Of a stretch of DNA of 64,000 nt, positions 1 through 64,000 are shown piece after piece; within the stretch, counting starts at the first letter, position 1; each line of letters starts with the position of its first letter. A program made the position numbers and the translations under genes. Below the pieces are notes generated by a model. That model worked only from the letters and a program-made list of their open reading frames with translations. It did not search any database and was not told where the DNA came from. Source of the stretch: a candidate division WOR-3 bacterium (GTDB taxonomy: Bacteria > Hydrothermota > Tepidihabitantia > Tepidihabitantales > Tepidihabitantaceae); contig JABLXZ010000002.1 in the NCBI GenBank assembly GCA_013177935.1, positions 62,001 through 126,000 of the forward strand. The letters run 5' to 3'.

Positions 1-479
1 GCCTGTTTTAACTCACCACCAGCAACACCCATCATATGCCCATCCGACTCATCAATCACCACCGCCCGCTGCGGACCATAACCCTTGCGCCAGCCATCAC
101 CATGGTCCCAGATGATTAAAAAGTAGTTCCGCGCCGGATACCGCTGACCAAGAAACCCGATAAACTCGGCAAGGGTTGCGGTGTCTGCCATATCTCTCTC
201 GCCGAGATCACCAAGCAAAACGAGGGTGTCCTTACGGACCAGATAGCGCCGGCAGTTAGGATTGGTGTCGCGGGCAGCATTGTCTACCTGAACAACTATG
301 TTAACCTCTTCAGTCGAACCTACCCTCAACATCTCGCCAATATCAACCGCGGCTTGCTCGCTCATTCCATTGTCCGCCGCCATATAAACACCCACGGTCC
401 ATTGCGCCGCGGACAACACCGAGAAACAAATCAGAAGGGGGATGGCTTTTAACCATCCCCCTACCGGTTTAACCTGCAT
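1..479 (-). CDS. Clostripain-family (peptidase C11) secreted cysteine protease, C-terminus cut by window edge
   Basis: I translated the minus strand from the ATG at 479; about 159 codons lie in the window and the gene runs past base 1. A short basic and hydrophobic leader (residues 1-25, LLICFSVLSAAQ) looks like a signal peptide. It is followed by WTVGVYMAADNGM, typical of C11 proteases, and by FLIIWDHGDGW around residue 125, which holds the family's catalytic His-Gly. The catalytic Cys would lie further on, possibly outside the window. The start is 8 nt after the stop of the upstream PorV-like gene, with a GGGG element before the ATG, so it is the last visible gene of the envelope operon. 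C11 proteases in FCB bacteria are usually exported. The family call is firm; the substrate is unknown. Confidence 0.85.
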   Translation of the reverse strand, partial: MQVKPVGGWLKAIPLLICFSVLSAAQWTVGVYMAADNGMSEQAAVDIGEMLRVGSTEEVNIVVQVDNAARDTNPNCRRYLVRKDTLVLLGDLGERDMADTATLAEFIGFLGQRYPARNYFLIIWDHGDGWRKGYGPQRAVVIDESDGHMMGVAGGELKQ

Positions 480-487
480 CCCCGTTG

Positions 488-1555
488 TCAGAAGCCAACC
501 GTTAACATCAAACGATGGGTCGGCTTCAGATAACTGTAGTACCGGAACGCGTAGTCAAGCCCCAGTTCCAGCCCTTCAACCACCTTACCCTTCACACCGG
601 CACCAGCACACAATCCGGTAAAGTCACCCAGTTTCTTCATATACTGCTGGTCGGTGTTGAAGATGTAACCAGCACGCAAGAACAGCATATCCGCCAAACC
701 GTACTCCAGTCCGAAATTGACCGTCTCGTTGATGTCAGAAGGGTGCACCAGGTCAATCGCTGCGGTCAGCCGGTTGTTGTCGTTCTTCAAAACATCCATC
801 GCCACCCCGAACCGGAAAGTTGTCGGCAGGGGCACCGGTGTTGTTTTGTAAGAACCCTGCAACTGACTGGGACCGGAATCGGGCCAGTAAAAGTTGTAGT
901 CAAGATGCGGACCGGCGTAACTCAACTGACTGCCGTAATTGGTAACCGCCGCACCGAGCCGCAACGACTTGAACCCGGTATTGTAAAACAACCCGACATC
1001 AAGCCCCAGCGCTGAAGCCGACAGGTCCCATATCGTCTGATTGATACCCTTCACCGTCAAACCAAACGACAGTTTATCAGTGATGATTCGGGCATAAGAC
1101 AGACCGAGTGCCAGGTCCGAGGCACCGATTGTCAACCCGGTGCCTTCATCTTCGCGCAGCGGTGTCTGCGGGTTATCCACTGTTGTCTGCTCGATCGAAC
1201 CCATCGTCAAGGCGGTTGCTGAGATTGCCACCGTTCCGAAATTGGTCACCGGCAGCACCACCGTCAGATAGTCGTGGTTGATGTCAGCAAACCAGTTGGC
1301 GTGATTAAACTGCGCCTGCCGTTTGATGTATGCAATACCCGCCGGGTTAAAGTAACTTGCTGAAGCGTCGTCTGCCAGCGCGGTAAAGGCGTCACCCATT
1401 CCCGATGCCCGACCAACGCTGATTTTCAAAAACTGGGCACCGGTTGTCGCCACCTTAGAAAACGCCGCCCAGCTCATCGAAAATAGCACAAGGGCGATTA
1501 AAATCGCCCTGCCCCATTTTCCGACTTTATCACCTCTGTAATCAACTGGTCTCAT
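488..1555 (-). CDS. PorV/PorQ family outer-membrane beta-barrel protein
   Basis: 355 residues with a signal peptide (hydrophobic stretch about 16-33). Right after it comes the family signature: GAQFLKISVGRASGMGDAF, then a DDASASYFNPAGIA-type segment. The rest is alternating amphipathic strands (GLTIGASDLALGLSYA and similar) ending in Phe (LMLTVGF), as expected for an outer-membrane barrel. In Bacteroidetes, PorV shuttles T9SS cargo to the attachment complex, and PorQ is a relative. The gene lies 14 nt after a large secreted protein with a sorting-like C-terminus and 8 nt before a C11 protease, which fits a role in protein secretion or surface attachment. I cannot tell PorV from PorQ-like or UPF0164 proteins by eye. 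Confidence 0.85.
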   Translation of the reverse strand: MRPVDYRGDKVGKWGRAILIALVLFSMSWAAFSKVATTGAQFLKISVGRASGMGDAFTALADDASASYFNPAGIAYIKRQAQFNHANWFADINHDYLTVVLPVTNFGTVAISATALTMGSIEQTTVDNPQTPLREDEGTGLTIGASDLALGLSYARIITDKLSFGLTVKGINQTIWDLSASALGLDVGLFYNTGFKSLRLGAAVTNYGSQLSYAGPHLDYNFYWPDSGPSQLQGSYKTTPVPLPTTFRFGVAMDVLKNDNNRLTAAIDLVHPSDINETVNFGLEYGLADMLFLRAGYIFNTDQQYMKKLGDFTGLCAGAGVKGKVVEGLELGLDYAFRYYSYLKPTHRLMLTVGF

Positions 1556-1569
1556 CCTTCACCTCCCTC

Positions 1570-4452
1570 TTAATGGATGACCATAAACTTACCGGTAAAC
1601 TCACCCACTGGTGATTCAACATGGTAGATGTAAACACCAGGGGCAATCAACTGTCCGTAGTCGTTGATCAAATCCCAGGTTGCGGTTCCACCCTCATCCA
1701 GCGGCTGCTTCTTCGTGTCTTTATGCTCAATCACCTTCAACAGGTCACCCGCAGTTGTAAAGATTCTTATCGTGCAGGTGCCGGGCAGATGGGTAAACTT
1801 AATCACCCGCTGCTCTGATGTCTTTTCCCAGCCATTGAACACGATGTACGGGTTAGGTACCACCTTCACCGCCAGCTTCTGCTCTGTCGTCGTATCCGTA
1901 TAACCCGGCGTCGCGCTGATTCGGAACACATTGAAAAACGGCGCAGCACCTTCGGCGCGATGCCCGACAACACTCCACACATCACCATCATTGATCGAAC
2001 TCAAAAGCCCGCGCAACGAGTCTCCGGACTGCTTCAACCCGAGATAACCACCGCAGATATAGATATTCGCCACCGTTCCCTTGAGCGTATCGGTTGGATT
2101 GCGGAACGCTCGGTCAACAAAACACCAGCCATTAGCATTCTGCGGACCGGTACCGGTGGTCGTAAACTTGGCAAAAGGTACCTCAATATCACCGTTCGTC
2201 ACATCGTAAACCTTCGCAGTTAAGTAACCACCATTGTTCACCCATTCAATTCGATAGTCTGAGCCACGGAATGCCCAGTACGCCTGGGAAGGTGCGCCTC
2301 CGATCTTCAACGATTCCGCCGGATAACTACCACTAACGATATTCACGCCATCAAACGGTGCGGTCGGGATTTTCATCCTCATCTTCATCTGCAACGCCTG
2401 ACCATTGAACACCGGCACCTGAATTGAGGCGGTTGTCGGTGAAGTGGCGATTGTATAGGTGAACGAACTGGTATCGCCAATTAGCGAATCACCCCGGCTG
2501 GTATTGACCACATAATAAGAGTACAGGGCTTTTGCACTCGAACCGGTCCAGCTCGGACCAAGGAACCTTAACTCGTAAACATCGCTTGTCACCTTAAACG
2601 GTACCACTACCGTGGTTGAACAAACCAGCGCCGGGCTGATAGAATCACCAACCACCCTTACCACCTGTGCCTCGGGCGCAACATAGTTCACCGGCTCCCA
2701 GCGCGGGACTGTTGAGAAGTTGGAAACGATGCCTGAACGCAAAATCAGTGTATCCCACTTGATTGGGTTGCCCAGCGAATCCTTCTCGGTTGTAATGTAG
2801 TTCCAGTCATAAGCGGTTACGCAGTAGTAGTACTTAAACCCGTTTATCACATCCTTATCCACCAGCGTGTAATAGACACCGTTATCGGTCGCGTTAATCC
2901 ACAAAGAGTCCGCCTGGGTTGAATCGCCACCGGGCGGATACGAAAAAGTGATTGAGTCGATTAGGTCACACTGCCCTAAAATCTGCCAGTTCGAACCGTC
3001 CCTTGACTTATAAACCACATAACCCTGAAAGTCATAACCCCGGTACATCGGGTCATAACCAGGACCGGGTTGCGACGCCACCTTCTCCCAGTAACGGTCT
3101 GGTGTTCGCTCAGGCAGGTCATCCCAGACAATCCTTACCACTTTATCACCCGGAATCAAGGTTATGTTTGGTGAAACCGGCGGACCGGGCAAAAGCCATC
3201 CCTGGTCAAAGATAAACTGCGCAGCAATCGCCACCTGGGCAAGATGAACCAGTGAATCCTTGGGTCTGTTTGCCCAGGGCTGATTTGGTCCGCCAAACGG
3301 CGCACCAATCGCCGCCACCACCAATCGCTCCACCTGACCCGGTGCCAGGTCAAACGGTCCGGAGCACTGAATAAACCGCTTATCCGCCGGCGTAACATCA
3401 ACCGAATCGAACGCCGAATAAACACCGGTCCGATAGTCGTAGCCCGCCATCGTCAGATACTGTGCCGGGTCTGTAACTGGATCGATGTCAATCGTAAACT
3501 TCTTAAACGCCGTCATACCAAGCGGAATCTCGATTGTATCACCGGAAGGTGTGATTGAATCCCGTTTCGGCGAATCAAGGAACTTATAGGCAAAAACGCC
3601 CGGTGTGCCTGACTCCCATGTCGTACCCGGACTCTCCACATTGTCATTGTCACCCGCATAACCGACATTTTCCACCCAGCCCGCACCCGGAATTGAATCT
3701 CTCAGAATGAACCCCACCATATCATCAGTTGCGTCACCGATATCAGGGTCCATCACTGCGCCGATAAAGCAACGCTTCAGTGTGTCGTCTCCGGAATTGC
3801 GCACATAGTACAGGATGAAGAAGATGTCCTGATTAGATGGATAGTTCCAGGCGTACACCACCTGATAAACATCGATATTCTGCGGCTTACCCGGTGCGAT
3901 GTGGTTCTCCGGTGCCGCATCCGAATACACACACCACATATCCTGGAGCGAGAACGCCTCATACGGTATCAAAATTGAGTCCATTCTCGGGTCACCGGTT
4001 TCCCAGCGACTGCGCGGACTTGGTGGCCAGTCACTCGGATAGACAAAAATCCGGTCATCCGGACTGCCCGCGCCCTCTGCTGCATTCTTGACCGTAGTTG
4101 GTGTCAACTCGGTGCCCCCGGAGTTCGGGTTGTATCCGAATGAAACCAGGGTATCCACCTTGCCATCGGCACGGGGTTTCAGCGAACCGAACCACATCCC
4201 GGCCCCAAATATGTAGCAGTTGTGCAGCGGTTGGGGCCAGGAACCGCCTGCCACTCCAGTGCCTACCGTAACATCAATCCCGTAGCGCCCGTCATTGTAG
4301 AACGGACACTTCCAGCGGTTGATGTTCAGCCACTTCATATCATAGATTCGCTTTCCCCGGGGAACGGGTTTTATCGCCTTTGCGCTTGCCCGTTCCCAGA
4401 CGCCGAAAAGCACCAGAAGTACTATTACCGAAGAAAAGATTCGTCGTTTCAC
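1570..4452 (-). CDS. Large secreted protein with T9SS/FlgD-like C-terminal domain
   Basis: 960 residues with an N-terminal signal peptide (IFSSVIVLLVLFGVWERASA). The central part has many Asp, Pro and Trp residues and beta-rich segments; around 430-560 are fibronectin-III-like stretches (SPNITLIPGDKVVRIVWDD, VYYTLVDKDVINGFKYYY) common in exported proteins of this group. The last ~90 residues form a FlgD/T9SS type A-like module: a PNPY motif, IRIFTTAGDL, then GVYIYHVESP and a terminal FMVIH strand. It lies 11 nt after the TonB receptor gene and 14 nt before the PorV-like gene, so it is probably co-expressed and exported with them. No catalytic motif is visible. Function unknown; secretion and sorting are inferred from the termini. 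Confidence 0.75.
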   Translation of the reverse strand: MKRRIFSSVIVLLVLFGVWERASAKAIKPVPRGKRIYDMKWLNINRWKCPFYNDGRYGIDVTVGTGVAGGSWPQPLHNCYIFGAGMWFGSLKPRADGKVDTLVSFGYNPNSGGTELTPTTVKNAAEGAGSPDDRIFVYPSDWPPSPRSRWETGDPRMDSILIPYEAFSLQDMWCVYSDAAPENHIAPGKPQNIDVYQVVYAWNYPSNQDIFFILYYVRNSGDDTLKRCFIGAVMDPDIGDATDDMVGFILRDSIPGAGWVENVGYAGDNDNVESPGTTWESGTPGVFAYKFLDSPKRDSITPSGDTIEIPLGMTAFKKFTIDIDPVTDPAQYLTMAGYDYRTGVYSAFDSVDVTPADKRFIQCSGPFDLAPGQVERLVVAAIGAPFGGPNQPWANRPKDSLVHLAQVAIAAQFIFDQGWLLPGPPVSPNITLIPGDKVVRIVWDDLPERTPDRYWEKVASQPGPGYDPMYRGYDFQGYVVYKSRDGSNWQILGQCDLIDSITFSYPPGGDSTQADSLWINATDNGVYYTLVDKDVINGFKYYYCVTAYDWNYITTEKDSLGNPIKWDTLILRSGIVSNFSTVPRWEPVNYVAPEAQVVRVVGDSISPALVCSTTVVVPFKVTSDVYELRFLGPSWTGSSAKALYSYYVVNTSRGDSLIGDTSSFTYTIATSPTTASIQVPVFNGQALQMKMRMKIPTAPFDGVNIVSGSYPAESLKIGGAPSQAYWAFRGSDYRIEWVNNGGYLTAKVYDVTNGDIEVPFAKFTTTGTGPQNANGWCFVDRAFRNPTDTLKGTVANIYICGGYLGLKQSGDSLRGLLSSINDGDVWSVVGHRAEGAAPFFNVFRISATPGYTDTTTEQKLAVKVVPNPYIVFNGWEKTSEQRVIKFTHLPGTCTIRIFTTAGDLLKVIEHKDTKKQPLDEGGTATWDLINDYGQLIAPGVYIYHVESPVGEFTGKFMVIH

Positions 4453-4463
4453 TTCTTCCTCCC

Positions 4464-7295
4464 TTAGAATGACAGACTAATCCCGAACCGAATCTTGCGC
4501 GATGGTCCGTAGTAAGTCGGCGCCTTGACATAGTCCTCGCGGGCACGCAGATAAGACTGGTACAGTTCGTTGCGCGTCAGATAGCCGTCATGGTCAAAAT
4601 CCCGCGCCGGATGGTAGTACAGGTCACCAAATCTGATACCGGGTGAAAACTGCTCCGGCGTGTACACCTGACCATCGAAGTCCGGTTTGCCGGTTGCCGA
4701 ATAAACACTTGTCACCACCGCCGCATTCAACAGGTTCGTAATGTCGCAGGAGATTGAGAAGGTGAGACCACCTAATTTGATGTCTTTGTTCAGCCGTGTG
4801 TCCACAGTGAAACTTCCGGGCATCCGCGCCGAGTTATCCGCGCCGGTCCGATTGCCCTTTAAGTCGGTTGGTGTATAAGGCAGACCCGACGCATAAGACG
4901 CAACCGCGGACCAGTTGAAGTCGCGCAATACCGCAAACGCAAAGTCCGATGGGAACGACAGTCCGATGTTACCGTGCAGCGAATGGCGCTGGTCCTGGTC
5001 AAGGTAATAGTCAACCTGCATCGGTGTTTCGCGCTGATACTGGTCGGTCGCGGTTGATGCGGTTCCCTTGGCAATCTGGAAGGTATAGCCAATCTGCGCA
5101 TTCCAGTAATTCGCCAGCGCCTTGGTCATCGTCGCCTCAAAGCCCTGAATCCGGGCATACTCCACATTGTAGTACATCGTATAGGGCTGGGGCAGTGCCG
5201 AAACAACCCGTACTCCGGACAGGTCAAACACATCCTTGTAGAATGCGGTCACATCAAACGCAAACACATCGCTCAACTGGGCATCAAACCCGAGTTCGTA
5301 GGCGATGGTCTTCTCCGCACCCATATTGGCATTACCGACAATCACATTACCCCGACCGCGCAACTCTGCTGCGGGCCGCTCCGCATACTCATACAGGTTG
5401 GCAAACACCGGGTTCTTAAAGAAGTGGCCATAAGAAAACCGGAACTTCACCCGTTCTGTAATCGGATAGGAGATTCCCAGCCGTGGTGACAACCGGTACT
5501 TGGGTGGCACCGGCAGGAACGAGTCAGAGATGTTCGGTGTCGAGCCAAGCGACTCCGGAAATGCCCGCACCTTTGCCTTGGCATCGAGATAGTCAAACCG
5601 CACTCCAGCGCGCACCACCAGGTCCTCAAAATCTGCCCGGTCCTGGATGTAAGCCGCGGCAACCAGCGGTTTGTAGTTGTAGGCATCCCAGAACGGGTTC
5701 TGGTCCCAGGGCAGAGAGTTGTCGTACATTGACACCGAGTACTGGGTGATGTCCACACCGGTCTTCAACTCGTGCACCTTGGAAACAGTTTTGGTCAGGT
5801 CAAACTTGAATATGTAGTTATTAGTTGCCCGGTAGTGCCAGGTCCGGTTGTCCCCTTCGGTAACAAACAACCCGGCAACACCGTACGGGTTGTCAATCAG
5901 CGCATAAGCCGGCACAAAGTTCTTTTTCTGTTCCGGATAGGCATAGACCGTATCGCCATTCGGTGCCAGCCAGTAAGACCGGTACAACTGCAGTACCGCC
6001 TCCTTCTTGCTCAAGCCTTCGGGATTGTTGAAAACCCAGTCTTCCGCCCGGAACCAGTACCGGTCCCAGATTCCAGTCTTGCGCAAAAATCCCCAGAAAC
6101 CGGTTGTATCCGCCTGTTCGGCATAGAAGTTGCGCACCGTCCGAATCAGTGAAGTCTGGAAAAGCCCAACCTTCGCCTCGTAAACGAGTGTCGGCGAAAG
6201 CATATGGTTCAAAGTCAGGTTGCCCTTGTAAGACCGCACCCGGTTGGCATAAAGTCCCTTCTGCCAGAACTTATAAGAGTTGGCAAACGCCTGCCACTGA
6301 TAATTGGAGTGGTGGCCATCAAGCGTCCACTTCATCCCTTCCCGGGTCAAAAAGAACTCCTTGGGCATTTGCAAGGTCAACTTCCCTTCAACCGCATACT
6401 CACCGCGCGGTGCCGGCACCTTATACAGACAGTTCCGGTCGTCATCGGTCTTAAAGTACTCGGTTGAGAGAAAGTAGCGCAGCCGGTTCCAGCCCAAAGG
6501 TCCACCTAACGATAAAGTCAACCGGTTGTATCCGAAGTTCAAATCCTCCTTCGGAAAAACCTCATCGGTGATATAGCGCAGCCGACCCTGAGTTGTGCTA
6601 CCACCCTCCTTGGTCACCGCCTTGATGATACCGGACATCGCCTGGCCATACTCGGCATCAAAACCACCGGTAATCACAACCACCGATGCCAGCGCATCCG
6701 AAGTTGGCTTCGGGCTCGACCAAAGGGTTCCGACCACCGCATCCTGCGCTGCAACCCCGTCCACTAAATAGGCGACATCGTCATACCTGCCGCCCCGGAT
6801 ATGAGTCCAGCCCCGGCCTGCGGTTTGCGTCACACCGGCTTGCATCCCGACCAGTTCGGACAACTGCACGACCGGCAACCGTTTGAACTCCTCGTCTGTG
6901 ATGATGCGCTCAACCGTCACCTGACCGCGGTTCACCAGTGGCCTTTCCGCCTTCACCTCAACCGGACCAACCTCAATTGCGGTCTGGCTCAACTGGAAAT
7001 CGACCACGGTCACATTGTCCTGCACCACCAGGACATCGGTTACGGTCATCTCATTGTAACCAACATAAGATGCGGTGAGTTTGTACCTGCCGGGTGGGAC
7101 ATTGATAATCTCATACTCGCCGTTAATATCGGTCGCGGCACCAAAATCGGTCCCGACCACAATCACATTCACGCCGATTAAGGGTTCCCGGGTCTTCTTA
7201 TCGGTAACCCGTCCCCGAATTCTTCCCACAACCCCGGCAAGGGCGCTGCTCACCGTTAGCAAAAGGATAAGTGCTGTTAAACCTATCTTCCTCAT
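4464..7295 (-). CDS. TonB-dependent receptor with carboxypeptidase-like regulatory N-domain
   Basis: 943 residues. After a signal peptide (LTALILLLTVSSALAG), residues 25-110 form a CarboxypepD_reg-like fold (GRVTDKKTREPLIGVNVIV ... GEYEIINVPPGRYKLTASYVG), as in SusC-like and many FCB TonB receptors. A plug domain follows (QLSELVGMQAGVTQ, YLVDGVAAQD, ASVVVITGGFDAEYGQAMSGI), then a long barrel ending in an aromatic residue (RKIRFGISLSF). It overlaps the upstream lipoprotein gene by 4 nt (ATGA), which implies translational coupling. Receptors of this type take up large or scarce substrates, or in this group act as surface assembly proteins. The lipoprotein partner recalls SusD-type pairing, but that protein does not resemble SusD. 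Family call firm; ligand unknown. Confidence 0.9.
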   Translation of the reverse strand: MRKIGLTALILLLTVSSALAGVVGRIRGRVTDKKTREPLIGVNVIVVGTDFGAATDINGEYEIINVPPGRYKLTASYVGYNEMTVTDVLVVQDNVTVVDFQLSQTAIEVGPVEVKAERPLVNRGQVTVERIITDEEFKRLPVVQLSELVGMQAGVTQTAGRGWTHIRGGRYDDVAYLVDGVAAQDAVVGTLWSSPKPTSDALASVVVITGGFDAEYGQAMSGIIKAVTKEGGSTTQGRLRYITDEVFPKEDLNFGYNRLTLSLGGPLGWNRLRYFLSTEYFKTDDDRNCLYKVPAPRGEYAVEGKLTLQMPKEFFLTREGMKWTLDGHHSNYQWQAFANSYKFWQKGLYANRVRSYKGNLTLNHMLSPTLVYEAKVGLFQTSLIRTVRNFYAEQADTTGFWGFLRKTGIWDRYWFRAEDWVFNNPEGLSKKEAVLQLYRSYWLAPNGDTVYAYPEQKKNFVPAYALIDNPYGVAGLFVTEGDNRTWHYRATNNYIFKFDLTKTVSKVHELKTGVDITQYSVSMYDNSLPWDQNPFWDAYNYKPLVAAAYIQDRADFEDLVVRAGVRFDYLDAKAKVRAFPESLGSTPNISDSFLPVPPKYRLSPRLGISYPITERVKFRFSYGHFFKNPVFANLYEYAERPAAELRGRGNVIVGNANMGAEKTIAYELGFDAQLSDVFAFDVTAFYKDVFDLSGVRVVSALPQPYTMYYNVEYARIQGFEATMTKALANYWNAQIGYTFQIAKGTASTATDQYQRETPMQVDYYLDQDQRHSLHGNIGLSFPSDFAFAVLRDFNWSAVASYASGLPYTPTDLKGNRTGADNSARMPGSFTVDTRLNKDIKLGGLTFSISCDITNLLNAAVVTSVYSATGKPDFDGQVYTPEQFSPGIRFGDLYYHPARDFDHDGYLTRNELYQSYLRAREDYVKAPTYYGPSRKIRFGISLSF

Positions 7296-8299
7296 TGCCC
7301 GCCTCCTTTAACCTGAAATGGAATCCCCCAGACCACCGCATTCAACTCGCCGCCAGCTTCATAAACCACGCCAAAAGGAATCTGCTCAACAAACAGCCAC
7401 TGCACCCCGGTCTCGGTCATGGCGAGTCGATTGGTGGTGGTCATTCGGAATCTTTTACCTTTATAAAAGATAAAATTGTTCGCATCGGTCATCGCGGTCA
7501 AAAGCGCCCGCACCCAGATGGTGTCGCCCACCTGATAACTCAAAAGCCCATCCGGATACTCGTAAAGCCTTTGCATACCGAAATGGAGCGTATCAGGCCT
7601 TAAGGCGATGGTGTCCTCGCGCACGCCATTGGTCAGATAAACCGCGGCAAGATAGGGCGCATCGTCTGGATTCGGCGCATAAAACCGCTGACCACCTGCC
7701 AATTTCCAGAGTCGCCACTCGCCCGACTCCTTGCGCAAAACACAGCCCCCGGTCACGACACCGTTAATCGGTTTTTCCACCAGCATTGAGGTGTCGGTGA
7801 ACACCGTATCATAATAAGGTAGCCGAATCGTCTCGGACGGCGTGACAATCAACGACTCCTTAACAAAACGGGTGTAGGTATAGGCGTGCAACCGCAACAC
7901 ACCCGGTATCGTTTCTACTACGGTGACGGTTGCGGTCGTCTCCTTGGTTGCGGTGTCTGCCACAGCAACGAACTTAAAATTAAACTTGATATCCTCGGTG
8001 AAAAAGATGTGCTGTAACGAGTCGCACTTAAACCGCATCTTGAACGGATTGTCCCTAATCGCCTTCCTGACGATGGATTCGGCAATCACCCATTCGAAGC
8101 TCTGGAAACTGTCCTCGGTAAACCGCATCTGGAGGAGTTCCTTGTTCGCCAGCACCACATCCCGAATCGCCGCGGAATCGGCGGCGTCCGGTTTCCAGAA
8201 TCCGGCTGGCGGCATCCGGCCACATCCAAAAATCCCGATGATTAAGAACATCAGGCTGGCCGCCACCAGCACGCGACCACTTACACCTTCTTTCCGCAC
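7292..8299 (-). CDS. Putative lipoprotein, first gene of the envelope operon
   Basis: 335 residues if translation starts at the GTG at 8299. I prefer this start over an ATG 30 nt upstream because a GGAGG (8306-8310) sits 6 nt before it. The N-terminus is basic, then hydrophobic (VLVAASLMFLIIGIFGCG), ending in Gly-Cys, an acceptable lipobox. The remainder is a soluble beta-rich domain with a conserved-looking ESGEWRLWKLAGGQRFY segment, which recalls NTF2/SnoaL-like folds only vaguely. Its 3' end overlaps the TonB receptor start by 4 nt. The promoter at 8424-8452 reads into it. I do not recognise the family. Being coupled to a TonB receptor suggests an envelope role. Confidence 0.6.
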   Translation of the reverse strand: MRKEGVSGRVLVAASLMFLIIGIFGCGRMPPAGFWKPDAADSAAIRDVVLANKELLQMRFTEDSFQSFEWVIAESIVRKAIRDNPFKMRFKCDSLQHIFFTEDIKFNFKFVAVADTATKETTATVTVVETIPGVLRLHAYTYTRFVKESLIVTPSETIRLPYYDTVFTDTSMLVEKPINGVVTGGCVLRKESGEWRLWKLAGGQRFYAPNPDDAPYLAAVYLTNGVREDTIALRPDTLHFGMQRLYEYPDGLLSYQVGDTIWVRALLTAMTDANNFIFYKGKRFRMTTTNRLAMTETGVQWLFVEQIPFGVVYEAGGELNAVVWGIPFQVKGGGQ

Positions 8300-8423
8300 A
8301 GTTTGCCTCCTTTTTTCCGGGCACGGCATGCCGTGCCTTCATTATCATAAATTATCACTAATTCGGTCCCATTCTCGGACTCTTCCGAGAAATTTCGCCC
8401 ACAGCATAGTTAACAACATATTA

Positions 8424-8452
8424 ACCTTAAATAAATATTTTCCTTTTGTCAA
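8424..8452 (-). promoter_or_regulatory. Promoter of the lipoprotein-TonB-PorV-clostripain operon
   Basis: On the minus strand TTGACA (8447-8452) and TAAGGT (8424-8429) are separated by 17 nt, with an AT-rich spacer. It lies about 125 nt upstream of the GTG at 8299 and is divergent from the promoter at 8479-8507. The -35 is perfect and the -10 is weak. Confidence 0.5.
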
Positions 8453-8478
8453 GCATCGGCACGGCTCAATTGTGCTGA

Positions 8479-8507
8479 TTGACAAAAGACCAAAAACGGT
8501 CTATCAT
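8479..8507 (+). promoter_or_regulatory. Promoter of the Kelch/CARDB surface protein gene
   Basis: TTGACA (8479-8484), 17 nt, TATCAT (8502-8507), about 64 nt upstream of the ATG at 8571. The gene also has a strong AAAGGAGG Shine-Dalgarno, so this is a conventional leadered transcript, unlike the leaderless genes elsewhere in the window. Confidence 0.65.
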
Positions 8508-8570
8508 TTTCTGCGCCCGAAATGGGTGCGACGGGTTCGCGTGGTAAAGAAAATTTAAAGGAGGTTTCAA

Positions 8571-11324
8571 ATGAAAACCTGTCGTTTTGCTCTTTTAATT
8601 TTGTCCTTGTTGTTAACCGGTGTTGCACCGCTTGAAAGCCAGACTATCTTCAGTGAAAACTTCAACTCACCCTGGAACACCCTCAATCCACCATCGGGCT
8701 GGTCAATCCTTTTTGCTGGCGACACCAGCACCAACGACTGGCACCGCGCACCCGACCTTGGCTTTCACCCCTGGACCGATAACCCCACACCCTATGCTGC
8801 GCTTGGTCCGGGTGAAACCGACCAGGATATGCTTATCACCCCGGTCCTTGACTTCACCGGTTGCGAAAATGTTGTACTCCGCTGTTCATTGGGATTTGTC
8901 CCGGGCACCGGTTACCATGAAGCCCGCATCCTCGCCTCAATCGACTCGGGCGTCAACTACAACATCGAAATCGCCAACCTGACCGGTCAGACAGTTGAAC
9001 CCGGGCTTCGCACCTATGACCTGTCCTGGGCACCAAACCAGCGCAGCGTGCGTATCGCCTTCTACCTCGCTGCCGAAGACACCGGACTTACCTACTTCGT
9101 TGTTGACGATGTTTCCATCACCGGCACACGCCGGGCAACCGATGTTGGTATCCTGCGCATCCTCGCTCCCACCGATACCGTGGACTCGGGCGCGATGGTC
9201 AGCCCGCGCTGTCAGGTCATCAACCCTTCCAACGGCACCGGCTCATTCTGGACCAGACTTACCATTGGCAACTATCAGGACAGCGTCTGGACCCAAGACC
9301 TTGCCCCGGGTGAATCGGCAACTCTAACATTTCGCTCCTATAATGCCGACACCGCGGGGATCGTCTATGCCCAATTCCAGACCCTTTTGCCCGGCGACCT
9401 GAACCCGGAAAACGACACCGCCAACCGCCGCGTGTTTGTCAAACCACCCTTCTTCAACGATGTCGCGGCCCTCTTGATACTCACGCCGACTGGTGCGGTT
9501 ATCGAAACCACCAGTGTCATCCCCCGTGGCATCATCAAAAACAACACCGCCAATCCGGTAACAATCAAAGCCTACTTTGACATCCTGTTCTTTGGCAGCC
9601 CGGTTTACTCCGACTCCATCACCGGCAATCTCTCTGCCAACCAGATTGACACCGTAAGTTTCTCCGCCTGGATTGCCACTCCACCCGGCACCTACAACTC
9701 TATCTTCCGGGTCTGGGCTGAACGCGACCTCAACCCGGAAAACGACCTTATCTCCTCATCGTTTACCGTCCGCTCTCCAATCCACGATGTTGGCGTCGAG
9801 CAAATCGTTTCACCATCTGACACCGCGCCGCCCGGCAGCATCACCCCCTCAGCAAAAATCGTCAACTACGGCACCTTCCCGGAAACCAACTTCAAAATCT
9901 TCTTCTCGGCTTTCCGCGGCAGCACCCGTGAATACCGCGACTCGGTAATTTGCCCGGCACTTGAACCCGCGGAAACCGCTCTGGTCACATTCCCGGTCTG
10001 GCAGGCAAGCCGCGGCACCTACCTTGTGCGCTGCTCCACCGCCCTGACTGGTGACCTCGAATCTTATAACGATTGGCAGGAAAAGACCGTAATCGTCCGG
10101 ACCCCGATTCTTGTTGGCTGGCAGGAGATGGCTTCATTACCCACCGGTGCCAAAGCGGTGAAAAACGGCGGTGCTTTGACCCTGCTCGGCAATACCGTCT
10201 ATGCCCTGCGCGGCAACAAAACCGACGAATTCCTCGCCTACAACATTGAGACCGACTCCTGGCGGACGCTTCCATCTGTACCGCCGGGTTCTAATGGCAA
10301 GCCGGTTTACAAAGGCGGTGCCCTCACCAGCGACCGCAACCGCTACATCTACGCGCTCAAAGGCAACTCCCAGCCCGACTTCCTGCGCTACGATGTGTCT
10401 GCCGACTCCTGGCACGCACTGAAACCGGTGCCCCCTGGTCCCTCGCGCAAAGCCATTAAAGGCGGCTCCTATCTCGCCTATGCTGTCCACCGTGGCAACG
10501 GCTATATCTACCTCCTGAAAGGCTATCGCAACGAATTCTACCGCTACGACATCGCTGCCGACTCCTGGCAAGAACTGCCCTCTGCCCCGCTCGGACCGTC
10601 GGGCAAAAACTCCTACAAAGACGGTTCATTCATCGTGTATGATGGCAGCCACACCATTTATGCGGTCAAGGCAAAGTACAACGAGGTGTTCGGTTTTGAC
10701 ACCGACTCCCTGCGCTGGCTCACCACCACATTTCAGCGCTTCCCGCTCGCGGGCAGGTCCGGAAGACAGAAAAAGGTTAAAGACGGTGCCGGTGGCGTCT
10801 GGTGGAACAACGCAATGTACTGCCTGAAAGGCGGCAACACCTGTGAATTCTGGCGCTTCTTCCCCCAGGAAAACCGCTGGGAGGAACTGGACACCATCCC
10901 AGCGCTCGGCTCAACCGAGCGAAAGAAGCGGGTCAAAGCCGGAGGCGCCATCACCGGAATGGGCAACGGCATCTTCTTCGCACTCAAAGGCAACAAGACC
11001 AACGAATTCTGGTGCTATATGAGCCCGGAAGCCGGACCCGGTGTAGCGGAACCGGTTGTCATCCGCCCGGTGTCACAAAGGTTAACCCTTAACCTCTACC
11101 CCAATCCGGTAACAAATCTCACCACGCTCGAACTGAACAAACCACTCAACGAAAAGACCCATATCGCCATCTACGACCGGACCGGCAGACTGTGTCAGGA
11201 GTTCACAACAACATTAAACCGGGTTACCATCAACTGTCAGAACCTACCATCCGGTATCTATCTCATTCGGGCAACAAACCGGACTCACACCCTGAGCGCA
11301 ACCGCCAAGATGGTCATCAGATAA
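8571..11324 (+). CDS. Secreted modular protein: CARDB-like repeats, Kelch-like propeller, T9SS-like C-terminus
   Basis: 917 residues. A signal peptide (residues 1-25) precedes a jelly-roll-like domain of about 160 residues (SENFNSPWNTLNPPSGW ... YFVVDDVSITG). Three CARDB/APHP-like repeats follow (about 190-510), each with an 'LxPGDLNPENDT'-like end. Residues about 515-820 form a Kelch-like propeller with recurring motifs such as VYALRGNKTDEFLAYN and FFALKGNKTNEFWCY. The last 80 residues are a sorting domain (NLYPNPVTNLTTLELN ... LPSGIYLIRATN, ending KMVIR). The propeller and sorting domain are clearly paralogous to the C-terminus of the 1471-residue protein at 13809-18224. The start has AAAGGAGG 8 nt upstream and a terminator follows. 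Probably surface-attached; the ligand is unknown. Confidence 0.8.
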   Translation: MKTCRFALLILSLLLTGVAPLESQTIFSENFNSPWNTLNPPSGWSILFAGDTSTNDWHRAPDLGFHPWTDNPTPYAALGPGETDQDMLITPVLDFTGCENVVLRCSLGFVPGTGYHEARILASIDSGVNYNIEIANLTGQTVEPGLRTYDLSWAPNQRSVRIAFYLAAEDTGLTYFVVDDVSITGTRRATDVGILRILAPTDTVDSGAMVSPRCQVINPSNGTGSFWTRLTIGNYQDSVWTQDLAPGESATLTFRSYNADTAGIVYAQFQTLLPGDLNPENDTANRRVFVKPPFFNDVAALLILTPTGAVIETTSVIPRGIIKNNTANPVTIKAYFDILFFGSPVYSDSITGNLSANQIDTVSFSAWIATPPGTYNSIFRVWAERDLNPENDLISSSFTVRSPIHDVGVEQIVSPSDTAPPGSITPSAKIVNYGTFPETNFKIFFSAFRGSTREYRDSVICPALEPAETALVTFPVWQASRGTYLVRCSTALTGDLESYNDWQEKTVIVRTPILVGWQEMASLPTGAKAVKNGGALTLLGNTVYALRGNKTDEFLAYNIETDSWRTLPSVPPGSNGKPVYKGGALTSDRNRYIYALKGNSQPDFLRYDVSADSWHALKPVPPGPSRKAIKGGSYLAYAVHRGNGYIYLLKGYRNEFYRYDIAADSWQELPSAPLGPSGKNSYKDGSFIVYDGSHTIYAVKAKYNEVFGFDTDSLRWLTTTFQRFPLAGRSGRQKKVKDGAGGVWWNNAMYCLKGGNTCEFWRFFPQENRWEELDTIPALGSTERKKRVKAGGAITGMGNGIFFALKGNKTNEFWCYMSPEAGPGVAEPVVIRPVSQRLTLNLYPNPVTNLTTLELNKPLNEKTHIAIYDRTGRLCQEFTTTLNRVTINCQNLPSGIYLIRATNRTHTLSATAKMVIR

Positions 11325-11359
11325 CCTGTAAACCGGTAGCACCGACTCCGGATAATACT

Positions 11360-11402
11360 ATCCCCGAAACGGTCCCCTCGACCGTTCCGGGGATTATTTT
11401 CT
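11360..11402 (+). terminator. Rho-independent terminator after the surface protein gene
   Basis: A hairpin (11360-11394) pairs ATCCCCG with CGGGGAT and ACGGTC with GACCGT around a CCCTC loop, followed by ATTATTTTCT. Its left arm and loop contain the 14-mer GAAACGGTCCCCTC, which recurs at 48398 and, inverted, at 32747. Confidence 0.75.
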
Positions 11403-11480
11403 AAACCCCTAACCTGCTTAAAAACTGTGAGTTATCTAACCGCCTGAAATTCCACCGTTAATTTTCCCCAAATTCGGGGT

Positions 11481-12740
11481 CTATTCTCCATAGCGGGCAA
11501 CAATCTCATCCCGGCTCTTGCCCAGGATTTCGTACTTCTTGCCCACTTTGACAAACGCCGCAATCGCCCGGTCCAGATGCTCCTGGTCATGCGCTGCAGA
11601 CAACTGTACCCGAATCCGTGCCTGACCGCGCGGCACCACCGGATAGAAGAACCCAATCACATAAATCCCCTCAAAGTACAAATCCCGGGCAAAGTCCTGC
11701 GCCAGTTTTGCATTGTAGAGCATAATCGGCACAATCGGATGGTCGCCGGGCTTGATGTCAAAACCGGCTTCGGTCATCGCCTTGCGGAAGTACTTTGTAT
11801 TTCTCTCTAATTTATCCCGGCGCTCGGTTGTCTCGGACAGAATCTCAATCACCCTTAAAGTCGCTGCCGCCACCACCGGGCACAGCGTATTGGAGAAGAG
11901 ATAGGGCCGGGAACGCTGCCGCAGAATCTCCACAATCTCCTTGCGCGCCGCGGTAACCCCGCCTGATGCACCGCCCATCGCCTTGCCAAATGTTGTTGTG
12001 ATGATATCAACCTTACCCATCACATTGTGGTACTCGTGTGTGCCCCGGCCTGTTTTGCCCATAAACCCGGTCGCATGCGAATCGTCAATCATCACCAGCG
12101 CATCGTACTTCTCTGCCAGCGGCACAATCTCATTCAGTTTCGCCACATCACCATCCATAGAAAATGCGCCATCGGTTGCAATCATCACAAACCTTGCGCC
12201 CTTTTCCCGCGCCTCCTTCAACTTCGCCTCCAGGTCCGCCATATCCGCATGCTTGTAAATCAACCGCCGCTCCTTCGGCACCTTGCACAGCCGGATGCCA
12301 TCAATAATTGAGGCATGGTTCAACTGGTCGGTGATGATTGCGTCCTCCGCACCCAACAGCACCTCAAACAGCCCGCCATTCGCATCAAAGCAGGACGAGT
12401 ACAGAATCGCATCCTCCATCCCCAAAAACTCGGCAATCTTGCGCTCCAGTTGCCGGTGCAAAGCCTGGGTTCCGCAGATAAACCGCACCGAAGACAGCCC
12501 ATAACCCCACTTCTCCAGCGCCTCATGCGCCGCCTTGATTACCTCCGGATGGCTGGAAAGCCCCAAGTAGTTGTTGGCGCAGAAGTTCAAAACTTCCTTC
12601 TGTGGTGCACCTTCTGGATACTCAACCGCGATTTTTGCTCCCTGGGGACCATGGATATACCGTTCCTCCTTATACAAACCTTGGTCCCGCACCGTCTTCA
12701 ACTCATTCTGTAAAAAGCTCTTTATTGAACCGTATGCCAT
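11481..12740 (-). CDS. kbl: Glycine C-acetyltransferase (2-amino-3-ketobutyrate CoA ligase)
   Basis: 419 residues, slightly longer than the usual ~398 because of a short N-terminal extension. This PLP enzyme of the alpha-oxoamine synthase family interconverts glycine plus acetyl-CoA and 2-amino-3-ketobutyrate in threonine breakdown. Visible features are [14 protein letters not shown] (52-65), [13 protein letters not shown] (87-99), the PLP-binding [10 protein letters not shown] (219-228) and the Schiff-base lysine K253 in [10 protein letters not shown]. The C-terminal [18 protein letters not shown] is typical of Kbl. The gene starts 9 nt after the deoC stop, so both are in one operon from the promoter at 13422. 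No threonine dehydrogenase gene is next to it. Confidence 0.93.
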
Positions 12741-12749
12741 TACTCCTCC

Positions 12750-13409
12750 TTAAGTTTGATTTTTTTCCTCCTGTACGATTGCGATGCCGGCGCTCGTGCC
12801 CAAACGGGTTGCGCCCGCCGCAATCAACTCCTTTGCCTGCTGAAAAGTACGAATTCCGCCTGACGCCTTGACCCCGATTCTGCCACGGGCAACCTGCGCC
12901 AAGAGCGCCACATCCTCCTTTGTCGCCCCACCCCCTAAAAACCCGGTTGAGGTCTTAACAAAATGGGCACCCGCCTCAATTACCAGTTCGGTTGCCCGCC
13001 TCTTCTCATCCTCGGTTAAAAGTCCGGCTTCAATTATCACCTTCACCACCCTGCCATCGGCTTCAGCAACCACCGCCCGGATATCGTCCCTTACCCGGGA
13101 AAACTGCCCACCCTTAAACAGCCCGATATTCATCACCATATCAAGTTCACTCGCACCCGCCTTCACCACCGCCTTTGCCTCTGCCACCTTCACCCCGGTC
13201 AAACACGCACCCAGCGGAAAACCGACAACCGAACACACCCCGACATCGCTGCCCCTGAGTTGTTGTGCCGCCAGTTCCACATAACCCGAATTCACGCATA
13301 CCGTTGCAAACCCGAACCTCTTTGCCTCCTCACACAACCTGACAATATCCTCTGGCTTTGCCTCAGGCTTCAAAAGGGTATGGTCAATATACCGGGCAAT
13401 CGTTTCCAT
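12750..13409 (-). CDS. deoC: Deoxyribose-phosphate aldolase
   Basis: 219 residues, normal length. It cleaves 2-deoxyribose-5-phosphate to glyceraldehyde-3-phosphate and acetaldehyde in deoxynucleoside salvage. The N-terminal IDHTLLKPEA, VGFPLGA (62-68), ELDMVMNIG with the conserved Asp at 90, the Schiff-base lysine K152 in FVKTSTGF, and K181 in GVKASGGIR are all present. The -10 box lies 12 nt upstream of the ATG, leaving a 5' UTR of only about 5 nt and no good Shine-Dalgarno. Pairing with kbl is unusual, but both reactions feed C2 units (acetaldehyde and acetyl-CoA). Confidence 0.95.
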   Translation of the reverse strand: METIARYIDHTLLKPEAKPEDIVRLCEEAKRFGFATVCVNSGYVELAAQQLRGSDVGVCSVVGFPLGACLTGVKVAEAKAVVKAGASELDMVMNIGLFKGGQFSRVRDDIRAVVAEADGRVVKVIIEAGLLTEDEKRRATELVIEAGAHFVKTSTGFLGGGATKEDVALLAQVARGRIGVKASGGIRTFQQAKELIAAGATRLGTSAGIAIVQEEKNQT

Positions 13410-13421
13410 CTGTGAAACCAG

Positions 13422-13450
13422 ATTTTACCTTCCTTAATTTATACTGTCAA
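13422..13450 (-). promoter_or_regulatory. Promoter of the deoC-kbl operon
   Basis: Minus strand: TTGACA (13445-13450), 17 nt, TAAAAT (13422-13427). The ATG of deoC at 13409 is 12 nt past the -10, so the transcript would be almost leaderless. Confidence 0.7.
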
Positions 13451-13494
13451 CAACTCTCCTCCCCTCTCTCCTACATACTCTTATCTCTCCTCCC

Positions 13495-13746
13495 CTCTCT
13501 TTATGGAAGTATTCCGTCAAACTCCCCTCCCTTTATGGGAGGGGAAAAAGGGGAGGGTGTCAAATCTGCTCTTACATCCTTCTCCCTCAACCTTTATGGC
13601 TTCTTTCTCACTCTCCCCGCCCTTGATTGCTGTCTTTCGTCACCTTCTTCTCCCTTTATGGCAGTCTTTCATCACTTTCCCCTCCCTTGATGGAAGCCTT
13701 CCGGAACTCTCCCCTCCCTTTATGGGAGGGGAAAAAGGGGAGGGTG
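13495..13746. repeat. Degenerate pyrimidine-rich direct repeats with two identical 38-bp hairpin units
   Basis: Most of the gene-free stretch 13451-13760 is a C/T-rich array in which units of about 30-35 nt recur as variants of CTCCCTTTATGG-AGTCTTTCGTCA. Two copies of one 38-bp unit are identical (13522-13559 and 13709-13746); each begins with a hairpin CCCCTCCC-TTTAT-GGGAGGGG and runs on into a purine-rich AAAAAGGGGAGGGTG. Short ORFs here simply read the repeats and are not credible genes. Confidence 0.75.
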
Positions 13747-13759
13747 CACAGAGCGTTTC

Positions 13760-13790
13760 AAAAAAAGAAGGGGGGCAAAATGCCCCCCTT
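13760..13790 (-). terminator. Rho-independent terminator after the 1471-residue surface protein gene
   Basis: Read on the minus strand, GGGGGGC-ATTT-TGCCCCCC-type pairing (13770-13788) is followed by TTCTTTTTTTG (13760-13769). It lies 20 nt past the stop at 13809, a very strong intrinsic terminator. Confidence 0.85.
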
Positions 13791-13808
13791 CGTCACTCGT
13801 GCTCGAGT

Positions 13809-16800
13809 TTATCGGACGATGAGTTTCTGGCTTGCGCTTGCACCCGCGCTCTCAAACTTCACCAGGTAAACACCTGATGCCAGATTGCGCAGGTCAAGGC
13901 TGTGCGTGCCCGTGCCCGATGCAACAAAGTTGAACGTGCTCACCGTTCTTCCGGTCACATCAAACACGGTCACCCGCGCCGGTGAAGACTGCGGCACGCT
14001 GTAGGACAGGATGCCAAAGCCCTTGACCACCGGGTTGGGCGTCACGCTGAAGTTGAACCGACCAACGCTCACCTGTCCCGCCATCACGCCTGAGCGCTCC
14101 GGCTTAGAGGCGAACACCGTCGGCTCATAGTAGCACCAGAACTCCTGGGTCTTGCCACCCTTGAACGCATAGAACAGCCCGTTGTCGGTGCTGGCAACCG
14201 CGCCGCCCGCCTTAACCCGTTTCTTCCTGCCGCTCAGACCAACCTCAGGAATCGGGTCAAGTTCGGTCCAGGCATAGGTACCACCCGCAACATCGCACTT
14301 CCACCACTCAACGGTGTTGCCACCCTTGAGCGCGTAGATGAACCCGTTGTAGAGTACTGCATCCGAGCCGTCCTTGGACTTCTTGTTCTTGCCAGTCTTG
14401 CTGCTCGGTATTGGAATGCCCGGAATCGAAGCCGTGCTCCACTGCAGGGTTGTCAGGTCAAAGGTCCACATCTCGCTGTACTTAGCCTTGTGCGCATAGA
14501 GCGTGTTCGCACCGTCATAGACCAACCAGGAACCCTTGTCCCACTTCGGCTTGACACCAGCCGGAGCATCAGGCAGCGGCTCCCAGACACCGCTCACCGT
14601 GTTGTAGCGGTAGAACTCCTGCTTGTATCCCTTCAACAGGTACACATAGCCGGTGTCGTTCTGCACCACATACACCAGGTCGGTGCCGCCCTTGACCTTC
14701 TTGTTGCTCGCACCCAGCGGTACCGGCGTCAGTGGCGCCCAGGCGGCGCTATCAATCGAGTACCGGACAAAGTCCTGGGTGTTGTTACCAATTGTGGCGT
14801 AGATATAGCCGTCGCCATAGCAGCCGTTCGCACCCTTTGACGGCATCTTACCACTGGGCGTTGGCATCGGAGCAAGCGTTGTCCAGGCATCGGTGTTCGG
14901 GTCATAGGAGTAGAAGTCAGCCGCCTTGTTACCACGAGCCGCATAAATCAGACCGTTGTCCGGGTTGAATGCAAGGAACCCACCGTCTTTGACCGGTCCG
15001 GGCACCTGCGCCTTCTCGGTCCAGCCCGGATTGCCCAAAGGCCTGACCGTGAACGACGATACCTGCTGGTTGTTGCTCGGGTCTGCATCACCGGTCATTA
15101 TCGCATTCGCCTGCGCTGTGTAGTTGCCTGTGGTTGACGCATCCCAGGTGGTGGTGAACACATAGGTTGACTCAACACCCGGGTCCAGAGTCAGCGTTGC
15201 GGTCTGGTCATAGACCACCGTGCTCGCCTCATCGGTAATCTGGAAGTTCAGGTCGAATGTTGCGGGATTGCTTCCAAGGTTCTGCACCGTTACCCGCGGT
15301 GTCACAACCGTGCCAACCACAATCGTGCCGGTCGGCTCAACGATTGCATTCACCGCAACATCACGGTAGTACGCCCAAGCAGAATCAACCAAGAGGTCAT
15401 TCGAGTTTATCATATCGCCGGACAACTCGGTTGAGCAACGAACCGCATACATGCCATAAGCGGGCACAGTCCAGTTCGGGAAGCCGGTGATTGTCCGCTC
15501 TTCACCCGGCGTCAACCCGATAACCAGCCGTGTCTGGTTGTAGGTACTGCCGATCCGCAACCGCGCATAGAACGAAGCCGTCGATGTACCGTTGTTGCGC
15601 ACCTTCACCCGCGGACTGATGACCGCACCGGAGTCAACTTCGCCCTTGGGCGCGATAATTTCGGTCGGCTTGACATCAACCAGGTACACGAAGGTAGAAC
15701 CAGTAACCGTGTCGTTGGTATGGACCTCGTCCGAACCAAGTAGCGTCACACAACGGGTGGTGTGATTACCGATGGTGGTCGGTGTCCACGGGTCAAAACT
15801 GACCACCGCCGAATCACCCGGTCCGAGGTTTGAAACCGTCTGGGTGTCAGTATAAACCGAGCCAATCGTGAACTCAACCGGGAAGGTCTGGGTACCCCCG
15901 CCGAAGTTCCACACTTTAGCCTGCGGTGTCACCGGCACACCATATTGAATGGTGCCAGTCGGCGCCAGAATTTCGGTTGCAGCAACATCAATTGGCTTAC
16001 GACAGCCAATCCCGGCGATATTGTCAATCAGCCAGCCATAATAGGTTACCGAACCGTCCGAACCAAACCGCCAGTGGACCTTGAAGGATGTGCCGTTCGC
16101 CACCGGAATCTTGAACCTCGCCACCTCCCAGTTCCAGTTGCCTGAATAGCCGTACTCACCCAAGCCATACACGGTACCATAATAGGACCTTGTTCCGTCC
16201 GGATAGAGCAGGGTCCAGGTTTGACCGCCATCGGTTGAGTATTTGAAGTTACCGCCATCATAATAGGTCTCGCAGTACATCCAGTGCATAAACATCACCA
16301 CCGGCGTGTCCTGGAGCGCCACAAGGTTGAACGCGAGCAGGGTATCGTTGGCATTGTTCGCATAGGAACCAGACAGCACATCGCCCCAGCAGTTCGGACT
16401 TGAAGGTGGCGGGTTTCTCGGCGATTGTGGTGCACCCCAGCTCCAGCCGCCCGTGCCCCGGAAGTTGCCGTTCGACGCATCAAACCGTTCAACAAAGTCC
16501 GCAACCATCGTCTGCGCGGTCAACCGGTCGTTGTTCGGGTTACCATCACCCGAAAGCCGAACCGAACAGCGCACCGCATAGGTACCAGAAGTGGAAGGCG
16601 TCCAGGTGCTGAACCCGGTCACATTCAGCGTCTCGCCCGGTCCCAATGACTGGTTGACATTAACCGTGCTGGTGTAAGAACTACCGATGTCCAGTTTCAC
16701 CGAGAAACTCGAAACCGAAGAGGTGCCAACATTCTTCACCCAGACCGATGGGTTGACATTCTCGCCAACCTGATGCAACCCGCCCGGCACATCAATCCGG

Positions 16801-18224
16801 TACATCGCCAGGTCATAGGGTGCCGGTGGCGCACCATGCTTGTAGTAGATTTCATAGTTGCCATCCCGGCTGTCATCCCACACCACATGGACATCGTTCG
16901 GATTGGAACTGTTGCCGCCGTTGTTGATTGAAGGATAGTACCGGTAACTTCCTGTCACATTTGTCAGGTTAATCGGAGTTCCCCAGGTGCCAGATGCCGA
17001 ACGGTCATTGTACCGAATCTGGGGATAGGATGGACTTGTAGAGTTGTACCCGTACCAGACAACATGACCCATACCGTTCGGAGTGAAGCAAACCGTTGGA
17101 TAGTACTGGTAATAGTTTAGACCGGGCTCAGAAACGGTGTCACCGACCAACTGGAAGGTGTCCGAGATACCCGTACCCAGCCGCTGCTTGTGGATTATGC
17201 GGTAGTAGTAGTAGCCATTGTCATAACCCTGCCACACGATATGGACTCTGTTGGTCTGCGGGTTAACCGCAATCGACGGGTAGTACTGGTAATAGACTGC
17301 ACCGGAGATGTTCTGCTGAACCGGACCCCAGGTTCCACCAAACCTGCCCCGATACCCAATCTGGTAGTAGGAGGTGCCACCGTAACCATACCAGGTCACA
17401 TGGATGTTGTTATCCCTGCCCGCCGCCACCTTGGGCCACCAGCGGTAATATGAGGTTGAGCCAGAGTCAACCCACACTCTCGGCTGCCAGGTTGTGCCAA
17501 TCTTCTCCTTATAACCAATCGCATAGCCAACGGTTGAGTAGTAGTTGTACCAAACAACATGGATTCTGCCGTTCGGGCTCGCCTCAATTGAAGGATAGTA
17601 TTTGTACCAGAGCAGGGTGTCTTCGGTGATACGGGTAGTTGTCGCCTCCCATCCACCATTGCCCGATGATGTCGGTGTGCACATCTTGTATGCAATGTAG
17701 TAGCCGGACGGAGCCGTAGCTTTGTTCACATACCAGGCCACATGAACATTGCCCGAAGAGTCAACACACAGTGCCGGATAATAGGAGTAGCCGATACTTG
17801 CCAAATCCGCTGAGATGCAGGTGTCACTGGTCCAGCCCGAGCCCGGATAGTACCGCTTGTAATAAACCTGTGGTGAGTATGTGCCCGGCGTCTGATAGGA
17901 CATCCAGACCACATGGACTCTGCCCGAAGGGTCAACCGCAACCGTGTGCCTGCCAAATGCGTAGTTGTAGTCAGTAACCGAGTTGTTGGTCAGCCTTACA
18001 TCTGGGTCCCACTGGGCATCGGTCTCTGCCATTTGCCCTTCAGCCTGCCGTGCGAGGTACTGCAAATACTCCTCGCTCGGCTCTCCCGGCTGTTTTTGCA
18101 TCATCCTCTCCGGCAGCATCTCCTCGTGCAGACCCGTTTCCGGGTCAATGCGCGGTGGCTCAGGTCTTGCCGCAAACGCCACGACCGCGAGGAGGAGCAA
18201 GGAGAGTGTTACCCATTTACGCAT
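13809..18224 (-). CDS. Very large secreted modular protein: BNR-like propeller, CARDB-like repeats, Kelch-like propeller, T9SS-like C-terminus
   Basis: 1471 residues. The signal peptide (WVTLSLLLLAVVAFAA) is followed by a propeller region (about 70-455) of ~55-residue repeats such as YPSIAVNPQTNRVHIVWQG. A MAM/jelly-roll-like domain follows (about 560-720, WLIDNIAGIGCR), then CARDB-like repeats (about 725-1070) and a Kelch-like propeller (about 1080-1370, YAFKGGKTQEFWCYY). The sorting domain at the end reads FSVTPNPVVKGFG ... LASGVYLVKFES ... KLIVR. The N-terminal propeller is paralogous to the 462-residue protein just upstream, and the Kelch plus sorting part to the protein at 8571-11324, so it looks like a mosaic of its neighbours. 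It has a consensus promoter and a strong terminator of its own. Probably displayed on the cell surface. Confidence 0.8.
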   Translation of the reverse strand: MRKWVTLSLLLLAVVAFAARPEPPRIDPETGLHEEMLPERMMQKQPGEPSEEYLQYLARQAEGQMAETDAQWDPDVRLTNNSVTDYNYAFGRHTVAVDPSGRVHVVWMSYQTPGTYSPQVYYKRYYPGSGWTSDTCISADLASIGYSYYPALCVDSSGNVHVAWYVNKATAPSGYYIAYKMCTPTSSGNGGWEATTTRITEDTLLWYKYYPSIEASPNGRIHVVWYNYYSTVGYAIGYKEKIGTTWQPRVWVDSGSTSYYRWWPKVAAGRDNNIHVTWYGYGGTSYYQIGYRGRFGGTWGPVQQNISGAVYYQYYPSIAVNPQTNRVHIVWQGYDNGYYYYRIIHKQRLGTGISDTFQLVGDTVSEPGLNYYQYYPTVCFTPNGMGHVVWYGYNSTSPSYPQIRYNDRSASGTWGTPINLTNVTGSYRYYPSINNGGNSSNPNDVHVVWDDSRDGNYEIYYKHGAPPAPYDLAMYRIDVPGGLHQVGENVNPSVWVKNVGTSSVSSFSVKLDIGSSYTSTVNVNQSLGPGETLNVTGFSTWTPSTSGTYAVRCSVRLSGDGNPNNDRLTAQTMVADFVERFDASNGNFRGTGGWSWGAPQSPRNPPPSSPNCWGDVLSGSYANNANDTLLAFNLVALQDTPVVMFMHWMYCETYYDGGNFKYSTDGGQTWTLLYPDGTRSYYGTVYGLGEYGYSGNWNWEVARFKIPVANGTSFKVHWRFGSDGSVTYYGWLIDNIAGIGCRKPIDVAATEILAPTGTIQYGVPVTPQAKVWNFGGGTQTFPVEFTIGSVYTDTQTVSNLGPGDSAVVSFDPWTPTTIGNHTTRCVTLLGSDEVHTNDTVTGSTFVYLVDVKPTEIIAPKGEVDSGAVISPRVKVRNNGTSTASFYARLRIGSTYNQTRLVIGLTPGEERTITGFPNWTVPAYGMYAVRCSTELSGDMINSNDLLVDSAWAYYRDVAVNAIVEPTGTIVVGTVVTPRVTVQNLGSNPATFDLNFQITDEASTVVYDQTATLTLDPGVESTYVFTTTWDASTTGNYTAQANAIMTGDADPSNNQQVSSFTVRPLGNPGWTEKAQVPGPVKDGGFLAFNPDNGLIYAARGNKAADFYSYDPNTDAWTTLAPMPTPSGKMPSKGANGCYGDGYIYATIGNNTQDFVRYSIDSAAWAPLTPVPLGASNKKVKGGTDLVYVVQNDTGYVYLLKGYKQEFYRYNTVSGVWEPLPDAPAGVKPKWDKGSWLVYDGANTLYAHKAKYSEMWTFDLTTLQWSTASIPGIPIPSSKTGKNKKSKDGSDAVLYNGFIYALKGGNTVEWWKCDVAGGTYAWTELDPIPEVGLSGRKKRVKAGGAVASTDNGLFYAFKGGKTQEFWCYYEPTVFASKPERSGVMAGQVSVGRFNFSVTPNPVVKGFGILSYSVPQSSPARVTVFDVTGRTVSTFNFVASGTGTHSLDLRNLASGVYLVKFESAGASASQKLIVR

Positions 18225-18343
18225 ACTTAGCCTCCTTTTTTGTTTTACCTTTGTACTCAGCGCCCGTTTACGCCAAACGCCCTGCGTCCGGGCGCACTTT
18301 TACCGCTTTTTAATTCGGATGTCACCCTTCTTGGTGGCGCTAA

Positions 18344-18372
18344 ATTATAACGCCACCATCCCTGCCTGTCAA
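18344..18372 (-). promoter_or_regulatory. Consensus promoter with operator-like palindrome over the -10 box
   Basis: Minus strand: TTGACA (18367-18372), 17 nt, TATAAT (18344-18349), about 120 nt upstream of the 1471-residue gene. A perfect 7-bp inverted repeat, GGTGGCG and CGCCACC (18333-18339 and 18351-18357), brackets the -10 hexamer. This is where a repressor would bind, though it could also be just a transcript-start hairpin. Confidence 0.75.
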
Positions 18373-18380
18373 GCAAAATT

Positions 18381-19769
18381 TTACTTCACCACCACCAGCC
18401 GGAACCAGCCCTTTTCGCCTTGCCCAAAATAAACCCCGGGCTTCAACTGTCGCACCCTTCTTCCTGACGGGTCAAACAGTTGACCCTTGAATCCGAGCCC
18501 GTTACGGGTAACCACCGTTGCCCGCACCGGATTCGGCTCAAAACGCGCCCCCTCCTGAATAAACTGGGATGGACTGGCACTGGCAAAGTACATCTCCGCA
18601 TTGCCATCCCGGTAATCGGTCCATATTGCCACAATGTCGTTGGGCGAACTACCATTACCTGCGGCAATTGCCGGCCTTTCCCGCGTGTTTGACGCCCGGG
18701 TCACATCGTAGGCAGGACCCCAAACACCGTTAACCGCCCTTTCCGCACACCGCACCTGCACCACAACAAGGGAAGATTCGCTCTTGCCGGTCCACAAAGC
18801 ATAACCCATACCGTTTAAGGTGAAAACAATCTGACCCGGGTCCTGATTCAAGGTGTCCCCGGTACCAGAAACGGTGTCCGCCTGCTGCCACCCCGCGCTG
18901 GTGCGAAAACGGTGCACAATCCGGCGGTGGTTGTCTGCGCCATAGGACTGCCACAGGATGTGCGGGTTGCCGGTAACCGGATTGACCGCAATTGATGGGT
19001 ACATCTGGTGCCGGGTTGCCTGTGACACATTTTCGGTTGCTCCCCAAACCGTATCGGTGCGCACCTTGTAGAACACATCGTAATATCCGCTTGCACCCTC
19101 TCTGCCATACCATACAAGATGCACCCTGCGGTCCGGACCAACCGCCACCGCCGGATAAGCCTTGTAATTGGTTCCACCTTCAACAACCCGCGGCTCCAGC
19201 CAGACCGTATCCCTTCGCTCTCGATGCACGATGTTTACCCCTTCAAGCCAGACCACCTGAATGTTGCCATCCGGACCCGAAGCCACGGTTGGACACCCCT
19301 TTTCCACGGTGGGTGCGCTCACCGAAAGCAGCCTTGAGTTCTCGTCCCAGCCATCATTACCATTACCAGCCGGCACGCAACTCTTGATATAGATGTACTC
19401 ATCGGCATCGTCGGTGCTGCCTGCTGCCCAGACCGCATAGACTACGCCTGAAGAGTCAACCGCCAGCGACGGGTATTTGCAGTTCAGGTTCTGGTTGTAC
19501 AGGTCAAACGAAATCATCGTATCCTGAGTCCAGCCTGAACCCGGATTGTACCGCTTGTAATAAACCTGAAACCGATAGGTGCCCAGCGCCGAGTTCATCA
19601 CATACCAGACGCAGTGCACCCTGCCCTGCGGGTCAACCGCAACCCGGCGCTGCGTGCTCCAGTATGAGTAGTCCGAGTAGTGGTTTTCGGTCAAACGGAC
19701 TTCAGGCTGCCACTCCAGCGCCCATACCGCCGCAATTGTAATCAAGACACCAAGTAAAATTTGCCGCAT
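18381..19769 (-). CDS. Secreted BNR-like propeller protein with short T9SS-like C-terminus
   Basis: 462 residues. Signal peptide (ILLGVLITIAAVWA), then about seven propeller blades with AVDPQGRVHCVWY, SLAVDSSGVVYAVWA and SIAVNPVTGNPHILWQS motifs, then a short C-terminal segment (FEPNPVRATVV ... GVYFGQGEKGWFRLVVVK) that resembles a reduced sorting domain. It is a paralogue of the first ~455 residues of the 1471-residue protein encoded directly downstream; even the opening motif (VYYKRYNPGSGWT) is shared. AAAGGAGC precedes the ATG. A TTGACA at 19812-19817 on the minus strand may be its -35, but the matching -10 is poor. Role unknown; probably surface-bound. Confidence 0.75.
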   Translation of the reverse strand: MRQILLGVLITIAAVWALEWQPEVRLTENHYSDYSYWSTQRRVAVDPQGRVHCVWYVMNSALGTYRFQVYYKRYNPGSGWTQDTMISFDLYNQNLNCKYPSLAVDSSGVVYAVWAAGSTDDADEYIYIKSCVPAGNGNDGWDENSRLLSVSAPTVEKGCPTVASGPDGNIQVVWLEGVNIVHRERRDTVWLEPRVVEGGTNYKAYPAVAVGPDRRVHLVWYGREGASGYYDVFYKVRTDTVWGATENVSQATRHQMYPSIAVNPVTGNPHILWQSYGADNHRRIVHRFRTSAGWQQADTVSGTGDTLNQDPGQIVFTLNGMGYALWTGKSESSLVVVQVRCAERAVNGVWGPAYDVTRASNTRERPAIAAGNGSSPNDIVAIWTDYRDGNAEMYFASASPSQFIQEGARFEPNPVRATVVTRNGLGFKGQLFDPSGRRVRQLKPGVYFGQGEKGWFRLVVVK

Positions 19770-19832
19770 TTCCTGCTCCTTTTTCTACTATTATTTAACC
19801 TTTGCTCCCGATGTCAAGAACACCCGCCGAGG

Positions 19833-19860
19833 TTGACTGATTTGAGGGAAGTTTTATAAT
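19833..19860 (+). promoter_or_regulatory. Leaderless-type promoter of smpB
   Basis: TTGACT (19833-19838), 16 nt, TATAAT (19855-19860). The GTG start of smpB at 19867 follows after only 6 nt, so the transcript should begin at or next to the start codon. There is no Shine-Dalgarno sequence. Confidence 0.8.
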
Positions 19861-19866
19861 CAAGCG

Positions 19867-20319
19867 GTGAAGGTCGTTGCCACCAATCGCAAGGCACTGC
19901 GCGACTATACGGTGCACGATAAGGTTGAAGCCGGTATCGCCCTGTACGGCACCGAGGTAAAGTCGCTGCGGGAAGGCGGCGCCTCCCTTGACGGCGGTTA
20001 TGCAAGGGTGGAGAACGGCGAGGTGTTTCTCTACGATGTCAACATCGCACCTTATCGCCAGGGCAACATCTTTAACCGTGACCCCAAACGCCGGCGCAAA
20101 CTCCTCTTAAACAAAGACGAAATCAAGTGGCTCTTTGGCAAAACAACCCTGCGCGGTTTCACCCTCATTCCCCTGCGCCTCTATTTTAACGACCGCGGTA
20201 TCGCTAAGGTGGAACTGGCGCTGTGCAAGGGCAAAAAGGCGTTTGACCGCCGCGCCGAACTGAAGCGCCGGGCAATGGAGGAAGACGAGCGCCGCGCCGG
20301 TACAAAGGACGGGTATTGA
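19867..20319 (+). CDS. smpB: SsrA-binding protein SmpB
   Basis: 150 residues, the usual length. SmpB binds tmRNA and delivers it to stalled ribosomes for trans-translation. The core signatures are present: ATNRKALRDY, GIALYGTEVKSLREG (the conserved ExKSLR), YRQGNIFNRDPKRRRKLLL and KVELALCKGKKAFDRR, with a basic C-terminal tail. The GTG at 19867 is the only sensible start; it lies 6 nt after a TATAAT, making it a probable leaderless mRNA. Its stop overlaps the next gene's start region. The tmRNA gene is not in this window. Confidence 0.95.
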   Translation: MKVVATNRKALRDYTVHDKVEAGIALYGTEVKSLREGGASLDGGYARVENGEVFLYDVNIAPYRQGNIFNRDPKRRRKLLLNKDEIKWLFGKTTLRGFTLIPLRLYFNDRGIAKVELALCKGKKAFDRRAELKRRAMEEDERRAGTKDGY

Positions 20320-21713
20320 AGATGAGGCGGTTCTGGTTCCACCTGCTGGCACTTTTGTTTTTTATCTCGGGCATTGCCGGCTCAAGTAGTACCACCGGGT
20401 TGCGTCAAATAAACGGGATTGACTACCTGCCGGTTTCCGGGGTCGTGGCAAAATACGGCGGCAAATGTTACTGGGTGGAAAACCGGTTTATCACCATCCT
20501 GCCCGGCTCCGACTCCAGTTTTAACGAGTATCTGTTTATTCCGGACAGCGGTGTTGTCCTGCACAATGGCAAGCGGTTGAAACTGCCCATCGCGTCGATA
20601 GTTGATAAGGGGCAACTTTACCTGCCCGCAGTCCTCATCGCCGGAATGTTCCCAGAACTTGATGTGCCGGTGCTCACCACAACCGAAACCGATAAAAAGG
20701 GCGATACCCTCATCGTCCGGTTGTTGCTTAACCCGCTTCAGACCAAGTCGGGCGCCCTGCTTTTCTATCGGGACCGGAAGTCAAGCCTGGAACTGCGCCT
20801 CACGCTTGGCTGTCGTACCGACAGCGGGTTTGTTTCCCAGTTGCGTCTCATTTCTTTGACCGGCGGCACCACACTCAACGGCGTCCACTTAGACACGCTG
20901 GCGGTCGGCGTCAACCTTTACTGGAACTTTCGCCAGCCCACCCAGGACACGGTCCTATTGATGCCCAACGGCATTGAGGTCCGGCTCTGGCCCAGGCCGC
21001 AACGCCGGGTGACCAAAATCATCCTTGACCCCGGGCACGGCGGCAAAGACCCGGGTGCCATCGGCAGACTGGGCACCGAGGAGAAAACCATCGTCCTTGA
21101 TATCGCCCGGCGGGTGAAAAAACACCTGACCCAGCAGGGTTTTGAAGTCTTTTTGACCCGGGATTCCGATGAGTATGTTTCCCTTGCCGAACGGGCAGAA
21201 AAGGCGGCAAAGAGTGGTGCCGACCTGTTTGTATCAATCCACGCCAATGCCTCACCAAACCGCACCGCCACGGGTGTTGAAACTTACTTCCTGTCTGAAG
21301 CCAAAACCGACTGGGAACGGGCGGTAGCGGCACGGGAAAATGCGGTGTTTGAGCGGGAACTTGCCAACCCGCTTATCAAAGAGAACGACCCGGTAAGTCT
21401 CATCCTTGCCGATTTAGCCCAGAACGAGTTTCTCTTTGAGTCCAGCGAACTTGCCAGCCGGATTCAGGAGGCGGCGCTGTCCGCAATCTGCGCTGAAGAC
21501 CGCGGCGTCCGGCAGGCAAACTTCTATGTCCTGCGCAACATCTTTATGCCGGCGGTCCTGGTGGAGTGCGGGTTTCTTTCTAACCGCAAGGAGGAGAAAC
21601 TGCTGCGCAACCCTGAACATCGGGAAAAAATCGCCCGCGCCATTGCCCGCGGTGTTGCCCAATTTGCCAAAGATTACGAATGCCGGCTCAACGGCAACGG
21701 AAAAAAGCGATGA
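20316..21713 (+). CDS. N-acetylmuramoyl-L-alanine amidase (Amidase_3)
   Basis: 465 residues from a TTG at 20316, which overlaps the smpB stop by 4 nt and has AAAGGA 6 nt upstream; an ATG at 20322 is the alternative. A signal peptide (residues 6-22) exports it. Residues 30-225 resemble AMIN or copper-amine-oxidase-like N-domains (YLPVSGVVAKYGG). The catalytic domain starts at about 233: zinc ligands H241 (LDPGHGG), E255/E256 and H309 (SIHANAS), plus the late glutamate in VLVECGFLSN. It cleaves the amide bond between MurNAc and the peptide stem during cell separation or wall turnover. Coupled to smpB and an rluA-type gene. Confidence 0.9.
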   Translation: MKMRRFWFHLLALLFFISGIAGSSSTTGLRQINGIDYLPVSGVVAKYGGKCYWVENRFITILPGSDSSFNEYLFIPDSGVVLHNGKRLKLPIASIVDKGQLYLPAVLIAGMFPELDVPVLTTTETDKKGDTLIVRLLLNPLQTKSGALLFYRDRKSSLELRLTLGCRTDSGFVSQLRLISLTGGTTLNGVHLDTLAVGVNLYWNFRQPTQDTVLLMPNGIEVRLWPRPQRRVTKIILDPGHGGKDPGAIGRLGTEEKTIVLDIARRVKKHLTQQGFEVFLTRDSDEYVSLAERAEKAAKSGADLFVSIHANASPNRTATGVETYFLSEAKTDWERAVAARENAVFERELANPLIKENDPVSLILADLAQNEFLFESSELASRIQEAALSAICAEDRGVRQANFYVLRNIFMPAVLVECGFLSNRKEEKLLRNPEHREKIARAIARGVAQFAKDYECRLNGNGKKR

Positions 21714-22711
21714 GTACGGAACTAATCCGGGTCAAACAGTTTCGGCGCATCGCCTCGCAGCGTCTGCAGGGCAAACGGCTTGATGTGTATCTGGTGCTTT
21801 CCGGCATCGGCGTCTCCCGGAACAAGGCGAGCAGCCTGATTGAAATGGGCAAGGTGCTGGTCAATGGCAGCCGGGTAAAACCCAGTTATCGGGTAAAACC
21901 CGGGGATGAAATCACCGCCGAGTTTGAGTACGAACCGGAAATCACGATTGAACCGGTACCAATGGACCTGAACATCGTGTATGAAGATGAAGATGTAGTC
22001 GTCGTTGATAAACCGGCAGGACTTGTTGTCCATCCGGCACGAGGCAACTGGACCAACACCCTGATAAACGGTCTGTTGTATCACTGTCGTACCCTGCCGC
22101 TGCGGTCCGATTCGGTGCTGCGGCCCGGGGTTGTGCACCGTCTGGACAAAGATACCACCGGGCTTCTGATGTTTGCCAAAACCGATGAGGCGTTACGCAG
22201 TCTGGGCGCCCAGATTGAGCACCGCACTGTTGTCCGCGAGTACCTTGCCTTTGCCTGGGGTGACTTTGAACTGTCTGCCGGTACAATCGACGCGCCGATT
22301 GGCCGCCACACCATTGACCGGTTGCGTATGGCGGTCACCCCTTTTGCCGCCCGCAATGCGCTCACCAACTATGAGGTCCTGCGCCGCTACGCCATCTGCA
22401 CCTATCTCCGGCTCCGGCTCAAAACGGGCCGCACCCACCAGATTCGCGTACATCTCCAGCACATTGGCCATCCGGTTGTTGGCGACCCGGAATACGGTGG
22501 CAGAACCCCATCCGTACTGACCCAAAAAGAACACCAGCCGGTGTTCAAGCAAATTCTCTCTATCGTTCATCGTCAGGCGCTCCATGCTGCCCGGTTGGGA
22601 TTTGTCCATCCCCGAACCAAAAAGTACCTTGAGTTCACCTCGCCTTTACCGCCCGATATGGAGAAACTGCTGCTGTTTTTGGAAGACCTTGCCCGCCAGA
22701 AAAAGTTATGA
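21710..22711 (+). CDS. RluA-family 23S/tRNA pseudouridine synthase
   Basis: 333 residues from the ATG at 21710, which overlaps the amidase stop as ATGA; a longer in-frame extension upstream is not needed. An S4 RNA-binding domain (about 20-75, RLDVYLVLSGIGVSRNKASSLI) precedes the catalytic domain with the VVDKPAGLVVHP motif (98-109) and the catalytic Asp146 in VVHRLDKDTTGLL. RTHQIRVHLQHIGHPVVGD is also present. These features match RluD-type enzymes, which modify 23S rRNA, but RluA and RluC relatives cannot be separated by eye. It ends overlapping the next gene by 4 nt, so the four plus-strand genes form a tightly coupled operon. Confidence 0.92.
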   Translation: MSTELIRVKQFRRIASQRLQGKRLDVYLVLSGIGVSRNKASSLIEMGKVLVNGSRVKPSYRVKPGDEITAEFEYEPEITIEPVPMDLNIVYEDEDVVVVDKPAGLVVHPARGNWTNTLINGLLYHCRTLPLRSDSVLRPGVVHRLDKDTTGLLMFAKTDEALRSLGAQIEHRTVVREYLAFAWGDFELSAGTIDAPIGRHTIDRLRMAVTPFAARNALTNYEVLRRYAICTYLRLRLKTGRTHQIRVHLQHIGHPVVGDPEYGGRTPSVLTQKEHQPVFKQILSIVHRQALHAARLGFVHPRTKKYLEFTSPLPPDMEKLLLFLEDLARQKKL

Positions 22712-23475
22712 ACCGGCAACTTTTTTCCCTTCTCCTGCTCATTATCGTAACGGTGCTTTTGCCCTGCTGCGCGCCCGCATTCAAGCCCTTACCCGAACTG
22801 ACACCACCCGATTGGCAGGATGGCGAAACCGCTGTTTACGAAATCGTCCGTAACGACTCGGTACTTTACACCCGCAAGACCGTCGTCCAGTTTGATGAAG
22901 AAGGAACAGAACCGACCGTCGTCATCACCAACATCGTCCAGGGTCAAACCGCTCCCTTTTACTTCTTTGACTCCACCACATTTGCCCTTACCCGTTACAC
23001 CCTGACACCGCTCTGGTCCTATCGGTTGGTCTCAACCGAAATCTCCATCACCGAAGTTGAAGCCGATTTTGAACCGGAACGGATTGAACTGCGCAAGACC
23101 ACGGTTGATGGCAGTGAACGAAAAGATTTCAAGAATACCCAAAACACCTATGGGATTGAGATGCTCCAGCATCTGTTCCGGGCGGTGCCGCTTGACCCCG
23201 GTTTGCACTTTCAGCTCAACATCATCATCCCGCTTGAATTCCGCACCAGCCGAATTAATGTCACCGTGCTCGGCACCAAAATGGTCTCCACTCCGCTCGG
23301 TGACATTCTCTGTCGCGAGGTAAGTGCCGTTGCCCAGCGGCGTCAACTCCGGCTCCTTTATGAACTTGCCCAGCCCCACCGGCTCGTCGCGATTCGCGAT
23401 GTTGAAAATGGCACCGAAACCCGGCTGGTTGGGTTCTCAATCTCAGCGACCGACACCCTGCCCACTCTACCCTGA
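22708..23475 (+). CDS. DUF3108-like exported protein, possible lipoprotein
   Basis: 255 residues. A hydrophobic leader (LFSLLLLIIVTVLLPCCAP) ends in a Cys pair; the residue before the Cys is not ideal for a lipobox. The mature part (WQDGETAVYEIVRNDSVLY ... TRLVGF) resembles DUF3108-type beta proteins in its 'GE.a.Y.i....vly' opening and its late VLGTKMVSTPLGDILCREV segment. The start overlaps the rluA stop as ATGA. The function of that family is not established. An unusual stem-loop terminator follows. Confidence 0.55.
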   Translation: MNRQLFSLLLLIIVTVLLPCCAPAFKPLPELTPPDWQDGETAVYEIVRNDSVLYTRKTVVQFDEEGTEPTVVITNIVQGQTAPFYFFDSTTFALTRYTLTPLWSYRLVSTEISITEVEADFEPERIELRKTTVDGSERKDFKNTQNTYGIEMLQHLFRAVPLDPGLHFQLNIIIPLEFRTSRINVTVLGTKMVSTPLGDILCREVSAVAQRRQLRLLYELAQPHRLVAIRDVENGTETRLVGFSISATDTLPTLP

Positions 23476-23530
23476 ACCGGCTCTGCCGAAAACCGACTTT
23501 TACTTTTCGGTGCCGCGGTTCTGTTTTTAC
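23474..23530 (+). terminator. Terminator between the convergent smpB operon and glmS
   Basis: A long interrupted stem pairs GAACCG (23474-23479) with CGGTTC (23516-23521) and inner GCCGAAAA with TTTTCGG. It is followed by TGTTTTTAC on the plus strand, which runs into the last codons of glmS on the other strand. Confidence 0.6.
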
Positions 23531-25350
23531 TCTACGGTAACCGATTTCGCCAAGTTGCGCGGCTTGTCAACATCACAACCCCGCAAAACCGCAATGTGAT
23601 AGGCAAGGAGTTGCAAAGGCGGCGCCACCGCAATCGGTGACAGATACTCTGGCACCGGCGGCAGATAAAGCACGGTCTCGGCAAGCTCTTCAAGCGCCTC
23701 ATCCCCTTCGGTGCCAAGCGCAATTATCCTGCCCCGGCGTGCCTTTGCCTCAGCAAGGTTGGAAACCATCTTATCGTAAACCGAATCCCGCAGGGCAATA
23801 CCAATCACCGGCACCTGCTCGTTGATGAGCGAAATTGGCCCGTGCTTCATCTCACCCGCCGGATAACCGGTGGCATGCACATAGGAAATCTCTTTCAACT
23901 TCAGCGCCCCTTCCAGCGCACTCGGGTAGTTTATCCCGCGCCCGAGAAAGATGAAGTCGTGGGCAAATGCCAGCCGGGTTGCAATCTCCCGTATCCGGCG
24001 GTCCAGTTCTAAAATCTTTTTCAACTTTTCCGGCAGTTGCCCGACTTCGTCCCGCACCTGACAGAGTTGCTCATCGGTTATCACCTTGCGCACCCTGCCA
24101 AAGTAGAGTGCCAGGGCAAGCAGGGTCAAAATCTGGGCGGTGTAAGCCTTGGTTGATGCCACGCCAATCTCAGGACCGGCATGGATATGGACAACCGAAT
24201 CCGCCTCGCGCGCAATTGATGAGCGTGGCACATTGAGCACACCCAGCGTCTTCACACCCCGGCGCTGGGCATCACGCAGTGCCGCAATCGTATCTGCGGT
24301 CTCACCCGACTGGCTGATTGCCACCATCAGCGACTCATTCTCATAAATAAAATCCGCGGTCCGCAACTCCGAACTAATCTCCACCGAAACCGGAATCCGG
24401 CTCAACTTCTCAAAGTAGTACCGTCCAACCAGGCCGGCATGGTACGAAGTACCACACGCCTGAATCACAATCCGGCCAATGCGCTCAATGTAATCCGGAT
24501 AAAGCAAAAACTCCGGGTCGAGCGCAATTCCGTCTTCCCGAAACCGGCGCCGGATGTTTGTCTCCAGCACTCCGGGCTGCTCAAAAATCTCCTTGCGCAT
24601 AAAGTGCGGATACCTGCCCTTGGAAATCTCCTTCGCCTTCAACTCAATCGGCACAAACTGCCGCGCTACCTCTTTGCCCTCAAAGTCAAACAGTTTTGCC
24701 CCACTCTGGGTTACAACCGCCATTTCGCCGTCCTGCATCGCTATCATCCGCCGGGCAATTCCGACCAGAGCCGGTGCATCCGATGCAACAATAAACTCAT
24801 CCTTGCCTTTGCCGATTAAAAGCGGACTCCCCATCTTCACCGCGTAGAACCGGTCCGGCTCATCCGCACAAATCACCACCAGGGCATAGGCACCTTTGAG
24901 CCGTGCCACCGCCTTGCGCAGCGCGGTCAACATATTCCGCCGGTAATAACTCTCAATCAGGTGAACCAGGACTTCGGTATCGGTGCTGGATGTAAACCGG
25001 TGTCCGGCATCAATTAACTCCTTGCGCAACTCCCGATAGTTCTCAATGATGCCGTTGTGGACCAGCGCAATCTTACCCTGACAGTCAAGAAACGGATGCG
25101 CATTCTCATCGGTAACCTCACCGTGTGTTGCCCAGCGCGTATGGCCAATACCCAATTTCCCCTCAATTGGACTCTGCTCCAGCACCTCCTTCAACTTCTG
25201 CAGTCTGCCCGCGGTCTTGCGGATTTTAATCCCGCCGTCCAGCACCGCAACGCCACAGGAGTCATAACCCCGATACTCCAGCCGCTCCAGACCAATCATC
25301 ACCACATTAACCACATTCCTTGGTCCAACATAACCGACAATGCCACACAT
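23527..25350 (-). CDS. glmS: Glutamine-fructose-6-phosphate aminotransferase (isomerizing)
   Basis: 607 residues, full length. It makes glucosamine-6-phosphate from fructose-6-phosphate and glutamine, the first step to UDP-GlcNAc. The N-terminal Ntn glutaminase starts at Cys2 (MCGIVGYVG) with GHTRWATHG and LVHNGIIENY. Two SIS domains follow (IQACGTSYHAG, AISQSGETADTIAAL, GVASTKAYTAQ). The C-terminus is DKPRNLAKSVTVE, the usual ending. The start has AGGAGGAGCG just upstream. It lies 8 nt after glmM, so two successive enzymes of the same pathway are co-transcribed. Confidence 0.97.
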   Translation of the reverse strand: MCGIVGYVGPRNVVNVVMIGLERLEYRGYDSCGVAVLDGGIKIRKTAGRLQKLKEVLEQSPIEGKLGIGHTRWATHGEVTDENAHPFLDCQGKIALVHNGIIENYRELRKELIDAGHRFTSSTDTEVLVHLIESYYRRNMLTALRKAVARLKGAYALVVICADEPDRFYAVKMGSPLLIGKGKDEFIVASDAPALVGIARRMIAMQDGEMAVVTQSGAKLFDFEGKEVARQFVPIELKAKEISKGRYPHFMRKEIFEQPGVLETNIRRRFREDGIALDPEFLLYPDYIERIGRIVIQACGTSYHAGLVGRYYFEKLSRIPVSVEISSELRTADFIYENESLMVAISQSGETADTIAALRDAQRRGVKTLGVLNVPRSSIAREADSVVHIHAGPEIGVASTKAYTAQILTLLALALYFGRVRKVITDEQLCQVRDEVGQLPEKLKKILELDRRIREIATRLAFAHDFIFLGRGINYPSALEGALKLKEISYVHATGYPAGEMKHGPISLINEQVPVIGIALRDSVYDKMVSNLAEAKARRGRIIALGTEGDEALEELAETVLYLPPVPEYLSPIAVAPPLQLLAYHIAVLRGCDVDKPRNLAKSVTVE

Positions 25351-25358
25351 CGCTCCTC

Positions 25359-26711
25359 CTAACTCGGTGCCACCATTCGGGTGACAACCTGTAAAATGTT
25401 TTCAACCTTTTGCCGGGTCCGGGCTTCGGCAACAACCCGTACAATCGGCTCGGTGTTACTCTTGCGGATGTGCGCCCACCAGTCCGCGCCCATAAGCCGC
25501 ACCCCTTCGGTCCGGTCAATACCGGTAAACGGCAACTTCCCTTCGAGCCGGGCGATAAACTCCTCAGCCTCCAATTTTCCCGCCGGCACCGTTGCCTTGG
25601 CAATGTGATACTCTGGCAACTCCTGTCTCAACTCGGAAAGCCTTTTCCCACTTGTCTTCATCAGCGCCACCAGGAGCGCCGCAGCAACCAGCCCATCCCG
25701 GGTCAAGTTCACCTCCGGCAGAATTACCCCGCCGTTACCCTCACCACCTAAAACCGCACCCCGCTCCAAAATCCCCTGAACCACAAACGCCTCACCCACT
25801 TTTGTGCGCGCCACCGCAACGCCAAACCGCTGAGCGATGTCCTCAATCATCCGGCTCGTAGAAAGATTCACCACCACCGGACCCTTACGCCGGTTGAGCA
25901 CAAAAAGTGCCGCCAGCGCCAGTGTTGCCTCCTCGCCTAACGGCACACCCATCTCATCAACGCAACTGAACCGGTCACCATCCGGGTCAAACGCAAAACC
26001 GGCATCAAGCCCTTCCTTACGCACCAGTTCGGCAAGCACCGTTAGATTCTCCGCCTTTGGCTCGGGTGCTCTTGGAAACCCTTTACCGGTCCCGGGCGAG
26101 CAGAAAACCTCTCTAACTTCACACCCCAGCCGTGTTAGAAGTTGGGGCGCAGCAAAAGACGCCGCACCATCAACCGCATCAACACCGATGCGCAACCCAT
26201 CACCCCTTATCCCCTGCAATAGAGAACTTTCGATAATCGCTGCAATGTGACCGGCAACCCCATCTGCCACCTCTTCGCTTGCGGATGTGCTTTTCGTTCC
26301 GCGTGCACGGTCAAATTTAACCTTCGCCACCTGTGCCTGAAAAATGTTAAACTCCTCTGGTGAAAGAAATCTGCCCTTACCATGCACAAACTTCATCCCG
26401 TTCCACTCCGCTGGATTGTGGCTCGCGGTAATCACCAGCCCGCCCGGCAAACCCTGCTGCCGCACAAAATGGACCACAGTTGGTGTTGGACATATCCCAA
26501 GGTCAACAACTGAACAACCCGCCTCTGCCAGACCTGCCTTTGCTGCCCTTACCAGTTCCGCACCGCTCAATCTCGCATCCCTGCCCACAGCCAGCCTGCC
26601 TCTGCCCACAAACTCACCAAAAGCCCGGGCAAACTCCTGAACCGTTTCCGGAAACAAATCCTTATTGACCACACCGCGCAAACCGGAAACGGAAAATATC
26701 AAACCACTCAT
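25359..26711 (-). CDS. glmM: Phosphoglucosamine mutase / phosphohexomutase
   Basis: 450 residues. It converts glucosamine-6-phosphate to glucosamine-1-phosphate. Visible are the N-terminal FSVSGLRGVVN, the phospho-serine loop TASHNP (Ser97), the Mg-binding DPDGDR, a GGEGNGGVI substrate loop and the phosphate-binding RKSNTEPIVRVV. The ASHNP/GGEGNG combination also fits phosphomannomutase-like members, but linkage to glmS favours GlmM. The ATG at 26711 lies 7 nt past a perfect TATAAT with no Shine-Dalgarno, so the operon mRNA is probably leaderless. Confidence 0.88.
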   Translation of the reverse strand: MSGLIFSVSGLRGVVNKDLFPETVQEFARAFGEFVGRGRLAVGRDARLSGAELVRAAKAGLAEAGCSVVDLGICPTPTVVHFVRQQGLPGGLVITASHNPAEWNGMKFVHGKGRFLSPEEFNIFQAQVAKVKFDRARGTKSTSASEEVADGVAGHIAAIIESSLLQGIRGDGLRIGVDAVDGAASFAAPQLLTRLGCEVREVFCSPGTGKGFPRAPEPKAENLTVLAELVRKEGLDAGFAFDPDGDRFSCVDEMGVPLGEEATLALAALFVLNRRKGPVVVNLSTSRMIEDIAQRFGVAVARTKVGEAFVVQGILERGAVLGGEGNGGVILPEVNLTRDGLVAAALLVALMKTSGKRLSELRQELPEYHIAKATVPAGKLEAEEFIARLEGKLPFTGIDRTEGVRLMGADWWAHIRKSNTEPIVRVVAEARTRQKVENILQVVTRMVAPS

Positions 26712-26718
26712 TCAAAAG

Positions 26719-26747
26719 ATTATAAACCTTTGAATTGAATGCGTCAA
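26719..26747 (-). promoter_or_regulatory. Leaderless-type promoter of glmM-glmS
   Basis: Minus strand: TTGACG (26742-26747), 17 nt, TATAAT (26719-26724), then 7 nt to the ATG at 26711. No ribosome-binding site fits between them. Confidence 0.8.
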
Positions 26748-26771
26748 CCCGAAATATCCACCACCTGTGTT

Positions 26772-29549
26772 TTACCGGCTGATTCTGCCCACTGCTTGCA
26801 ATATATCCTCTCTAACCCTTTGGGGATGACGGCAAACACAGTATGCCCATCTCCCAAACTCACCCAGACGATTTACCGCTTTTACCCAGCGCTCAGCCGC
26901 GAGCCTCTTCTGCCGGTCCTTTTCGCTCTCCAGCCCTTTCACCTCGAGAATAACTTTTACTTCGCCCTGGTCCGTTTTCCACCGCACCAGAAAGTCAGGC
27001 CGGTACTCATGGTCAACATCCTGCCAACTGTAAGGAATCACAAAGTCAAGGTGGTCATTACGGGCATAACTGAAAACTTCATCAATTCTTTCCAGTCGGT
27101 AGGCGACGCTGTGCTCCCATTTTTCGGTGTCTAAAACCACATGGCTGATATGGCTCTTTGTCGTACCCACTGCGTGCCGGTTCGTTCTAAACATAACATC
27201 GCGCGTTGAACCAACCGGCCGAAACTGCTCAATCACTGGTAAGAGCGGTCTTTCGCCCGCCTCCTCATCTGGTTCAATCGCCCCGCTCAAGCGGTCAACA
27301 ATTACCTGCCGGTATTTCAGCAGTGCCAGATCTTCCAATGGTACGCTCGGGTCATTAATCCGCACCTTTTCCTCAATATACTGCCAAACAATCTCAAGTA
27401 CTTGAGGGAAAAGGATGTGACGGGCATTCCAATCCTCTCGTTTCCCTTTCAAACGTTCCGTTACCGTTGCGGCAATTTCATAAACCGTTGCCTGCAACCG
27501 CTTCTCCCGGTGAAATGGATTCCGGTCCTGCAACACTTCTTTACCTGGTCCGAGCCGGTCTGGTCTGCCTATTCGATACCCAACCTGGGGTTTAGTCAAG
27601 ACTTCGGTTGGCGCCTGGCGTGGGTCCACCACCAGATACGGAACACCATTAAGATTGATATTTATGCGCTGCTTTACATCAAATACATACCCTTCCACCC
27701 GGGGAAATGTTATCGCCAGTTCCTCTCGTTCTTTCAGCGCCCGGATCAAAGTGGAAACTTTTGGGGTGTCAGAGCGGCTTGCCGGCTTCTTTTTAACCGG
27801 TATTACTTCAAACGGCACCCCATAGACATCAACATATTCCGGTTCATTAAAGTCATCGTAATTCAACCGCCGCAAACCTCTACCCACAACCTGCTCGCAC
27901 AACAGTTGTGAGGTGAACGCCCGCAAACCGAGAATCTGCGTGACATTCTGGGCATCCCAACCCTCGTTCAACATACCGACCGCAACAACGGCGCGGATAT
28001 TCTTCCCCGGAGGCTCGCCTTCGCCGTCCCATTCGGTTTTCCCTACTGTGTCCACCGTCTTGCGCAATCGCTCTGCGGCATCGGCTTTGGTTTCTTCTTC
28101 CTTTGCCGCCTCGGCTTCGGCTAAAAGTTTAGTGTCAATCCGAAAGGTCACCTCCTGCCCCTCTTCATTGGCAAGTTCGCTTAAAATATTTCCCCGGGCG
28201 ATGTGTTGATGAACCAGCTGGGCTAAATCGGTATTGTCGCAAACCACAATCATCACCGGCGGCACCGGTTGATTTGCCTTTTCCCAGGCGTCAAAGGTCT
28301 TTTTCCACTCTGACGCCAGCGTTGCCAGCGCATCCTCTGCCTCCCGTAGAACCGACTCTGGCTTGGCGCGGCGCCTGGTAGTTGAACGCTCAGATTGGGG
28401 TAATTGTTCGTTAATCCACTCCCAGAGCCGAAAATAACGGGGAATCAAGGCACCGGTGTTATCGTCAACCGGCACCCGCGGAATTTTAACAATCCCGCAT
28501 TCAATCGCATCAACCAGCCCAAAATCGGAAACCACCCAGGGAAAAGGCTCGCCTTCGGGATACCCGCTACCCCGAATGTAAAACGGCGTTGCCGAAAAGT
28601 CGGCGCAGAAATTTATCCCTCTAACCCGCTGAATCCGGTCCAGACCGTTAACCCAGACCGTTGCCTCTTCCCGTTCCGCAATCTCCTCTTTCGTCAATTC
28701 CTTCTTCGTCTCTTCGGCAAGCGGGGCGGGCCGATGGGCATGATGTGCCTCATCGTTGATTACAAGAATATGCGACTTTTCCCCGAGTTCCTTCAAAACC
28801 CGGCGACAAAAAGCGGTGTCGGATTCTACGCCCCTTTGCACTACCGACTTTGACCGGCTGTCATCAACCGGTAAAAGTGTATGCCAGTTGGTAACAAAAA
28901 ATCTGCCCTGATTAAGTCGGGGAAAAAGTCCGGGTGGTAGCAAATCAAACCGCACATAATAGTTCTGCTTATGCGCCGGCAGAAGCACCTGCAACCGCTC
29001 CCGGATGGTTAGATTGGGACACAGGATAAGCACCGCATCCGAAAACCGCCGGTCCTGCGGATTGATAAGTTTGTTTAACACCTGCCAGGCAATGACCATT
29101 CCCATCACCACCGTTTTGCCCGAACCGGTCGCCATCTTACAGGCGTAGCGAACGAGTTCATTGTCTTTTGGAATGTCAATACCCTGCCGGTCTGCTGGTG
29201 GTCCTTCAATCAGCCAGATGAGCGTTTCGACTGCCTCCAGTTGACAGAAGAAAATTTTTCGTTCCCGTTCTGGATTGTGCCAGTAATTCAGCAACTGCCG
29301 GGTGATGTTTGTAACCCCGGGATAATTTCGCTCCCGCCACGCTTTCACCCGTTCCCGGATGGTGTTGACCATTGTCAGTTCAACAAACTCTTCCTCAAAC
29401 AGTGCTACCTGTTCACCACGGGTGCGTGGTTTCAGATAATAACCTGCCGGCCTGCGTCCTAGTCTTAATACTGGCTGCCCTTCCTCATAAGCCCACCACA
29501 TGTTTGGCTCCTTAAACGGCGAATTAATGATTGGGTTATCAACGAGCAT
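26772..29549 (-). CDS. res: Type III-like restriction endonuclease subunit (helicase-nuclease Res)
   Basis: 925 residues. The SF2 helicase core has Walker A ATGSGKT (140-146), DEAH (266-269) and an SATPFY-type motif (about 317). The late GMLNEGWDAQNVTQILGLRAF and EQVVGRGLRR match motifs V/VI of type III Res and BPTD_3080-like proteins. Near the C-terminus PDFLVRW followed by VILEVKG (about 865-880) is a PD-(D/E)XK nuclease motif. It needs a partner modification subunit, encoded at 29736-32471. The ATG has AGGAG 8 nt upstream. It has its own consensus promoter and a leader of about 140 nt with a stable hairpin. All key motifs are intact, so it is probably active. Confidence 0.88.
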   Translation of the reverse strand: MLVDNPIINSPFKEPNMWWAYEEGQPVLRLGRRPAGYYLKPRTRGEQVALFEEEFVELTMVNTIRERVKAWRERNYPGVTNITRQLLNYWHNPERERKIFFCQLEAVETLIWLIEGPPADRQGIDIPKDNELVRYACKMATGSGKTVVMGMVIAWQVLNKLINPQDRRFSDAVLILCPNLTIRERLQVLLPAHKQNYYVRFDLLPPGLFPRLNQGRFFVTNWHTLLPVDDSRSKSVVQRGVESDTAFCRRVLKELGEKSHILVINDEAHHAHRPAPLAEETKKELTKEEIAEREEATVWVNGLDRIQRVRGINFCADFSATPFYIRGSGYPEGEPFPWVVSDFGLVDAIECGIVKIPRVPVDDNTGALIPRYFRLWEWINEQLPQSERSTTRRRAKPESVLREAEDALATLASEWKKTFDAWEKANQPVPPVMIVVCDNTDLAQLVHQHIARGNILSELANEEGQEVTFRIDTKLLAEAEAAKEEETKADAAERLRKTVDTVGKTEWDGEGEPPGKNIRAVVAVGMLNEGWDAQNVTQILGLRAFTSQLLCEQVVGRGLRRLNYDDFNEPEYVDVYGVPFEVIPVKKKPASRSDTPKVSTLIRALKEREELAITFPRVEGYVFDVKQRININLNGVPYLVVDPRQAPTEVLTKPQVGYRIGRPDRLGPGKEVLQDRNPFHREKRLQATVYEIAATVTERLKGKREDWNARHILFPQVLEIVWQYIEEKVRINDPSVPLEDLALLKYRQVIVDRLSGAIEPDEEAGERPLLPVIEQFRPVGSTRDVMFRTNRHAVGTTKSHISHVVLDTEKWEHSVAYRLERIDEVFSYARNDHLDFVIPYSWQDVDHEYRPDFLVRWKTDQGEVKVILEVKGLESEKDRQKRLAAERWVKAVNRLGEFGRWAYCVCRHPQRVREDILQAVGRISR

Positions 29550-29642
29550 TTACATCACTCCTCTTGCCGATAGTCTCGTCAATCAATACACGCATCATAC
29601 ACATGGCGAGGAACGCGTAATGGAGATGTCATAAAAGGATAA

Positions 29643-29676
29643 CCCCGCATGAGGCCTTGCGGCATGTCATGCGGGG
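29643..29676 (-). promoter_or_regulatory. Structured res leader: stem with GCAA tetraloop
   Basis: In the minus-strand transcript, CCCCGCATGA pairs perfectly with TCATGCGGGG (10 bp, 29667-29676 with 29643-29652). Inside, GCC-GCAA-GGC forms a second short helix capped by a GNRA tetraloop. It lies between the res promoter and its start codon, about 95 nt before the ATG, and is followed by TTATCCTTTTATG, too weak a T-run for a normal terminator. It could be an attenuator or a protein-binding leader. Confidence 0.6.
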
Positions 29677-29698
29677 GGCAGATAATTCTTTCAACTTT

Positions 29699-29726
29699 AT
29701 TATATTATTACGAAGCCACCTGTCAA
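29699..29726 (-). promoter_or_regulatory. Consensus promoter for res, located between mod and res
   Basis: Minus strand: TTGACA (29721-29726), 16 nt, TATAAT (29699-29704), perfect in both hexamers. It begins just after the mod stop at 29736, so res can be transcribed independently of its methyltransferase. Confidence 0.85.
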
Positions 29727-29735
29727 GTAAAATTT

Positions 29736-32471
29736 TCATTTTCTTGCTGATTTGCCACCCAACTCCACCACCCGCACCACCTCGTTTCCCCGGAAATCAA
29801 TGACTTTGACCGCAATTCGTTTATATTCGCCCGGTTTGAACGGGAAAGATTGGGTGCCGCGCATCTTCTCAAACGCTGATGGCTCAATCTGCGCCTTTAG
29901 CGCCCGCTGCAACTTATCCCAGGCATCCGGGTCACCGGGAAAGAACGCCTGACAGATATGGAAGGTCATCCCGTCGTAATCGGTATCCAAAAACCACGCT
30001 GCCACCTTCTCCGCTTTTTCCGAATGAACCTCGCCCTTAACCGGGTCGTAGATGTCCACGCCTTTAAGTTCAACAACAAATGTGCCATCCCTTTGTTCCT
30101 TTACCTCCACATCCGGTTCACCGAACACGGTAAATATCTGACTTGCCCGACTTGCCTTAAGTAAATCCCCAATCAGTACATCAGGGGTAATATTGACACA
30201 CTGAATCGTCAACCCCTTTACCGCTTCCTCTGACTTACGGGCAAAAGAGTGGACATCGGGCGCAAAACTGAAGCCAGCGATGAGCAAAATATCAAACTTA
30301 TTCCAGATTGCCGGGTCAATCGTTTCCCGCACCTGATAGGCGGTAACTGGTCCATTCTTGGGTCCAAAACTTATCGCCACCCTTTTCACCGCGCCGTCCA
30401 TCTCCGCCTCTGCCTGGGCATGGATATAACCAAGACCGATTGGTCTAATGTCCTTAAGTTCCAACCGCTTGCCACCGGGAAAGACAATACCACCCTGCTG
30501 TTTCAGAAGGTTAACCATCGTCATTATGTAATCACCTGCCCGATTATCAACCCTGCCCTCTTCTGCTTCATACTGGGGAATCGGTGTTGCTTCAGGCAGT
30601 GAAACAACTGGTGGTGGAATCGCCTCAACCGTAAAAGGTCCACTTACCCGCACCACACCCTTTTTCACAAAAGGTCGGTCATAAAGCGTCTCCTGGGGTG
30701 CATTGCGCTGAATACTGGCATCAATCTCCTGCCGCTTGGCGCGCTTGAGTTCCCAGAACCGGCGATGCGCCTCTTTTGCCTCCTTATTCCATAACCGGTC
30801 TGCTTCGCGCGGCACCTCCCACTCCTGCCACTTGTTGCCCAAAGCCTTATTCAGGTCCTTTAGCGCCTCATCAATCTCCGGTTGATATTTCTCTGCAATT
30901 ACATCAATTTCCGAATTCTTGGCGATGGACTCAAGGGTGATATGTGGCACGGTCTCATACTTAAACCCGCCTGCAGGTCCTCGCTCCGGGTCAAGGAGTT
31001 CAAAATAGTCAAACCTTGCGGTCAAAAGCCTCTGCCGGGCAATTGCCAATGCCACCCGTGAAGTGTCGCAGGTAATCCAGCGCCTGCCCCACTTCTCGGC
31101 ACAATAGGCGGTTGTGCCCGAACCGCAGGTCGGGTCAAAAACCAAATCGCCCGGGTCGGTCGTCATCAAAATACAGCGCTCAACAACTTTGGTATTGGTC
31201 TGCACTACATAGAGTTTTGGATCACCGTAGCCAGCAATACCTGTGTCCGACCAGATATTTGTTAGGGGAAAAACAGGAAAGGCGTCTGCATAACGCACAA
31301 AACTTAAAGTATTCCCTATTAATAATAGACGGTCTGCCATTAATAGACGCTGCATGCCTATGAGCGTTGTCTTCCAATGGCTATTACTTCCTGGATTGAG
31401 TTTTCTTCCTTCAAAAATAAAGTAAGTTGTAGTGGCTGTTACCCCTTGTGACGTCATATCACCTGGTTTAAACAAACGACTTCCTGCAGGTAGTAACGCT
31501 AGGTTTTTCTTCTCCTCACTTGTCAACCTCCGTCTTGTGCCTTGCGGTAATTCGACCCAATCATATCCCTTCATCCCTTGCTCTCCAAACTCTTTTGGCA
31601 AATATAACTTGTGATACTTCATCTGTTCTTTGTCCTTGGAGTACCAGAGAAGAAAATCGCCAATGGTATCGAGCCTTTCCCCGCTGAAGCCACTAGTTTT
31701 TACAAAACTGACCACAGCCACGAAGTTTTCCCTGCCAAAAACCTCGTCCATCAGACAGCGCACGAGGTGCAGGTTTTCGTCGTTTATCTGAACAAAGATT
31801 GAGCCGGACTCGTGCAAAAGTTCCCGAGCCAGAAGGAGCCGGTCACGCAGGTAGGTCAAATAGGAGTGAATGCCCAGTTTCCAGGTGTCGCGATATGCGT
31901 TAATCTGTTCTGGTTCGCGGGTTAAATCGTCGTCTTTGTCTTTCACATCCCGCTGGTCAATCCGCGGCTGCATATTGGAGGCGTATTTAATGCCATAGGG
32001 CGGGTCAATGTAAATACACTGGACCTTGCCTGCCATCCCTTCTTTGATTAGTAGCGAGTTCATCACTAAAAGCGAGTCGCCAAGAATCAGCCGGTTTGCC
32101 CAGCCAATCTCGTGCTGGTAAAACTCAATCTGTTTGTCTGCGGTCAGTTCCTGATTACCAAAGAGCGCCAGTTGGGGTTCAGGCTTTTTGACCGCGGCAA
32201 GAATCGCCCGGGTGGAAACCCGTTCGTGGATGTGCAGGGGAAGAACATCAACCTCAAATGAAGTATGCTCTGCCTTGCCTGCCCAGACAAGTTGCGGGTC
32301 AAGATGCGGGTCGTAGAAGTACTGTTTGACCTCGGGTTGGTGTACTTCGTAAATTGGTGCTAAACCCGCGGGCGGGTTGTTTACTCGTTTTGCCCCTTTA
32401 TGGCGAAAGTCTTCTACTTTACCATTTCCGCCGGCAGCGTTGATTTTACTTTTTCTTGTCTTGCGTCTCAT
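29736..32471 (-). CDS. mod: Type III-like DNA adenine methyltransferase (Mod)
   Basis: 911 residues, long for a Mod. In the order of beta-class N6-adenine enzymes, the catalytic motif IV DPPYG (156-160) precedes the SAM-binding DPTCGSGTTAYCAE (around 447). TWKLGIHSYLTYLRDRLLLARELL and GSIFVQINDENLHLV are typical of type III Mod proteins. The C-terminal ~350 residues contain target-recognition or Res-contact regions that I cannot assign. The ATG follows GGAGGAAAGGT. It pairs with res 186 nt downstream, forming a complete R-M unit. Its own promoter is not clear; TTGACT-16-TACATT about 100 nt upstream is a candidate. Confidence 0.88.
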   Translation of the reverse strand: MRRKTRKSKINAAGGNGKVEDFRHKGAKRVNNPPAGLAPIYEVHQPEVKQYFYDPHLDPQLVWAGKAEHTSFEVDVLPLHIHERVSTRAILAAVKKPEPQLALFGNQELTADKQIEFYQHEIGWANRLILGDSLLVMNSLLIKEGMAGKVQCIYIDPPYGIKYASNMQPRIDQRDVKDKDDDLTREPEQINAYRDTWKLGIHSYLTYLRDRLLLARELLHESGSIFVQINDENLHLVRCLMDEVFGRENFVAVVSFVKTSGFSGERLDTIGDFLLWYSKDKEQMKYHKLYLPKEFGEQGMKGYDWVELPQGTRRRLTSEEKKNLALLPAGSRLFKPGDMTSQGVTATTTYFIFEGRKLNPGSNSHWKTTLIGMQRLLMADRLLLIGNTLSFVRYADAFPVFPLTNIWSDTGIAGYGDPKLYVVQTNTKVVERCILMTTDPGDLVFDPTCGSGTTAYCAEKWGRRWITCDTSRVALAIARQRLLTARFDYFELLDPERGPAGGFKYETVPHITLESIAKNSEIDVIAEKYQPEIDEALKDLNKALGNKWQEWEVPREADRLWNKEAKEAHRRFWELKRAKRQEIDASIQRNAPQETLYDRPFVKKGVVRVSGPFTVEAIPPPVVSLPEATPIPQYEAEEGRVDNRAGDYIMTMVNLLKQQGGIVFPGGKRLELKDIRPIGLGYIHAQAEAEMDGAVKRVAISFGPKNGPVTAYQVRETIDPAIWNKFDILLIAGFSFAPDVHSFARKSEEAVKGLTIQCVNITPDVLIGDLLKASRASQIFTVFGEPDVEVKEQRDGTFVVELKGVDIYDPVKGEVHSEKAEKVAAWFLDTDYDGMTFHICQAFFPGDPDAWDKLQRALKAQIEPSAFEKMRGTQSFPFKPGEYKRIAVKVIDFRGNEVVRVVELGGKSARK

Positions 32472-32843
32472 TACCTTTCCTCCGTATTTCTAACTGCCTA
32501 CAACTCGTTACACCAACCAGTATAATCTCATTATATCTCAAGCCCATCTGGGTAAATGTAAGTAATGTTGATTTTAAGTCAAGTTCCAGCACAATCCAGC
32601 ACCGGTATCCGCAACCATTTAGAGCCGGTTTTCTGCCTTTTTTAACGGTGTTTAACCCGACCGGTTCACCAGCGTTGCTATAACTTACTTTTTATCAATA
32701 ACCTGCCGATGTGCAAATAGACGGCGAAACCGCCTCCGAGACGGGGGAGGGGACCGTTTCCTATACCGTACCTGCTGCCCACTGTCCAAAGTCCATACGC
32801 ACCGCATTGACTTTTCCACCCGTTTTGATAAAATATATCGGTT
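32472..32843. other. Intergenic region between divergent mod and the propeller gene
   Basis: This 372-nt stretch holds the mod leader with its GGAGG, an AT-rich segment with possible minus-strand -10 boxes (TATAAT near 32530-32540), and GC-rich sequence with no credible ORF. At 32747-32760 is an inverted copy of the GAAACGGTCCCCTC repeat also found at 11366 and 48398. The last 40 nt hold the promoter of the next gene. Confidence 0.5.
32807..32834 (+). promoter_or_regulatory. Leaderless-type promoter of the propeller protein gene
   Basis: TTGACT (32807-32812), 16 nt, TAAAAT (32829-32834), then 9 nt to the ATG at 32844. No Shine-Dalgarno is present. Confidence 0.7.
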
Positions 32844-34001
32844 ATGAGATGGCGCGGAGTTGACCGAGAGTCACCATTAATAAAACCATTATTTATTACC
32901 CTGTTAATCTGTTCTGCCCTGCTCTTTTTCGGGCGGTGTGGCAAGCCCACCGTAGCCTGGAAGAAGGTGCTTGATACCAATACCGATGAGCAGGTCGCTG
33001 CCCTTTTGACCCGGGGTGATGAGGTTATCCTTGCCGGCACCCAGGGTAATCCGGAAAAGGGCAGGACCGTATGGTTTGTCCAGGTTCTGGACCGCAAGGG
33101 CAATTTTGTCCGGCGCCAGCCGTTTGCCGAAGGCAGTGTCAACATCTGCCGTTCGGCGGCGCTGGACCGCACCGGCAATCTGTTGCTTGGAGGTTATGCC
33201 AGATTCCACGACACCACCTTTGCCCTCCTCATCAAGGTCGCACCCGAGGGAAAAATCGTGTGGAAAAAGGGCATCGTGAGCGGCAACGCCTGCTGGGCAA
33301 ACGGTGTTTGCGCCCTTGACTCCAATGTCGTTTTCGGCGGTGGGGTGCAAACCGAATACGGGGCTGAAATTTTCCTGGGGATGCTTGACCCTGCCGGCAA
33401 AACGGTCTGGACCCGTAATTATCGAATCGACCAGGCGGCTGATGCGAAGGCGCTTGCCGCGCATCCGGACGGCAGTTTGACCGTGCTCGGTCAGGTCACC
33501 TCCTGCTCAGGCGAGGACATTCTGCTGATGCACACCAATCCGAAGGGCGAAACCCTCTGGACCCGGCGCTACGACTCGGGTGGTGATGACCTGCCCGCCG
33601 CGGTTGCGGTTGACCAGTTTGGCAATATCGTTGCGGTTGGCACCGCTCGCACCAAAGACTCAACCCGCTGTGTTGTTCTTGAATACACCCCGGATGGTGG
33701 TGCGGTGCGCAAGGTCGCATACGGCGCCGCGGCACAGGCTGAGGCGGGTGGTCTGTTCATTACCGAAAAGGGCGAAATCTTCATCAGCGGTGCCCTTATC
33801 ACCCCGAAACGGCGCAACCTGCTCGTGTTTGAGTACCAGCCGAACGCTCCGAGCGTGTGGGAGCGACACATCGACCTGGGTGGTGATGTCCGGGGTGTTG
33901 CCATCGCCTATGACCGGGATGTGTTTGTCGCGGCTGATGTAATGCGGCAGACCACCGATGTTGTCGCCCTGCGTCTTGACCGACCAGCATCCGCCCGTTA
34001 G
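32844..34001 (+). CDS. Exported beta-propeller protein of unknown function
   Basis: 385 residues. After a short polar start, residues 16-32 are hydrophobic (LFITLLICSALLFFGRCG) and end near a Cys, so it is a signal peptide or poor lipobox. The rest is a chain of propeller-like blades with recurring 'vlDrkGnfv', 'LDRTGNLLLGGYARF', 'AVDQFGNIVAVGTAR' and 'TWTRNY / LWTRRYDSGGDD' elements, like SBBP or delta-60 repeats. It resembles the first part of the protein at 62345-63823. It starts 9 nt past the -10 box. The next gene (V-ATPase D) has its own promoter. No enzymatic motif seen. Confidence 0.6.
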   Translation: MRWRGVDRESPLIKPLFITLLICSALLFFGRCGKPTVAWKKVLDTNTDEQVAALLTRGDEVILAGTQGNPEKGRTVWFVQVLDRKGNFVRRQPFAEGSVNICRSAALDRTGNLLLGGYARFHDTTFALLIKVAPEGKIVWKKGIVSGNACWANGVCALDSNVVFGGGVQTEYGAEIFLGMLDPAGKTVWTRNYRIDQAADAKALAAHPDGSLTVLGQVTSCSGEDILLMHTNPKGETLWTRRYDSGGDDLPAAVAVDQFGNIVAVGTARTKDSTRCVVLEYTPDGGAVRKVAYGAAAQAEAGGLFITEKGEIFISGALITPKRRNLLVFEYQPNAPSVWERHIDLGGDVRGVAIAYDRDVFVAADVMRQTTDVVALRLDRPASAR

Positions 34002-34008
34002 CGGAATT

Positions 34009-34036
34009 TTGACTTTGCCCGGTTCTCTGTTAAAAT
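34009..34036 (+). promoter_or_regulatory. Leaderless-type promoter of the V-ATPase D gene
   Basis: TTGACT (34009-34014), 16 nt, TAAAAT (34031-34036), then 7 nt to the ATG at 34044. Same geometry as at 32807. Confidence 0.75.
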
Positions 34037-34043
34037 CTGCCCG

Positions 34044-34679
34044 ATGAGACTTTCGGTCAGTGCGACCCGGATGGAGTTGATGCGGCTGCGGCGCCGGCTC
34101 GTTATCGCCCGCCGCGGTCACAAACTGCTTAAAGACAAGCAGCAGGAGCTGATGCGCCGGCTTTTGGAACTGATTAGTGAAATCCGCCAGCACCGCGCCC
34201 GGGTGCGCAAAGAGATGCGCCAGGTTCTTGCCCAGTTTGCCCTTGCCCGCGCCGCGTACGAGCCGCAGTTTTTGGACGAGGCGGTGTTGATTCCAACCCG
34301 CAAGGTTGAGGTCACGGTGGCGACGCGCCGGGCGATGAACATTGAGGTGCCGGTTTTCACGAAAAAGGTCTCCGGTCGGCTCCGTTGCTACGGCTTTGCC
34401 ACAACCGCGCCGGTACTGGACCAGGCGCTTTTATCCCTTGACAACCTGCTCGATGCACTCTTTATCCTTGCCGAAAAGGAGAAGACACTTGAAATCCTTG
34501 CCGGTGAACTGGAACGGACCCGACGCCGGGTCAACGCCCTTGAATTTGTCTTAATCCCCTCAATTGAAGAGTCCATCCGGATGATAAACTTCAAACTGGC
34601 GGAAGCCGAGCGCCAGGACCTGACCCGGCTGATGCGCATCAAGGAGATTGTCCGCGGTGAGGAGCAAGGCAATGGCTAA
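34044..34679 (+). CDS. atpD: V/A-type ATP synthase subunit D
   Basis: 211 residues, family length. Subunit D is the central rotor shaft of V/A-type ATPases, threading the A3B3 head. The N-terminal coiled helix (SVSATRMELMRLRRRLVIARRGHKLLKDKQQELM) and the long C-terminal helix (RTRRRVNALEFVLIPSIEESIRMINFKL) are diagnostic. The other subunits are not in the window; the gene stands between a propeller gene and a VanZ-like gene, so the D subunit is detached from its usual operon here. It has its own leaderless-type promoter. In bacteria the gene is often called ntpD. Its stop overlaps the next start by 8 nt. Confidence 0.93.
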   Translation: MRLSVSATRMELMRLRRRLVIARRGHKLLKDKQQELMRRLLELISEIRQHRARVRKEMRQVLAQFALARAAYEPQFLDEAVLIPTRKVEVTVATRRAMNIEVPVFTKKVSGRLRCYGFATTAPVLDQALLSLDNLLDALFILAEKEKTLEILAGELERTRRRVNALEFVLIPSIEESIRMINFKLAEAERQDLTRLMRIKEIVRGEEQGNG

Positions 34680-35007
34680 ACGGACCGCAAGCCGGGTTTT
34701 GTTCGTTATCTGGGTGATTGTTACCATCGTTGCGATGTCAATGCCGCTCGGCAAACCGAGTCCGCTTATCCAGCGCGGGCTGGATAAAACGATTCATACC
34801 GGAATGTTTGTGGTGATGGGTGTTTTGGGTCAAGCCGCCCTGCCCTGGAGCGGAATTTTAATCACCGCGCCCATTGCCTTTGGTATTGAATATTTGCAAC
34901 GGCTCCTGCCAACCCGGCGCGAGTACAATCAGGTTGACCTGCTCTCCAACCTCATCGGACTGGGTCTCGGTATCATCTGTTATGAACTGGCAACCCGCCT
35001 GAAATAA
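34672..35007 (+). CDS. VanZ-like small membrane protein
   Basis: 111 residues from the ATG at 34672, preceded by GAGGAG about 7 nt upstream; an upstream in-frame start would only add polar residues. Three to four hydrophobic segments are visible (VLFVIWVIVTIVAMSMPLG, MFVVMGVLGQAALPWSGILI, LLSNLIGLGLGIICYELA). The 'LDKTIHTGMFVVMGVL' and 'EYLQRLLPTRREYNQVDLLSNLIG' stretches match the VanZ-like pattern D-K..H......G and R..dq.Dll.N..G. VanZ-like proteins have no settled function outside teicoplanin resistance. The start overlaps the V-ATPase D stop, and hisS follows after 2 nt, so the three are probably one transcript. Confidence 0.75.
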   Translation: MAKRTASRVLFVIWVIVTIVAMSMPLGKPSPLIQRGLDKTIHTGMFVVMGVLGQAALPWSGILITAPIAFGIEYLQRLLPTRREYNQVDLLSNLIGLGLGIICYELATRLK

Positions 35008-35009
35008 CC

Positions 35010-36260
35010 GTGCTCAAATCAAGCCGACCCAAAGGCACTCAGGACTTTGTCCCGCCCCAGAGCGAAAAGAAGTTTTGGGTGGAAAAAACCTTCCGGCAGC
35101 TGGCACACCTTTACGGCTACCAGGAGGTGGTCACGCCAACCTTTGAACACACCGAGGTGTTTATCAAATCTTCGGGCAGCACTTCGGACATCGTCCAGAA
35201 GGAGATGTACACATTTACCGATCGTGCCGGCCGCAGTTTGACCTTAAAACCCGAAGGTACACCGGGCGTGGTCCGCGCTGTACTGGAAAACCGGTTGCGT
35301 CTGCCCTGCCGGCTGTTCTACATCACACCCTGTTTTCGTTACAGCCGGCCCCAGAAGGGACGGTATCGGGAGTTTTATCAACTGGGTGTTGAGGCGCTGG
35401 GTGAAGCTCATCCCCTGGTTGATGTCGAGACGATTCAACTCGGTACCCGGTTCTTTGCCCAACTCGGAATCAACGACGGCATGGTTCTGGTCAACTCCAT
35501 TGGCTGCCGTTTGTGCCGACCCCTTTATCGGGAAAAACTGCTTGACTTTTTGCGCCCGCACCGCACCGAACTGTGTCCGGACTGCGCCAGCCGGCTCGAA
35601 CACAACCCGTTGCGCACCTTTGACTGTAAAAATCCGGGCTGCCAGCAGGTGCTTGCCGCAGCACCCTTGCCCCATCAACACCTCTGTGCCGAGTGCCAGG
35701 AACACTTTGCCGCGGTCCTTGCCGGTCTGAAACGCACCCAGGTGCGCTGGGAACTGAACGAACATCTGGTCCGCGGTCTTGACTACTACAACCGCACCAC
35801 CTTTGAGTTCATCGCACCGGGGCTGGGCGCCCAAACCAGTCTGGGCGGGGGCGGCAGATACGACTATTTGTTTGAGGAGTTTGGCGGACCACCAACACCC
35901 GCCATCGGTCTGGCAATCGGCTTGGAACGGACGCTGCTCGCGATGCCGGAACCAGCGACCACGCCGAGCCGGCAACTGGTGTTTGTCGTCTGGACCACGG
36001 CTGAGGAACTGCCCGTTGCCCAGGAACTACTTGACCGGCTCCGGGCAGAAAAAATCCCCGCCCTAATCTCCTACGAATCCCCGAAACTCAAGCGCCAGCT
36101 CCACCTTGCCGACCTTGCCGGCGCGGCCCTGTGTGTTGTGGTTGGTGCCGAAGAGATAAAGCGCGGGGTCTATGGGTTAAAAGACCTGCGCACCGGCACC
36201 CAGACCGAAGTTCCGCAGAGCGAAATTGTCAGCCGGATTCGGGAAATTTTTAACACTTAA
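35010..36260 (+). CDS. hisS: Histidyl-tRNA synthetase
   Basis: 416 residues with a GTG start two nt after the VanZ-like stop. A class II synthetase that charges tRNA-His. KGTQDFVPPQSEK opens it. Class II motif 2 reads CFRYSRPQKGRYREFYQLGVE and motif 3 AIGLAIGLERTLL. The histidine-binding boxes VRGLDYYNRTTFEF and LGGGGRYDYL are both present. The anticodon-binding domain covers about the last 95 residues (QLVFVVWTTAEELPVAQELLD ... GVYGLKDLRTGTQTEVP). All the usual landmarks are intact. It ends 15 nt from the convergent zinc-ribbon gene. Confidence 0.96.
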   Translation: MLKSSRPKGTQDFVPPQSEKKFWVEKTFRQLAHLYGYQEVVTPTFEHTEVFIKSSGSTSDIVQKEMYTFTDRAGRSLTLKPEGTPGVVRAVLENRLRLPCRLFYITPCFRYSRPQKGRYREFYQLGVEALGEAHPLVDVETIQLGTRFFAQLGINDGMVLVNSIGCRLCRPLYREKLLDFLRPHRTELCPDCASRLEHNPLRTFDCKNPGCQQVLAAAPLPHQHLCAECQEHFAAVLAGLKRTQVRWELNEHLVRGLDYYNRTTFEFIAPGLGAQTSLGGGGRYDYLFEEFGGPPTPAIGLAIGLERTLLAMPEPATTPSRQLVFVVWTTAEELPVAQELLDRLRAEKIPALISYESPKLKRQLHLADLAGAALCVVVGAEEIKRGVYGLKDLRTGTQTEVPQSEIVSRIREIFNT

Positions 36261-36275
36261 CCGCCTTCCCCTTTA

Positions 36276-37121
36276 TCAGTCGGTGCCGGCAAGCACATAT
36301 TCGGTAATCGCCAGGTTGCCGGTGCCCGTCAGAATCACCGCTGCGGTCCACCGGCCCGGATTGCCAGGTGGCAACTCCAGCCACACACAACCCTGACCCC
36401 GGGCATCACGCTCCACCTGCAACTCCTTCTTCGCCATCACACCGTTGAACCTATCGCTCTTTATCTCACTCCAGTTCGGCTCATCCCCTCTGGGCCAGGC
36501 AACGACAATCACCTCGGACTCAGTACCGCCCCGCACCTGCCATTCGTAATCAAAAAGCAACTTGCGTACCGGTCCGCGAATAAAAGGCGCCATTATCACC
36601 GGGCGGTTGTCCGGCAGCGGATTAAGCCGGAGATTGCAACCCTGGGCGATTGACAGCACATAACTCACCACCGGCTCTGGCTCTTCGGCCGCGGCAACCG
36701 GCGGTGTTTCAGGAATCTTCGGTTCGGGTGGAACTACCGGTGCCGACACACTCTTCTCCTGCAACTCCCGCGACCATTCGTCATAATCCCGCTCGCCTTT
36801 ATCCCGGGCGTGCTTGAAGCAGAGCGGTATCAGGTTGTCAACACAAATCCTGCCGCCAGAAGAGATTGGCTTGCGCAGGGCAAGGGTGTTGTAGGAGGCA
36901 AAACAGCCCGGGGCAACGCAGGTTGTACCGCGCCGGGCAACAACCACATGTTCCATCTCCGGGGGCCACTTCTGACCGCAGATGTAGGCAAAATGGTCTT
37001 CATCCGGTGTGGGTGGATAGTGCCGGGTGTGACACTTACGACACACCGCCTCCTCTTTGTGCCGTGACCAGTCGACTGAGAGCGGATAACCGCAGTTCGG
37101 GCAGTTGTAATGCCAGGTCAT
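36276..37121 (-). CDS. Zinc-ribbon protein with HNH-like cysteine cluster, function unknown
   Basis: 281 residues from the ATG at 37121, chosen because GGAGG lies 5 nt upstream; a GTG 6 nt earlier is less likely. The N-terminus is a zinc ribbon: CPNCGY and CRKCH. A second cluster follows, TCVAPGCFASY ... ICVDNLIPLCFKHARDKG, which looks like a degenerate HNH/treble-clef nuclease fold: Cys pairs, an N-L-I-P-L-C segment and a final His. Residues about 125-165 are Pro/Glu rich, then a C-terminal beta domain (VLSIAQGCNLRLNPLPDNRP). I do not recognise the family. Its promoter (37185-37213) and a hairpin in the leader lie upstream. Confidence 0.5.
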   Translation of the reverse strand: MTWHYNCPNCGYPLSVDWSRHKEEAVCRKCHTRHYPPTPDEDHFAYICGQKWPPEMEHVVVARRGTTCVAPGCFASYNTLALRKPISSGGRICVDNLIPLCFKHARDKGERDYDEWSRELQEKSVSAPVVPPEPKIPETPPVAAAEEPEPVVSYVLSIAQGCNLRLNPLPDNRPVIMAPFIRGPVRKLLFDYEWQVRGGTESEVIVVAWPRGDEPNWSEIKSDRFNGVMAKKELQVERDARGQGCVWLELPPGNPGRWTAAVILTGTGNLAITEYVLAGTD

Positions 37122-37150
37122 CTCCACCTCCTTTCAAAAAAACTCCTCAA

Positions 37151-37213
37151 CACCGGAAGACACGGCTTCCTCCGGTGCGGTTAAATTGTGAACCGGAAAA
37201 ATCCCTTTGTCAA
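37151..37213 (-). promoter_or_regulatory. Promoter and leader hairpin of the zinc-ribbon gene
   Basis: Minus strand: TTGACA (37208-37213), 17 nt, CACAAT (37185-37190). The leader then folds, with CACCGGA pairing TCCGGTG (37151-37157 and 37171-37177), and a TTTTTTT run follows before the AAAGGAGG of the gene. The hairpin plus T-run resembles an attenuator. Confidence 0.5.
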
Positions 37214-37244
37214 GTTTTTTAACCGGTTGCGAACCGTCCGGTAA

Positions 37245-38294
37245 TTAACGGTGCGCCGTGGGTGGGTTGAACACCAGCCCCCGGCGTTTATGCCAGGCTG
37301 CCGGGTCCTGAAAGTACTCCCGGACTTCGGCAAACTCACCATCGGTCAGAAAACTGACCTCGCGGGGAATCTTTTCCGAAAGTGCGGCATCACGATTGGT
37401 CAGAGAGTAAAGTTTCACCCCGGTTTGTGCCAGCTCCTCCTCACCGCCCTGCTGCCGGTCAAACAGCACAAAACAGGCATCAACCTTTGCGCCCCAATCC
37501 CGCATCTTTTCCACCACCCGGGCTTTGGTCCAGCCGTGCACCAAGGTGTCGTCCACTAAAAGCACCCTTTTGCGGAACAGCTCGTGCCGTTTCACCCCTT
37601 CAAACGGGCTTGCCTCAGGATAGCGCAACTCCCGGCGCGCAAAAAACATCGGCTTGGACAACTTCTGCGCCAGAAGTGCGGCAATTGCGATACTGCCCGC
37701 TTCAATCCCGCACACCGCATCAAAATTGAGGTTCTTTACTAAAAGGGCACTGGCGCTCAACACAAAGTCGTTCACCGCCGGATAGTTGGACAAACCTTTG
37801 ACATCGATGTAAATCGGGCTGTAGTTCCGGTTGTCATCAACCTTAAACAGCGGTCTTAAGTCGCCCAGACTCACCTTGATTGCGCCAATCTGCCAGAAGA
37901 TTGCCGCCACTGTCTCGGCAAGATTCCCCGACATCATCTCCCGAATCGCACCGAGGTCCGGCACCACAATCCGCTGCTCGCGCAACAGCCGATAAACCTT
38001 ATTGGCATCAGCAACACTAACCTCAACCGCCAGTCGGGTCTCCTCAAGGTCGTAGATGAAATGGAGCCGGCCCAGTTCCCCATCCTTACCTAACAGGGCG
38101 TAACTTTCCGCATTCGCCTCCCGCTCCTTTGGTCCTAACCGCGCTGCTGCTGGATTTATCAACTCCTGATAGACGCGCAAAAAGTCCTGCGCCAGGTCCG
38201 CGACCTCTTGATACTCAAGGATGTTCGGTGTTGACGCCCTGACCACCCCGCCCGCGCACTCCAGTTCGCGCAGCGGCACCTGATTCAGTTTCAC
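37245..38294 (-). CDS. Orotate phosphoribosyltransferase-like protein with long N-terminal extension
   Basis: 349 residues, far longer than the ~200 of PyrE. The C-terminal ~210 residues are a type I phosphoribosyltransferase: YSPIYIDVKGLSNYPAVND, FDAVCGIEAGSIAIAALLA, and the PRPP-binding loop RVLLVDDTLVHGWTKARVVE (the VDDT motif). The first ~130 residues (FIYDLEETRLAVEVSVADAN ...) are of unknown nature. It may make orotidine-5'-phosphate in pyrimidine synthesis, or be a specialised PRTase. It overlaps coaE by 4 nt and is the last gene of the acpP-fabF-etfB-coaE operon, which has no pyrimidine genes, so I leave the function open. Confidence 0.65.
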   Translation of the reverse strand: MKLNQVPLRELECAGGVVRASTPNILEYQEVADLAQDFLRVYQELINPAAARLGPKEREANAESYALLGKDGELGRLHFIYDLEETRLAVEVSVADANKVYRLLREQRIVVPDLGAIREMMSGNLAETVAAIFWQIGAIKVSLGDLRPLFKVDDNRNYSPIYIDVKGLSNYPAVNDFVLSASALLVKNLNFDAVCGIEAGSIAIAALLAQKLSKPMFFARRELRYPEASPFEGVKRHELFRKRVLLVDDTLVHGWTKARVVEKMRDWGAKVDACFVLFDRQQGGEEELAQTGVKLYSLTNRDAALSEKIPREVSFLTDGEFAEVREYFQDPAAWHKRRGLVFNPPTAHR

Positions 38295-38938
38295 GAGCCT
38301 GTCTTTTTGGCTTTGAGCTCTTCGACCCGACTGCTGTAAAAGAAGTTCCAGAGCGCCCGGACCTTACGCTTCAACTCAGCGATTGAACCCTTGTTTTCGA
38401 GGACAAAGTCGGCTTTTGACCAGTACTTGCGGTCCGAACCCTGGACTTCAAGACGCTGCGCCACCTCTTCGGCACTGAAGCCCAGTTTCGTCATCCGTTT
38501 CAGCCGCAAACCGTCCGGCGCGGTTACAAGAATCGCCACATCAACCTGTTTATCAAGGCCGCAGGCAAACAAGAGCGCCGCATCCACCACCAGGAGTCCG
38601 TTCTTCATCCTTGCTATCTCCTCCTCAATCCGTTTGATGATGGGCGGATGCATAATCGCATTCAACTTTTTCAAACTGGTCTTGGAACTGAACGCCCGGC
38701 GTCCCAGCGCCTTGCGGTCAATCTGCCCCTTTTTATCGAGAATCTCTTTGCCGAAAGCGGCAACCAGCCTCTTGTACTCGGCACTGCCCTTGCGCAACAG
38801 ACTCCGGGCAATCTGGTCGGCATCAATCACCCGCGCACCATAGCGCCGCAACTCCTCGGCAACGGTCGACTTACCCGAACCCATATTACCGCCAATACCA
38901 ACGACGAGCCGCGGTAAAACCAGTTGCCGGTCAAACAT
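38291..38938 (-). CDS. coaE: Dephospho-CoA kinase
   Basis: 215 residues. It phosphorylates dephospho-CoA, the last step of CoA synthesis. The P-loop GGNMGSGKST (16-25), the VIDADQIAR segment, KALGRRAFSSK and HPPIIKRIEEEIA are standard for CoaE. The C-terminal ~60 residues (WSKADFVLENKGSIAELKRKV) also fit the family. The ATG overlaps the etfB stop by 1 nt, and the gene's own stop overlaps the next start. Its operon contains acpP, whose holo-form needs CoA, a sensible pairing. Confidence 0.92.
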   Translation of the reverse strand: MFDRQLVLPRLVVGIGGNMGSGKSTVAEELRRYGARVIDADQIARSLLRKGSAEYKRLVAAFGKEILDKKGQIDRKALGRRAFSSKTSLKKLNAIMHPPIIKRIEEEIARMKNGLLVVDAALLFACGLDKQVDVAILVTAPDGLRLKRMTKLGFSAEEVAQRLEVQGSDRKYWSKADFVLENKGSIAELKRKVRALWNFFYSSRVEELKAKKTGS

Positions 38939-39726
38939 CAGATTACCTTTGCCTCCTCGCGCAGCAGCCGCACCAGTTCCGGCACAACCTGATTCAGCTC
39001 TCCTTCCAGCACCCGTCCTGCCTTGCGCTCCGGTGGCAACCGATGACCTAACTGGACAACCCGACGCGAAAGTTGCGCCGGGTCGAGTCCCAATTCGGCA
39101 GCGCCCCAGACCGGAATTTCCTTCTTTTTCGCCGCCATCATCAACTTTAAAGTCGGATACCGGGGTTGATACTTGCCCTTTTGAATTGTCAATAAACAGG
39201 GCAACCGCACCTGAACAATTTCGGTTGCGCCTTCAACCTCGCGATGGGCAACAACCTCCTGCGCCTCGGCACTGGCAATCTCCACCTCTGCTACAACCGC
39301 GACATGGGGCACACCAAGAAAATGGGCAACCGCCTGTGGCACCCATGCCATATCGTCGTCGATTGCCTGCTTACCACACAAAACCAGATTGAACCCAATC
39401 CGCGCCACCGCGCTGGCAAGCACCTTGCCAATGCCCAGCCCATCCAGCCCTTCAAAACCCGGGTCTGATATTTGCACCGCCTCATCAACACCCATCGCCA
39501 GCGCCGTGCGCAGCGCCATCTTCACCCGCTCCGGACCAAGACTGACCGCGGTCACCGAACCCACGCCTAATTTCTCCTTTATCCGTAGCGCCATCTCCAG
39601 CGCATACTCATCGTACGGATTTATCACCCACTCAACCTCATTTGTATCCACAAAGTTGGTCTGGGGGTTAATCCGCACCTTGGTTTCGGTTGAAGGAACC
39701 TGTTTAATGCAACATACAATCTTCAT
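38938..39726 (-). CDS. etfB: Electron transfer flavoprotein beta subunit
   Basis: 262 residues. ETF passes electrons from acyl-CoA and related dehydrogenases to the membrane chain. MKIVCCIKQVPSTETKVRI, VINPYDEYALEMALRIKE and the nucleotide-binding LVLCGKQAIDDDMAWVPQAVA are diagnostic for EtfB. No etfA follows; it must be elsewhere or absent from the operon. It lies 59 nt after fabF and 1 nt over coaE, so a fatty-acid-linked operon is probable. Without etfA I cannot say whether this is a canonical or bifurcating ETF. Confidence 0.93.
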   Translation of the reverse strand: MKIVCCIKQVPSTETKVRINPQTNFVDTNEVEWVINPYDEYALEMALRIKEKLGVGSVTAVSLGPERVKMALRTALAMGVDEAVQISDPGFEGLDGLGIGKVLASAVARIGFNLVLCGKQAIDDDMAWVPQAVAHFLGVPHVAVVAEVEIASAEAQEVVAHREVEGATEIVQVRLPCLLTIQKGKYQPRYPTLKLMMAAKKKEIPVWGAAELGLDPAQLSRRVVQLGHRLPPERKAGRVLEGELNQVVPELVRLLREEAKVI

Positions 39727-39785
39727 CCTCTCACTCCTTTTGTCTCAAACTGTGCGCCTGACCCTGTTGACCGTTGCCTGCGGCG

Positions 39786-41048
39786 TCATTGGGCACCATC
39801 CTCCTCAAACCTCTTCACACACAAACAGCAGTTGTGGCCACCAAAACCGAACGAATTGGAAAGTGCCGCCCGGATTTTCAGCTCGCGCGTCTGGTTCGGC
39901 ACAAAATCCAGTTCCACCCCTTGGTCCGGTTGTTCAAAGTTTCTCGTCTGGTGCACCTTACCCTCTTTGACCGAGAGCACCATTGCCACAAACTCCATCG
40001 CACCCGCCGCGCCCAAACCATGACCAATCATCGACTTGGTCGAATTAATCGCCAGGTTCCGGGCATGCGCGCCAAACACATCCATTATCGCCTTTACCTC
40101 GGCGGCATCGTTCAAAGGCGTTGAGGTGCCGTGGGCGTTGATATAGTCAACATCTTCGGGCTTAAGTCCGGCATCCATTAGCGCCCGACGCATCGCCATC
40201 GCCGCACCCTTTGCCTCGGGGTCGGGTGCGGTTATGTGGTAACCGTCCGCGGTTGCGCCATAACCAACAACCTCACAGTAAATCTTCGCCCCGCGGCGCC
40301 GGGCATGCTCCAGCTCCTCAAGGATGTAAATCGCACCACCCTCGGCAATCACAAACCCATCCCGCTCCCGGTCAAATGGCCTTGATGCCTTCTCCGGCGC
40401 CTCATTACGCTTGGACAGGGCGCCCATATTGGCAAAGGCGGCAACGGTAAACTTGGTGATTGGCGCCTCAACCCCTCCGGTAATCATCACATCAGCATCG
40501 CCCTGCTGAATATGGCGCAGCGCCACGCCGGTCGCATGCGCGCCTGAGGCGCACGCCGAGACCGAGCAGTAGTTCGGGCCCCGCAACCCGTACACAATCG
40601 CAATCTGACCGGCTGCCATATCCGGAATCATCATCGGGATTAAAAGCGGCGAAACCGGTCTTGGACCCCGGCTGATAAAAACCGAATGCTGCTCCTCCCA
40701 GGTGGCAATTCCTCCCATTCCTGAACCAACCACAACCCCAACCCGGTCTTTATCCTCCTTGTCAAACTCCAGCCTGGCATCTGCCACCGCCTCAACTGCT
40801 GCCCACAGAGCAAACTGGGTAAACCGGTCCGCCCGCTTTGCCAGTTTCGCATCGAGCCGTGCCTTGGGGTCAAACCCCTTCACCTCAGCCCCAATCTGCA
40901 CCGCCAGGTCAGAAGGGTCAAATGCGGTTATTCGACCGATGCCATTCGCACCGGCAAGCAGATTCTGCCAGTAGGTGGGCACATCCAGACCCAGAGGCGA
41001 AACGATACCTAAGCCGGTTACCACCACCCGCCGCCGTTTTTCCATCAT
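39786..41048 (-). CDS. fabF: 3-oxoacyl-[acyl-carrier-protein] synthase II (KAS II)
   Basis: 420 residues from the ATG at 41048; the reading frame extends 4 codons upstream to a GTG, but GGTGA at that place serves better as the ribosome site. It condenses malonyl-ACP with acyl-ACP in fatty acid elongation. The catalytic triad is present: Cys166 in SVSACASGAH, His in INAHGTSTPLND and His in KSMIGHGLGAAG. VVVTGLGIVSPLG opens it and NSFGFGGHN closes it. It lies 27 nt downstream of acpP, the usual order acpP-fabF. Confidence 0.96.
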   Translation of the reverse strand: MMEKRRRVVVTGLGIVSPLGLDVPTYWQNLLAGANGIGRITAFDPSDLAVQIGAEVKGFDPKARLDAKLAKRADRFTQFALWAAVEAVADARLEFDKEDKDRVGVVVGSGMGGIATWEEQHSVFISRGPRPVSPLLIPMMIPDMAAGQIAIVYGLRGPNYCSVSACASGAHATGVALRHIQQGDADVMITGGVEAPITKFTVAAFANMGALSKRNEAPEKASRPFDRERDGFVIAEGGAIYILEELEHARRRGAKIYCEVVGYGATADGYHITAPDPEAKGAAMAMRRALMDAGLKPEDVDYINAHGTSTPLNDAAEVKAIMDVFGAHARNLAINSTKSMIGHGLGAAGAMEFVAMVLSVKEGKVHQTRNFEQPDQGVELDFVPNQTRELKIRAALSNSFGFGGHNCCLCVKRFEEDGAQ

Positions 41049-41075
41049 AGCGCAACTCACCGCTTTAACCGCAAA

Positions 41076-41330
41076 TCACTCGGCAGCGGCTTTCTTCTCA
41101 GCCAGTTTCCGCTCCAGGTACTCAACCGCCTTGCCCACGGTGGTCAACTGCTGCGAGTCCTCATCCGGAATCTTAATCCCGAACTTATCCTCAAACGCCA
41201 GGACCAGTTCCACAATATCGAGCGAATCCGCGCCCAAATCCTCCTGAAAACGGGCGTCCGGGGTCAACTTTCCCGCTGCATCGGGCAGTTTTTCAGCGAT
41301 AATCGCCTTCACTTCATCTATTAACGCCAT
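41076..41330 (-). CDS. acpP: Acyl carrier protein
   Basis: 84 residues, acidic. The phosphopantetheine attachment site is Ser36 in LGADSLDIVELVLAFED. AAGAE-type C-terminal extension (LAEKKAAAE) is slightly longer than in E. coli. AAGGAGGACAT precedes the ATG. It carries growing acyl chains on a 4'-phosphopantetheine arm. First gene of the five-gene operon ending at 37245; its promoter is at 41371-41399. Confidence 0.97.
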   Translation of the reverse strand: MALIDEVKAIIAEKLPDAAGKLTPDARFQEDLGADSLDIVELVLAFEDKFGIKIPDEDSQQLTTVGKAVEYLERKLAEKKAAAE

Positions 41331-41370
41331 ATGTCCTCCTTGAGGTTAAATTTTCTTAAACAATATAGTA

Positions 41371-41399
41371 AATTTACCAATCTTATTAACTTGTGTCAA
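41371..41399 (-). promoter_or_regulatory. Promoter of the acpP operon
   Basis: Minus strand: TTGACA (41394-41399), 17 nt, TAAATT (41371-41376), about 40 nt before the ATG. An AT-rich stretch (TACTATATTG) just downstream gives other possible -10 positions. Confidence 0.6.
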
Positions 41400-41446
41400 G
41401 AAATCACCTTGCCCTGCCCCTTGTTCTTATCCCTCTGCTGATTAAC

Positions 41447-41476
41447 TTGACAACTAACGATTATTCCTCTTAAATA
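41447..41476 (+). promoter_or_regulatory. Probable leaderless promoter of the second porV-like gene
   Basis: TTGACA (41447-41452), then TTAAAT or TAAATA after 17-18 nt, ending 5-6 nt before the ATG at 41482. No ribosome-binding site is visible. Divergent from the acpP promoter. Confidence 0.55.
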
Positions 41477-41481
41477 AACTG

Positions 41482-42375
41482 ATGACCTCAATTGTCCTTG
41501 CCCTGGCTTTGATTGCGATTGACCCCGGTGCCGGCACAACCGGCTTTGATTTTCTGTATATAACACCTACCGCGCGGGAGGCGGCGCTGGGCGGTGCCAG
41601 TACCGCCCAGCCGGATGGTGCCTTTGGTTTCTATTACAACCCGGCAGCCACCGGCGCAATGACCGGTGCCCAATTTACCTATATCAACTATCCGGCAGGC
41701 ATTCATCTCGGTTCTGCCGCCTACACCCAGCCGCTTGATAACACCAAAGGTATCGGCGTCGGCATCTATTATCTCAACTCCGGCACGATGAAGAAAACCA
41801 ATGAACAGGGCGAAGAACTGGGCACATTTGGCGCCTCTTTTACCTGCCTCAACCTCAGCGGCTCCTACCGGCTCATCAGCAACCTGTTAGTCGGCGCCGG
41901 TATCGCCGGGCTTTACGGCACAATCGACACCTTCTTCTCAGTTGGGCTTGTCGGCAACATCGGCGTCACTTATGAACCGCCGGTACCCGGTCTTTACCTC
42001 GGTTTTACCGCCCGAAACCTCGGTGCCGAAATAAAACCGTTTGGCGTTCGTGACCCGATGCCCTTGGAATTCAGCCTTGGCGCCTCCTGGCAACCAACCC
42101 CGGCGCTCAACCTCAACCTGAACCTGAACAAACCTATCAACAACCGCTTCAACATCCGTGCCGGCATTGAAGGCTGGGTCAATCAGTTTCTTGCCCTGCG
42201 CGCCGGTTACAACTCCCTTGGCTCAGACCTGATGGCGGGTACCGGTGCTGACCCTCTTGCCGGATTTGCCGCCGGCATTGGCGTCCGCTACAACCGCTAT
42301 CAACTGGACTACACCTTTGTGCCGATGGTCGCGCTCGGTTCTGTCCATCGCATCTCCTTCGGTTTCAGCCTGTAA
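41482..42375 (+). CDS. PorV/PorQ-type outer-membrane beta-barrel protein (second copy)
   Basis: 297 residues. The mature start is GFDFLYITPTAREAALGGASTA followed by FGFYYNPAAT, the same signature as the protein at 488-1555 but a clearly different sequence. The remainder is strand-rich and ends in GFSL, an aromatic barrel terminus. The N-terminal hydrophobic part (IVLALALIAIDPGAG) is short for a signal peptide. It lies 11 nt before a YhaM-like exonuclease gene and so leads a plus-strand operon with rsmG. Having two such proteins in 42 kb suggests more than one T9SS-linked or transport barrel. Confidence 0.8.
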   Translation: MTSIVLALALIAIDPGAGTTGFDFLYITPTAREAALGGASTAQPDGAFGFYYNPAATGAMTGAQFTYINYPAGIHLGSAAYTQPLDNTKGIGVGIYYLNSGTMKKTNEQGEELGTFGASFTCLNLSGSYRLISNLLVGAGIAGLYGTIDTFFSVGLVGNIGVTYEPPVPGLYLGFTARNLGAEIKPFGVRDPMPLEFSLGASWQPTPALNLNLNLNKPINNRFNIRAGIEGWVNQFLALRAGYNSLGSDLMAGTGADPLAGFAAGIGVRYNRYQLDYTFVPMVALGSVHRISFGFSL

Positions 42376-42386
42376 CTCTGGGCACA

Positions 42387-43352
42387 ATGAAACGCCAGTT
42401 CGTCAAAGATTTAAAGCCCGGCACACTGGTCAACGATGTCTTCTTCTGCAACCGGCTCGATATCAAAGACCGCCGGGACGGTGGCAGATTCATCACCTTT
42501 GAACTGCGCGACCGCACCGGCACCCTATCCGCGATAATGTGGGACAACATTGAAGATGGCTTGACCTACATCGCCAACGGTGGGTTCTGTCATGTCCAGG
42601 GCAAAGCCAGCGACTATCAGGGCAGGGTTCAGGTTACGGTCAGTGGACTGTTTCCAGTTGACCCGAGCCAGATTTCCCGGGGCGACTTTCTCGCCGTCAC
42701 CCGATTCAACCGCACCGAACTCCTTGAAGAACTGAAAAACCACATCAACTCAATCCAGAACCCCTACCTCCGCCAGCTTCTTGAGGCCTTCTTCAACGAC
42801 CCGAAATTTGCCGAACAGTTTGCCCTGGCACCAGCCGCGGTTAGGGTCCATCACGCCTACCTTGGTGGCTTATTAGAGCACACCGTCTTGATGTGCCGGC
42901 AGATTGACCCGCTCTGTGCCACCTATCCAGAACTGAACAAAGACCTCATCCGCACCGGTGTTATCCTGCACGATGTCGGCAAGGTGCGCGAATACTCCTA
43001 TGACCTGACAATTGAGCACACCGATGAAGGTAAACTCCTCGGCCACATCGTACTCGGCTACCAGATGGTATTGGAAAAAATCAACACCATCCCTGAATTC
43101 CCTGAAGACCTGCGCCAGATGGTCCTCCATATGATATTAGCCCATCATGGTGAGAACGAGTACGGCTCACCGAAAACGCCCAAATTTCCCGAGGCGTTCA
43201 TCGTCTTTTTCCTTGACTACCTTGACTCCCGCCTTGCCATCTTCCGCGCCGCAATGGAGAAAAACAAAGGCGTGCGCTGGACCGACTTCAACGACTTCCT
43301 CGACACCGACATCTACATCAAAGACCAGCCTGAGAACGACCCGTGCCAGTAG
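42387..43352 (+). CDS. 3'-5' exoribonuclease of the YhaM family (OB fold plus HD domain)
   Basis: 321 residues. An OB-fold domain (about 1-95: TFELRDRTGTLSAIMWDNIE, CHVQGKASDYQGRVQVTVSG) precedes an HD domain with VHHAYLGGLLEHTVLMC, a catalytic GVILHDVGKVREY (the H-D pair) and LAHHGENEYGSPKTP. This order and length match YhaM, a 3'-5' exonuclease acting on RNA and DNA in Firmicutes. The stop overlaps the rsmG start by 10 nt. All metal ligands that I would expect are visible. Confidence 0.88.
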   Translation: MKRQFVKDLKPGTLVNDVFFCNRLDIKDRRDGGRFITFELRDRTGTLSAIMWDNIEDGLTYIANGGFCHVQGKASDYQGRVQVTVSGLFPVDPSQISRGDFLAVTRFNRTELLEELKNHINSIQNPYLRQLLEAFFNDPKFAEQFALAPAAVRVHHAYLGGLLEHTVLMCRQIDPLCATYPELNKDLIRTGVILHDVGKVREYSYDLTIEHTDEGKLLGHIVLGYQMVLEKINTIPEFPEDLRQMVLHMILAHHGENEYGSPKTPKFPEAFIVFFLDYLDSRLAIFRAAMEKNKGVRWTDFNDFLDTDIYIKDQPENDPCQ

Positions 43353-43990
43353 GGCACGACCCCGATTTTACAACCTTTGCCCGTGCTGCCCAAACTATCG
43401 GCTTAAATATCAACCCCGAAACTTACGGCAAACTTTGCCTTTACGCCCAACTCATCCGGCAGTACAACGAAAAGGTCAACCTCATATCCCGGAAAGACAC
43501 CCACCGCATTCTAACCTACCACATCATCGACTCACTTGCTGCCCACCGCTTCATCTTGCCCAATGCCCGCTGTTGTGATTTGGGCAGTGGTGCTGGTTTA
43601 CCCGGAATACCGCTGGCGCTGGTCCGGCACGACGCTACATTCATCCTGATTGAGTCAATCAAAAAAAAGTGCCGGTTTCTTGAAACAGCGCTAAAAGAAC
43701 TGAACCTGAAAAACTGCTCAATTTTCTGCGAACGGGCAGAAACGCTCCCGCCCCTCAACTGCGATGTAATTCTCTCCCGCCTCACCGCTCCAATCGAAAA
43801 AACGCTGCCTTTTGCCGCACCGCATTTAAAACCGGGTGGAGTTATCGTTCTCTATAAAACGGCGGGCTGGGAAAATGAACTGCAAAAGAAAGAAAAAATC
43901 ATCGCCCGTTCCCACCTGCAACTTCAGAAAACAGAAAAAATAACCCTCCCCTTTTCCGAAATCGAACGGCACTTTTTGTTATTCACCTGA
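43343..43990 (+). CDS. rsmG: 16S rRNA (guanine527-N7)-methyltransferase
   Basis: 215 residues from a GTG at 43343 that overlaps the yhaM-like stop by 10 nt. It methylates G527 of 16S rRNA with SAM. The substrate-binding HIIDSLAAHRFILP and the SAM-binding DLGSGAGLPGIPLALVRHDATFILIES are diagnostic, and LSRLTAPIEKTL follows. The N-terminal ~35 residues are normal for RsmG. It converges on the 16S rRNA gene on the other strand. Its modification target is encoded next door, which is coincidental in most genomes. Confidence 0.92.
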   Translation: MPVGHDPDFTTFARAAQTIGLNINPETYGKLCLYAQLIRQYNEKVNLISRKDTHRILTYHIIDSLAAHRFILPNARCCDLGSGAGLPGIPLALVRHDATFILIESIKKKCRFLETALKELNLKNCSIFCERAETLPPLNCDVILSRLTAPIEKTLPFAAPHLKPGGVIVLYKTAGWENELQKKEKIIARSHLQLQKTEKITLPFSEIERHFLLFT

Positions 43991-44029
43991 AAATAAAACA
44001 CTATCCGCCCCTACAACTGTTGCTATTAA

Positions 44030-44060
44030 GAAAAAAAGAAGGCGTCACCCCAACGCCTTC
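44030..44060 (-). terminator. Terminator of the 16S rRNA transcript
   Basis: Minus strand: GAAGGCGT pairs with ACGCCTTC (44038-44060) and is followed by TTTTTTTCTT (44030-44037). It lies about 65 nt past the mature 16S end and shows that the transcript stops without 23S or 5S. Confidence 0.85.
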
Positions 44061-44080
44061 GTTTCTTTCTCACGATTTGC

Positions 44081-45714
<1,634 letters not shown>

Positions 45715-45746
45715 GAATTATCAAAGAGCGATACCTCTGTAATTAA

Positions 45747-45774
45747 AAGATACACAAAATTTCTTTCTTGTCAA
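45747..45774 (-). promoter_or_regulatory. rRNA promoter
   Basis: Minus strand: TTGACA (45769-45774), 16 nt, TATCTT (45747-45752), with a T/A-rich region upstream like an UP element. The 5' leader would be about 80 nt and includes the processing arm. Confidence 0.7.
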
Positions 45775-45862
45775 GCAACTGCTTAAAACAATTTTAACCA
45801 AACTATCTTTCACAATTTCAATTACTTAACTATTCACCGTTAAAAATTTTTTAGCGGGACCT

Positions 45863-46123
45863 TCAGGGGGTGTTGTCACTCGCCCCTTGCTTCTTCTCGC
45901 CGCCCTTTTCCGGCTTCTTTTCACCCGCTGAACTCTTATTTTTATAGTCGGTAATATAGAACCCCGAGCCCTTAAAAATCAGCCCGCTGCCCCCGGAAAT
46001 CAGCCGCTCAACACAATTTTTCCCCTGACACTTCGGGCAGTTTTTCAATGCCGGCTCGGTGATTTTCTGAAACTGGCTGAACTTATTTCCGCACTTGCGG
46101 CAGTGGTATTCGTAGGTTGGCAT
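45863..46123 (-). CDS. FmdB-family zinc-ribbon protein
   Basis: 86 residues. MPTYEYHCRKCGNKF and KNCPKCQGKNCVERLISG give the two CxxC zinc knuckles of the FmdB/CxxC_CXXC_SSSS family. The central GLIFKGSGFYITDYK is conserved in the family. The C-terminal ~25 residues are a low-complexity Lys/Glu/Gly tail. Function is unsettled; regulation of formamidase is the oldest proposal. It lies 52 nt after groEL on the same strand, across a G-C hairpin, so it may be a minor part of the groESL transcript. Confidence 0.85.
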   Translation of the reverse strand: MPTYEYHCRKCGNKFSQFQKITEPALKNCPKCQGKNCVERLISGGSGLIFKGSGFYITDYKNKSSAGEKKPEKGGEKKQGASDNTP

Positions 46124-46139
46124 ACTTTACTCCGGTTTT

Positions 46140-46163
46140 GGGGGCGGGAAACCTCCCGCCCCC
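46140..46163 (-). terminator. Strong G-C hairpin between groEL and fmdB-like gene
   Basis: GGGGGCGGGA pairs with TCCCGCCCCC around a 4-nt loop. On the minus strand it is followed by AAAACC, not T, so it is not a classical intrinsic terminator. It may cap the groEL mRNA 3' end or reduce read-through. Confidence 0.45.
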
Positions 46164-46175
46164 GTCACCGCTTAA

Positions 46176-47822
46176 TTAGTACTCACCGCCGTAGCCACCG
46201 CCTGGCATCGGTGGTGTCTTCTCCTTCTCGGGCAACTCGGCGATGGCGCACTCGGTCGTAATCATCAAACCGGCAACGCTCGCCGCATTCTGCAGCGCCA
46301 CCCGGGTCACCTTGGTCGGGTCAATGATACCCATCTCAAACATATCGCCGTACTCAAGCGTCTCGCAGTTGAACCCGAAGTTCGCCTTCTCCTCCTTGAC
46401 CCGGTTGAACACGATGGAACCGTCAACCCCGGCGTTCTCCGCCAGTTGCCGGATTGGCTCCTCAAGCGCCCGCTTGACAATGTTCGCGCCAATCAACTCG
46501 TCGCCTTCCAGTTTCAGTTTCTCGACCGCCGGAATGCAGCGCACCAGCGCGACACCGCCGCCCGGCACCACGCCCTCTTCCACCGCGGCGCGGGTCGCAT
46601 GCAGCGCATCCTCAACCAGCGCCTTCTTTGCCTTCATCTCGACCTCAGTTGCCGCACCAACATTGATCACCGCAACACCACCCGCAAGTTTCGCCAGCCG
46701 CTCCTGCAACTTCTCCCGGTCGTAATCCGACTTTGTCTCCTCAATCTGCTTGCGAATCTGCTCAATGCGCGCCTGGATGTCCGCCTTCTTGCCCGCACCC
46801 TCAACAATCGTCGTATTCTCCTTGTCAATCACCACACGCTTGGCAATGCCGAGGTCCGAAATCTGGATGTTCTCCAGTTTGATACCCAGGTCCTCGGAAA
46901 TCAGGCGACCGCCGGTCAGGACCGCAATATCCTCAAGCATCGCCCGGCGCCGGTCACCATAGCCCGGTGCCTTCACCGCGCAGCAGCGCAGCGTGCCCTT
47001 GATGTGGTTCACCACCAGACCGGCAAGCGCCTCGCCCTCAACCTCTTCGGCAATCACGAGGATGGGCTTGCCCCGCTGCGCCACCTTCTCGAGAATCGGC
47101 AAAAGGTCGCGCATCGAAGAAATCTTCTTCTCGTACAAAAGGACAAACGCATCCTCAAGAATCGCCTCCATCTTCTGATTCTGGGGCGAGGTTGTTCCGG
47201 GCTCTAAGGCAAAGTAAGGCGACAGGTAGCCGCGGTCAAACTGCATACCCTCAACCACCTCAAGCGTCGTCTCCACCGACTTCGCCTCTTCCACGGTAAT
47301 CACGCCCTCTTTGCCCACCTTCTCCATCGCATCGGCAATCAACTTCCCGATTTCCTTATCGTTGTTTGCCGAAATCGTCGCCACCCGCTCAATCTCCTCG
47401 CGGCCCGTCGCCTTCTTGGAAATCCGCTTCAGTTCCGCAACCGCCGCCTCAACCGCCTTGTCAATACCCCGCTTCAACGCCATCGAGTTCGCACCCGCAG
47501 TCACATTCTTCAAACCCTCGCGGTAGATTGCCTCAGCCAGAACCGTTGCCGTGGTCGTGCCATCACCCGCCACATCCGAGGTCTTGGACGCCACCTCTTT
47601 AATCATCTGCGCGCCCATATTCTCAAACTTGTCTTCCAGTTCAATCTCCTTGGCAACCGTCACACCGTCCTTGGTCACGGTCGGCGCGCCCCACTTCTTC
47701 TCAATCAAAACATTGTGACCCCGCGGACCAAGGGTAACCTTGACCGCATGAGCCAGTTTCTCGGCACCGCGCAAAATTGCGCGTCTTGCATCTTCTTCAA
47801 ACCGTAAATCTTTCGCTGCCAT
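46176..47822 (-). CDS. groL: Chaperonin GroEL
   Basis: 548 residues, normal length, ending in the typical [10 protein letters not shown] tail (a GGM-like glycine-rich end). It folds proteins in a double ring with GroES using [40 protein letters not shown], the ATP-binding [14 protein letters not shown], and [12 protein letters not shown] are all present. The start follows a GGAGG (ACCCGGAGGTATGAAAA on the minus strand). It is 16 nt after groES. Only one chaperonin is seen here. Confidence 0.98.
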
Positions 47823-47838
47823 TTTTCATACCTCCGGG

Positions 47839-48132
47839 TTATTTTTCCTTCTCAATAATCGCCAGGACATCGTCCTCGCGCATAATCAAATACTCATTGT
47901 CGTCAATCCGAATCTCATTGCCCGAATACTTCCCGAACAGGATGTAGTCGCCCTTCTTCACCTCCATCGGAATCCGGTTTCCCTTCTCATCAATCCTGCC
48001 CGGTCCAACCGCAATCACCTTCCCCTGCTGCGGCTTTTCCTTCGCGGTATCCGGGATAATGATACCGCCCTTCTTCACCTCTTCTTCAACCCGCTCCACA
48101 AGGATGCGGTCCTGTAACGGTTTAATCTTCAT
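47839..48132 (-). CDS. groS: Co-chaperonin GroES
   Basis: 97 residues. [37 protein letters not shown]-type content with the mobile loop GGIIIPDTA and the family motifs [14 protein letters not shown] and [14 protein letters not shown]. It caps the GroEL ring. AAAAAGGAGGAACAG precedes the ATG. No CIRCE-type inverted repeat (TTAGCACTC-N9-GAGTGCTAA) lies upstream, so HrcA control is not indicated. A -10-like TATTAT is visible about 20 nt before the start. Confidence 0.97.
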
Positions 48133-48276
48133 ACTGTTCCTCCTTTTTATAATACCACTTCACATTGAAAATATGTAACTTACTAAAACCACCACTTCCC
48201 ATCCCGACCCCCTGATTCTATTAGACATCACAACTCAGGCAAGAGATTCACAAACCGGCGACCACAAAACCCCCAA

Positions 48277-48350
48277 TGGGCGATACCTGAATTGAACAGG
48301 TGACCTCCTCCTTGTAAGGGAGGCGCTCTCGCCAACTGAGCTAATCGCCC
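48277..48350 (-). tRNA. tRNA-Val (anticodon TAC)
   Basis: The minus strand folds into a full cloverleaf: acceptor GGGCGAT with ATCGCCC, D arm GCTC/GAGC, anticodon stem CCTCC/GGAGG with loop CTTACAA (anticodon UAC, valine), and T arm ACCTG/CAGGT with loop TTCAATT. Discriminator A at 48277; CCA is not encoded. It has its own consensus promoter. It stands alone, upstream of groESL on the same strand. Confidence 0.95.
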
Positions 48351-48359
48351 TTGTCCGAT

Positions 48360-48388
48360 ATTATATAAACACAAGACCCACCTGTCAA
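48360..48388 (-). promoter_or_regulatory. tRNA-Val promoter
   Basis: Minus strand: TTGACA (48383-48388), 17 nt, TATAAT (48360-48365), 9 nt before the tRNA 5' end. Perfect hexamers. Confidence 0.85.
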
Positions 48389-48397
48389 ACAACCCCG

Positions 48398-48411
48398 GAA
48401 ACGGTCCCCTC
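48398..48411. repeat. GAAACGGTCCCCTC dispersed repeat (copy 3 of 3)
   Basis: The same 14-mer occurs at 11366-11379 (inside a terminator) and inverted at 32747-32760. Here it is followed by GCCCGTTCC, so the copy can again form a hairpin (GGAAACGG with CCCGTTCC). All three are between genes. Confidence 0.65.
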
Positions 48412-48566
48412 GCCCGTTCCCGACACCGTTTTGGAAGTTATCTTTAACATCATAACCACATACAAATAAGAAACTTATACCCAAAATACCAGTAGCACAC
48501 GAAACTAATGCGTTAATTTCTTTACAAAATCGGCTCTAAACGGTCAGAACCAAAAAGGAGAAACCG

Positions 48567-48923
48567 ATGCGCAAAACAAAAGATGTCATTGAACGCTACC
48601 GGAGAAAAATTGTCCTCAGGATGGCAGGGGTCCTGCCCGAAGAAACGATAAAACAGATGATTGACAACTATACCATCGCCCAGAGCCAGATTGCCCTTGT
48701 TGACCAGAAGGTGAGAACCGTGCTCGCCACCGAAAACATCCCCTCCCTATTTTTTGTTCACTACCTCACCTATGGCAGAAAAGTCTGGGCAACCGCCCGG
48801 CGCTACTCGGGCAAAACCGGTGACCAGCAGATAAAAACCCTGCGTCAGTACTGGGCAAAACAGGGCTTAAACGAAACCGTCCTCGAAAAGATTGAACAAA
48901 ATGTCCGTGCCCTCTTACCTTGA
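48567..48923 (+). CDS. Hypothetical protein, first gene of the sigma-factor operon
   Basis: 118 residues, basic and helical, no signal peptide or membrane segment. MRKTKDVIERYRRKIVLRMAG opens it; GRKVWATARRYSGKTGDQQIKTLRQYWAKQGL is the most distinctive stretch. AAAAGGAGAAACCG precedes the ATG. It lies 9 nt before an ECF-like sigma gene. I do not recognise the family. Position suggests a regulator of, or partner to, the sigma factor. No obvious promoter precedes it. Confidence 0.6.
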   Translation: MRKTKDVIERYRRKIVLRMAGVLPEETIKQMIDNYTIAQSQIALVDQKVRTVLATENIPSLFFVHYLTYGRKVWATARRYSGKTGDQQIKTLRQYWAKQGLNETVLEKIEQNVRALLP

Positions 48924-48932
48924 CGACCAAAA

Positions 48933-49520
48933 ATGGCAGAATATCCTCTACCGGTGCGAGATGAACAGGCTGACCTCGTTGCCGAACTCAAAGCGGAAAA
49001 ACCCGGTGCCTTTGAAAAACTGTTCCACACCTTTTGGCGACCGGTGATGGCGCTTGCCTTAATCCACCTCTCCGACACCGCGGAAGCCGAAGACTGTGCG
49101 ATTGAGACCTTTGAGGACCTTGCCCGGGGCATAAAAAGGTTCCGCGGCGAGTCAAAACTCTCCACCTATGTTTACCAGGTTGCCTTAAACCGCATCCGCA
49201 AACATCACCGCAGCCGCAAACGCAGCCTGGCCACGGTCCCGATTGAAACCTGCCCGGAACACCAGTTCGCGACCCCGCCCCTTGAAGCCCGCTTTGAAAC
49301 CGCGGACGAAATCAAACACCTGTATCAGGACTTAAAACGCCTGCCCCGGACCCAGCGCGAGGCAATCACCCTGCGCCACATCCTCGGCTTAAAACTGCCC
49401 GAAGTCGCCCGCACCCTTGGCATCCCGGAAAACGCCGCGGCGATGCGCATCAACCGCGGCATCAAAAAACTGCAAAAGATGCGCCAGCAGCGTCTCCGGA
49501 GGGAAAAGTATGGAAGATAA
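48933..49520 (+). CDS. ECF-like RNA polymerase sigma factor
   Basis: 195 residues. Region 2 (about 27-80): GAFEKLFHTFWRPVMALAL, then AEDCAIETFEDLARGIKRF and STYVYQVALNRIRKHHRSRKR. Region 4 (about 125-185): LPRTQREAITLRHILGLKLPEVARTLGIPENAAAMRINRGIKKLQ, a clear helix-turn-helix. The tail is basic (RLRREKYGR). The family directs RNA polymerase to small regulons and is usually held by an anti-sigma factor; the gene downstream overlaps it by 11 nt and may play this part, although it looks like a SocA/Panacea-type protein, not a membrane anti-sigma factor. No obvious regulon sites seen. Confidence 0.85.
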   Translation: MAEYPLPVRDEQADLVAELKAEKPGAFEKLFHTFWRPVMALALIHLSDTAEAEDCAIETFEDLARGIKRFRGESKLSTYVYQVALNRIRKHHRSRKRSLATVPIETCPEHQFATPPLEARFETADEIKHLYQDLKRLPRTQREAITLRHILGLKLPEVARTLGIPENAAAMRINRGIKKLQKMRQQRLRREKYGR

Positions 49521-50271
49521 ACAAGTCCTGTTCCTCCTCAACCTGCTCCGGCAGGAGATTGACTCTCACCTCAACCGGATTGACGAAAACCAACTCTGGC
49601 AGAAACTCCAGGAAAAACTCGCCACCAAAGACCTCAAGGGTTACCGCCGCCGCATCGAGCAACTCAAAACCCGCGCCGGCACAGTCCGCCTCGCCGACCG
49701 CAAAGACATCATCCTTTTGCTCCTCTACATCCGCGGCGCCACCGGCAAACTGTGCGAACCCATCCTCGGCATCACCCGCATCACCAAACTCCTCTTCATC
49801 GCATTTCAGGAACTTAGCCTTGACACCATCATCAAAAACCCCTACCGCTTTGTCCCCTACAAACTCGGACCATTCACCCCGGAACTCTACACCGACCTGA
49901 AAATTCTCACCGACCTCGGCATCATCACCGCCTATCCCCTTGACCCCGAAGGTGTGCCGGTCATCAACCTTGACCGCGACTTCGCCTCATTCATCGCCAC
50001 CCTCAACTCCGGCATCACCACCGCTGAACGCCTCGACGCCATCAACCTCGCCTTCAACCTCACCCCAAAAGGCAGACAACTTGCCCGCCTATTAGCCCAA
50101 ACCGCGCCCCGCAAGAACAAAAACCTGCTCCCTGGACTCCAGATTGTCAAAACCACCTTTGCCTCCCTCCCCTTAACCCAACTTTTACGCTATGTCTACA
50201 CCCGCTACCCCGAATACACCACGCGCTCCGAAATCATCGAAAAAATCCTCGGGAAACAAGGGCGTAAGTGA
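49510..50271 (+). CDS. SocA/Panacea-like winged-helix protein coupled to the sigma factor
   Basis: 253 residues from the ATG at 49510, 11 nt inside the sigma gene, with GGAGGGAAAAGT just upstream. N-terminal ~55 residues are helical with many Glu and Leu. From about 75 the sequence (ILLLLYIRGATGKLCEPILGITRITKLLF) and then FVPYKLGPFTPELYTDLKILTDLGII recall SocA/Panacea domains of antitoxins, where a 'YGPFsp.ly.dl..L' pattern is typical. The rest is helical, ending SEIIEKILGKQGRK. It may act as an antisigma or an antitoxin-like regulator. Similarity judged by eye only. Confidence 0.5.
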   Translation: MEDKQVLFLLNLLRQEIDSHLNRIDENQLWQKLQEKLATKDLKGYRRRIEQLKTRAGTVRLADRKDIILLLLYIRGATGKLCEPILGITRITKLLFIAFQELSLDTIIKNPYRFVPYKLGPFTPELYTDLKILTDLGIITAYPLDPEGVPVINLDRDFASFIATLNSGITTAERLDAINLAFNLTPKGRQLARLLAQTAPRKNKNLLPGLQIVKTTFASLPLTQLLRYVYTRYPEYTTRSEIIEKILGKQGRK

Positions 50272-50333
50272 CAGAAAATGCGCCGGATTTGAATAAAACA
50301 ACCATCTTTAAAAATAGTAATTAACAGTACAGT

Positions 50334-50409
50334 ACTTGACTTTGAAAAATATTGCATATACTAACTAAAAGAAGATAGAATGATAGCAGTAAAAGAGCCA
50401 AAATTCCTT
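50334..50409 (+). repeat. Promoter-bearing repeat module (copy 1)
   Basis: TTGACT (50336-50341), 15 nt, TATACT (50357-50362), then GAATGATA-GCAGTAAAAGAGCCAAAATTCCTT-like sequence. The same elements recur at 58511-58599 with a few differences and, in part, at 58912-58939. It precedes the AbiJ-type gene. Confidence 0.6.
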
Positions 50410-50438
50410 CTACCAATTTTGCGGGGCAAACCAATGAC

Positions 50439-50496
50439 AAATAACAGCGACTATGAGGGACGTCCGAACTCAAGTTCGGATGTGAACGAGTTAGGC
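50439..50496 (+). other. attC-like site before the AbiJ gene
   Basis: TAAC-AGCG opens it (50441), a perfect hairpin TCCGAACT-CA-AGTTCGGA (50463-50480) forms the centre and GTTAGGC (50490-50496) closes it. This recalls integron attC sites with R'' TAAC, a central stem and R' GTTRRRY. The R'' box is degenerate, so the call is uncertain. Confidence 0.35.
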
Positions 50497-50525
50497 GGAA
50501 TTTAACAAGATTTTGGGGTACTATT

Positions 50526-51371
50526 ATGAGATTATTTTCTCAACGAAAGGGTCTAAAACCCATTAAAAGTAAAGTGCAGGTTGATTCTATGGATGTGGAA
50601 TTGAGAAATAGTTTGTGGAACGTCGTAATTGGCTTTTATATGGGAAACCTAGATGATATTCGTCGTCTAACTAATTTTATAGCGTTATCAAAACGGCTAT
50701 GGTGCAATTATTTTAAATACCCTCTTGACACTCTCCCCAAATATGAGAAGGATACTTATAAGGAAATAAGGGAGTATTTTTTTACTTGCGAATGGTACGA
50801 AGTTTACGATTTCATAGAATTTGTTGCTAACAATTATCCCGACGACTACAACCAGGTCACCCCCAGATTTATAGATTCTTGTAATAACATTTTAGAAAGG
50901 GAGTTGTCAGCATATCGCTTCGTTGGGGGAAAAATTACGCAGATAACATCCAAAGAAGAAATTACTGAAATAGAAGAAGCATTGGAGGCTACCGAGCCTC
51001 TAAAAGGAGTTAATATACACTTAAAATGTGCTTTGGATAAATTGGCAGACAGAAAGTCCCCCGATTACAGAAATTCAGTTAAAGAGTCTATAAGTGCGGT
51101 AGAGGCCATTTGTAAACTAATAACAAAACAGGAAAAGGCAACATTGGGAGAAGCATTAAACAAAATAGAGGACAAAGTTAGTTTACACCCTGCCCTGAAA
51201 AATGCATTTTGCAGTTTATATGGATACACAAGCGACGCGGATGGCATACGCCACGCTTTAGTTGATGAACCTAATCTCGATTTTGAAGATGCAAAATTTA
51301 TGTTAGTTTCATGCTCTGCATTCGTCAATTACCTTATTAGTAAAGCATCAAAAGCGGGGATTAAACTATGA
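50526..51371 (+). CDS. AbiJ-type abortive infection protein
   Basis: 281 residues. The N-terminal ~85 residues (LFSQRKGLKPIKSKVQVD then MDVELRNSLWNVVIGFYMG) match AbiJ_NTD4-type domains. The C-terminus (about 165-275) is HEPN-like: VKESISAVEAICKLI, then SLYGYTSDADGIRHALVD, with the R-x4-6-H-like 'GIRHAL' that HEPN RNases use. Such proteins halt infected cells by RNA cleavage. It has no good Shine-Dalgarno (TTGGGGTACTATT before the ATG). Upstream are a promoter repeat and an attC-like site. The composition is AT-rich, unlike the core genes, which indicates transfer. Confidence 0.75.
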   Translation: MRLFSQRKGLKPIKSKVQVDSMDVELRNSLWNVVIGFYMGNLDDIRRLTNFIALSKRLWCNYFKYPLDTLPKYEKDTYKEIREYFFTCEWYEVYDFIEFVANNYPDDYNQVTPRFIDSCNNILERELSAYRFVGGKITQITSKEEITEIEEALEATEPLKGVNIHLKCALDKLADRKSPDYRNSVKESISAVEAICKLITKQEKATLGEALNKIEDKVSLHPALKNAFCSLYGYTSDADGIRHALVDEPNLDFEDAKFMLVSCSAFVNYLISKASKAGIKL

Positions 51372-51492
51372 TTCGAACGGCACCCAAGAGCGGACATACG
51401 GTTTCGCTTAGTCGGCCAAAATCCCGCTTGGGAGACACACTTATGTAAGTGGGTTTTAATCTCTAAATTTAAGATAAGAAAAGGAGAATTGT

Positions 51493-53211
51493 ATGGCCTA
51501 CTGGATAAACCATGAAATTAGTAAGGTAATTGAACTGATTGAAAAAGAAGATTTTGTTTTGCCTGTGATACAGAGAAAATTAGTATGGGATGAAGAGCAT
51601 ATCACCCTCCTTTTTGATACCATCTTAAAAGGAGATTCCTTTGGAGCGATTATGACTTTAAAAGATATTAAAGGTACTAAGCCATTATTTGAGTTCAGGC
51701 CCTTCGATAAAGATTTTGTTGAAGGAAAGAATATTTTATCAACGAGAGTTGATAAAATAACCAAACATATTTCTTATGTCATTGATGGGCAACAAAGGTT
51801 GTATGCCATATATATCGGATTAACAGGTAGTTATAACAGTAGATATCTATATTTTGACCTTTTAAGCGAATGGGATAAAGATGATTTCTATCTACAATTT
51901 GCTTTGGATAAAAATATGGAATTAAAAAGTCGGGTTGATGCTGCAGATGGAAATGGAACCAGAAGAACTTTTTGGTATAGGGTAAAGGATTTATATAGTC
52001 AATTAGCGAGCGCCGGCAATCCACATCAACGTGTTGTTCAGCAAATCTTTGATGATTATCATGAGGAAAATTTTACCGACGATGAGAAGGAAAGTATTAA
52101 GAAAAATGTTGAAAATTTCGCACAACAATTTTTTTCTTGCAAGAATATTGGAATTTGTGAGGTTTTATTAAACACCGAGAAAGATATTTATTATAACCGT
52201 AGAAAAACGGTAGAATTGTTCAGAAGGCTCAATCAGAGTGGCACAAAATTAGATGCTTCAGAATTAATTGCGTCTGTGCTTAAAAGTTTTACTGCTGATA
52301 ATGAAGAATTTTTATACGAGGACATTAATGAATTTCTCGATTTAAATTTGGGGCAGGATGAAATTATAAAATTAATCTTTATCTTGCAAGATAATCATAG
52401 AAAGGAGCTGTTAGATGTAGAACAACAAGACTCCGATTTTATTCAAAAAAATAGAGATAGGATATTAAATTCTATCAGGGGGACAAAGCAATTTTTAATA
52501 GCTTCTAGATTGTATAACTTTTTTAAAGATTACCGTCCATCTGTGATACCATTGTATTTTATTGCATATCATCTTTTCCATAAAACCGAAATTAACATAG
52601 ATAGTTTAAAAGATTATTTTAATAATGTGGAGGACAATGAAGACTATAAACTTATTTATAAATGGATTTACTTATCATTGCTTAATGGAGTTTTTAGGAG
52701 GCGAGGGGCTGGTTGGACCGCTTACAAAACGGGGATAAGGAAAATATTAGAAGTGATGAAAGAACATAAAAATAAAGAATTTCCTGTAGATAAATTGTTT
52801 AAAATGTATATTGACTACCCCTTAAGTTTTGATGATAACATTAGAGAGGATAAGTTAGATTCTTATGATTTTTCTTTTCTTATGTATATTATTTATGAAA
52901 GATGCAGTAAATTTAGGGAAGAGGACATTGACCATATTCATCCATATGCAATTTTAGAAAAAATTGGGCTTTCACCGGATGGTATAAATACAGTCGCAAA
53001 TAAACAATTATTAGACCGGGGGACAAATAGAGGAAATAAAAGCAACAAAGAACTTAAGGATTGGATTAATAGTTTAAATAATAAAGAGCATTATTTGAAA
53101 AGACATTTAATACCACAAAAAGAAGAGTTGTGGATGAGCTGTAATTATCAAAAGTTTATTAAAGAACGGAGAGCTTTAATTAAAAACAAACTGGTACAAG
53201 AATTGAGATAA
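51493..53211 (+). CDS. DUF262/HNH protein (GmrSD-like restriction enzyme)
   Basis: 572 residues. The DUF262 (ParB-like) N-domain carries LPVIQRKLVWDEEHI and the signature DGQQR (98-102). The C-domain has an HNH-type EDIDHIHPYAIL (D480, H481, H483) with a later NKQLLDRGTNRGNKSNK, the usual DUF1524-like ending. GmrSD-type enzymes cut glucosylated or other modified phage DNA. The gene is AT-rich, has AAAGGAG 6 nt before the ATG and stands alone between two intergenic regions of more than 100 nt. The region upstream (51372-51440) holds a stem CCCAAGaGCGG / CCGCTTGGG. Confidence 0.8.
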   Translation: MAYWINHEISKVIELIEKEDFVLPVIQRKLVWDEEHITLLFDTILKGDSFGAIMTLKDIKGTKPLFEFRPFDKDFVEGKNILSTRVDKITKHISYVIDGQQRLYAIYIGLTGSYNSRYLYFDLLSEWDKDDFYLQFALDKNMELKSRVDAADGNGTRRTFWYRVKDLYSQLASAGNPHQRVVQQIFDDYHEENFTDDEKESIKKNVENFAQQFFSCKNIGICEVLLNTEKDIYYNRRKTVELFRRLNQSGTKLDASELIASVLKSFTADNEEFLYEDINEFLDLNLGQDEIIKLIFILQDNHRKELLDVEQQDSDFIQKNRDRILNSIRGTKQFLIASRLYNFFKDYRPSVIPLYFIAYHLFHKTEINIDSLKDYFNNVEDNEDYKLIYKWIYLSLLNGVFRRRGAGWTAYKTGIRKILEVMKEHKNKEFPVDKLFKMYIDYPLSFDDNIREDKLDSYDFSFLMYIIYERCSKFREEDIDHIHPYAILEKIGLSPDGINTVANKQLLDRGTNRGNKSNKELKDWINSLNNKEHYLKRHLIPQKEELWMSCNYQKFIKERRALIKNKLVQELR

Positions 53212-53492
53212 TTTGCGCGCAACACCGTGTTTAGTAAGCTTTACTAAATTCATCTTATTACGTCGCCGTAGATTTGGGTTAACGGGGTTTCTAAATCTCC
53301 CCTTTTGGTCTCTCTTATCTTCCCGCCGCGCCAAGCTTTCATTTTTCTTGATAAAATATAATGTAATAAAGTAAGGCGATATGAATAAGGAACTGGTAAC
53401 GCCATAAAACTTTATTGTACCGCCAGCGACAGGGCGGAGAAAGGCAAAAAGCTGTTAGGTCAAAAGCGGTAGACAAATGAAAGGAGCAATAA
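53212..53492. other. Intergenic region with attC-like site, 281 nt
   Basis: Contains TTGATAAAATATAATGTAATAAAG (53349 on), a possible promoter; then from TGGTAAC (53394) through a hairpin CCGCC-AGCGACAG-GGCGG to GTTAGGT (53454-53460) an attC-like arrangement resembling the one at 50439. GAAAGGAGCAATAA directly precedes the next ATG. Confidence 0.35.
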
Positions 53493-54415
53493 ATGATTCC
53501 AGAAGAATTAAAAAAGTATGATTATTTGGATAAGTTGCATGAAATATATATGCCCTTTACAGAAGAAGACTTGTTATGTCATCTTGCGAGCAAAAACGTT
53601 CTCAGAAAATATTATAAAAAGAGCATTGAAGATTACAAGATATGGTGCACCGCTAATTGTGCACAGAAGAAAAATTGAACTTGAGACAGGTGAGGGGGCC
53701 ACGCCAAATAGAAAAAAATGAAAGGTTATGGACCGCCGCATGTCTGATGACAGTTTTTTATAGTAAGAGCAGAAGCCAAGAACTTACCAAAATCTTTAGC
53801 AAAGGTTATGGTGAGACACCCCCAATTGAAGGATTAAACTCATGGAATGAATGCTTTGAAGGAGAATTGCATTTATTTTTTGAACCGGGGCTCCCCTCCC
53901 CGAGTTCATATAAAGAATGGTTGCGAAAGAACCTCGAAAAAAGACATTTTATTCCCTACGTTTTGGAATGTGCTAATGACGATAAAGAGCTTGAAGGTCG
54001 TACAAATGTTGATGCAATCCTTTTGAATTCAGAAAATGGATTTGCTGTTATAATTGAAGCAAAAGTATTGTCAGACATCTCCATCGATGTTACCTATGAC
54101 ACTATGCGCAACCAAATTGTAAGAAATATTGATGACATGTTAGAAAAGAATAGAAACAAAAAATTCCCCTTGAATAAAAGAGATCCCTCGAAATCATTGT
54201 TTCTCCTTATTACGCCCAAACTTTTCAAGGAAAATCCCTCAAGCCGTTTGTATGGATATAAATTCAATGAATATAAAACCAACCCCGCTTCTTTAGCAGA
54301 CGATTTACCTCATAGAGAGAATTTTGATTGGCAAAATATATCCAAGAAATTAGGTTGGTTAACATGGGAAGACTTTCGGGGGGTAAATAAAAATTGTTGT
54401 TTGTGGTTAAAATAA
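53493..54415 (+). pseudogene. Frameshifted PD-(D/E)XK nuclease gene
   Basis: The reading frame opens at the ATG at 53493 with AAAGGAG 7 nt upstream and gives MIPEELKKYDYLDKLHEIY... for 61 codons. It then continues best in the +1 frame (RYGAPLIVHRRKIELETGEG) for some 25 residues and then in a third frame (NERLWTAACLMTVFYSKSRS) to the stop at 54415. Removing one A from the A7 run near 53712 joins the second and third frames cleanly (PNRK-NERLW). The last frame has a nuclease motif: D119 of TNVDAILL and E134-A-K136 of IIEAKV, counting from the TTG at 53657. Either a decayed gene, programmed frameshifting or sequence errors; a ~300-residue nuclease is implied. Confidence 0.6.
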
Positions 54416-54787
54416 TTGGGGACAAAACCTTACAACAAAATTTATCCGAGTTATATTAAATTCGCCACGGGGCTAAATTCCTTCCATCGTATGATGATTT
54501 TAAAATAAAGCCTGTACTTGCCATTAACCCATTTCCGCATAGAATACAATTGTGCGATGTAATGAAATCGTAAAGCGGTTGCGGGCGCTTGCCAATTCGA
54601 AAGGCCCAAAAACTCACCGCCGGCATTTTAACGCCTGGCAATAATCTAACCGCTATTTAACCCATTCCCGAATACACCAGGTTATCCAATTCGGGTTGGA
54701 ATTTTCCCGTTTTGTTTTGACTTTACAAAGGCGGGTTTTAGGATTATAGTTATTTCTGTAAGTAATAATTTTTTATAAATTACGGAA
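54416..54787. other. Intergenic region with truncated alkD 5' copy
   Basis: 372 nt with no complete gene. 54518-54602 is a copy of the alkD promoter and first codons (see the separate entry). The rest is AT-rich; TTGACT (54717-54722) with TAGGAT (54739-54744) is a weak promoter, and TATAAA (54774-54779) lies 8 nt before the AbiEi ATG. Confidence 0.5.
54518..54644 (+). pseudogene. Remnant of alkD promoter and 5' end (repeat copy 1)
   Basis: TTGCCA (54518-54523), 16 nt, TAGAAT (54540-54545), 6 nt, GTG (54552). The GTG opens a 30-codon frame that shares RCNEIVKRLRALAN with the alkD-like gene, diverges at about codon 16 and stops at 54644. Copies 2 and 3 are at 60367 and 61611. Confidence 0.75.
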
Positions 54788-55423
54788 ATGAAGTATTCAG
54801 AGTTTAAGGATGCGGTAAGAGGTTTTCCGCTCATCACTTCAACCATTATCGATAACCTCAGCCGCAAAGCCCCAATTTTACGGGTCCAGTTAAGTGGCTG
54901 GCGGGAAAAGGGGTTAATCATCAGGCTAAAGCGGGGAATTTACATCCTGAATGCCGGCGATAGAAAGATTGAGCCCTCAAGAGTATTTCTCGCTAATGCC
55001 CTGTATTCACCTTCTTATGTGAGCACAACCTACGCTTTGGGCTTTTACGACTTAATTCCGGAAAAGGTCGCGGATGTAACTTCGGTTACGACCAAAAAGA
55101 CCGCGAAATTTATTAACCCCCTTGGCACCTTTGTCTATCAGCATCTGAAGCCCGAACTTTTCTTTGGCTTTACCGAAGTAAAGGATGAAAACCGCTTCCC
55201 GGTTTTTATTGCCGAGCCCGAGAAGGCGCTGCTTGACCTTATCTACCTGAACCTTGAGGATTTCAAGGGCAAAGAACCGGACTTTTTTAGTCTGTCCTAT
55301 CGGTTGCAAAACCTGAGCATCCTGAAAAAGAGCAAACTCGTCGCTTATGCCCGACGGTTTGAAAATCAATCGGTTATGGATGTATTAAAAAATTTTTTAA
55401 TTTTTCTGAAGAAAGGGGGTTAG
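54788..55423 (+). CDS. AbiEi-type antitoxin of a type IV toxin-antitoxin system
   Basis: 211 residues. The N-terminal winged helix (residues 1-60) with FKDAVRGFPLITSTIID, LRVQLSGWREKGLIIRLKRGIYIL is typical of AbiEi. The central STTYALGFYDLIPE and TTKKTAKFINPLGTFVYQHLKPELFFGF match the family. FIAEPEKALLDLIYLNL is the usual late motif. AbiEi represses its own operon and counters the toxin. The toxin gene follows after 4 nt. Upstream, TATAAA ends 8 nt before the ATG, so it may be leaderless; no Shine-Dalgarno is seen. GC content is nearer the core than in the genes before it. Confidence 0.88.
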   Translation: MKYSEFKDAVRGFPLITSTIIDNLSRKAPILRVQLSGWREKGLIIRLKRGIYILNAGDRKIEPSRVFLANALYSPSYVSTTYALGFYDLIPEKVADVTSVTTKKTAKFINPLGTFVYQHLKPELFFGFTEVKDENRFPVFIAEPEKALLDLIYLNLEDFKGKEPDFFSLSYRLQNLSILKKSKLVAYARRFENQSVMDVLKNFLIFLKKGG

Positions 55424-55427
55424 CCCG

Positions 55428-56222
55428 ATGCTGGAGGTAATTGAGAAAAGCATTGCCGGTATTGCCCGCCGGGAGGAAAAGGTTCATATCACCAGGGAGT
55501 TTTTACAGTTGCTTGTGTTAAAGATTCTTGATGACAAAGGGTATTTTAAAAACCTCGCCTTTGTCGGCGGGACCGCGCTCCGAGTGTTATATGGTTTGCG
55601 CCGGTTTTCCGAAGACCTTGACTTCTCCCTCATCGCTAAAAAGGACTATGATTTTGATAACCTGTTAGAAAAGGTTGCTTACGAATTGACGAAGGCGGGA
55701 TTTTCCTTAGATATTAAGAGTAGTACCGAAGGCGCGGTGCATTCGGCGCTGTTAAAATTTAAAGACATTCTCTTTCTTTTGGGGTTAGCCCACCAGAAGG
55801 GACAAAAACTTTCTATTAAACTGGAAATCGATTCCAACCCGCCCCGCGGCTGGCAAACAGAACTGTCCCTGGTGAACAAACATTTTGTTTTCACCGTTAA
55901 CCATTTTGACATCCCTTCGCTTTATGCCACCAAACTCCATGCCTGCTTTTTTAGAAAATATATCAAGGGCAGGGACTTTTATGACCTAATCTGGTATCTG
56001 GGCAAAAAGGTGTTACCCAATTTTGAACTCCTCAACAATGCGATTGAGCAGACCGAACACAAAAGGATAAATTTAAATAAAGAAGACTTCAATGACTTTT
56101 TAAGGGCAAGGCTGGCACGGGTTGATTTTGCCAGGGTCAAAAAAGATGTCGAAAGATTTATTGAGGATAAGAATGAACTCAAACTTCTTAACAAGGATTT
56201 GATATTAAAACTTATCGGCTGA
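55428..56222 (+). CDS. AbiEii/AbiGii-type nucleotidyltransferase toxin
   Basis: 264 residues. The nucleotidyltransferase core has FVGGTALRVLYGLRRFSEDLDFSL: GG (47-48) and the metal-binding SEDLDF (61-66, Asp63 and Asp65). The later IKLEIDSNPPRGWQ and LHACFFRKYIKGRDFYDLIWYL complete the pattern. AbiEii toxins transfer nucleotides to tRNA acceptor stems or other RNA and halt growth. The ATG lies 4 nt after the AbiEi stop with GGGGG some 12 nt upstream; the two form one operon. All catalytic residues are intact. Confidence 0.88.
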   Translation: MLEVIEKSIAGIARREEKVHITREFLQLLVLKILDDKGYFKNLAFVGGTALRVLYGLRRFSEDLDFSLIAKKDYDFDNLLEKVAYELTKAGFSLDIKSSTEGAVHSALLKFKDILFLLGLAHQKGQKLSIKLEIDSNPPRGWQTELSLVNKHFVFTVNHFDIPSLYATKLHACFFRKYIKGRDFYDLIWYLGKKVLPNFELLNNAIEQTEHKRINLNKEDFNDFLRARLARVDFARVKKDVERFIEDKNELKLLNKDLILKLIG

Positions 56223-56273
56223 AGACCAGCGCTTGCAACATTGCTGAGTAAAATTAGTGCTCCCGGCATAAAC

Positions 56274-56301
56274 TTGACAGAAAAATAACCCGGGTTAAAT
56301 T
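56274..56301 (+). promoter_or_regulatory. Promoter of the MTase-MjaI operon
   Basis: TTGACA (56274-56279), 16 nt, TAAATT (56296-56301), about 58 nt before the ATG at 56360, which has AAGGTGAT. This gene is leadered. Confidence 0.65.
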
Positions 56302-56359
56302 AAGTTGATTGAATTGGCAAACCGGCGGCTTTGAGTATGCCAAACTCTTAAGGTGATGT

Positions 56360-57661
56360 ATGAAGACCTGGCACCGGATAATCATCGGTGATGCGCGATG
56401 GATGAAGGAGGTTGAAGATGAATCAATTCATCTTATCGTTACCTCGCCCCCATACTGGCAATTAAAGGATTATGGCAATGGCAAGCAGATAGGGTTCAAT
56501 GACAGTTATGAGGATTATATCAATAACCTCAATCTGGTCTGGAATGAGTGCCATCGGGTATTACACAAAGGCTGCCGATTGTGTATTAACATTGGCGACC
56601 AGTTCGCCCGTTCGGTCTATTACGGCAGATACAAAGTCATTCCCATAAGAACCGAAATCATCAAGTTCTGCGAGAGCGCCGGGTTTGATTATATGGGAGC
56701 AATCATCTGGCAGAAGGTGACCACCTGCCACACAACCGGCGGCGCAACGGTGATGGGCTCTTATCCGTATCCCAGAAATGGCATCATTAAACTGGATTAT
56801 GAGTTCATCCTGATTTTTAAAAAATACGGCAATCCGCCCAGAGTCAGCAAGGAGATAAAGGAAATGTCAAAGTTGACTGAAGAGGAATGGAGCCGCTATT
56901 TTACCGGGCACTGGAAATTTTCCGGCGAAAGGCAGGACAAACACCTCGCGATGTTCCCCGAAGAGTTGCCCAAGCGGCTCATTAAGATGTTCAGTTTTGT
57001 TGGCGATACGGTTCTTGACCCTTTTCTTGGCAGCGGGACGACATCTTTAGCCGCCAAAAATCTCAACAGAAATTCCATCGGCTACGAGATAAATGAGGAG
57101 TTCCTGCCGATAATAAAAGAAAAACTGGGCATAACGCAGAGGGCAATGTTTCCGGATGCAACCTTTGAAATTATCAAACAGGATGAACCAAATATAGATT
57201 TCAAAGAGGAGATTAAAAAGTTGCCTTACATCTTCAAGGACCCTATAAGATTTGATAAGAAGATTGACCCGAAAAAATTAAGGTTCGGTTCAAGGATTGA
57301 TAACACCACTCCTGAGCGCGAAACCTATTATACGGTAAAAGAAATAGTTTCGCCCGAGATATTGGTTTTAAACAACGGATTAAAAATCCAACTCCTTGGT
57401 GTGAAGGAGAAACCGGGTAAAAATGGTGCGGCGATTCAATATATAAGAGAAAAGACAAAAGGGCAAAAGGTTTTTATGAAATTTGACGAAGTAAAGCACG
57501 ACCAGAATAATAACTTACTTTGTTATCTCTATTTGCAGAATAAGACCTTCTTAAATGCCCATTTGATTAAAAAGGGTCTGGTTGATGTGGATACGACAAT
57601 TAATTATAAATACCGGACAAAATTCTTAACTCTTCAGAAAGGGTTAAAGAACACAATATGA
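56360..57661 (+). CDS. DNA methyltransferase with C-terminal SNase-like domain
   Basis: 433 residues. Residues 1-260 are a DNA methyltransferase with the catalytic TSPPYW (28-33) before the SAM-binding LDPFLGSGTTSLAA (219-232). The SPPY form is seen in N4-cytosine and some N6-adenine enzymes; with the MjaI-type endonuclease next door, CTAG N4-cytosine methylation is likely. Residues about 322-430 (LKIQLLGVKEKPGKNGAAIQ, NNLLCYLYLQNKTFLNAHLI) resemble the staphylococcal-nuclease fold. However, residues expected for catalysis appear absent: 'LLGVKEKP' replaces the Asp-Thr-Pro-Glu segment and no Arg precedes the LCYLYL strand. That domain may bind nucleic acid rather than cut. It overlaps the endonuclease start by 4 nt. 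Confidence 0.8.
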   Translation: MKTWHRIIIGDARWMKEVEDESIHLIVTSPPYWQLKDYGNGKQIGFNDSYEDYINNLNLVWNECHRVLHKGCRLCINIGDQFARSVYYGRYKVIPIRTEIIKFCESAGFDYMGAIIWQKVTTCHTTGGATVMGSYPYPRNGIIKLDYEFILIFKKYGNPPRVSKEIKEMSKLTEEEWSRYFTGHWKFSGERQDKHLAMFPEELPKRLIKMFSFVGDTVLDPFLGSGTTSLAAKNLNRNSIGYEINEEFLPIIKEKLGITQRAMFPDATFEIIKQDEPNIDFKEEIKKLPYIFKDPIRFDKKIDPKKLRFGSRIDNTTPERETYYTVKEIVSPEILVLNNGLKIQLLGVKEKPGKNGAAIQYIREKTKGQKVFMKFDEVKHDQNNNLLCYLYLQNKTFLNAHLIKKGLVDVDTTINYKYRTKFLTLQKGLKNTI

Positions 57662-58242
57662 AGGTCAGAATCACGGTTGAAGAGATAAGAAAATATCTTG
57701 ATATAGAAACGCCCGAATTCCCTAAGTATGTCGCACCACTTATCAATTTAGCCAATCAGTATGCCCAGGGAACGCGGCCGAAAGTTGTCGGGCAGATGAG
57801 TGAACTTATCCAGGAGTTTGAAGGGAAGACACTTTCCGAGTGGGAACAGTGGTATTTAGAGAAAAAACCCGATGCAATCAGAAATGCTACAGAAAAGATA
57901 TTACAGAAATTGAGGGAAATCAAAAACTCACTTGACCGGATTGACCGAACAATGGTTGAACGCTGGGTCCGCGATTTGGTAATTGTTAAAACTTTTGCCG
58001 GATTAAGGTTTCAGGAGGCGATACTAAAAAAGGGCGCGGAGTTAAAAGGAACAGATTACCGGTTGGCAGAGCCGGAAGAGGAATCAAAAGGGATTGATGG
58101 TTACATTGGCGATGTGCCTGTATCAATAAAACCCGACACCTATGATGTTAAAGCATCATTACCCGAACACATTGGCATCAAAATCATCTATTACAAAAAG
58201 ATTGATGATGGGATTGAGGTAGATTATGGAGAAATTCTATAA
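57658..58242 (+). CDS. MjaI-family type II restriction endonuclease (predicted CTAG)
   Basis: 194 residues. LINLANQYAQGTRPKVVGQ and SELIQEFEGKTLSEWEQWY are typical of the MjaI endonuclease family. A later GIDGYIGDVPVSIKPDTY with its Asp and Lys may be the active site. MjaI cuts CTAG. The start overlaps the methyltransferase stop as ATGA, giving a translationally coupled R-M pair. The last 14 codons (KIDDGIEVDYGEIL) are duplicated 402 bp downstream as part of the 294-bp repeat, without the rest of the gene. Confidence 0.75.
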   Translation: MKVRITVEEIRKYLDIETPEFPKYVAPLINLANQYAQGTRPKVVGQMSELIQEFEGKTLSEWEQWYLEKKPDAIRNATEKILQKLREIKNSLDRIDRTMVERWVRDLVIVKTFAGLRFQEAILKKGAELKGTDYRLAEPEEESKGIDGYIGDVPVSIKPDTYDVKASLPEHIGIKIIYYKKIDDGIEVDYGEIL

Positions 58243-58491
58243 TGAGTCGCTGCCTAACAGCGGATAAAAAATTTTCAAAATGCATGAAAGGAGGTGATAA
58301 ACATGGCAAGTTGTCCGGGGAAAAGGGATAATCATACCTGTTCTAGTACGCTCTACAGGTGCAAGAAATGCGGGAATATTGGATGTGACCAGGGTAAACC
58401 GGGCAAGTGCACAAACCAGGGTTTTAGCTCGGGGAAGTGCTTAAAATGTGGCTCAACGGGTCAAAAGGAATTGTTCCGTTAAGCGCATTTA
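58198..58491 (+). repeat. 294-bp direct repeat, copy 1
   Basis: Identical by eye to 58600-58893 (offset 402). It spans the last 14 codons of the MjaI-type gene, the GCCTAAC half site (58252) and the whole zinc-ribbon gene. The 108 bp between the copies holds the second promoter module. Confidence 0.95.
58303..58482 (+). CDS. Small cysteine-rich zinc-ribbon protein (copy 1)
   Basis: 59 residues from the ATG at 58303, where AAAGGAGGTGAT, an almost perfect anti-Shine-Dalgarno complement, lies 4 nt upstream; a GTG 9 nt before it overlaps the Shine-Dalgarno and is not the start. Cysteines are arranged C-x8-C (CPGKRDNHTC), then CKKCGNIGC, GKC and GKCLKCGS: a zinc-ribbon-like fold with seven to nine cysteines. 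No signal peptide. An identical gene follows 402 bp later. I do not know the function. Small zinc ribbons next to R-M genes can be regulators, but nothing here proves it. Confidence 0.7.
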   Translation: MASCPGKRDNHTCSSTLYRCKKCGNIGCDQGKPGKCTNQGFSSGKCLKCGSTGQKELFR

Positions 58492-58510
58492 AGGATGGCT
58501 TTGTTCCCCC

Positions 58511-58599
58511 AATACTCTTGCTTGACTTTTTAAAATGTGAGGTATACTAAGAACAGTGGAATGATATCAGCATCATCAGTAAAAGAACAAAAATTCCTT
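58511..58599 (+). repeat. Promoter-bearing repeat module (copy 2)
   Basis: AATACTCTTGC, TTGACT (58522-58527), 15 nt, TATACT (58543-58548), then AATGATATCAGCATCATCAG and TAAAAGAACAAAAATTCCTT. It ends exactly where the second 294-bp repeat begins (58600), which marks a recombination joint. Confidence 0.65.
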
Positions 58600-58893
58600 A
58601 AGATTGATGATGGGATTGAGGTAGATTATGGAGAAATTCTATAATGAGTCGCTGCCTAACAGCGGATAAAAAATTTTCAAAATGCATGAAAGGAGGTGAT
58701 AAACATGGCAAGTTGTCCGGGGAAAAGGGATAATCATACCTGTTCTAGTACGCTCTACAGGTGCAAGAAATGCGGGAATATTGGATGTGACCAGGGTAAA
58801 CCGGGCAAGTGCACAAACCAGGGTTTTAGCTCGGGGAAGTGCTTAAAATGTGGCTCAACGGGTCAAAAGGAATTGTTCCGTTAAGCGCATTTA
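58600..58893 (+). repeat. 294-bp direct repeat, copy 2
   Basis: Exact copy of 58198-58491. It carries an orphan 3' end of the endonuclease gene and the second zinc-ribbon gene. Downstream sequence then diverges (CGGCTGTATTGTG) before the third promoter module starts at 58912. Confidence 0.95.
58705..58884 (+). CDS. Small cysteine-rich zinc-ribbon protein (copy 2)
   Basis: Identical in nucleotides to the gene at 58303, including its strong Shine-Dalgarno. It may be expressed from the promoter at 58522. Perfect identity means a recent duplication, or gene conversion. Confidence 0.7.
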   Translation: MASCPGKRDNHTCSSTLYRCKKCGNIGCDQGKPGKCTNQGFSSGKCLKCGSTGQKELFR

Positions 58894-58911
58894 CGGCTGT
58901 ATTGTGTCCTT

Positions 58912-58939
58912 AATACTCTTGCTTGACTTTTTAAAATGT
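58912..58939 (+). repeat. Promoter-bearing repeat module, truncated (copy 3)
   Basis: AATACTCTTGCTTGACTTTTTAAAATGT is shared with copy 2 and then the sequence leaves the repeat. TTGACT (58923-58928), 15 nt, TATAAT (58944-58949) would still act as a promoter, but it lies inside the first codons of the following ORF. Confidence 0.6.
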
Positions 58940-60222
58940 TAGATATAATAAAAAATGTAACCAATCCTACTGCTCACCTTTCTCATCTCACTATTAAGGA
59001 TTATATACTCTGGTTTACAAAACATGGTTCTATCGAGTCTGAATTTTATGGTAGAGAAAATTATAGCAATAAGATTGTGTATCTCAAATCGTTTGACACC
59101 GAACGAATTAAACCAGAACTGAAAATTGGGAATGAAGTATATACTAATGATTATTATGAAAAAATTCCTTTTGGGCACGTCTTTCCCCCAGAGTGTTATA
59201 AGCAACATGACTTGACAGGAAAACAAGCAGACCTGCAAGATCAAGGAAAAGATGTTGACAAAATAGACTTAATCTGCAAAAGGGTATATCTATCAAACGA
59301 AACCGGCAAGCAAAAACCTGATGTTCCATTTCAAATAGTATTTTATATTGAAGGAGACGAGGCAAAAAGATCTTATAACAAAATGCTCATTCCAAAAGGA
59401 AGGGTGGCAAAACTACATTATGACCAATACACAGTAGAAAGCAGATATGGTCTATGGGCATGTAAGGATTTTATTCCTGTTGTAAACATAACAAGTTGGA
59501 TTGAAACACGCGGGATTAAGTCCCGATTTCATGCATTTATAAATTGTGATAAATTTGAACTTACAGCCAATAGAAGCACTATTGATAATACCCCTTCTGA
59601 CATTATTTCCAGTGTAAAAGAACGCACAAAAGAGATATACAGAGAAATTATCCAAAAATCAGATGAATATAAAGAAATTGAAAGGTTGATAGAGGAAGAA
59701 GAGAAACAACGGCAATTAGAGGAAGATAAGAAAGAATTTGCAAAAAGGATTAAAAATTTAAGTAAACTTAAGAAATGCGTCTATAAAAATATAACGTTAT
59801 TTGAACCAAAGACAGAAGCAGAGGTATATGGACTTATTATGAGGTTAATGGCAGTGAACCCTGACTTATTTGACTTTGAAATATTAGATTATCGGACCGA
59901 TAAGGGAATTGATTTTTTAGTAAGGAAGAAGAGCGACCCTCCAGAACTTCCAAGTTATAAATATGTAGAATTGAAACATATTTTAAGGGGGTCTTTCAAT
60001 CACTGCTTTATGTACCTTCATAAAGTAATATGTTTTAAGATTGAAGATGGGCTTAACCGAGTTAAGGGGATTGATGGCATTCGCATCATAACCTCATCTA
60101 CAGATAGAGGTGAAACAAAGTTCTATTTAACGCCAGAATCACCTTCTCCCGACCAAGATAATATTGAAATTATCGTTTTAGAGACATTTCTTAGGGAAAA
60201 GCTAAAGTTAGAATTTACATAA
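58936..60222 (+). CDS. 5'-truncated Hsp90/MORC-like ATPase with C-terminal PD-(D/E)XK domain
   Basis: 428 residues in an open frame from an ATG at 58936 that overlaps the promoter repeat and has no Shine-Dalgarno, so the true N-terminus is uncertain. LWACKDFIPVVNITSWIETRGIKSRFHAFINCDKFELTANRSTI is typical of the middle domain of Hsp90-like ATPases (sacsin/MORC-type), which should follow a ~250-residue ATP-binding domain that is missing. A coiled coil rich in Glu and Lys follows (about 235-285). The C-terminal PD-(D/E)XK-like motif is D326 (GIDFLV) with E345-L-K347 (YVELKH). Likely a defence ATPase-nuclease that lost its 5' half by recombination at the repeat. Whether the residual protein is made is unknown. 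Confidence 0.55.
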   Translation: MLDIIKNVTNPTAHLSHLTIKDYILWFTKHGSIESEFYGRENYSNKIVYLKSFDTERIKPELKIGNEVYTNDYYEKIPFGHVFPPECYKQHDLTGKQADLQDQGKDVDKIDLICKRVYLSNETGKQKPDVPFQIVFYIEGDEAKRSYNKMLIPKGRVAKLHYDQYTVESRYGLWACKDFIPVVNITSWIETRGIKSRFHAFINCDKFELTANRSTIDNTPSDIISSVKERTKEIYREIIQKSDEYKEIERLIEEEEKQRQLEEDKKEFAKRIKNLSKLKKCVYKNITLFEPKTEAEVYGLIMRLMAVNPDLFDFEILDYRTDKGIDFLVRKKSDPPELPSYKYVELKHILRGSFNHCFMYLHKVICFKIEDGLNRVKGIDGIRIITSSTDRGETKFYLTPESPSPDQDNIEIIVLETFLREKLKLEFT

Positions 60223-60251
60223 GAATGAAAAACTCATTGTATCGTTTGAAT

Positions 60252-60258
60252 GCCTAAC
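60252..60258 (+). other. attC R''-like half site
   Basis: GCCTAACGGCGTATAAAAC follows the ATPase-nuclease gene; the same GCCTAACAGCGGATAAAA follows the MjaI-type gene (58252) and its repeat (58654). No matching GTTAGGC lies within about 150 nt downstream. Confidence 0.3.
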
Positions 60259-60366
60259 GGCGTATAAAACAGCATAAAAAGGTTGTGCTTACGGCACATT
60301 CCCAAATATTTGCTTCGCATAACATTGATTTTACAAAAAATTCGCCTAAATAGCCCCTGCCTGCAC

Positions 60367-60394
60367 TTGACATTAACCCATTGACAGGCATCCT
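60367..60394 (+). promoter_or_regulatory. Leaderless-type promoter, alkD 5' repeat copy 2
   Basis: TTGACA (60367-60372), 16 nt, CATCCT (60389-60394), 6 nt, GTG (60401). Nearly the same sequence as at 61611, from the -35 through some 170 nt of coding sequence. Confidence 0.65.
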
Positions 60395-60400
60395 GGAATA

Positions 60401-61549
60401 GTGCGGTGTGATGAAATCGTAAAGCGGTTGCGGTCGCTTGCCAATCCTCGAGCGGTTGCCGGAATGGCACGATTCGGGATTAATACGAAGCGGGCTTACG
60501 GGGTGTCAATCCCCGATTTAAGAAGACTCGCGAAGGAAATCGGCAGGGACCATAAACTGGCGCAGAACAATATTATGAAGAAATTAATGGTCACTATTTT
60601 GGTTGTTTCAACAGTCCTGATGTCAGGATGTATAAATCTACCTTCCACTAACCGAAACTACACGCAGGATATGCGCGATTTTATCCAGAATATTAGTACC
60701 TATGCAAAGGGAATAAAACCTAACTTCATTGTCATTCCCCAGAATGGGCAAGAACTGATAACTGAAAACGGAGAACCAACCGGACCGCCAGCAACGAATT
60801 ATCTTAATGCTATTGATGGTTTGGCGCGGGAGGATTTGTTCTACGGATACGATGAAGATAATGTGGCAACACCCCAGCCGGAACGAAACTATATGATACC
60901 CTTTATTGATATTGCCAAGAATAACGGTAAAAGGGTTTTAGTCGTTGACTATTGTTGGACTCAATCGTTTGTGGACGACTCCTATAATCAGAACGCAGTT
61001 AGAGGCTACATATCATTCGCGGCAGAACATAGGGAACTGGATAACATTCCGTCGTACCCGACGACTCCCTACAATGCCAATCTTGACAATATTACTTCGC
61101 TAGCCGAAGCGAAGAACTTTTTGTATTTGATTAACCCCGGCTCTTATCCTACAAAGGCAGCATTTCTAAGTGCAATCCAGAACACAGATTATGATGTTGT
61201 CATTATCGACCTCTTCTACGGCACCGAGCAACTAAATCCTGGCGACATCGCATCATTGAAGGTTAAGGTTAATGGCGGTGTTCGTCTGGTAATTGCTTAT
61301 ATGAGTATTGGCGAAGCAGAAGATTACAGATATTATTGGGAGGCAGAATGGGAAACACACCAACCTGCCTGGTTGGTAGAGGAAAATCCGGATTGGCCTG
61401 GCAACTATAAAGTCCGGTACTGGGATAAGAATTGGCAGAGCATCATCTATGGAAACGATAATTCCTATCTAAAAAAGATTCTTGATGCAGGATTTGACGG
61501 CGTGTATCTCGATATTGTCGATGCATTTGAATACTTTGAAGGTCAATAA
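60401..61549 (+). CDS. GH114/TM1410-like lipoprotein, in-frame fused to the first ~56 residues of the alkD-like protein
   Basis: 382 residues from the GTG at 60401. Residues 1-56 (MRCDEIVKRLRSLANPRAVA ... HKLAQ) are near-identical to the alkD-like protein at 61645, then the sequence changes to MKKLMVTILVVSTVLMSGC, a signal peptide with an ideal lipobox (LMSGC), at M59 (ATG at 60575). That internal start has no clear Shine-Dalgarno. The rest matches TM1410-type/GH114 (polygalactosaminidase-like) proteins: VVIIDLFYGTEQLNPGDI, LVIAYMSIGEAEDYRYYW and GFDGVYLDIVDAFEYF. Since a signal peptide cannot work from residue 59, the lipoprotein is probably translated from 60575; the fusion may be an accident of recombination that gave the gene a promoter. 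Confidence 0.7.
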   Translation: MRCDEIVKRLRSLANPRAVAGMARFGINTKRAYGVSIPDLRRLAKEIGRDHKLAQNNIMKKLMVTILVVSTVLMSGCINLPSTNRNYTQDMRDFIQNISTYAKGIKPNFIVIPQNGQELITENGEPTGPPATNYLNAIDGLAREDLFYGYDEDNVATPQPERNYMIPFIDIAKNNGKRVLVVDYCWTQSFVDDSYNQNAVRGYISFAAEHRELDNIPSYPTTPYNANLDNITSLAEAKNFLYLINPGSYPTKAAFLSAIQNTDYDVVIIDLFYGTEQLNPGDIASLKVKVNGGVRLVIAYMSIGEAEDYRYYWEAEWETHQPAWLVEENPDWPGNYKVRYWDKNWQSIIYGNDNSYLKKILDAGFDGVYLDIVDAFEYFEGQ

Positions 61550-61610
61550 TCATGCTGTGGCAAGAAAGCCATTCCAAAATGAATGGCGCCTTTATGGCAC
61601 CCACCTCTAC

Positions 61611-61638
61611 TTGACATTAACCCATTGACAGGTATCCT
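61611..61638 (+). promoter_or_regulatory. Leaderless-type promoter of the alkD-like gene (repeat copy 3)
   Basis: TTGACA (61611-61616), 16 nt, TATCCT (61633-61638), 6 nt, GTG (61645). A hairpin GCCATTC-CAAAAT-GAATGGC (61568-61587) just upstream may end the preceding transcript. Confidence 0.7.
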
Positions 61639-61644
61639 GCAATA

Positions 61645-62331
61645 GTGCAATGCAATGAAATCATAAAGCGGTTGCGGGCGCTTGGCAAACCGAAAGCGGT
61701 TGCCGGAATGGCACGATTCGGGATTAATACGAAGCGGGCTTACGGAGTGTCAATTCCCGATTTGAGAAGACTGGCAAAGGAAATTGGTAAGAACCATAAA
61801 CTGGCGCAGGAACTGTGGAAAATAGATAACCGGGAAACGCGCATCCTTGCCGGTATGGTTGATGAGCCGGAACTTGTGACTGAAGACCAGATGGAGAAGC
61901 GGGTTAAGGATTTTGCGGACTGGGAGGTCTGTGACCAGGTCTGCCAGAACCTTTTTATTTATACCAAGTTTGCCTATCAGAAGGCGCAGGAGTGGAGCCG
62001 GCGTGATGAGGAGTTTGTTAAGCGGGCAGGTTTTGCCTTGATGGCGTGGCTGGCGTTCAAGGATAAGACGGCAAAGGATGAGGCGTTTGAGCGGTTTCTG
62101 CCCGCTATCAAAAGGGAGGCAACGGATAATAGAAATTTTGTGAAGAAGGCGGTGAACTGGGCGTTAAGGCAGATTGGTAAAAGAAGTATTTACCTGAATG
62201 AGAAGGCACTAAAAACGGCAAGGGAGGTTGAAAAGATTGAATCTAAGAGTGCCAGATGGATTGCCCGGGATGCAATCAAGGAGCTAACAAGCAATGCCGT
62301 GCAGGAGCGGCTGAAAAAGGTGGGCGGTTAA
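61645..62331 (+). CDS. DNA alkylation repair protein (AlkD-like)
   Basis: 228 residues, family length, starting with a GTG 6 nt past the -10 box; no Shine-Dalgarno, so leaderless. AlkD enzymes are HEAT-repeat glycosylases that excise N3- and N7-alkylated bases. IKRLRALGKPKAVAGMARFGINTKRAYGVSIPDLRRLAKEIG starts it and KRVKDFADWEVCDQVCQNLF, RRDEEFVKRAGFALMAWLAF and NFVKKAVNWALRQIGKRS (the catalytic-region Trp and Arg) follow. This is the intact parent of the two 5' copies at 54518 and 60367. Its GC-richness agrees with the core genome. Confidence 0.9.
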   Translation: MQCNEIIKRLRALGKPKAVAGMARFGINTKRAYGVSIPDLRRLAKEIGKNHKLAQELWKIDNRETRILAGMVDEPELVTEDQMEKRVKDFADWEVCDQVCQNLFIYTKFAYQKAQEWSRRDEEFVKRAGFALMAWLAFKDKTAKDEAFERFLPAIKREATDNRNFVKKAVNWALRQIGKRSIYLNEKALKTAREVEKIESKSARWIARDAIKELTSNAVQERLKKVGG

Positions 62332-62344
62332 GTAAGGAGGAAAT

Positions 62345-63823
62345 GTGAAAATAAGTTGCGGAGCGGTTTTGCTCGGTCTGGTGCTAATGGTGGCACCGGT
62401 TTTTGCCAATTTGTGGTATCTTCGCCGGGGTGCTGATAGTCTTGATGATGCCTGGGCGGTTACCGTTGATAGTAGCGGCAGGGTTTACTGGGCAACAACC
62501 GAATGGCAACCCCGCGCCACCCATAATGACATCTTTCTTTACATCGTTGACTCTACCGGCAGGCAACTGTGGCGCAGTCAACCGCTGAGCGATACATCAA
62601 GAAATCGGGTTGCATTCATTGCCGTGCTTGAAGAGCCCAATCTTTATATCGGGGGCAGAATTGAAAAGATTAGTACCGATTTGCTGCTTTTATCACTGCG
62701 CCGCGACCAGGATACCTTTGTCCCGGAATGGCAGTATATCTGGGACCAGGCACGAGGATATGAGGAGGTTGATGGCATCGGCGTGGAAGGGGATGTGATT
62801 TATCTCTCGGGCTGGACCACACCGTCCCTGTGGAACAATGACATCGTTGTCCAGAAACTCAACCGCAGCGGCACTCTCCTGTGGAGTAGCACCTGGGGCG
62901 GACCTGGTCTGGAAGGTGCCAATGGTCATCTGGCACTGGACGCTAACAACATCTACCTCGCCTCACATCTCGGCACGCTTGACTCGAGTGGCAACGCCAT
63001 CTTAATTGCCTTTTCCAAAGATAGTGGCACCTATCTCTGGGATTCAATCTGGGATGGGTATCATCTCGACGACAACTTCTTCGGACTGGAGATGAGCAGC
63101 GACTCTTTTCTGTATTGCTTTGGTTATACCGACACCGAACCATCTATTTTCGGTCAACTGGACCTGATTCTGGTGAAGTACACCCGCACCGGTCAGAAGC
63201 TCTGGGAAAGGCGCTGGGGTGGTCCAAATAGTGAGTGGGGACGGGCAATTCTGGCTGATGGCGATAGTGTCGTTTATATCTGTGGCAATACTGCCAGTTA
63301 TGGTGGCGGTGCTACAGACATAGTATTGGTGAAATATAACTCAAGCGGCGAATTACTTGGTTGCAGGACCTGGGGTGGGCGTCAGGATGACATTGTTCAC
63401 GATATCGTTAAATTCGGTGACCATTTATACATCACGGGAAGGACCCAAAACTTTGGTGCCGAACAAGAGGATGCGCTCCTCATCAAGGCCAATGCCCGGA
63501 CTATGGAATTACCGGATACATTAATTGGTATCGAAGACCGCAGCGGCAATCAGCCGGTGCGATTAACCGTAACTCCCAACCCGTTTATTAACCAGACGGC
63601 AATTAACTTCAGCACCAGAAATGAGCCGGTTTGGTTAACTATTTATGACCCTGTCGGGCAGGTAGTTAGAGACATTTTTATCCCTGCCCGGTCTGGAACC
63701 AGACCGGTTATCTGGAACGGCCGAGACAATTCCGGCAAACCGCTTGACCCGGGTATCTACTTTATCCAGCTGAAGGCGGGCACAGCCAATTCAACCGGTA
63801 AAGTCTTGCTACTGCGCCATTGA
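62345..63823 (+). CDS. Secreted SBBP-like propeller protein with T9SS-like C-terminus
   Basis: 492 residues from a GTG at 62345 with AAGGAGG just upstream. Signal peptide (GAVLLGLVLMVAPVFAN). The body is a beta-propeller with SBBP-like blades: WAVTVDSSGRVYWATTE, LLWSSTWGGPGLEGA, KLWERRWGGPNSEWGRAI, GCRTWGGRQDDIVHDIV. The C-terminal ~85 residues (LTVTPNPFINQTAINFSTRN ... LDPGIYFIQLKAG ... KVLLLRH) are a FlgD/T9SS type A-like domain. Probably secreted to the cell surface. It follows the alkD-like gene after 13 nt. Confidence 0.8.
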   Translation: MKISCGAVLLGLVLMVAPVFANLWYLRRGADSLDDAWAVTVDSSGRVYWATTEWQPRATHNDIFLYIVDSTGRQLWRSQPLSDTSRNRVAFIAVLEEPNLYIGGRIEKISTDLLLLSLRRDQDTFVPEWQYIWDQARGYEEVDGIGVEGDVIYLSGWTTPSLWNNDIVVQKLNRSGTLLWSSTWGGPGLEGANGHLALDANNIYLASHLGTLDSSGNAILIAFSKDSGTYLWDSIWDGYHLDDNFFGLEMSSDSFLYCFGYTDTEPSIFGQLDLILVKYTRTGQKLWERRWGGPNSEWGRAILADGDSVVYICGNTASYGGGATDIVLVKYNSSGELLGCRTWGGRQDDIVHDIVKFGDHLYITGRTQNFGAEQEDALLIKANARTMELPDTLIGIEDRSGNQPVRLTVTPNPFINQTAINFSTRNEPVWLTIYDPVGQVVRDIFIPARSGTRPVIWNGRDNSGKPLDPGIYFIQLKAGTANSTGKVLLLRH

Positions 63824-63832
63824 TTTAAAAAC

Positions 63833-63860
63833 TTGACAGCACATCTGCCGGGCATAAAAT
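63833..63860 (+). promoter_or_regulatory. Promoter reading towards the window end
   Basis: TTGACA (63833-63838), 16 nt, TAAAAT (63855-63860). Sequence 63861-64000 has no convincing start codon or gene; the next gene would lie outside the window. Confidence 0.6.
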
Positions 63861-64000
63861 TTTATTGACGAATAGGGCGTTTTTTACAATCAGGGGCATC
63901 AATTTCCTCATTGGGCATTCTGCCTGCGGGATGCGCTAATCCTTGGAAAAAAACATCTCCTGGCGCCGGGGTGTTTTGATGCTGGCTTAATTTATTTAAG

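What the first reader, a model, noticed from the sequence alone, without database searches (positions are those of the whole stretch)
19833..61647. Widespread leaderless transcription signalled by -10 boxes 5-9 nt before start codons
At smpB (TATAAT, GTG 6 nt later), glmM (TATAAT, 7 nt), the propeller gene at 32844 (TAAAAT, 9 nt), V-ATPase D (TAAAAT, 7 nt), porV2 at 41482 (5-6 nt), alkD (TATCCT, 6 nt) and nearly deoC (12 nt), a 16-17 nt spaced promoter ends right before the start codon and no Shine-Dalgarno is present. In the same window many other genes (groL, acpP, the zinc ribbons) have strong Shine-Dalgarno sequences. That both modes serve conserved housekeeping genes is notable and affects gene-start calling in this lineage.
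Basis: partly seen in the sequence, partly recalled or inferred. Interest (0 to 1): 0.75.

Follow-up and report, generated by a model that had tools for sequence, protein, structure and literature searches.

The report
Leaderless gene starts in WOR-3 bacteria
In this uncultured bacterium and many of its relatives a sizeable minority of genes, some of them housekeeping genes, carry their promoter directly against the start codon, so their messenger RNA should begin with the protein-coding part itself; this way of starting genes is known from other bacteria, and here it shows up in a poorly studied phylum.

Summary
At smpB, glmM, the propeller gene and V-ATPase D a -35/-10 pair with a 16-17 nt spacer ends 6-9 nt before the start codon. 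Weaker: porV/Q (-10 TTAAAT) and alkD (TATCCT); deoC (12 nt) would keep a short leader. The distance is not random: in the 1.96 Mb genome the strict motif precedes ATG by 5-8 nt 35 times, by 15-18 nt 14 times, by 25-28 nt 6 times. In a 464 kb sample 26 of 175 unit-first genes have a promoter 5-8 nt before a possible start, against 3-5 at control distances. Of 147 genomes of the phylum (nearest named: WOR-3 / Stahlbacteria) 142 have more at 5-8 than 15-18; 18 genomes labelled otherwise have 0-7. The arrangement is seen at glmM in 23 of 30 genomes and at smpB in 16 of 28, against 3 of 70 smpB genes labelled as other phyla. The Shine-Dalgarno system is intact. Best reading: sigma-70 promoters giving leaderless mRNAs for about 9% of genes (13% of unit-first genes), likely lower bounds. 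No RNA 5' ends were available. A known kind; my searches found no report for this phylum.

The parts
19833..19838 (+). -35 box TTGACT of smpB
   Evidence: arrangement in 16 of 28 genomes, own included
19855..19860 (+). -10 box TATAAT of smpB, 6 nt before GTG
   Evidence: for relatives
19867..20319 (+). smpB, predicted leaderless, GTG start
   Evidence: NCBIfam smpB; no other in-frame start from -12 to +7 codons
26742..26747 (-). -35 box TTGACG of glmM
26719..26724 (-). -10 box TATAAT of glmM, 7 nt before ATG
   Evidence: 23 of 30 genomes, own included
25359..26711 (-). glmM (phosphoglucosamine mutase), predicted leaderless
   Evidence: TIGR03990 449 bits, cut-off 439
32807..32812 (+). -35 box TTGACT of propeller gene
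32829..32834 (+). -10 box TAAAAT, 9 nt before ATG
   Evidence: 9 nt gap also in G111, with TAAACT
32844..34001 (+). beta-propeller-like repeat protein, predicted leaderless or with a leader of 2-3 nt
   Evidence: sub-cut-off SBBP/delta-60 repeat hits; homologue in G111 starts at the same residue; against: my coding-only caller preferred GTG 32967
34009..34014 (+). -35 box TTGACT of V-ATPase D
34031..34036 (+). -10 box TAAAAT, 7 nt before ATG
   Evidence: same in G111
34044..34679 (+). V-type ATP synthase subunit D, predicted leaderless
   Evidence: TIGR00309 over cut-off
41447..41475 (+). weaker candidate: TTGACA-17-TTAAAT, 6 nt before ATG of PorV/PorQ family gene
   Evidence: G111 has TTGACA and a TTTAAT-like box there
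41482..42375 (+). PorV/PorQ family protein
   Evidence: NF033709 over cut-off
61611..61638 (+). weaker candidate: TTGACA-16-TATCCT, 6 nt before GTG of alkD
   Evidence: no relative examined (no match in the 60 kb of G111 looked at)
61645..62331 (+). AlkD-type DNA alkylation repair enzyme; Pfam match begins at residue 6 of the GTG start
   Evidence: PF08713; my coding-only caller preferred ATG 61708
13422..13450 (-). deoC promoter TTGACA-17-TAAAAT, 12 nt before ATG: short leader, not leaderless
   Evidence: 12 nt gap also in G111
44125..45658 (-). 16S rRNA gene with intact anti-Shine-Dalgarno 3' end (GGATCACCTCCTTT)

Best explanation
These are ordinary sigma-70-type promoters placed so that the transcription start falls on, or 1-3 nt before, the start codon. 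RNA polymerase binds TTGAC/TANAAT (spacer 16-17 nt: shown as sequence) and should start about 7 nt after the -10 box, on the A or G of ATG/GTG (inferred from promoter geometry, recalled). The mRNA then has no leader and no Shine-Dalgarno site, and the ribosome should start on the 5'-terminal start codon (inferred). The same cell keeps a normal SD system for many other genes (shown: SD enrichment, intact anti-SD, S1). The arrangement recurs gene by gene, for example at glmM and smpB, in several families of the phylum WOR-3 (shown).
For: Distance peak in the genome sample (26 of 175 unit-first genes against 3-5 at controls) and in the whole genome (35 against 14 and 6 for ATG; 26 against 12 for GTG). 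The -35 box lies at the right spacing: of 25 -10 boxes 5-8 nt before a start, 16 have TTGACA (at most 1 mismatch) at 16 nt and 3 at 17 nt, with 3 hits in all at the other 15 spacings tested. In the G000 sample 13 of 17 strict 5-8 sites open an ORF of 80 codons or more, against 1 of 7 control-distance sites and 21-25% of all ATG/GTG. Phylum: 142 of 147 genomes have more at 5-8 than at 15-18, 65 of 65 in the class. Gene level: glmM 23 of 30 (controls 2, 0, 1), smpB 16 of 28 (controls 2, 0, 0), smpB labelled as other phyla 3 of 70. smpB has no other in-frame start nearby.
Against: No transcript data. The 15-18 nt control class contains short SD leaders (visible), so the contrast is not against pure background; in G088, 16 of 28 control-distance sites also open long ORFs, against 23 of 27 at 5-8. 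G138 (another class) shows no 5-8 peak (1 of 103 unit-first genes; 7 in the 8-11 bin) and G054 a small one (4 of 55). 19 of 147 genomes have 6 or fewer strict sites. An unbiased hexamer ranking in G000 puts SD hexamers first and only one -10-like hexamer (TACAAT, 3 counts) among the top 14; in G088 TATAAT ranks second. 12 of 28 smpB and 7 of 30 glmM genes do not pass the test.
Confidence: 0.87

Rival explanations
1. The boxes are real promoters, but transcription starts a few nt earlier or translation a few nt later than assumed, so the mRNAs have very short leaders (about 3-10 nt) rather than none.
For: deoC (12 nt) and the propeller gene (9 nt) sit at the long end; some glmM relatives have gaps of 10 nt or more; the 8-11 bin in G000 is also raised (18 of 175).
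Against: The peak is at 5-8 nt, which puts +1 on the start codon for a standard promoter; smpB has exactly 6 nt in 11 of the 16 passing genomes.
Confidence: 0.08
2. Chance: AT-rich spacers in front of start codons look like -10 boxes.
For: The -10 hexamer alone occurs at many distances at a low level.
Against: Reversed pattern 0 against 35, shifted distances 14 and 6, a sharp -35 spacing, recurrence at the same genes over deep divergence.
Confidence: 0.01
3. These promoters are real but minor; the genes are mainly read from upstream promoters as leadered or operon mRNAs and are started without SD.
For: 7 of 148 genes inside presumed operons also have a 5-8 nt site, against 0, 1 and 3 at controls.
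Against: Sites concentrate in unit-first genes (26 of 175); smpB is divergent from its neighbour with a 97 nt gap. Conservation of the promoter-to-start distance would be unexplained.
Confidence: 0.04

Closest known systems
Leaderless ('TA-led') genes of Actinobacteria and Deinococcus-Thermus (Zheng et al. 2011, PMC3160421; abstract and section 7 read)
   Same: TA-like signal about 10 bp before the start codon, mixed with SD-led genes in one genome
   Different: The groups listed as holding leaderless genes (207 of 953 bacterial genomes) do not include WOR-3; about 20% and 40% of genes there against an excess of about 9% here by a stricter and different method; there translation genes are less often leaderless
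-10 region adjacent to ORFs in Deinococcus-Thermus (PMC12340547; outline, section 11 and search passages read)
   Same: -10 motif against the ORF, mixed with ribosome-binding-site genes; there supported by transcript levels and eGFP reporters
   Different: WOR-3, Stahlbacteria do not occur in its main text; whether -35 boxes go with its motif I did not read
Bacteria with predicted leaderless transcription by GeneMarkS-2 (21.6% of bacterial species, as quoted in the StartLink paper PMC9581028; passages read)
   Same: Leaderless mode beside SD-led genes in one genome
   Different: I saw no WOR-3 genome named in the passages read and could not check its genome list

Membership tests
Leaderless bacterial genes | -10 (and -35) promoter element at a fixed short distance before the start codon | tested here: met
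Leaderless bacterial genes | The start codon next to the promoter is the true one | tested here: met
   Shown for smpB only: no other in-frame start nearby, homologous N-termini mostly align from residue 1. Supported for glmM, V-ATPase D and the propeller gene by homologues and for alkD by its Pfam match
Leaderless bacterial genes | No SD in the available space | tested here: met
   follows from the position of the -10 box
Leaderless bacterial genes | mRNA 5' end at the start codon (0-5 nt) | not testable with these tools
   no RNA data
Leaderless bacterial genes | Translated from the 5'-terminal start codon | not testable with these tools
   needs an expression assay
Loss of the Shine-Dalgarno system (seriously considered) | Degenerate anti-SD or missing S1 | tested here: not met
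   GGATCACCTCCTTT at the 16S end, rpsA 584 bits over the cut-off of 577, SD enriched at called starts

The most novel reading that the evidence does not exclude
Leaderless initiation is an old trait of much of the phylum WOR-3 and is fixed gene by gene: glmM and smpB have a promoter abutting the start codon in several families, with glmM proteins down to 37% identical, and use GUG as well as AUG as leaderless start codon (GTG at 13 of 16 passing smpB and 10 of 23 passing glmM genes). That suggests selection for a leaderless mRNA at these genes and a translation machinery that accepts 5'-terminal GUG well.
Probability: 0.5. Interest if true: 0.55.

Novelty: new member of a known kind. Interest (0 to 1): 0.42.

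Why it matters
It adds an uncultured phylum to the lineages with many predicted leaderless genes, gives a tested genome-wide signal for calling gene starts there (callers that look mainly for SD may misplace some), and offers two genes, glmM and smpB, whose leaderless layout recurs over deep divergence, so that one can ask why some genes stay leaderless while others use SD.

Tried and rejected
A first count used every promoter-like site regardless of gene frame; it was replaced by tests tied to candidate starts. My gene caller scores coding content only and prefers ATG (bonus 1.0 against -0.8 for GTG), so the apparent excess of GTG among leaderless starts in G000 (26 of 61 against 57 of 319 called starts) is partly confounded; with the 15-18 nt counts subtracted it is 14 of 35. 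I do not claim it as shown.

A hit at window 58923-58957 was first noted as a missed leaderless gene (note). Its ATG is followed at once by a stop and is out of frame with ORF 58936-60222 (sequence), so it was dropped. The correcting note wrongly counts it among the 4 of 17 strict sites without an ORF: it has too short a spacer for that pattern and is not in that set.

The smpB relatives are the 30 best of 129 matching genomes, own genome included, so they lean to close relatives; two of the 30 had no start placed and were left out, as were five of the 75 loci labelled as other phyla. The glmM set is 30 of 31 genomes with a match, own included, mostly family and order. By eye several of the 7 glmM misses have a promoter just outside the limits (gap of 10 or more, or a weak box); they are counted as misses. 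L199, L202, L204 and L205 count as hits with the start 1-2 codons from the aligned position. L027-L031 (two WOR-3 or near, one Stahlbacteria, two labelled Thermotogaceae) were not in the 75. The Stahlbacteria genome G148 lists one promoter-ATG sequence 11 times, which inflates its 75.

The G054 and G138 samples (160 and 240 kb) are small and my caller found few genes there (74 and 142); their rates are rough. Matches of alkD, the 60401 ORF and ORF 58957 were not found in the 60 kb of G111 looked at.

Papers: no paper in the held library contains both 'WOR-3' and 'leaderless' or 'Stahlbacteria' and 'leaderless'; a wider search on candidate phyla listed three papers, none of them with the word leaderless. 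Subscription papers and supplements were not searched.

Full report
Setting. The window is C2:62001-126000 of a 1,956,872-base genome in 5 contigs.

The sites. Four are good promoters: smpB (TTGACT-16-TATAAT-6-GTG), glmM (TTGACG-17-TATAAT-7-ATG), the propeller gene (TTGACT-16-TAAAAT-9-ATG), V-ATPase D (TTGACT-16-TAAAAT-7-ATG). Two have weak -10 boxes: the PorV/Q gene (TTAAAT) and alkD (TATCCT). deoC has a 12 nt gap, also 12 in G111, and should have a leader of about 5 nt. In the window only smpB, glmM and V-ATPase D meet the strict pattern used below.

Is the distance special in this genome? I took the window and 20 stretches of 20 kb (464 kb) and called genes by coding content and start-codon type, without upstream signals: 339 genes. 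A -10-like hexamer peaks 6-7 nt before the start. Of 175 genes first in their unit (divergent neighbour or gap of 60 nt or more), 26 have a promoter ending 5-8 nt before a possible start, against 4, 5 and 3 at 14-17, 24-27 and 34-37 nt; of 148 other genes 7, against 0, 1 and 3 (Poisson p for the first group 2.4e-13). That is an excess of about 22 of 175 unit-first genes and 28 of 323 genes, probably a lower bound because weaker promoters are missed. Where a -10 box lies 5-8 nt before a start (25 cases), TTGACA with at most one mismatch lies at 16 nt in 16 and at 17 nt in 3, with 3 hits at all other spacings from 10 to 26. In the whole genome the strict pattern TTGAC-N17-19-TANAAT is followed by ATG at 5-8 nt 35 times, at 15-18 nt 14 times, at 25-28 nt 6 times; the patterns read backwards give 0, 1 and 1. 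For GTG: 26 at 5-8 and 12 at 15-18, backwards 3 and 2. In the G000 sample, 13 of 17 strict 5-8 sites open an ORF of at least 80 codons, against 1 of 7 at the control distances; in the G088 sample 23 of 27 against 16 of 28, so there the control distances hold many real starts too.

The SD system is present. SD 4-mers lie 3-10 nt before 107 of 338 called starts against 31 of 338 in a control window. The 16S gene lies in the window (44125-45658) and ends in GGATCACCTCCTTT. An 18-base pattern for this end was found in 86 of 147 genomes of the phylum, among them members of f9 and f10, the families richest in leaderless sites; why 61 lack it (incomplete drafts or another base) was not checked. A full-length rpsA scores 584 bits against a cut-off of 577. 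So this is a mixed system, not loss of SD.

Relatives. The strict pattern with ATG at 5-8 nt was counted in 147 genomes of the phylum and compared with 15-18 nt: 8,041 against 2,877 in all; more at 5-8 in 142, equal in 3, fewer in 2; in the window's class 65 of 65. The own family f1 has a median of 33 (18 genomes), families f9 and f10 medians of 183 (4 genomes) and 146 (23 genomes), not scaled to genome size; 19 genomes, all outside the class, have 6 or fewer. In 18 genomes not labelled WOR-3 or Stahlbacteria (Latescibacterota, Omnitrophota, Krumholzibacteriia, Planctomycetes, alphaproteobacteria and others) there are 0-7 per genome; base composition was not matched. A sample of G088 (family f10) gives 28 of 161 unit-first genes at 5-8 nt against 8, 4 and 5; there TATAAT is the second most enriched hexamer at that distance in an unbiased ranking, whereas in G000 that ranking is ruled by SD hexamers. 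G138, outside the class, shows no such peak (1 of 103) and G054 a small one (4 of 55; controls 0, 1, 0), so the habit varies within the phylum.

Recurrence gene by gene. glmM: 30 genomes, own included; 23 have a promoter 5-8 nt before the homology-placed start, against 2, 0 and 1 at three control distances; protein identity to the window's glmM falls to 37%. smpB: 28 genomes with a placed start, own included, from the 30 best of 129 matches; 16 pass (gap 5-9 nt), against 2, 0 and 0; 11 of the 16 have exactly 6 nt. smpB genes labelled as other phyla: 3 of 70. In G000 there is no other in-frame start from 12 codons before to 7 codons after the smpB GTG, and most homologous proteins align from the first residue. 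V-ATPase D and the propeller gene have the same gap in the same-genus genome G111, and PorV/Q a similar weak box.

Mechanism. Shown: promoter elements, their spacing, their preferred distance to the start, recurrence at the same genes. Inferred: with a 6-7 nt gap a sigma-70 polymerase would start on the first base of the start codon (A or G), so the mRNA is leaderless and must be started by ribosome binding to its 5' end. A leader of 1-5 nt cannot be excluded for gaps of 8-12 nt.

Known or new. Leaderless genes are well described: 207 of 953 bacterial genomes in Zheng et al. (PMC3160421, abstract and section 7 read), Deinococcus-Thermus with experiments (PMC12340547, outline, section 11 and passages read), and 21.6% of bacterial species predicted by GeneMarkS-2 as quoted in PMC9581028 (passages read). 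I found no paper that joins WOR-3 or Stahlbacteria with leaderless genes in the held library. I file it as a new member of a known kind. What is more than routine is the depth of gene-level recurrence and the use of GTG.

Noticed in passing
48277-60222: Low-GC stretch (bins of 45%, 37% and 39% against 51-56% upstream) beside a tRNA gene (48277-48350) with GmrSD-type, AbiEii-type, N6/N4 methylase with nuclease domain and sigma-70 genes and a sub-cut-off AAA hit: looks like a defence island.
   Followed up: partly
60331-60568 and 61572-61813: The promoter and first codons of alkD are duplicated; the copy runs into a GH114 glycoside-hydrolase domain, giving a chimeric ORF 60401-61549.
   Followed up: partly
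L030 genome (G148): One promoter-plus-ATG sequence is listed 11 times, identical, in the Stahlbacteria MAG CSMAG_461: perhaps a mobile element that carries its own leaderless promoter.
   Followed up: no
L029, L031: Two MAGs labelled Thermotogaceae have SmpB 55-57% identical to the WOR-3 one, among the closest in the collection, but the one searched (L029) has none of the leaderless pattern.
   Followed up: no
families f9 and f10 of the phylum: Promoter-start sites are about four to six times as many per genome (medians, not scaled to size) as in the window's own family; these would be the best organisms to study.
   Followed up: partly

Follow-up and report, generated by a model that had tools for sequence, protein, structure and literature searches.

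The window analysed here, a 64,000-nt stretch of contig JABLXZ010000002.1 from a candidate division WOR-3 bacterium, carries on its forward strand a single open reading frame (60401..61549, from GTG 60401 to the stop) in which parts of two proteins are joined. By sequence and Pfam comparison, the 382-residue product consists of an AlkD N-terminus (residues 1-55), a three-residue junction (AACAATATT, 60566..60574, forward strand) and a GH114 lipoprotein. Pfam finds both domains in the one frame, DNA_alkylation (AlkD) over residues 7-60 (E 3.4e-7) and GH114 over residues 263-377 (E 2.2e-16), bearing out the in-frame switch to a complete lipoprotein described in the initial annotation. The AlkD portion covers positions 2-57 of the 213 in profile PF08713, short of a full-length HEAT-like repeat domain, and the fused ORF is not an AlkD enzyme. 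What stands at this locus is an alkD promoter and start codon in frame with a gene that stands alone elsewhere, the arrangement of a promoter-capture fusion; the chimera is real and well supported, and it is of a known kind.

An intact alkD gene with its promoter follows on the same strand (61587..62331; Pfam and consensus scan). There TTGACA (61611-61616), a 16-nt spacer, TATCCT (61633-61638) and a further 6 nt lead to GTG 61645 and a 228-residue protein that matches PF08713 from end to end (1-213 of 213). Comparison within the window aligns the fusion's promoter together with its first 55 codons, the second of three alkD heads (60343..60565, forward strand), with 61587-61809 as a gapless direct repeat of 223 nt, 87% identical and spaced by 1244 nt; the whole-genome BLAST E value of 9.8e-73 excludes chance. 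The initial annotation had called these stretches near-identical, some 1.24 kb apart, from TTGACA through about 56 codons, and had proposed aligning 60360-60580 with 61604-61830. That alignment does recover the repeat at the expected spacing, but at 87% identity only: 20 of the 165 nucleotides in the 55 common codons differ (88% identity), so that "near-identical" is too strong, and the left edge lies about 24 bp ahead of TTGACA. The longest exact run between the heads is 51 bp (60451-60501), and they diverge from 60566 on, nine bases before ATG 60575.

With the repeat as query, the whole genome yields just three sites, the two heads already described and 54510-54596, which extends within the window to 54511-54603 (forward strand). 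This third head comprises TTGCCA (54518-54523), 16 nt, TAGAAT (54540-54545), 6 nt, GTG 54552 and 17 codons (VRCNEIVKRLRALANSK), after which the sequence is unrelated; it lies about 180 bp ahead of an AbiE pair, again with unrelated sequence between. The heads, ending at codon 17 or codon 55, are 77-87% alike. By appearance the third looks the oldest of the three, and this second, older alkD stump shows that the captured head is not the sole such event in its surroundings.

All three heads share one layout (-35, 16 nt, -10, 6 nt, GTG), with -35/-10 pairs of TTGCCA/TAGAAT at 54511, TTGACA/CATCCT at 60343 and TTGACA/TATCCT at 61587. Such spacing would place the start codon at the 5' end of the transcript. 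A TANNNT motif occurs at the leaderless offset before 15 of 206 long ORFs, compared with about 4 for other offsets, which indicates that leaderless genes are probably over-represented in this genome. When the promoter of a leaderless gene is captured the start codon comes with it, so the acquired gene would have to be read in frame or started internally; the leaderless layout would thus explain why codons were captured here along with the promoter. The captured promoter itself (60367..60394, forward strand) has its -35 TTGACA at 60367-60372, the 16-nt spacer and its -10 CATCCT at 60389-60394. Lacking the key first T, this -10 is predicted to be weaker than the TATCCT of the intact copy. Because of that loss, and because a consensus promoter scan scores the intact alkD promoter (61611-61638) and not the captured one, the strength of the captured promoter is uncertain.

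The remainder of the ORF is a complete GH114-family lipoprotein gene (60575..61549, forward strand; 324 residues beginning MKKLMVTILVVSTVLMSGC...), recognised by Pfam and by its relatives. Its score against PF03537 is 60.2 bits for a cut-off of 27; the match spans only positions 15-119 of the 231 in the profile, and does likewise in close relatives. A signal peptide and lipobox were identified by eye and are conserved in relatives. The AlkD N-terminus is no regular part of this protein, a possibility the initial annotation had raised: none of 13 relatives examined (about 37-68% identity) carries it, and all begin at about the same Met. Relatives are scattered across the phylum, close ones being missing from the genus and family, and composition switches along the locus, with GC of 0.333 in the upstream ORF, 0.538 in the head, 0.418 in the lipoprotein part and 0.494 in intact alkD, against about 0.52 for stretches of the genome. 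Judged from its sequence, the lipoprotein gene is shown to be foreign and horizontally acquired. Neither a Shine-Dalgarno sequence nor a promoter is visible upstream of ATG 60575.

These features agree with the earlier proposal that recombination joined an alkD head to an incoming gene, in that the relatives lack the AlkD part, composition changes at the junction and the gene has no visible start signals of its own; the proposal fails in deriving the head from the neighbouring alkD. The companion idea, that a repeat supplied the promoter, fares similarly, the capture being in place ahead of a gene without visible signals of its own but the -10 being weakened and missed by the scan. Expression of the lipoprotein from the captured alkD promoter is plausible, and the 58-residue extension ahead of the signal peptide could hinder export. 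A conserved AlkD-GH114 operon was considered and rejected, since among 147 genomes of the phylum the two lie side by side only in this genome and in G012. The latter belongs to another genus of the same family and has, on its contig C29 (L025), a distant AlkD homologue directly 5' of a co-oriented GH114 lipoprotein gene.

The fusion lies within a variable defence island of 13.7 kb and low GC (50258..63988), delimited by blastn against the same-genus genome G001 and by its defence genes; the initial annotation overlooked both this island and the further alkD stump in it. The two genomes match at 46631-50257 (89.5%) and again from 63989 (83%), with nothing homologous between, and the whole island, alkD included, has no counterpart in G001; neither of the two same-genus genomes has AlkD. 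Island genes include AbiJ-NTD4/PDC-S32, GmrSD/HEC-05, AbiEi/AbiEii, a type II MTase and an MjaI-type REase. At 58936-60222 there is also a 428-aa ORF (GC 0.333), without a confident Pfam or PADLOC match, that may encode an unrecognised defence protein. Part of the island is a near-tandem 356-bp duplication (58198-58553 and 58600-58954, 96% identity) that comprises the 3'-terminal part of the MjaI-type nuclease gene, a small ORF for a cysteine-rich protein of 62 aa and a good promoter; both copies of the small ORF encode the same protein.

The same site in G001 is occupied by a different island, of 8.9 kb (L052, C2:206000-225999), in which 65-135 bp from the 3' end of the left neighbour recur two more times and one gene lies between copies of a 275-bp repeat (97%). 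As a control for such repeats, both genomes were sampled in 20 stretches of 20 kb, and 15 had none; among the five with matches (L153, L155, L156, L161 and L166), the two inspected, L155 and L166, seem to have repeats internal to coding sequence, so the control is partial. No integrase was recognised among the island genes scanned and no transposase in the island, and site-specific integration was rejected on the ground that the stumps end at different codons, with no common end point. Integron cassettes were likewise set aside: GCCTAAC motifs follow two genes, while the genome has no integron integrase match above the TIGR02249 cut-off and the island no convincing attC site. The motifs, at 58252, 58654 and 60252, fall shortly after gene stops and resemble one end of an attC, without a partner box.

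The differences between the captured and intact heads bear directly on where the former came from. Third codon positions take 11 of the 20 (P 0.04), and in codons 18-48 all of the changes (8 of 31 codons) are synonymous. At all nine amino-acid differences the residue of the captured head is found in AlkD relatives; of the two alternatives at positions 12, 14 and 15, these relatives more often have that of the captured head, and none of 88 has the K15 of the intact copy. When random substitution at 8-10 sites was simulated, wholly family-compatible residues resulted in 0.1-0.6% of trials. The initial annotation took the head for a copied repeat of the adjoining alkD, a view that these substitutions contradict. 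On their pattern, the captured head is shown to be a once-working, divergent alkD allele and not a drifting duplicate, and the family-compatible residues, the synonymous bias and their rarity under random substitution argue that the divergence predates the truncation. The 87% identity between heads is of the same order as that of the flanks to G001 (83-89%), and a related species could reasonably have supplied the allele. Other alkD loci, both named ones and those within the phylum, gave no convincing match to the promoter region, matches being confined to the coding part; the donor was thus untraceable, and no genome turned up that represents a donor, an empty site or an intermediate.

The same pattern disfavours a local origin, in which insertion of the lipoprotein gene made a long target duplication of the resident alkD head and the upstream copy has been drifting since. 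The insert is indeed flanked by direct repeats, and the G001 island also has repeats of 57-275 bp around its genes. Yet the upstream copy is AlkD-compatible throughout, at three positions resembling the family more than the intact one does, and neutral drift seldom reproduces this; we regard such a duplication as improbable. Misassembly is less probable still. The structure is read from the assembly of a metagenome-assembled genome in five contigs, but the 13% difference between copies should keep them from being confused, the head differs from the local alkD, there is a third head, and similar repeats occur in another genome.

The arrangement was probably produced by a circularised donor fragment that carried a divergent alkD head and the acquired GH114 lipoprotein gene and integrated by a single crossover, giving a chimera transcribed from the alkD promoter. 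In one E. coli study, most clones formed by single-crossover integration of circularised fragments with trimmed homology carried partial duplications, 109-950 bp long (PMC3240628). Here the donor would have been a linear fragment, lipoprotein gene followed by alkD head, broken at codon 55; ligation of its ends would have joined that codon to the 5' end of the lipoprotein gene, which would have lost its own upstream signals. A crossover in the resident alkD head, possibly in the 51-bp identical run, would then give the order head, lipoprotein, intact alkD. Transcription of the lipoprotein gene would start at the alkD promoter and its translation at GTG 60401 or, with low efficiency, at ATG 60575, and the stump at 54511 would record a similar, earlier event. 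In-frame joining is a one-in-three chance and needs no selection. Against this mechanism, 13% divergence makes recombination inefficient, though the identical run is present.

The main rival is a deletion. Two full alkD genes would have stood in tandem around the lipoprotein gene, and loss of the upstream gene's 3' portion together with the lipoprotein promoter would have created the fusion. This fits a captured head that evolved as functional AlkD; deletion-born fusions are documented (PMC12803068, PMC4395868), the stump at 54511 is another truncated alkD, and G012 provides a distant AlkD gene ahead of a GH114 lipoprotein. It requires, however, an extra step to set two divergent alkD genes on both sides of the lipoprotein, the genome has no 3' alkD remnant elsewhere, and AlkD and GH114 are not a conserved pair in the phylum. 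We consider it unlikely, if less so than the other alternatives.

Beyond this locus, integration of circularised fragments suggests a route by which defence hot spots may grow without a recognisable integrase, and leaderless starts would be expected to force captured genes into protein fusions. It is conceivable, if doubtful, that this is general where many genes are leaderless: promoter and start codon being inseparable, arrivals at a hot spot would repeatedly be expressed as in-frame fusions to resident heads, while circularised-fragment integration enlarges the hot spot and leaves graded stumps of gene ends. Defence islands at chromosomal hot spots (PMC10121019, PMC10250203) have, as here, fixed flanks and differing defence genes among siblings; in this case no integrase or transposase was recognised, and the traces left consist of pieces of neighbouring genes. 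The partial target duplication beside the insert recalls the integrations in PMC3240628, at 223 bp here and 109-950 bp there, but those arose between identical sequences in laboratory conjugation of E. coli, whereas the present case is natural and old, with alleles 13% apart. It is an instance of natural promoter capture in which the captured head, the incoming gene and the intact resident alkD can be seen side by side. Like the fusions formed by deletion or promoter capture (PMC4395868, PMC12803068), it joins an upstream promoter and N-terminus in frame to a downstream gene, with activation possible, transcription having been raised after such a fusion in PMC4395868. It differs from them in its apparently leaderless captured start and in the placing of the head 5' of a foreign gene that an intact alkD follows, an order that favours repeat-making integration over simple deletion.
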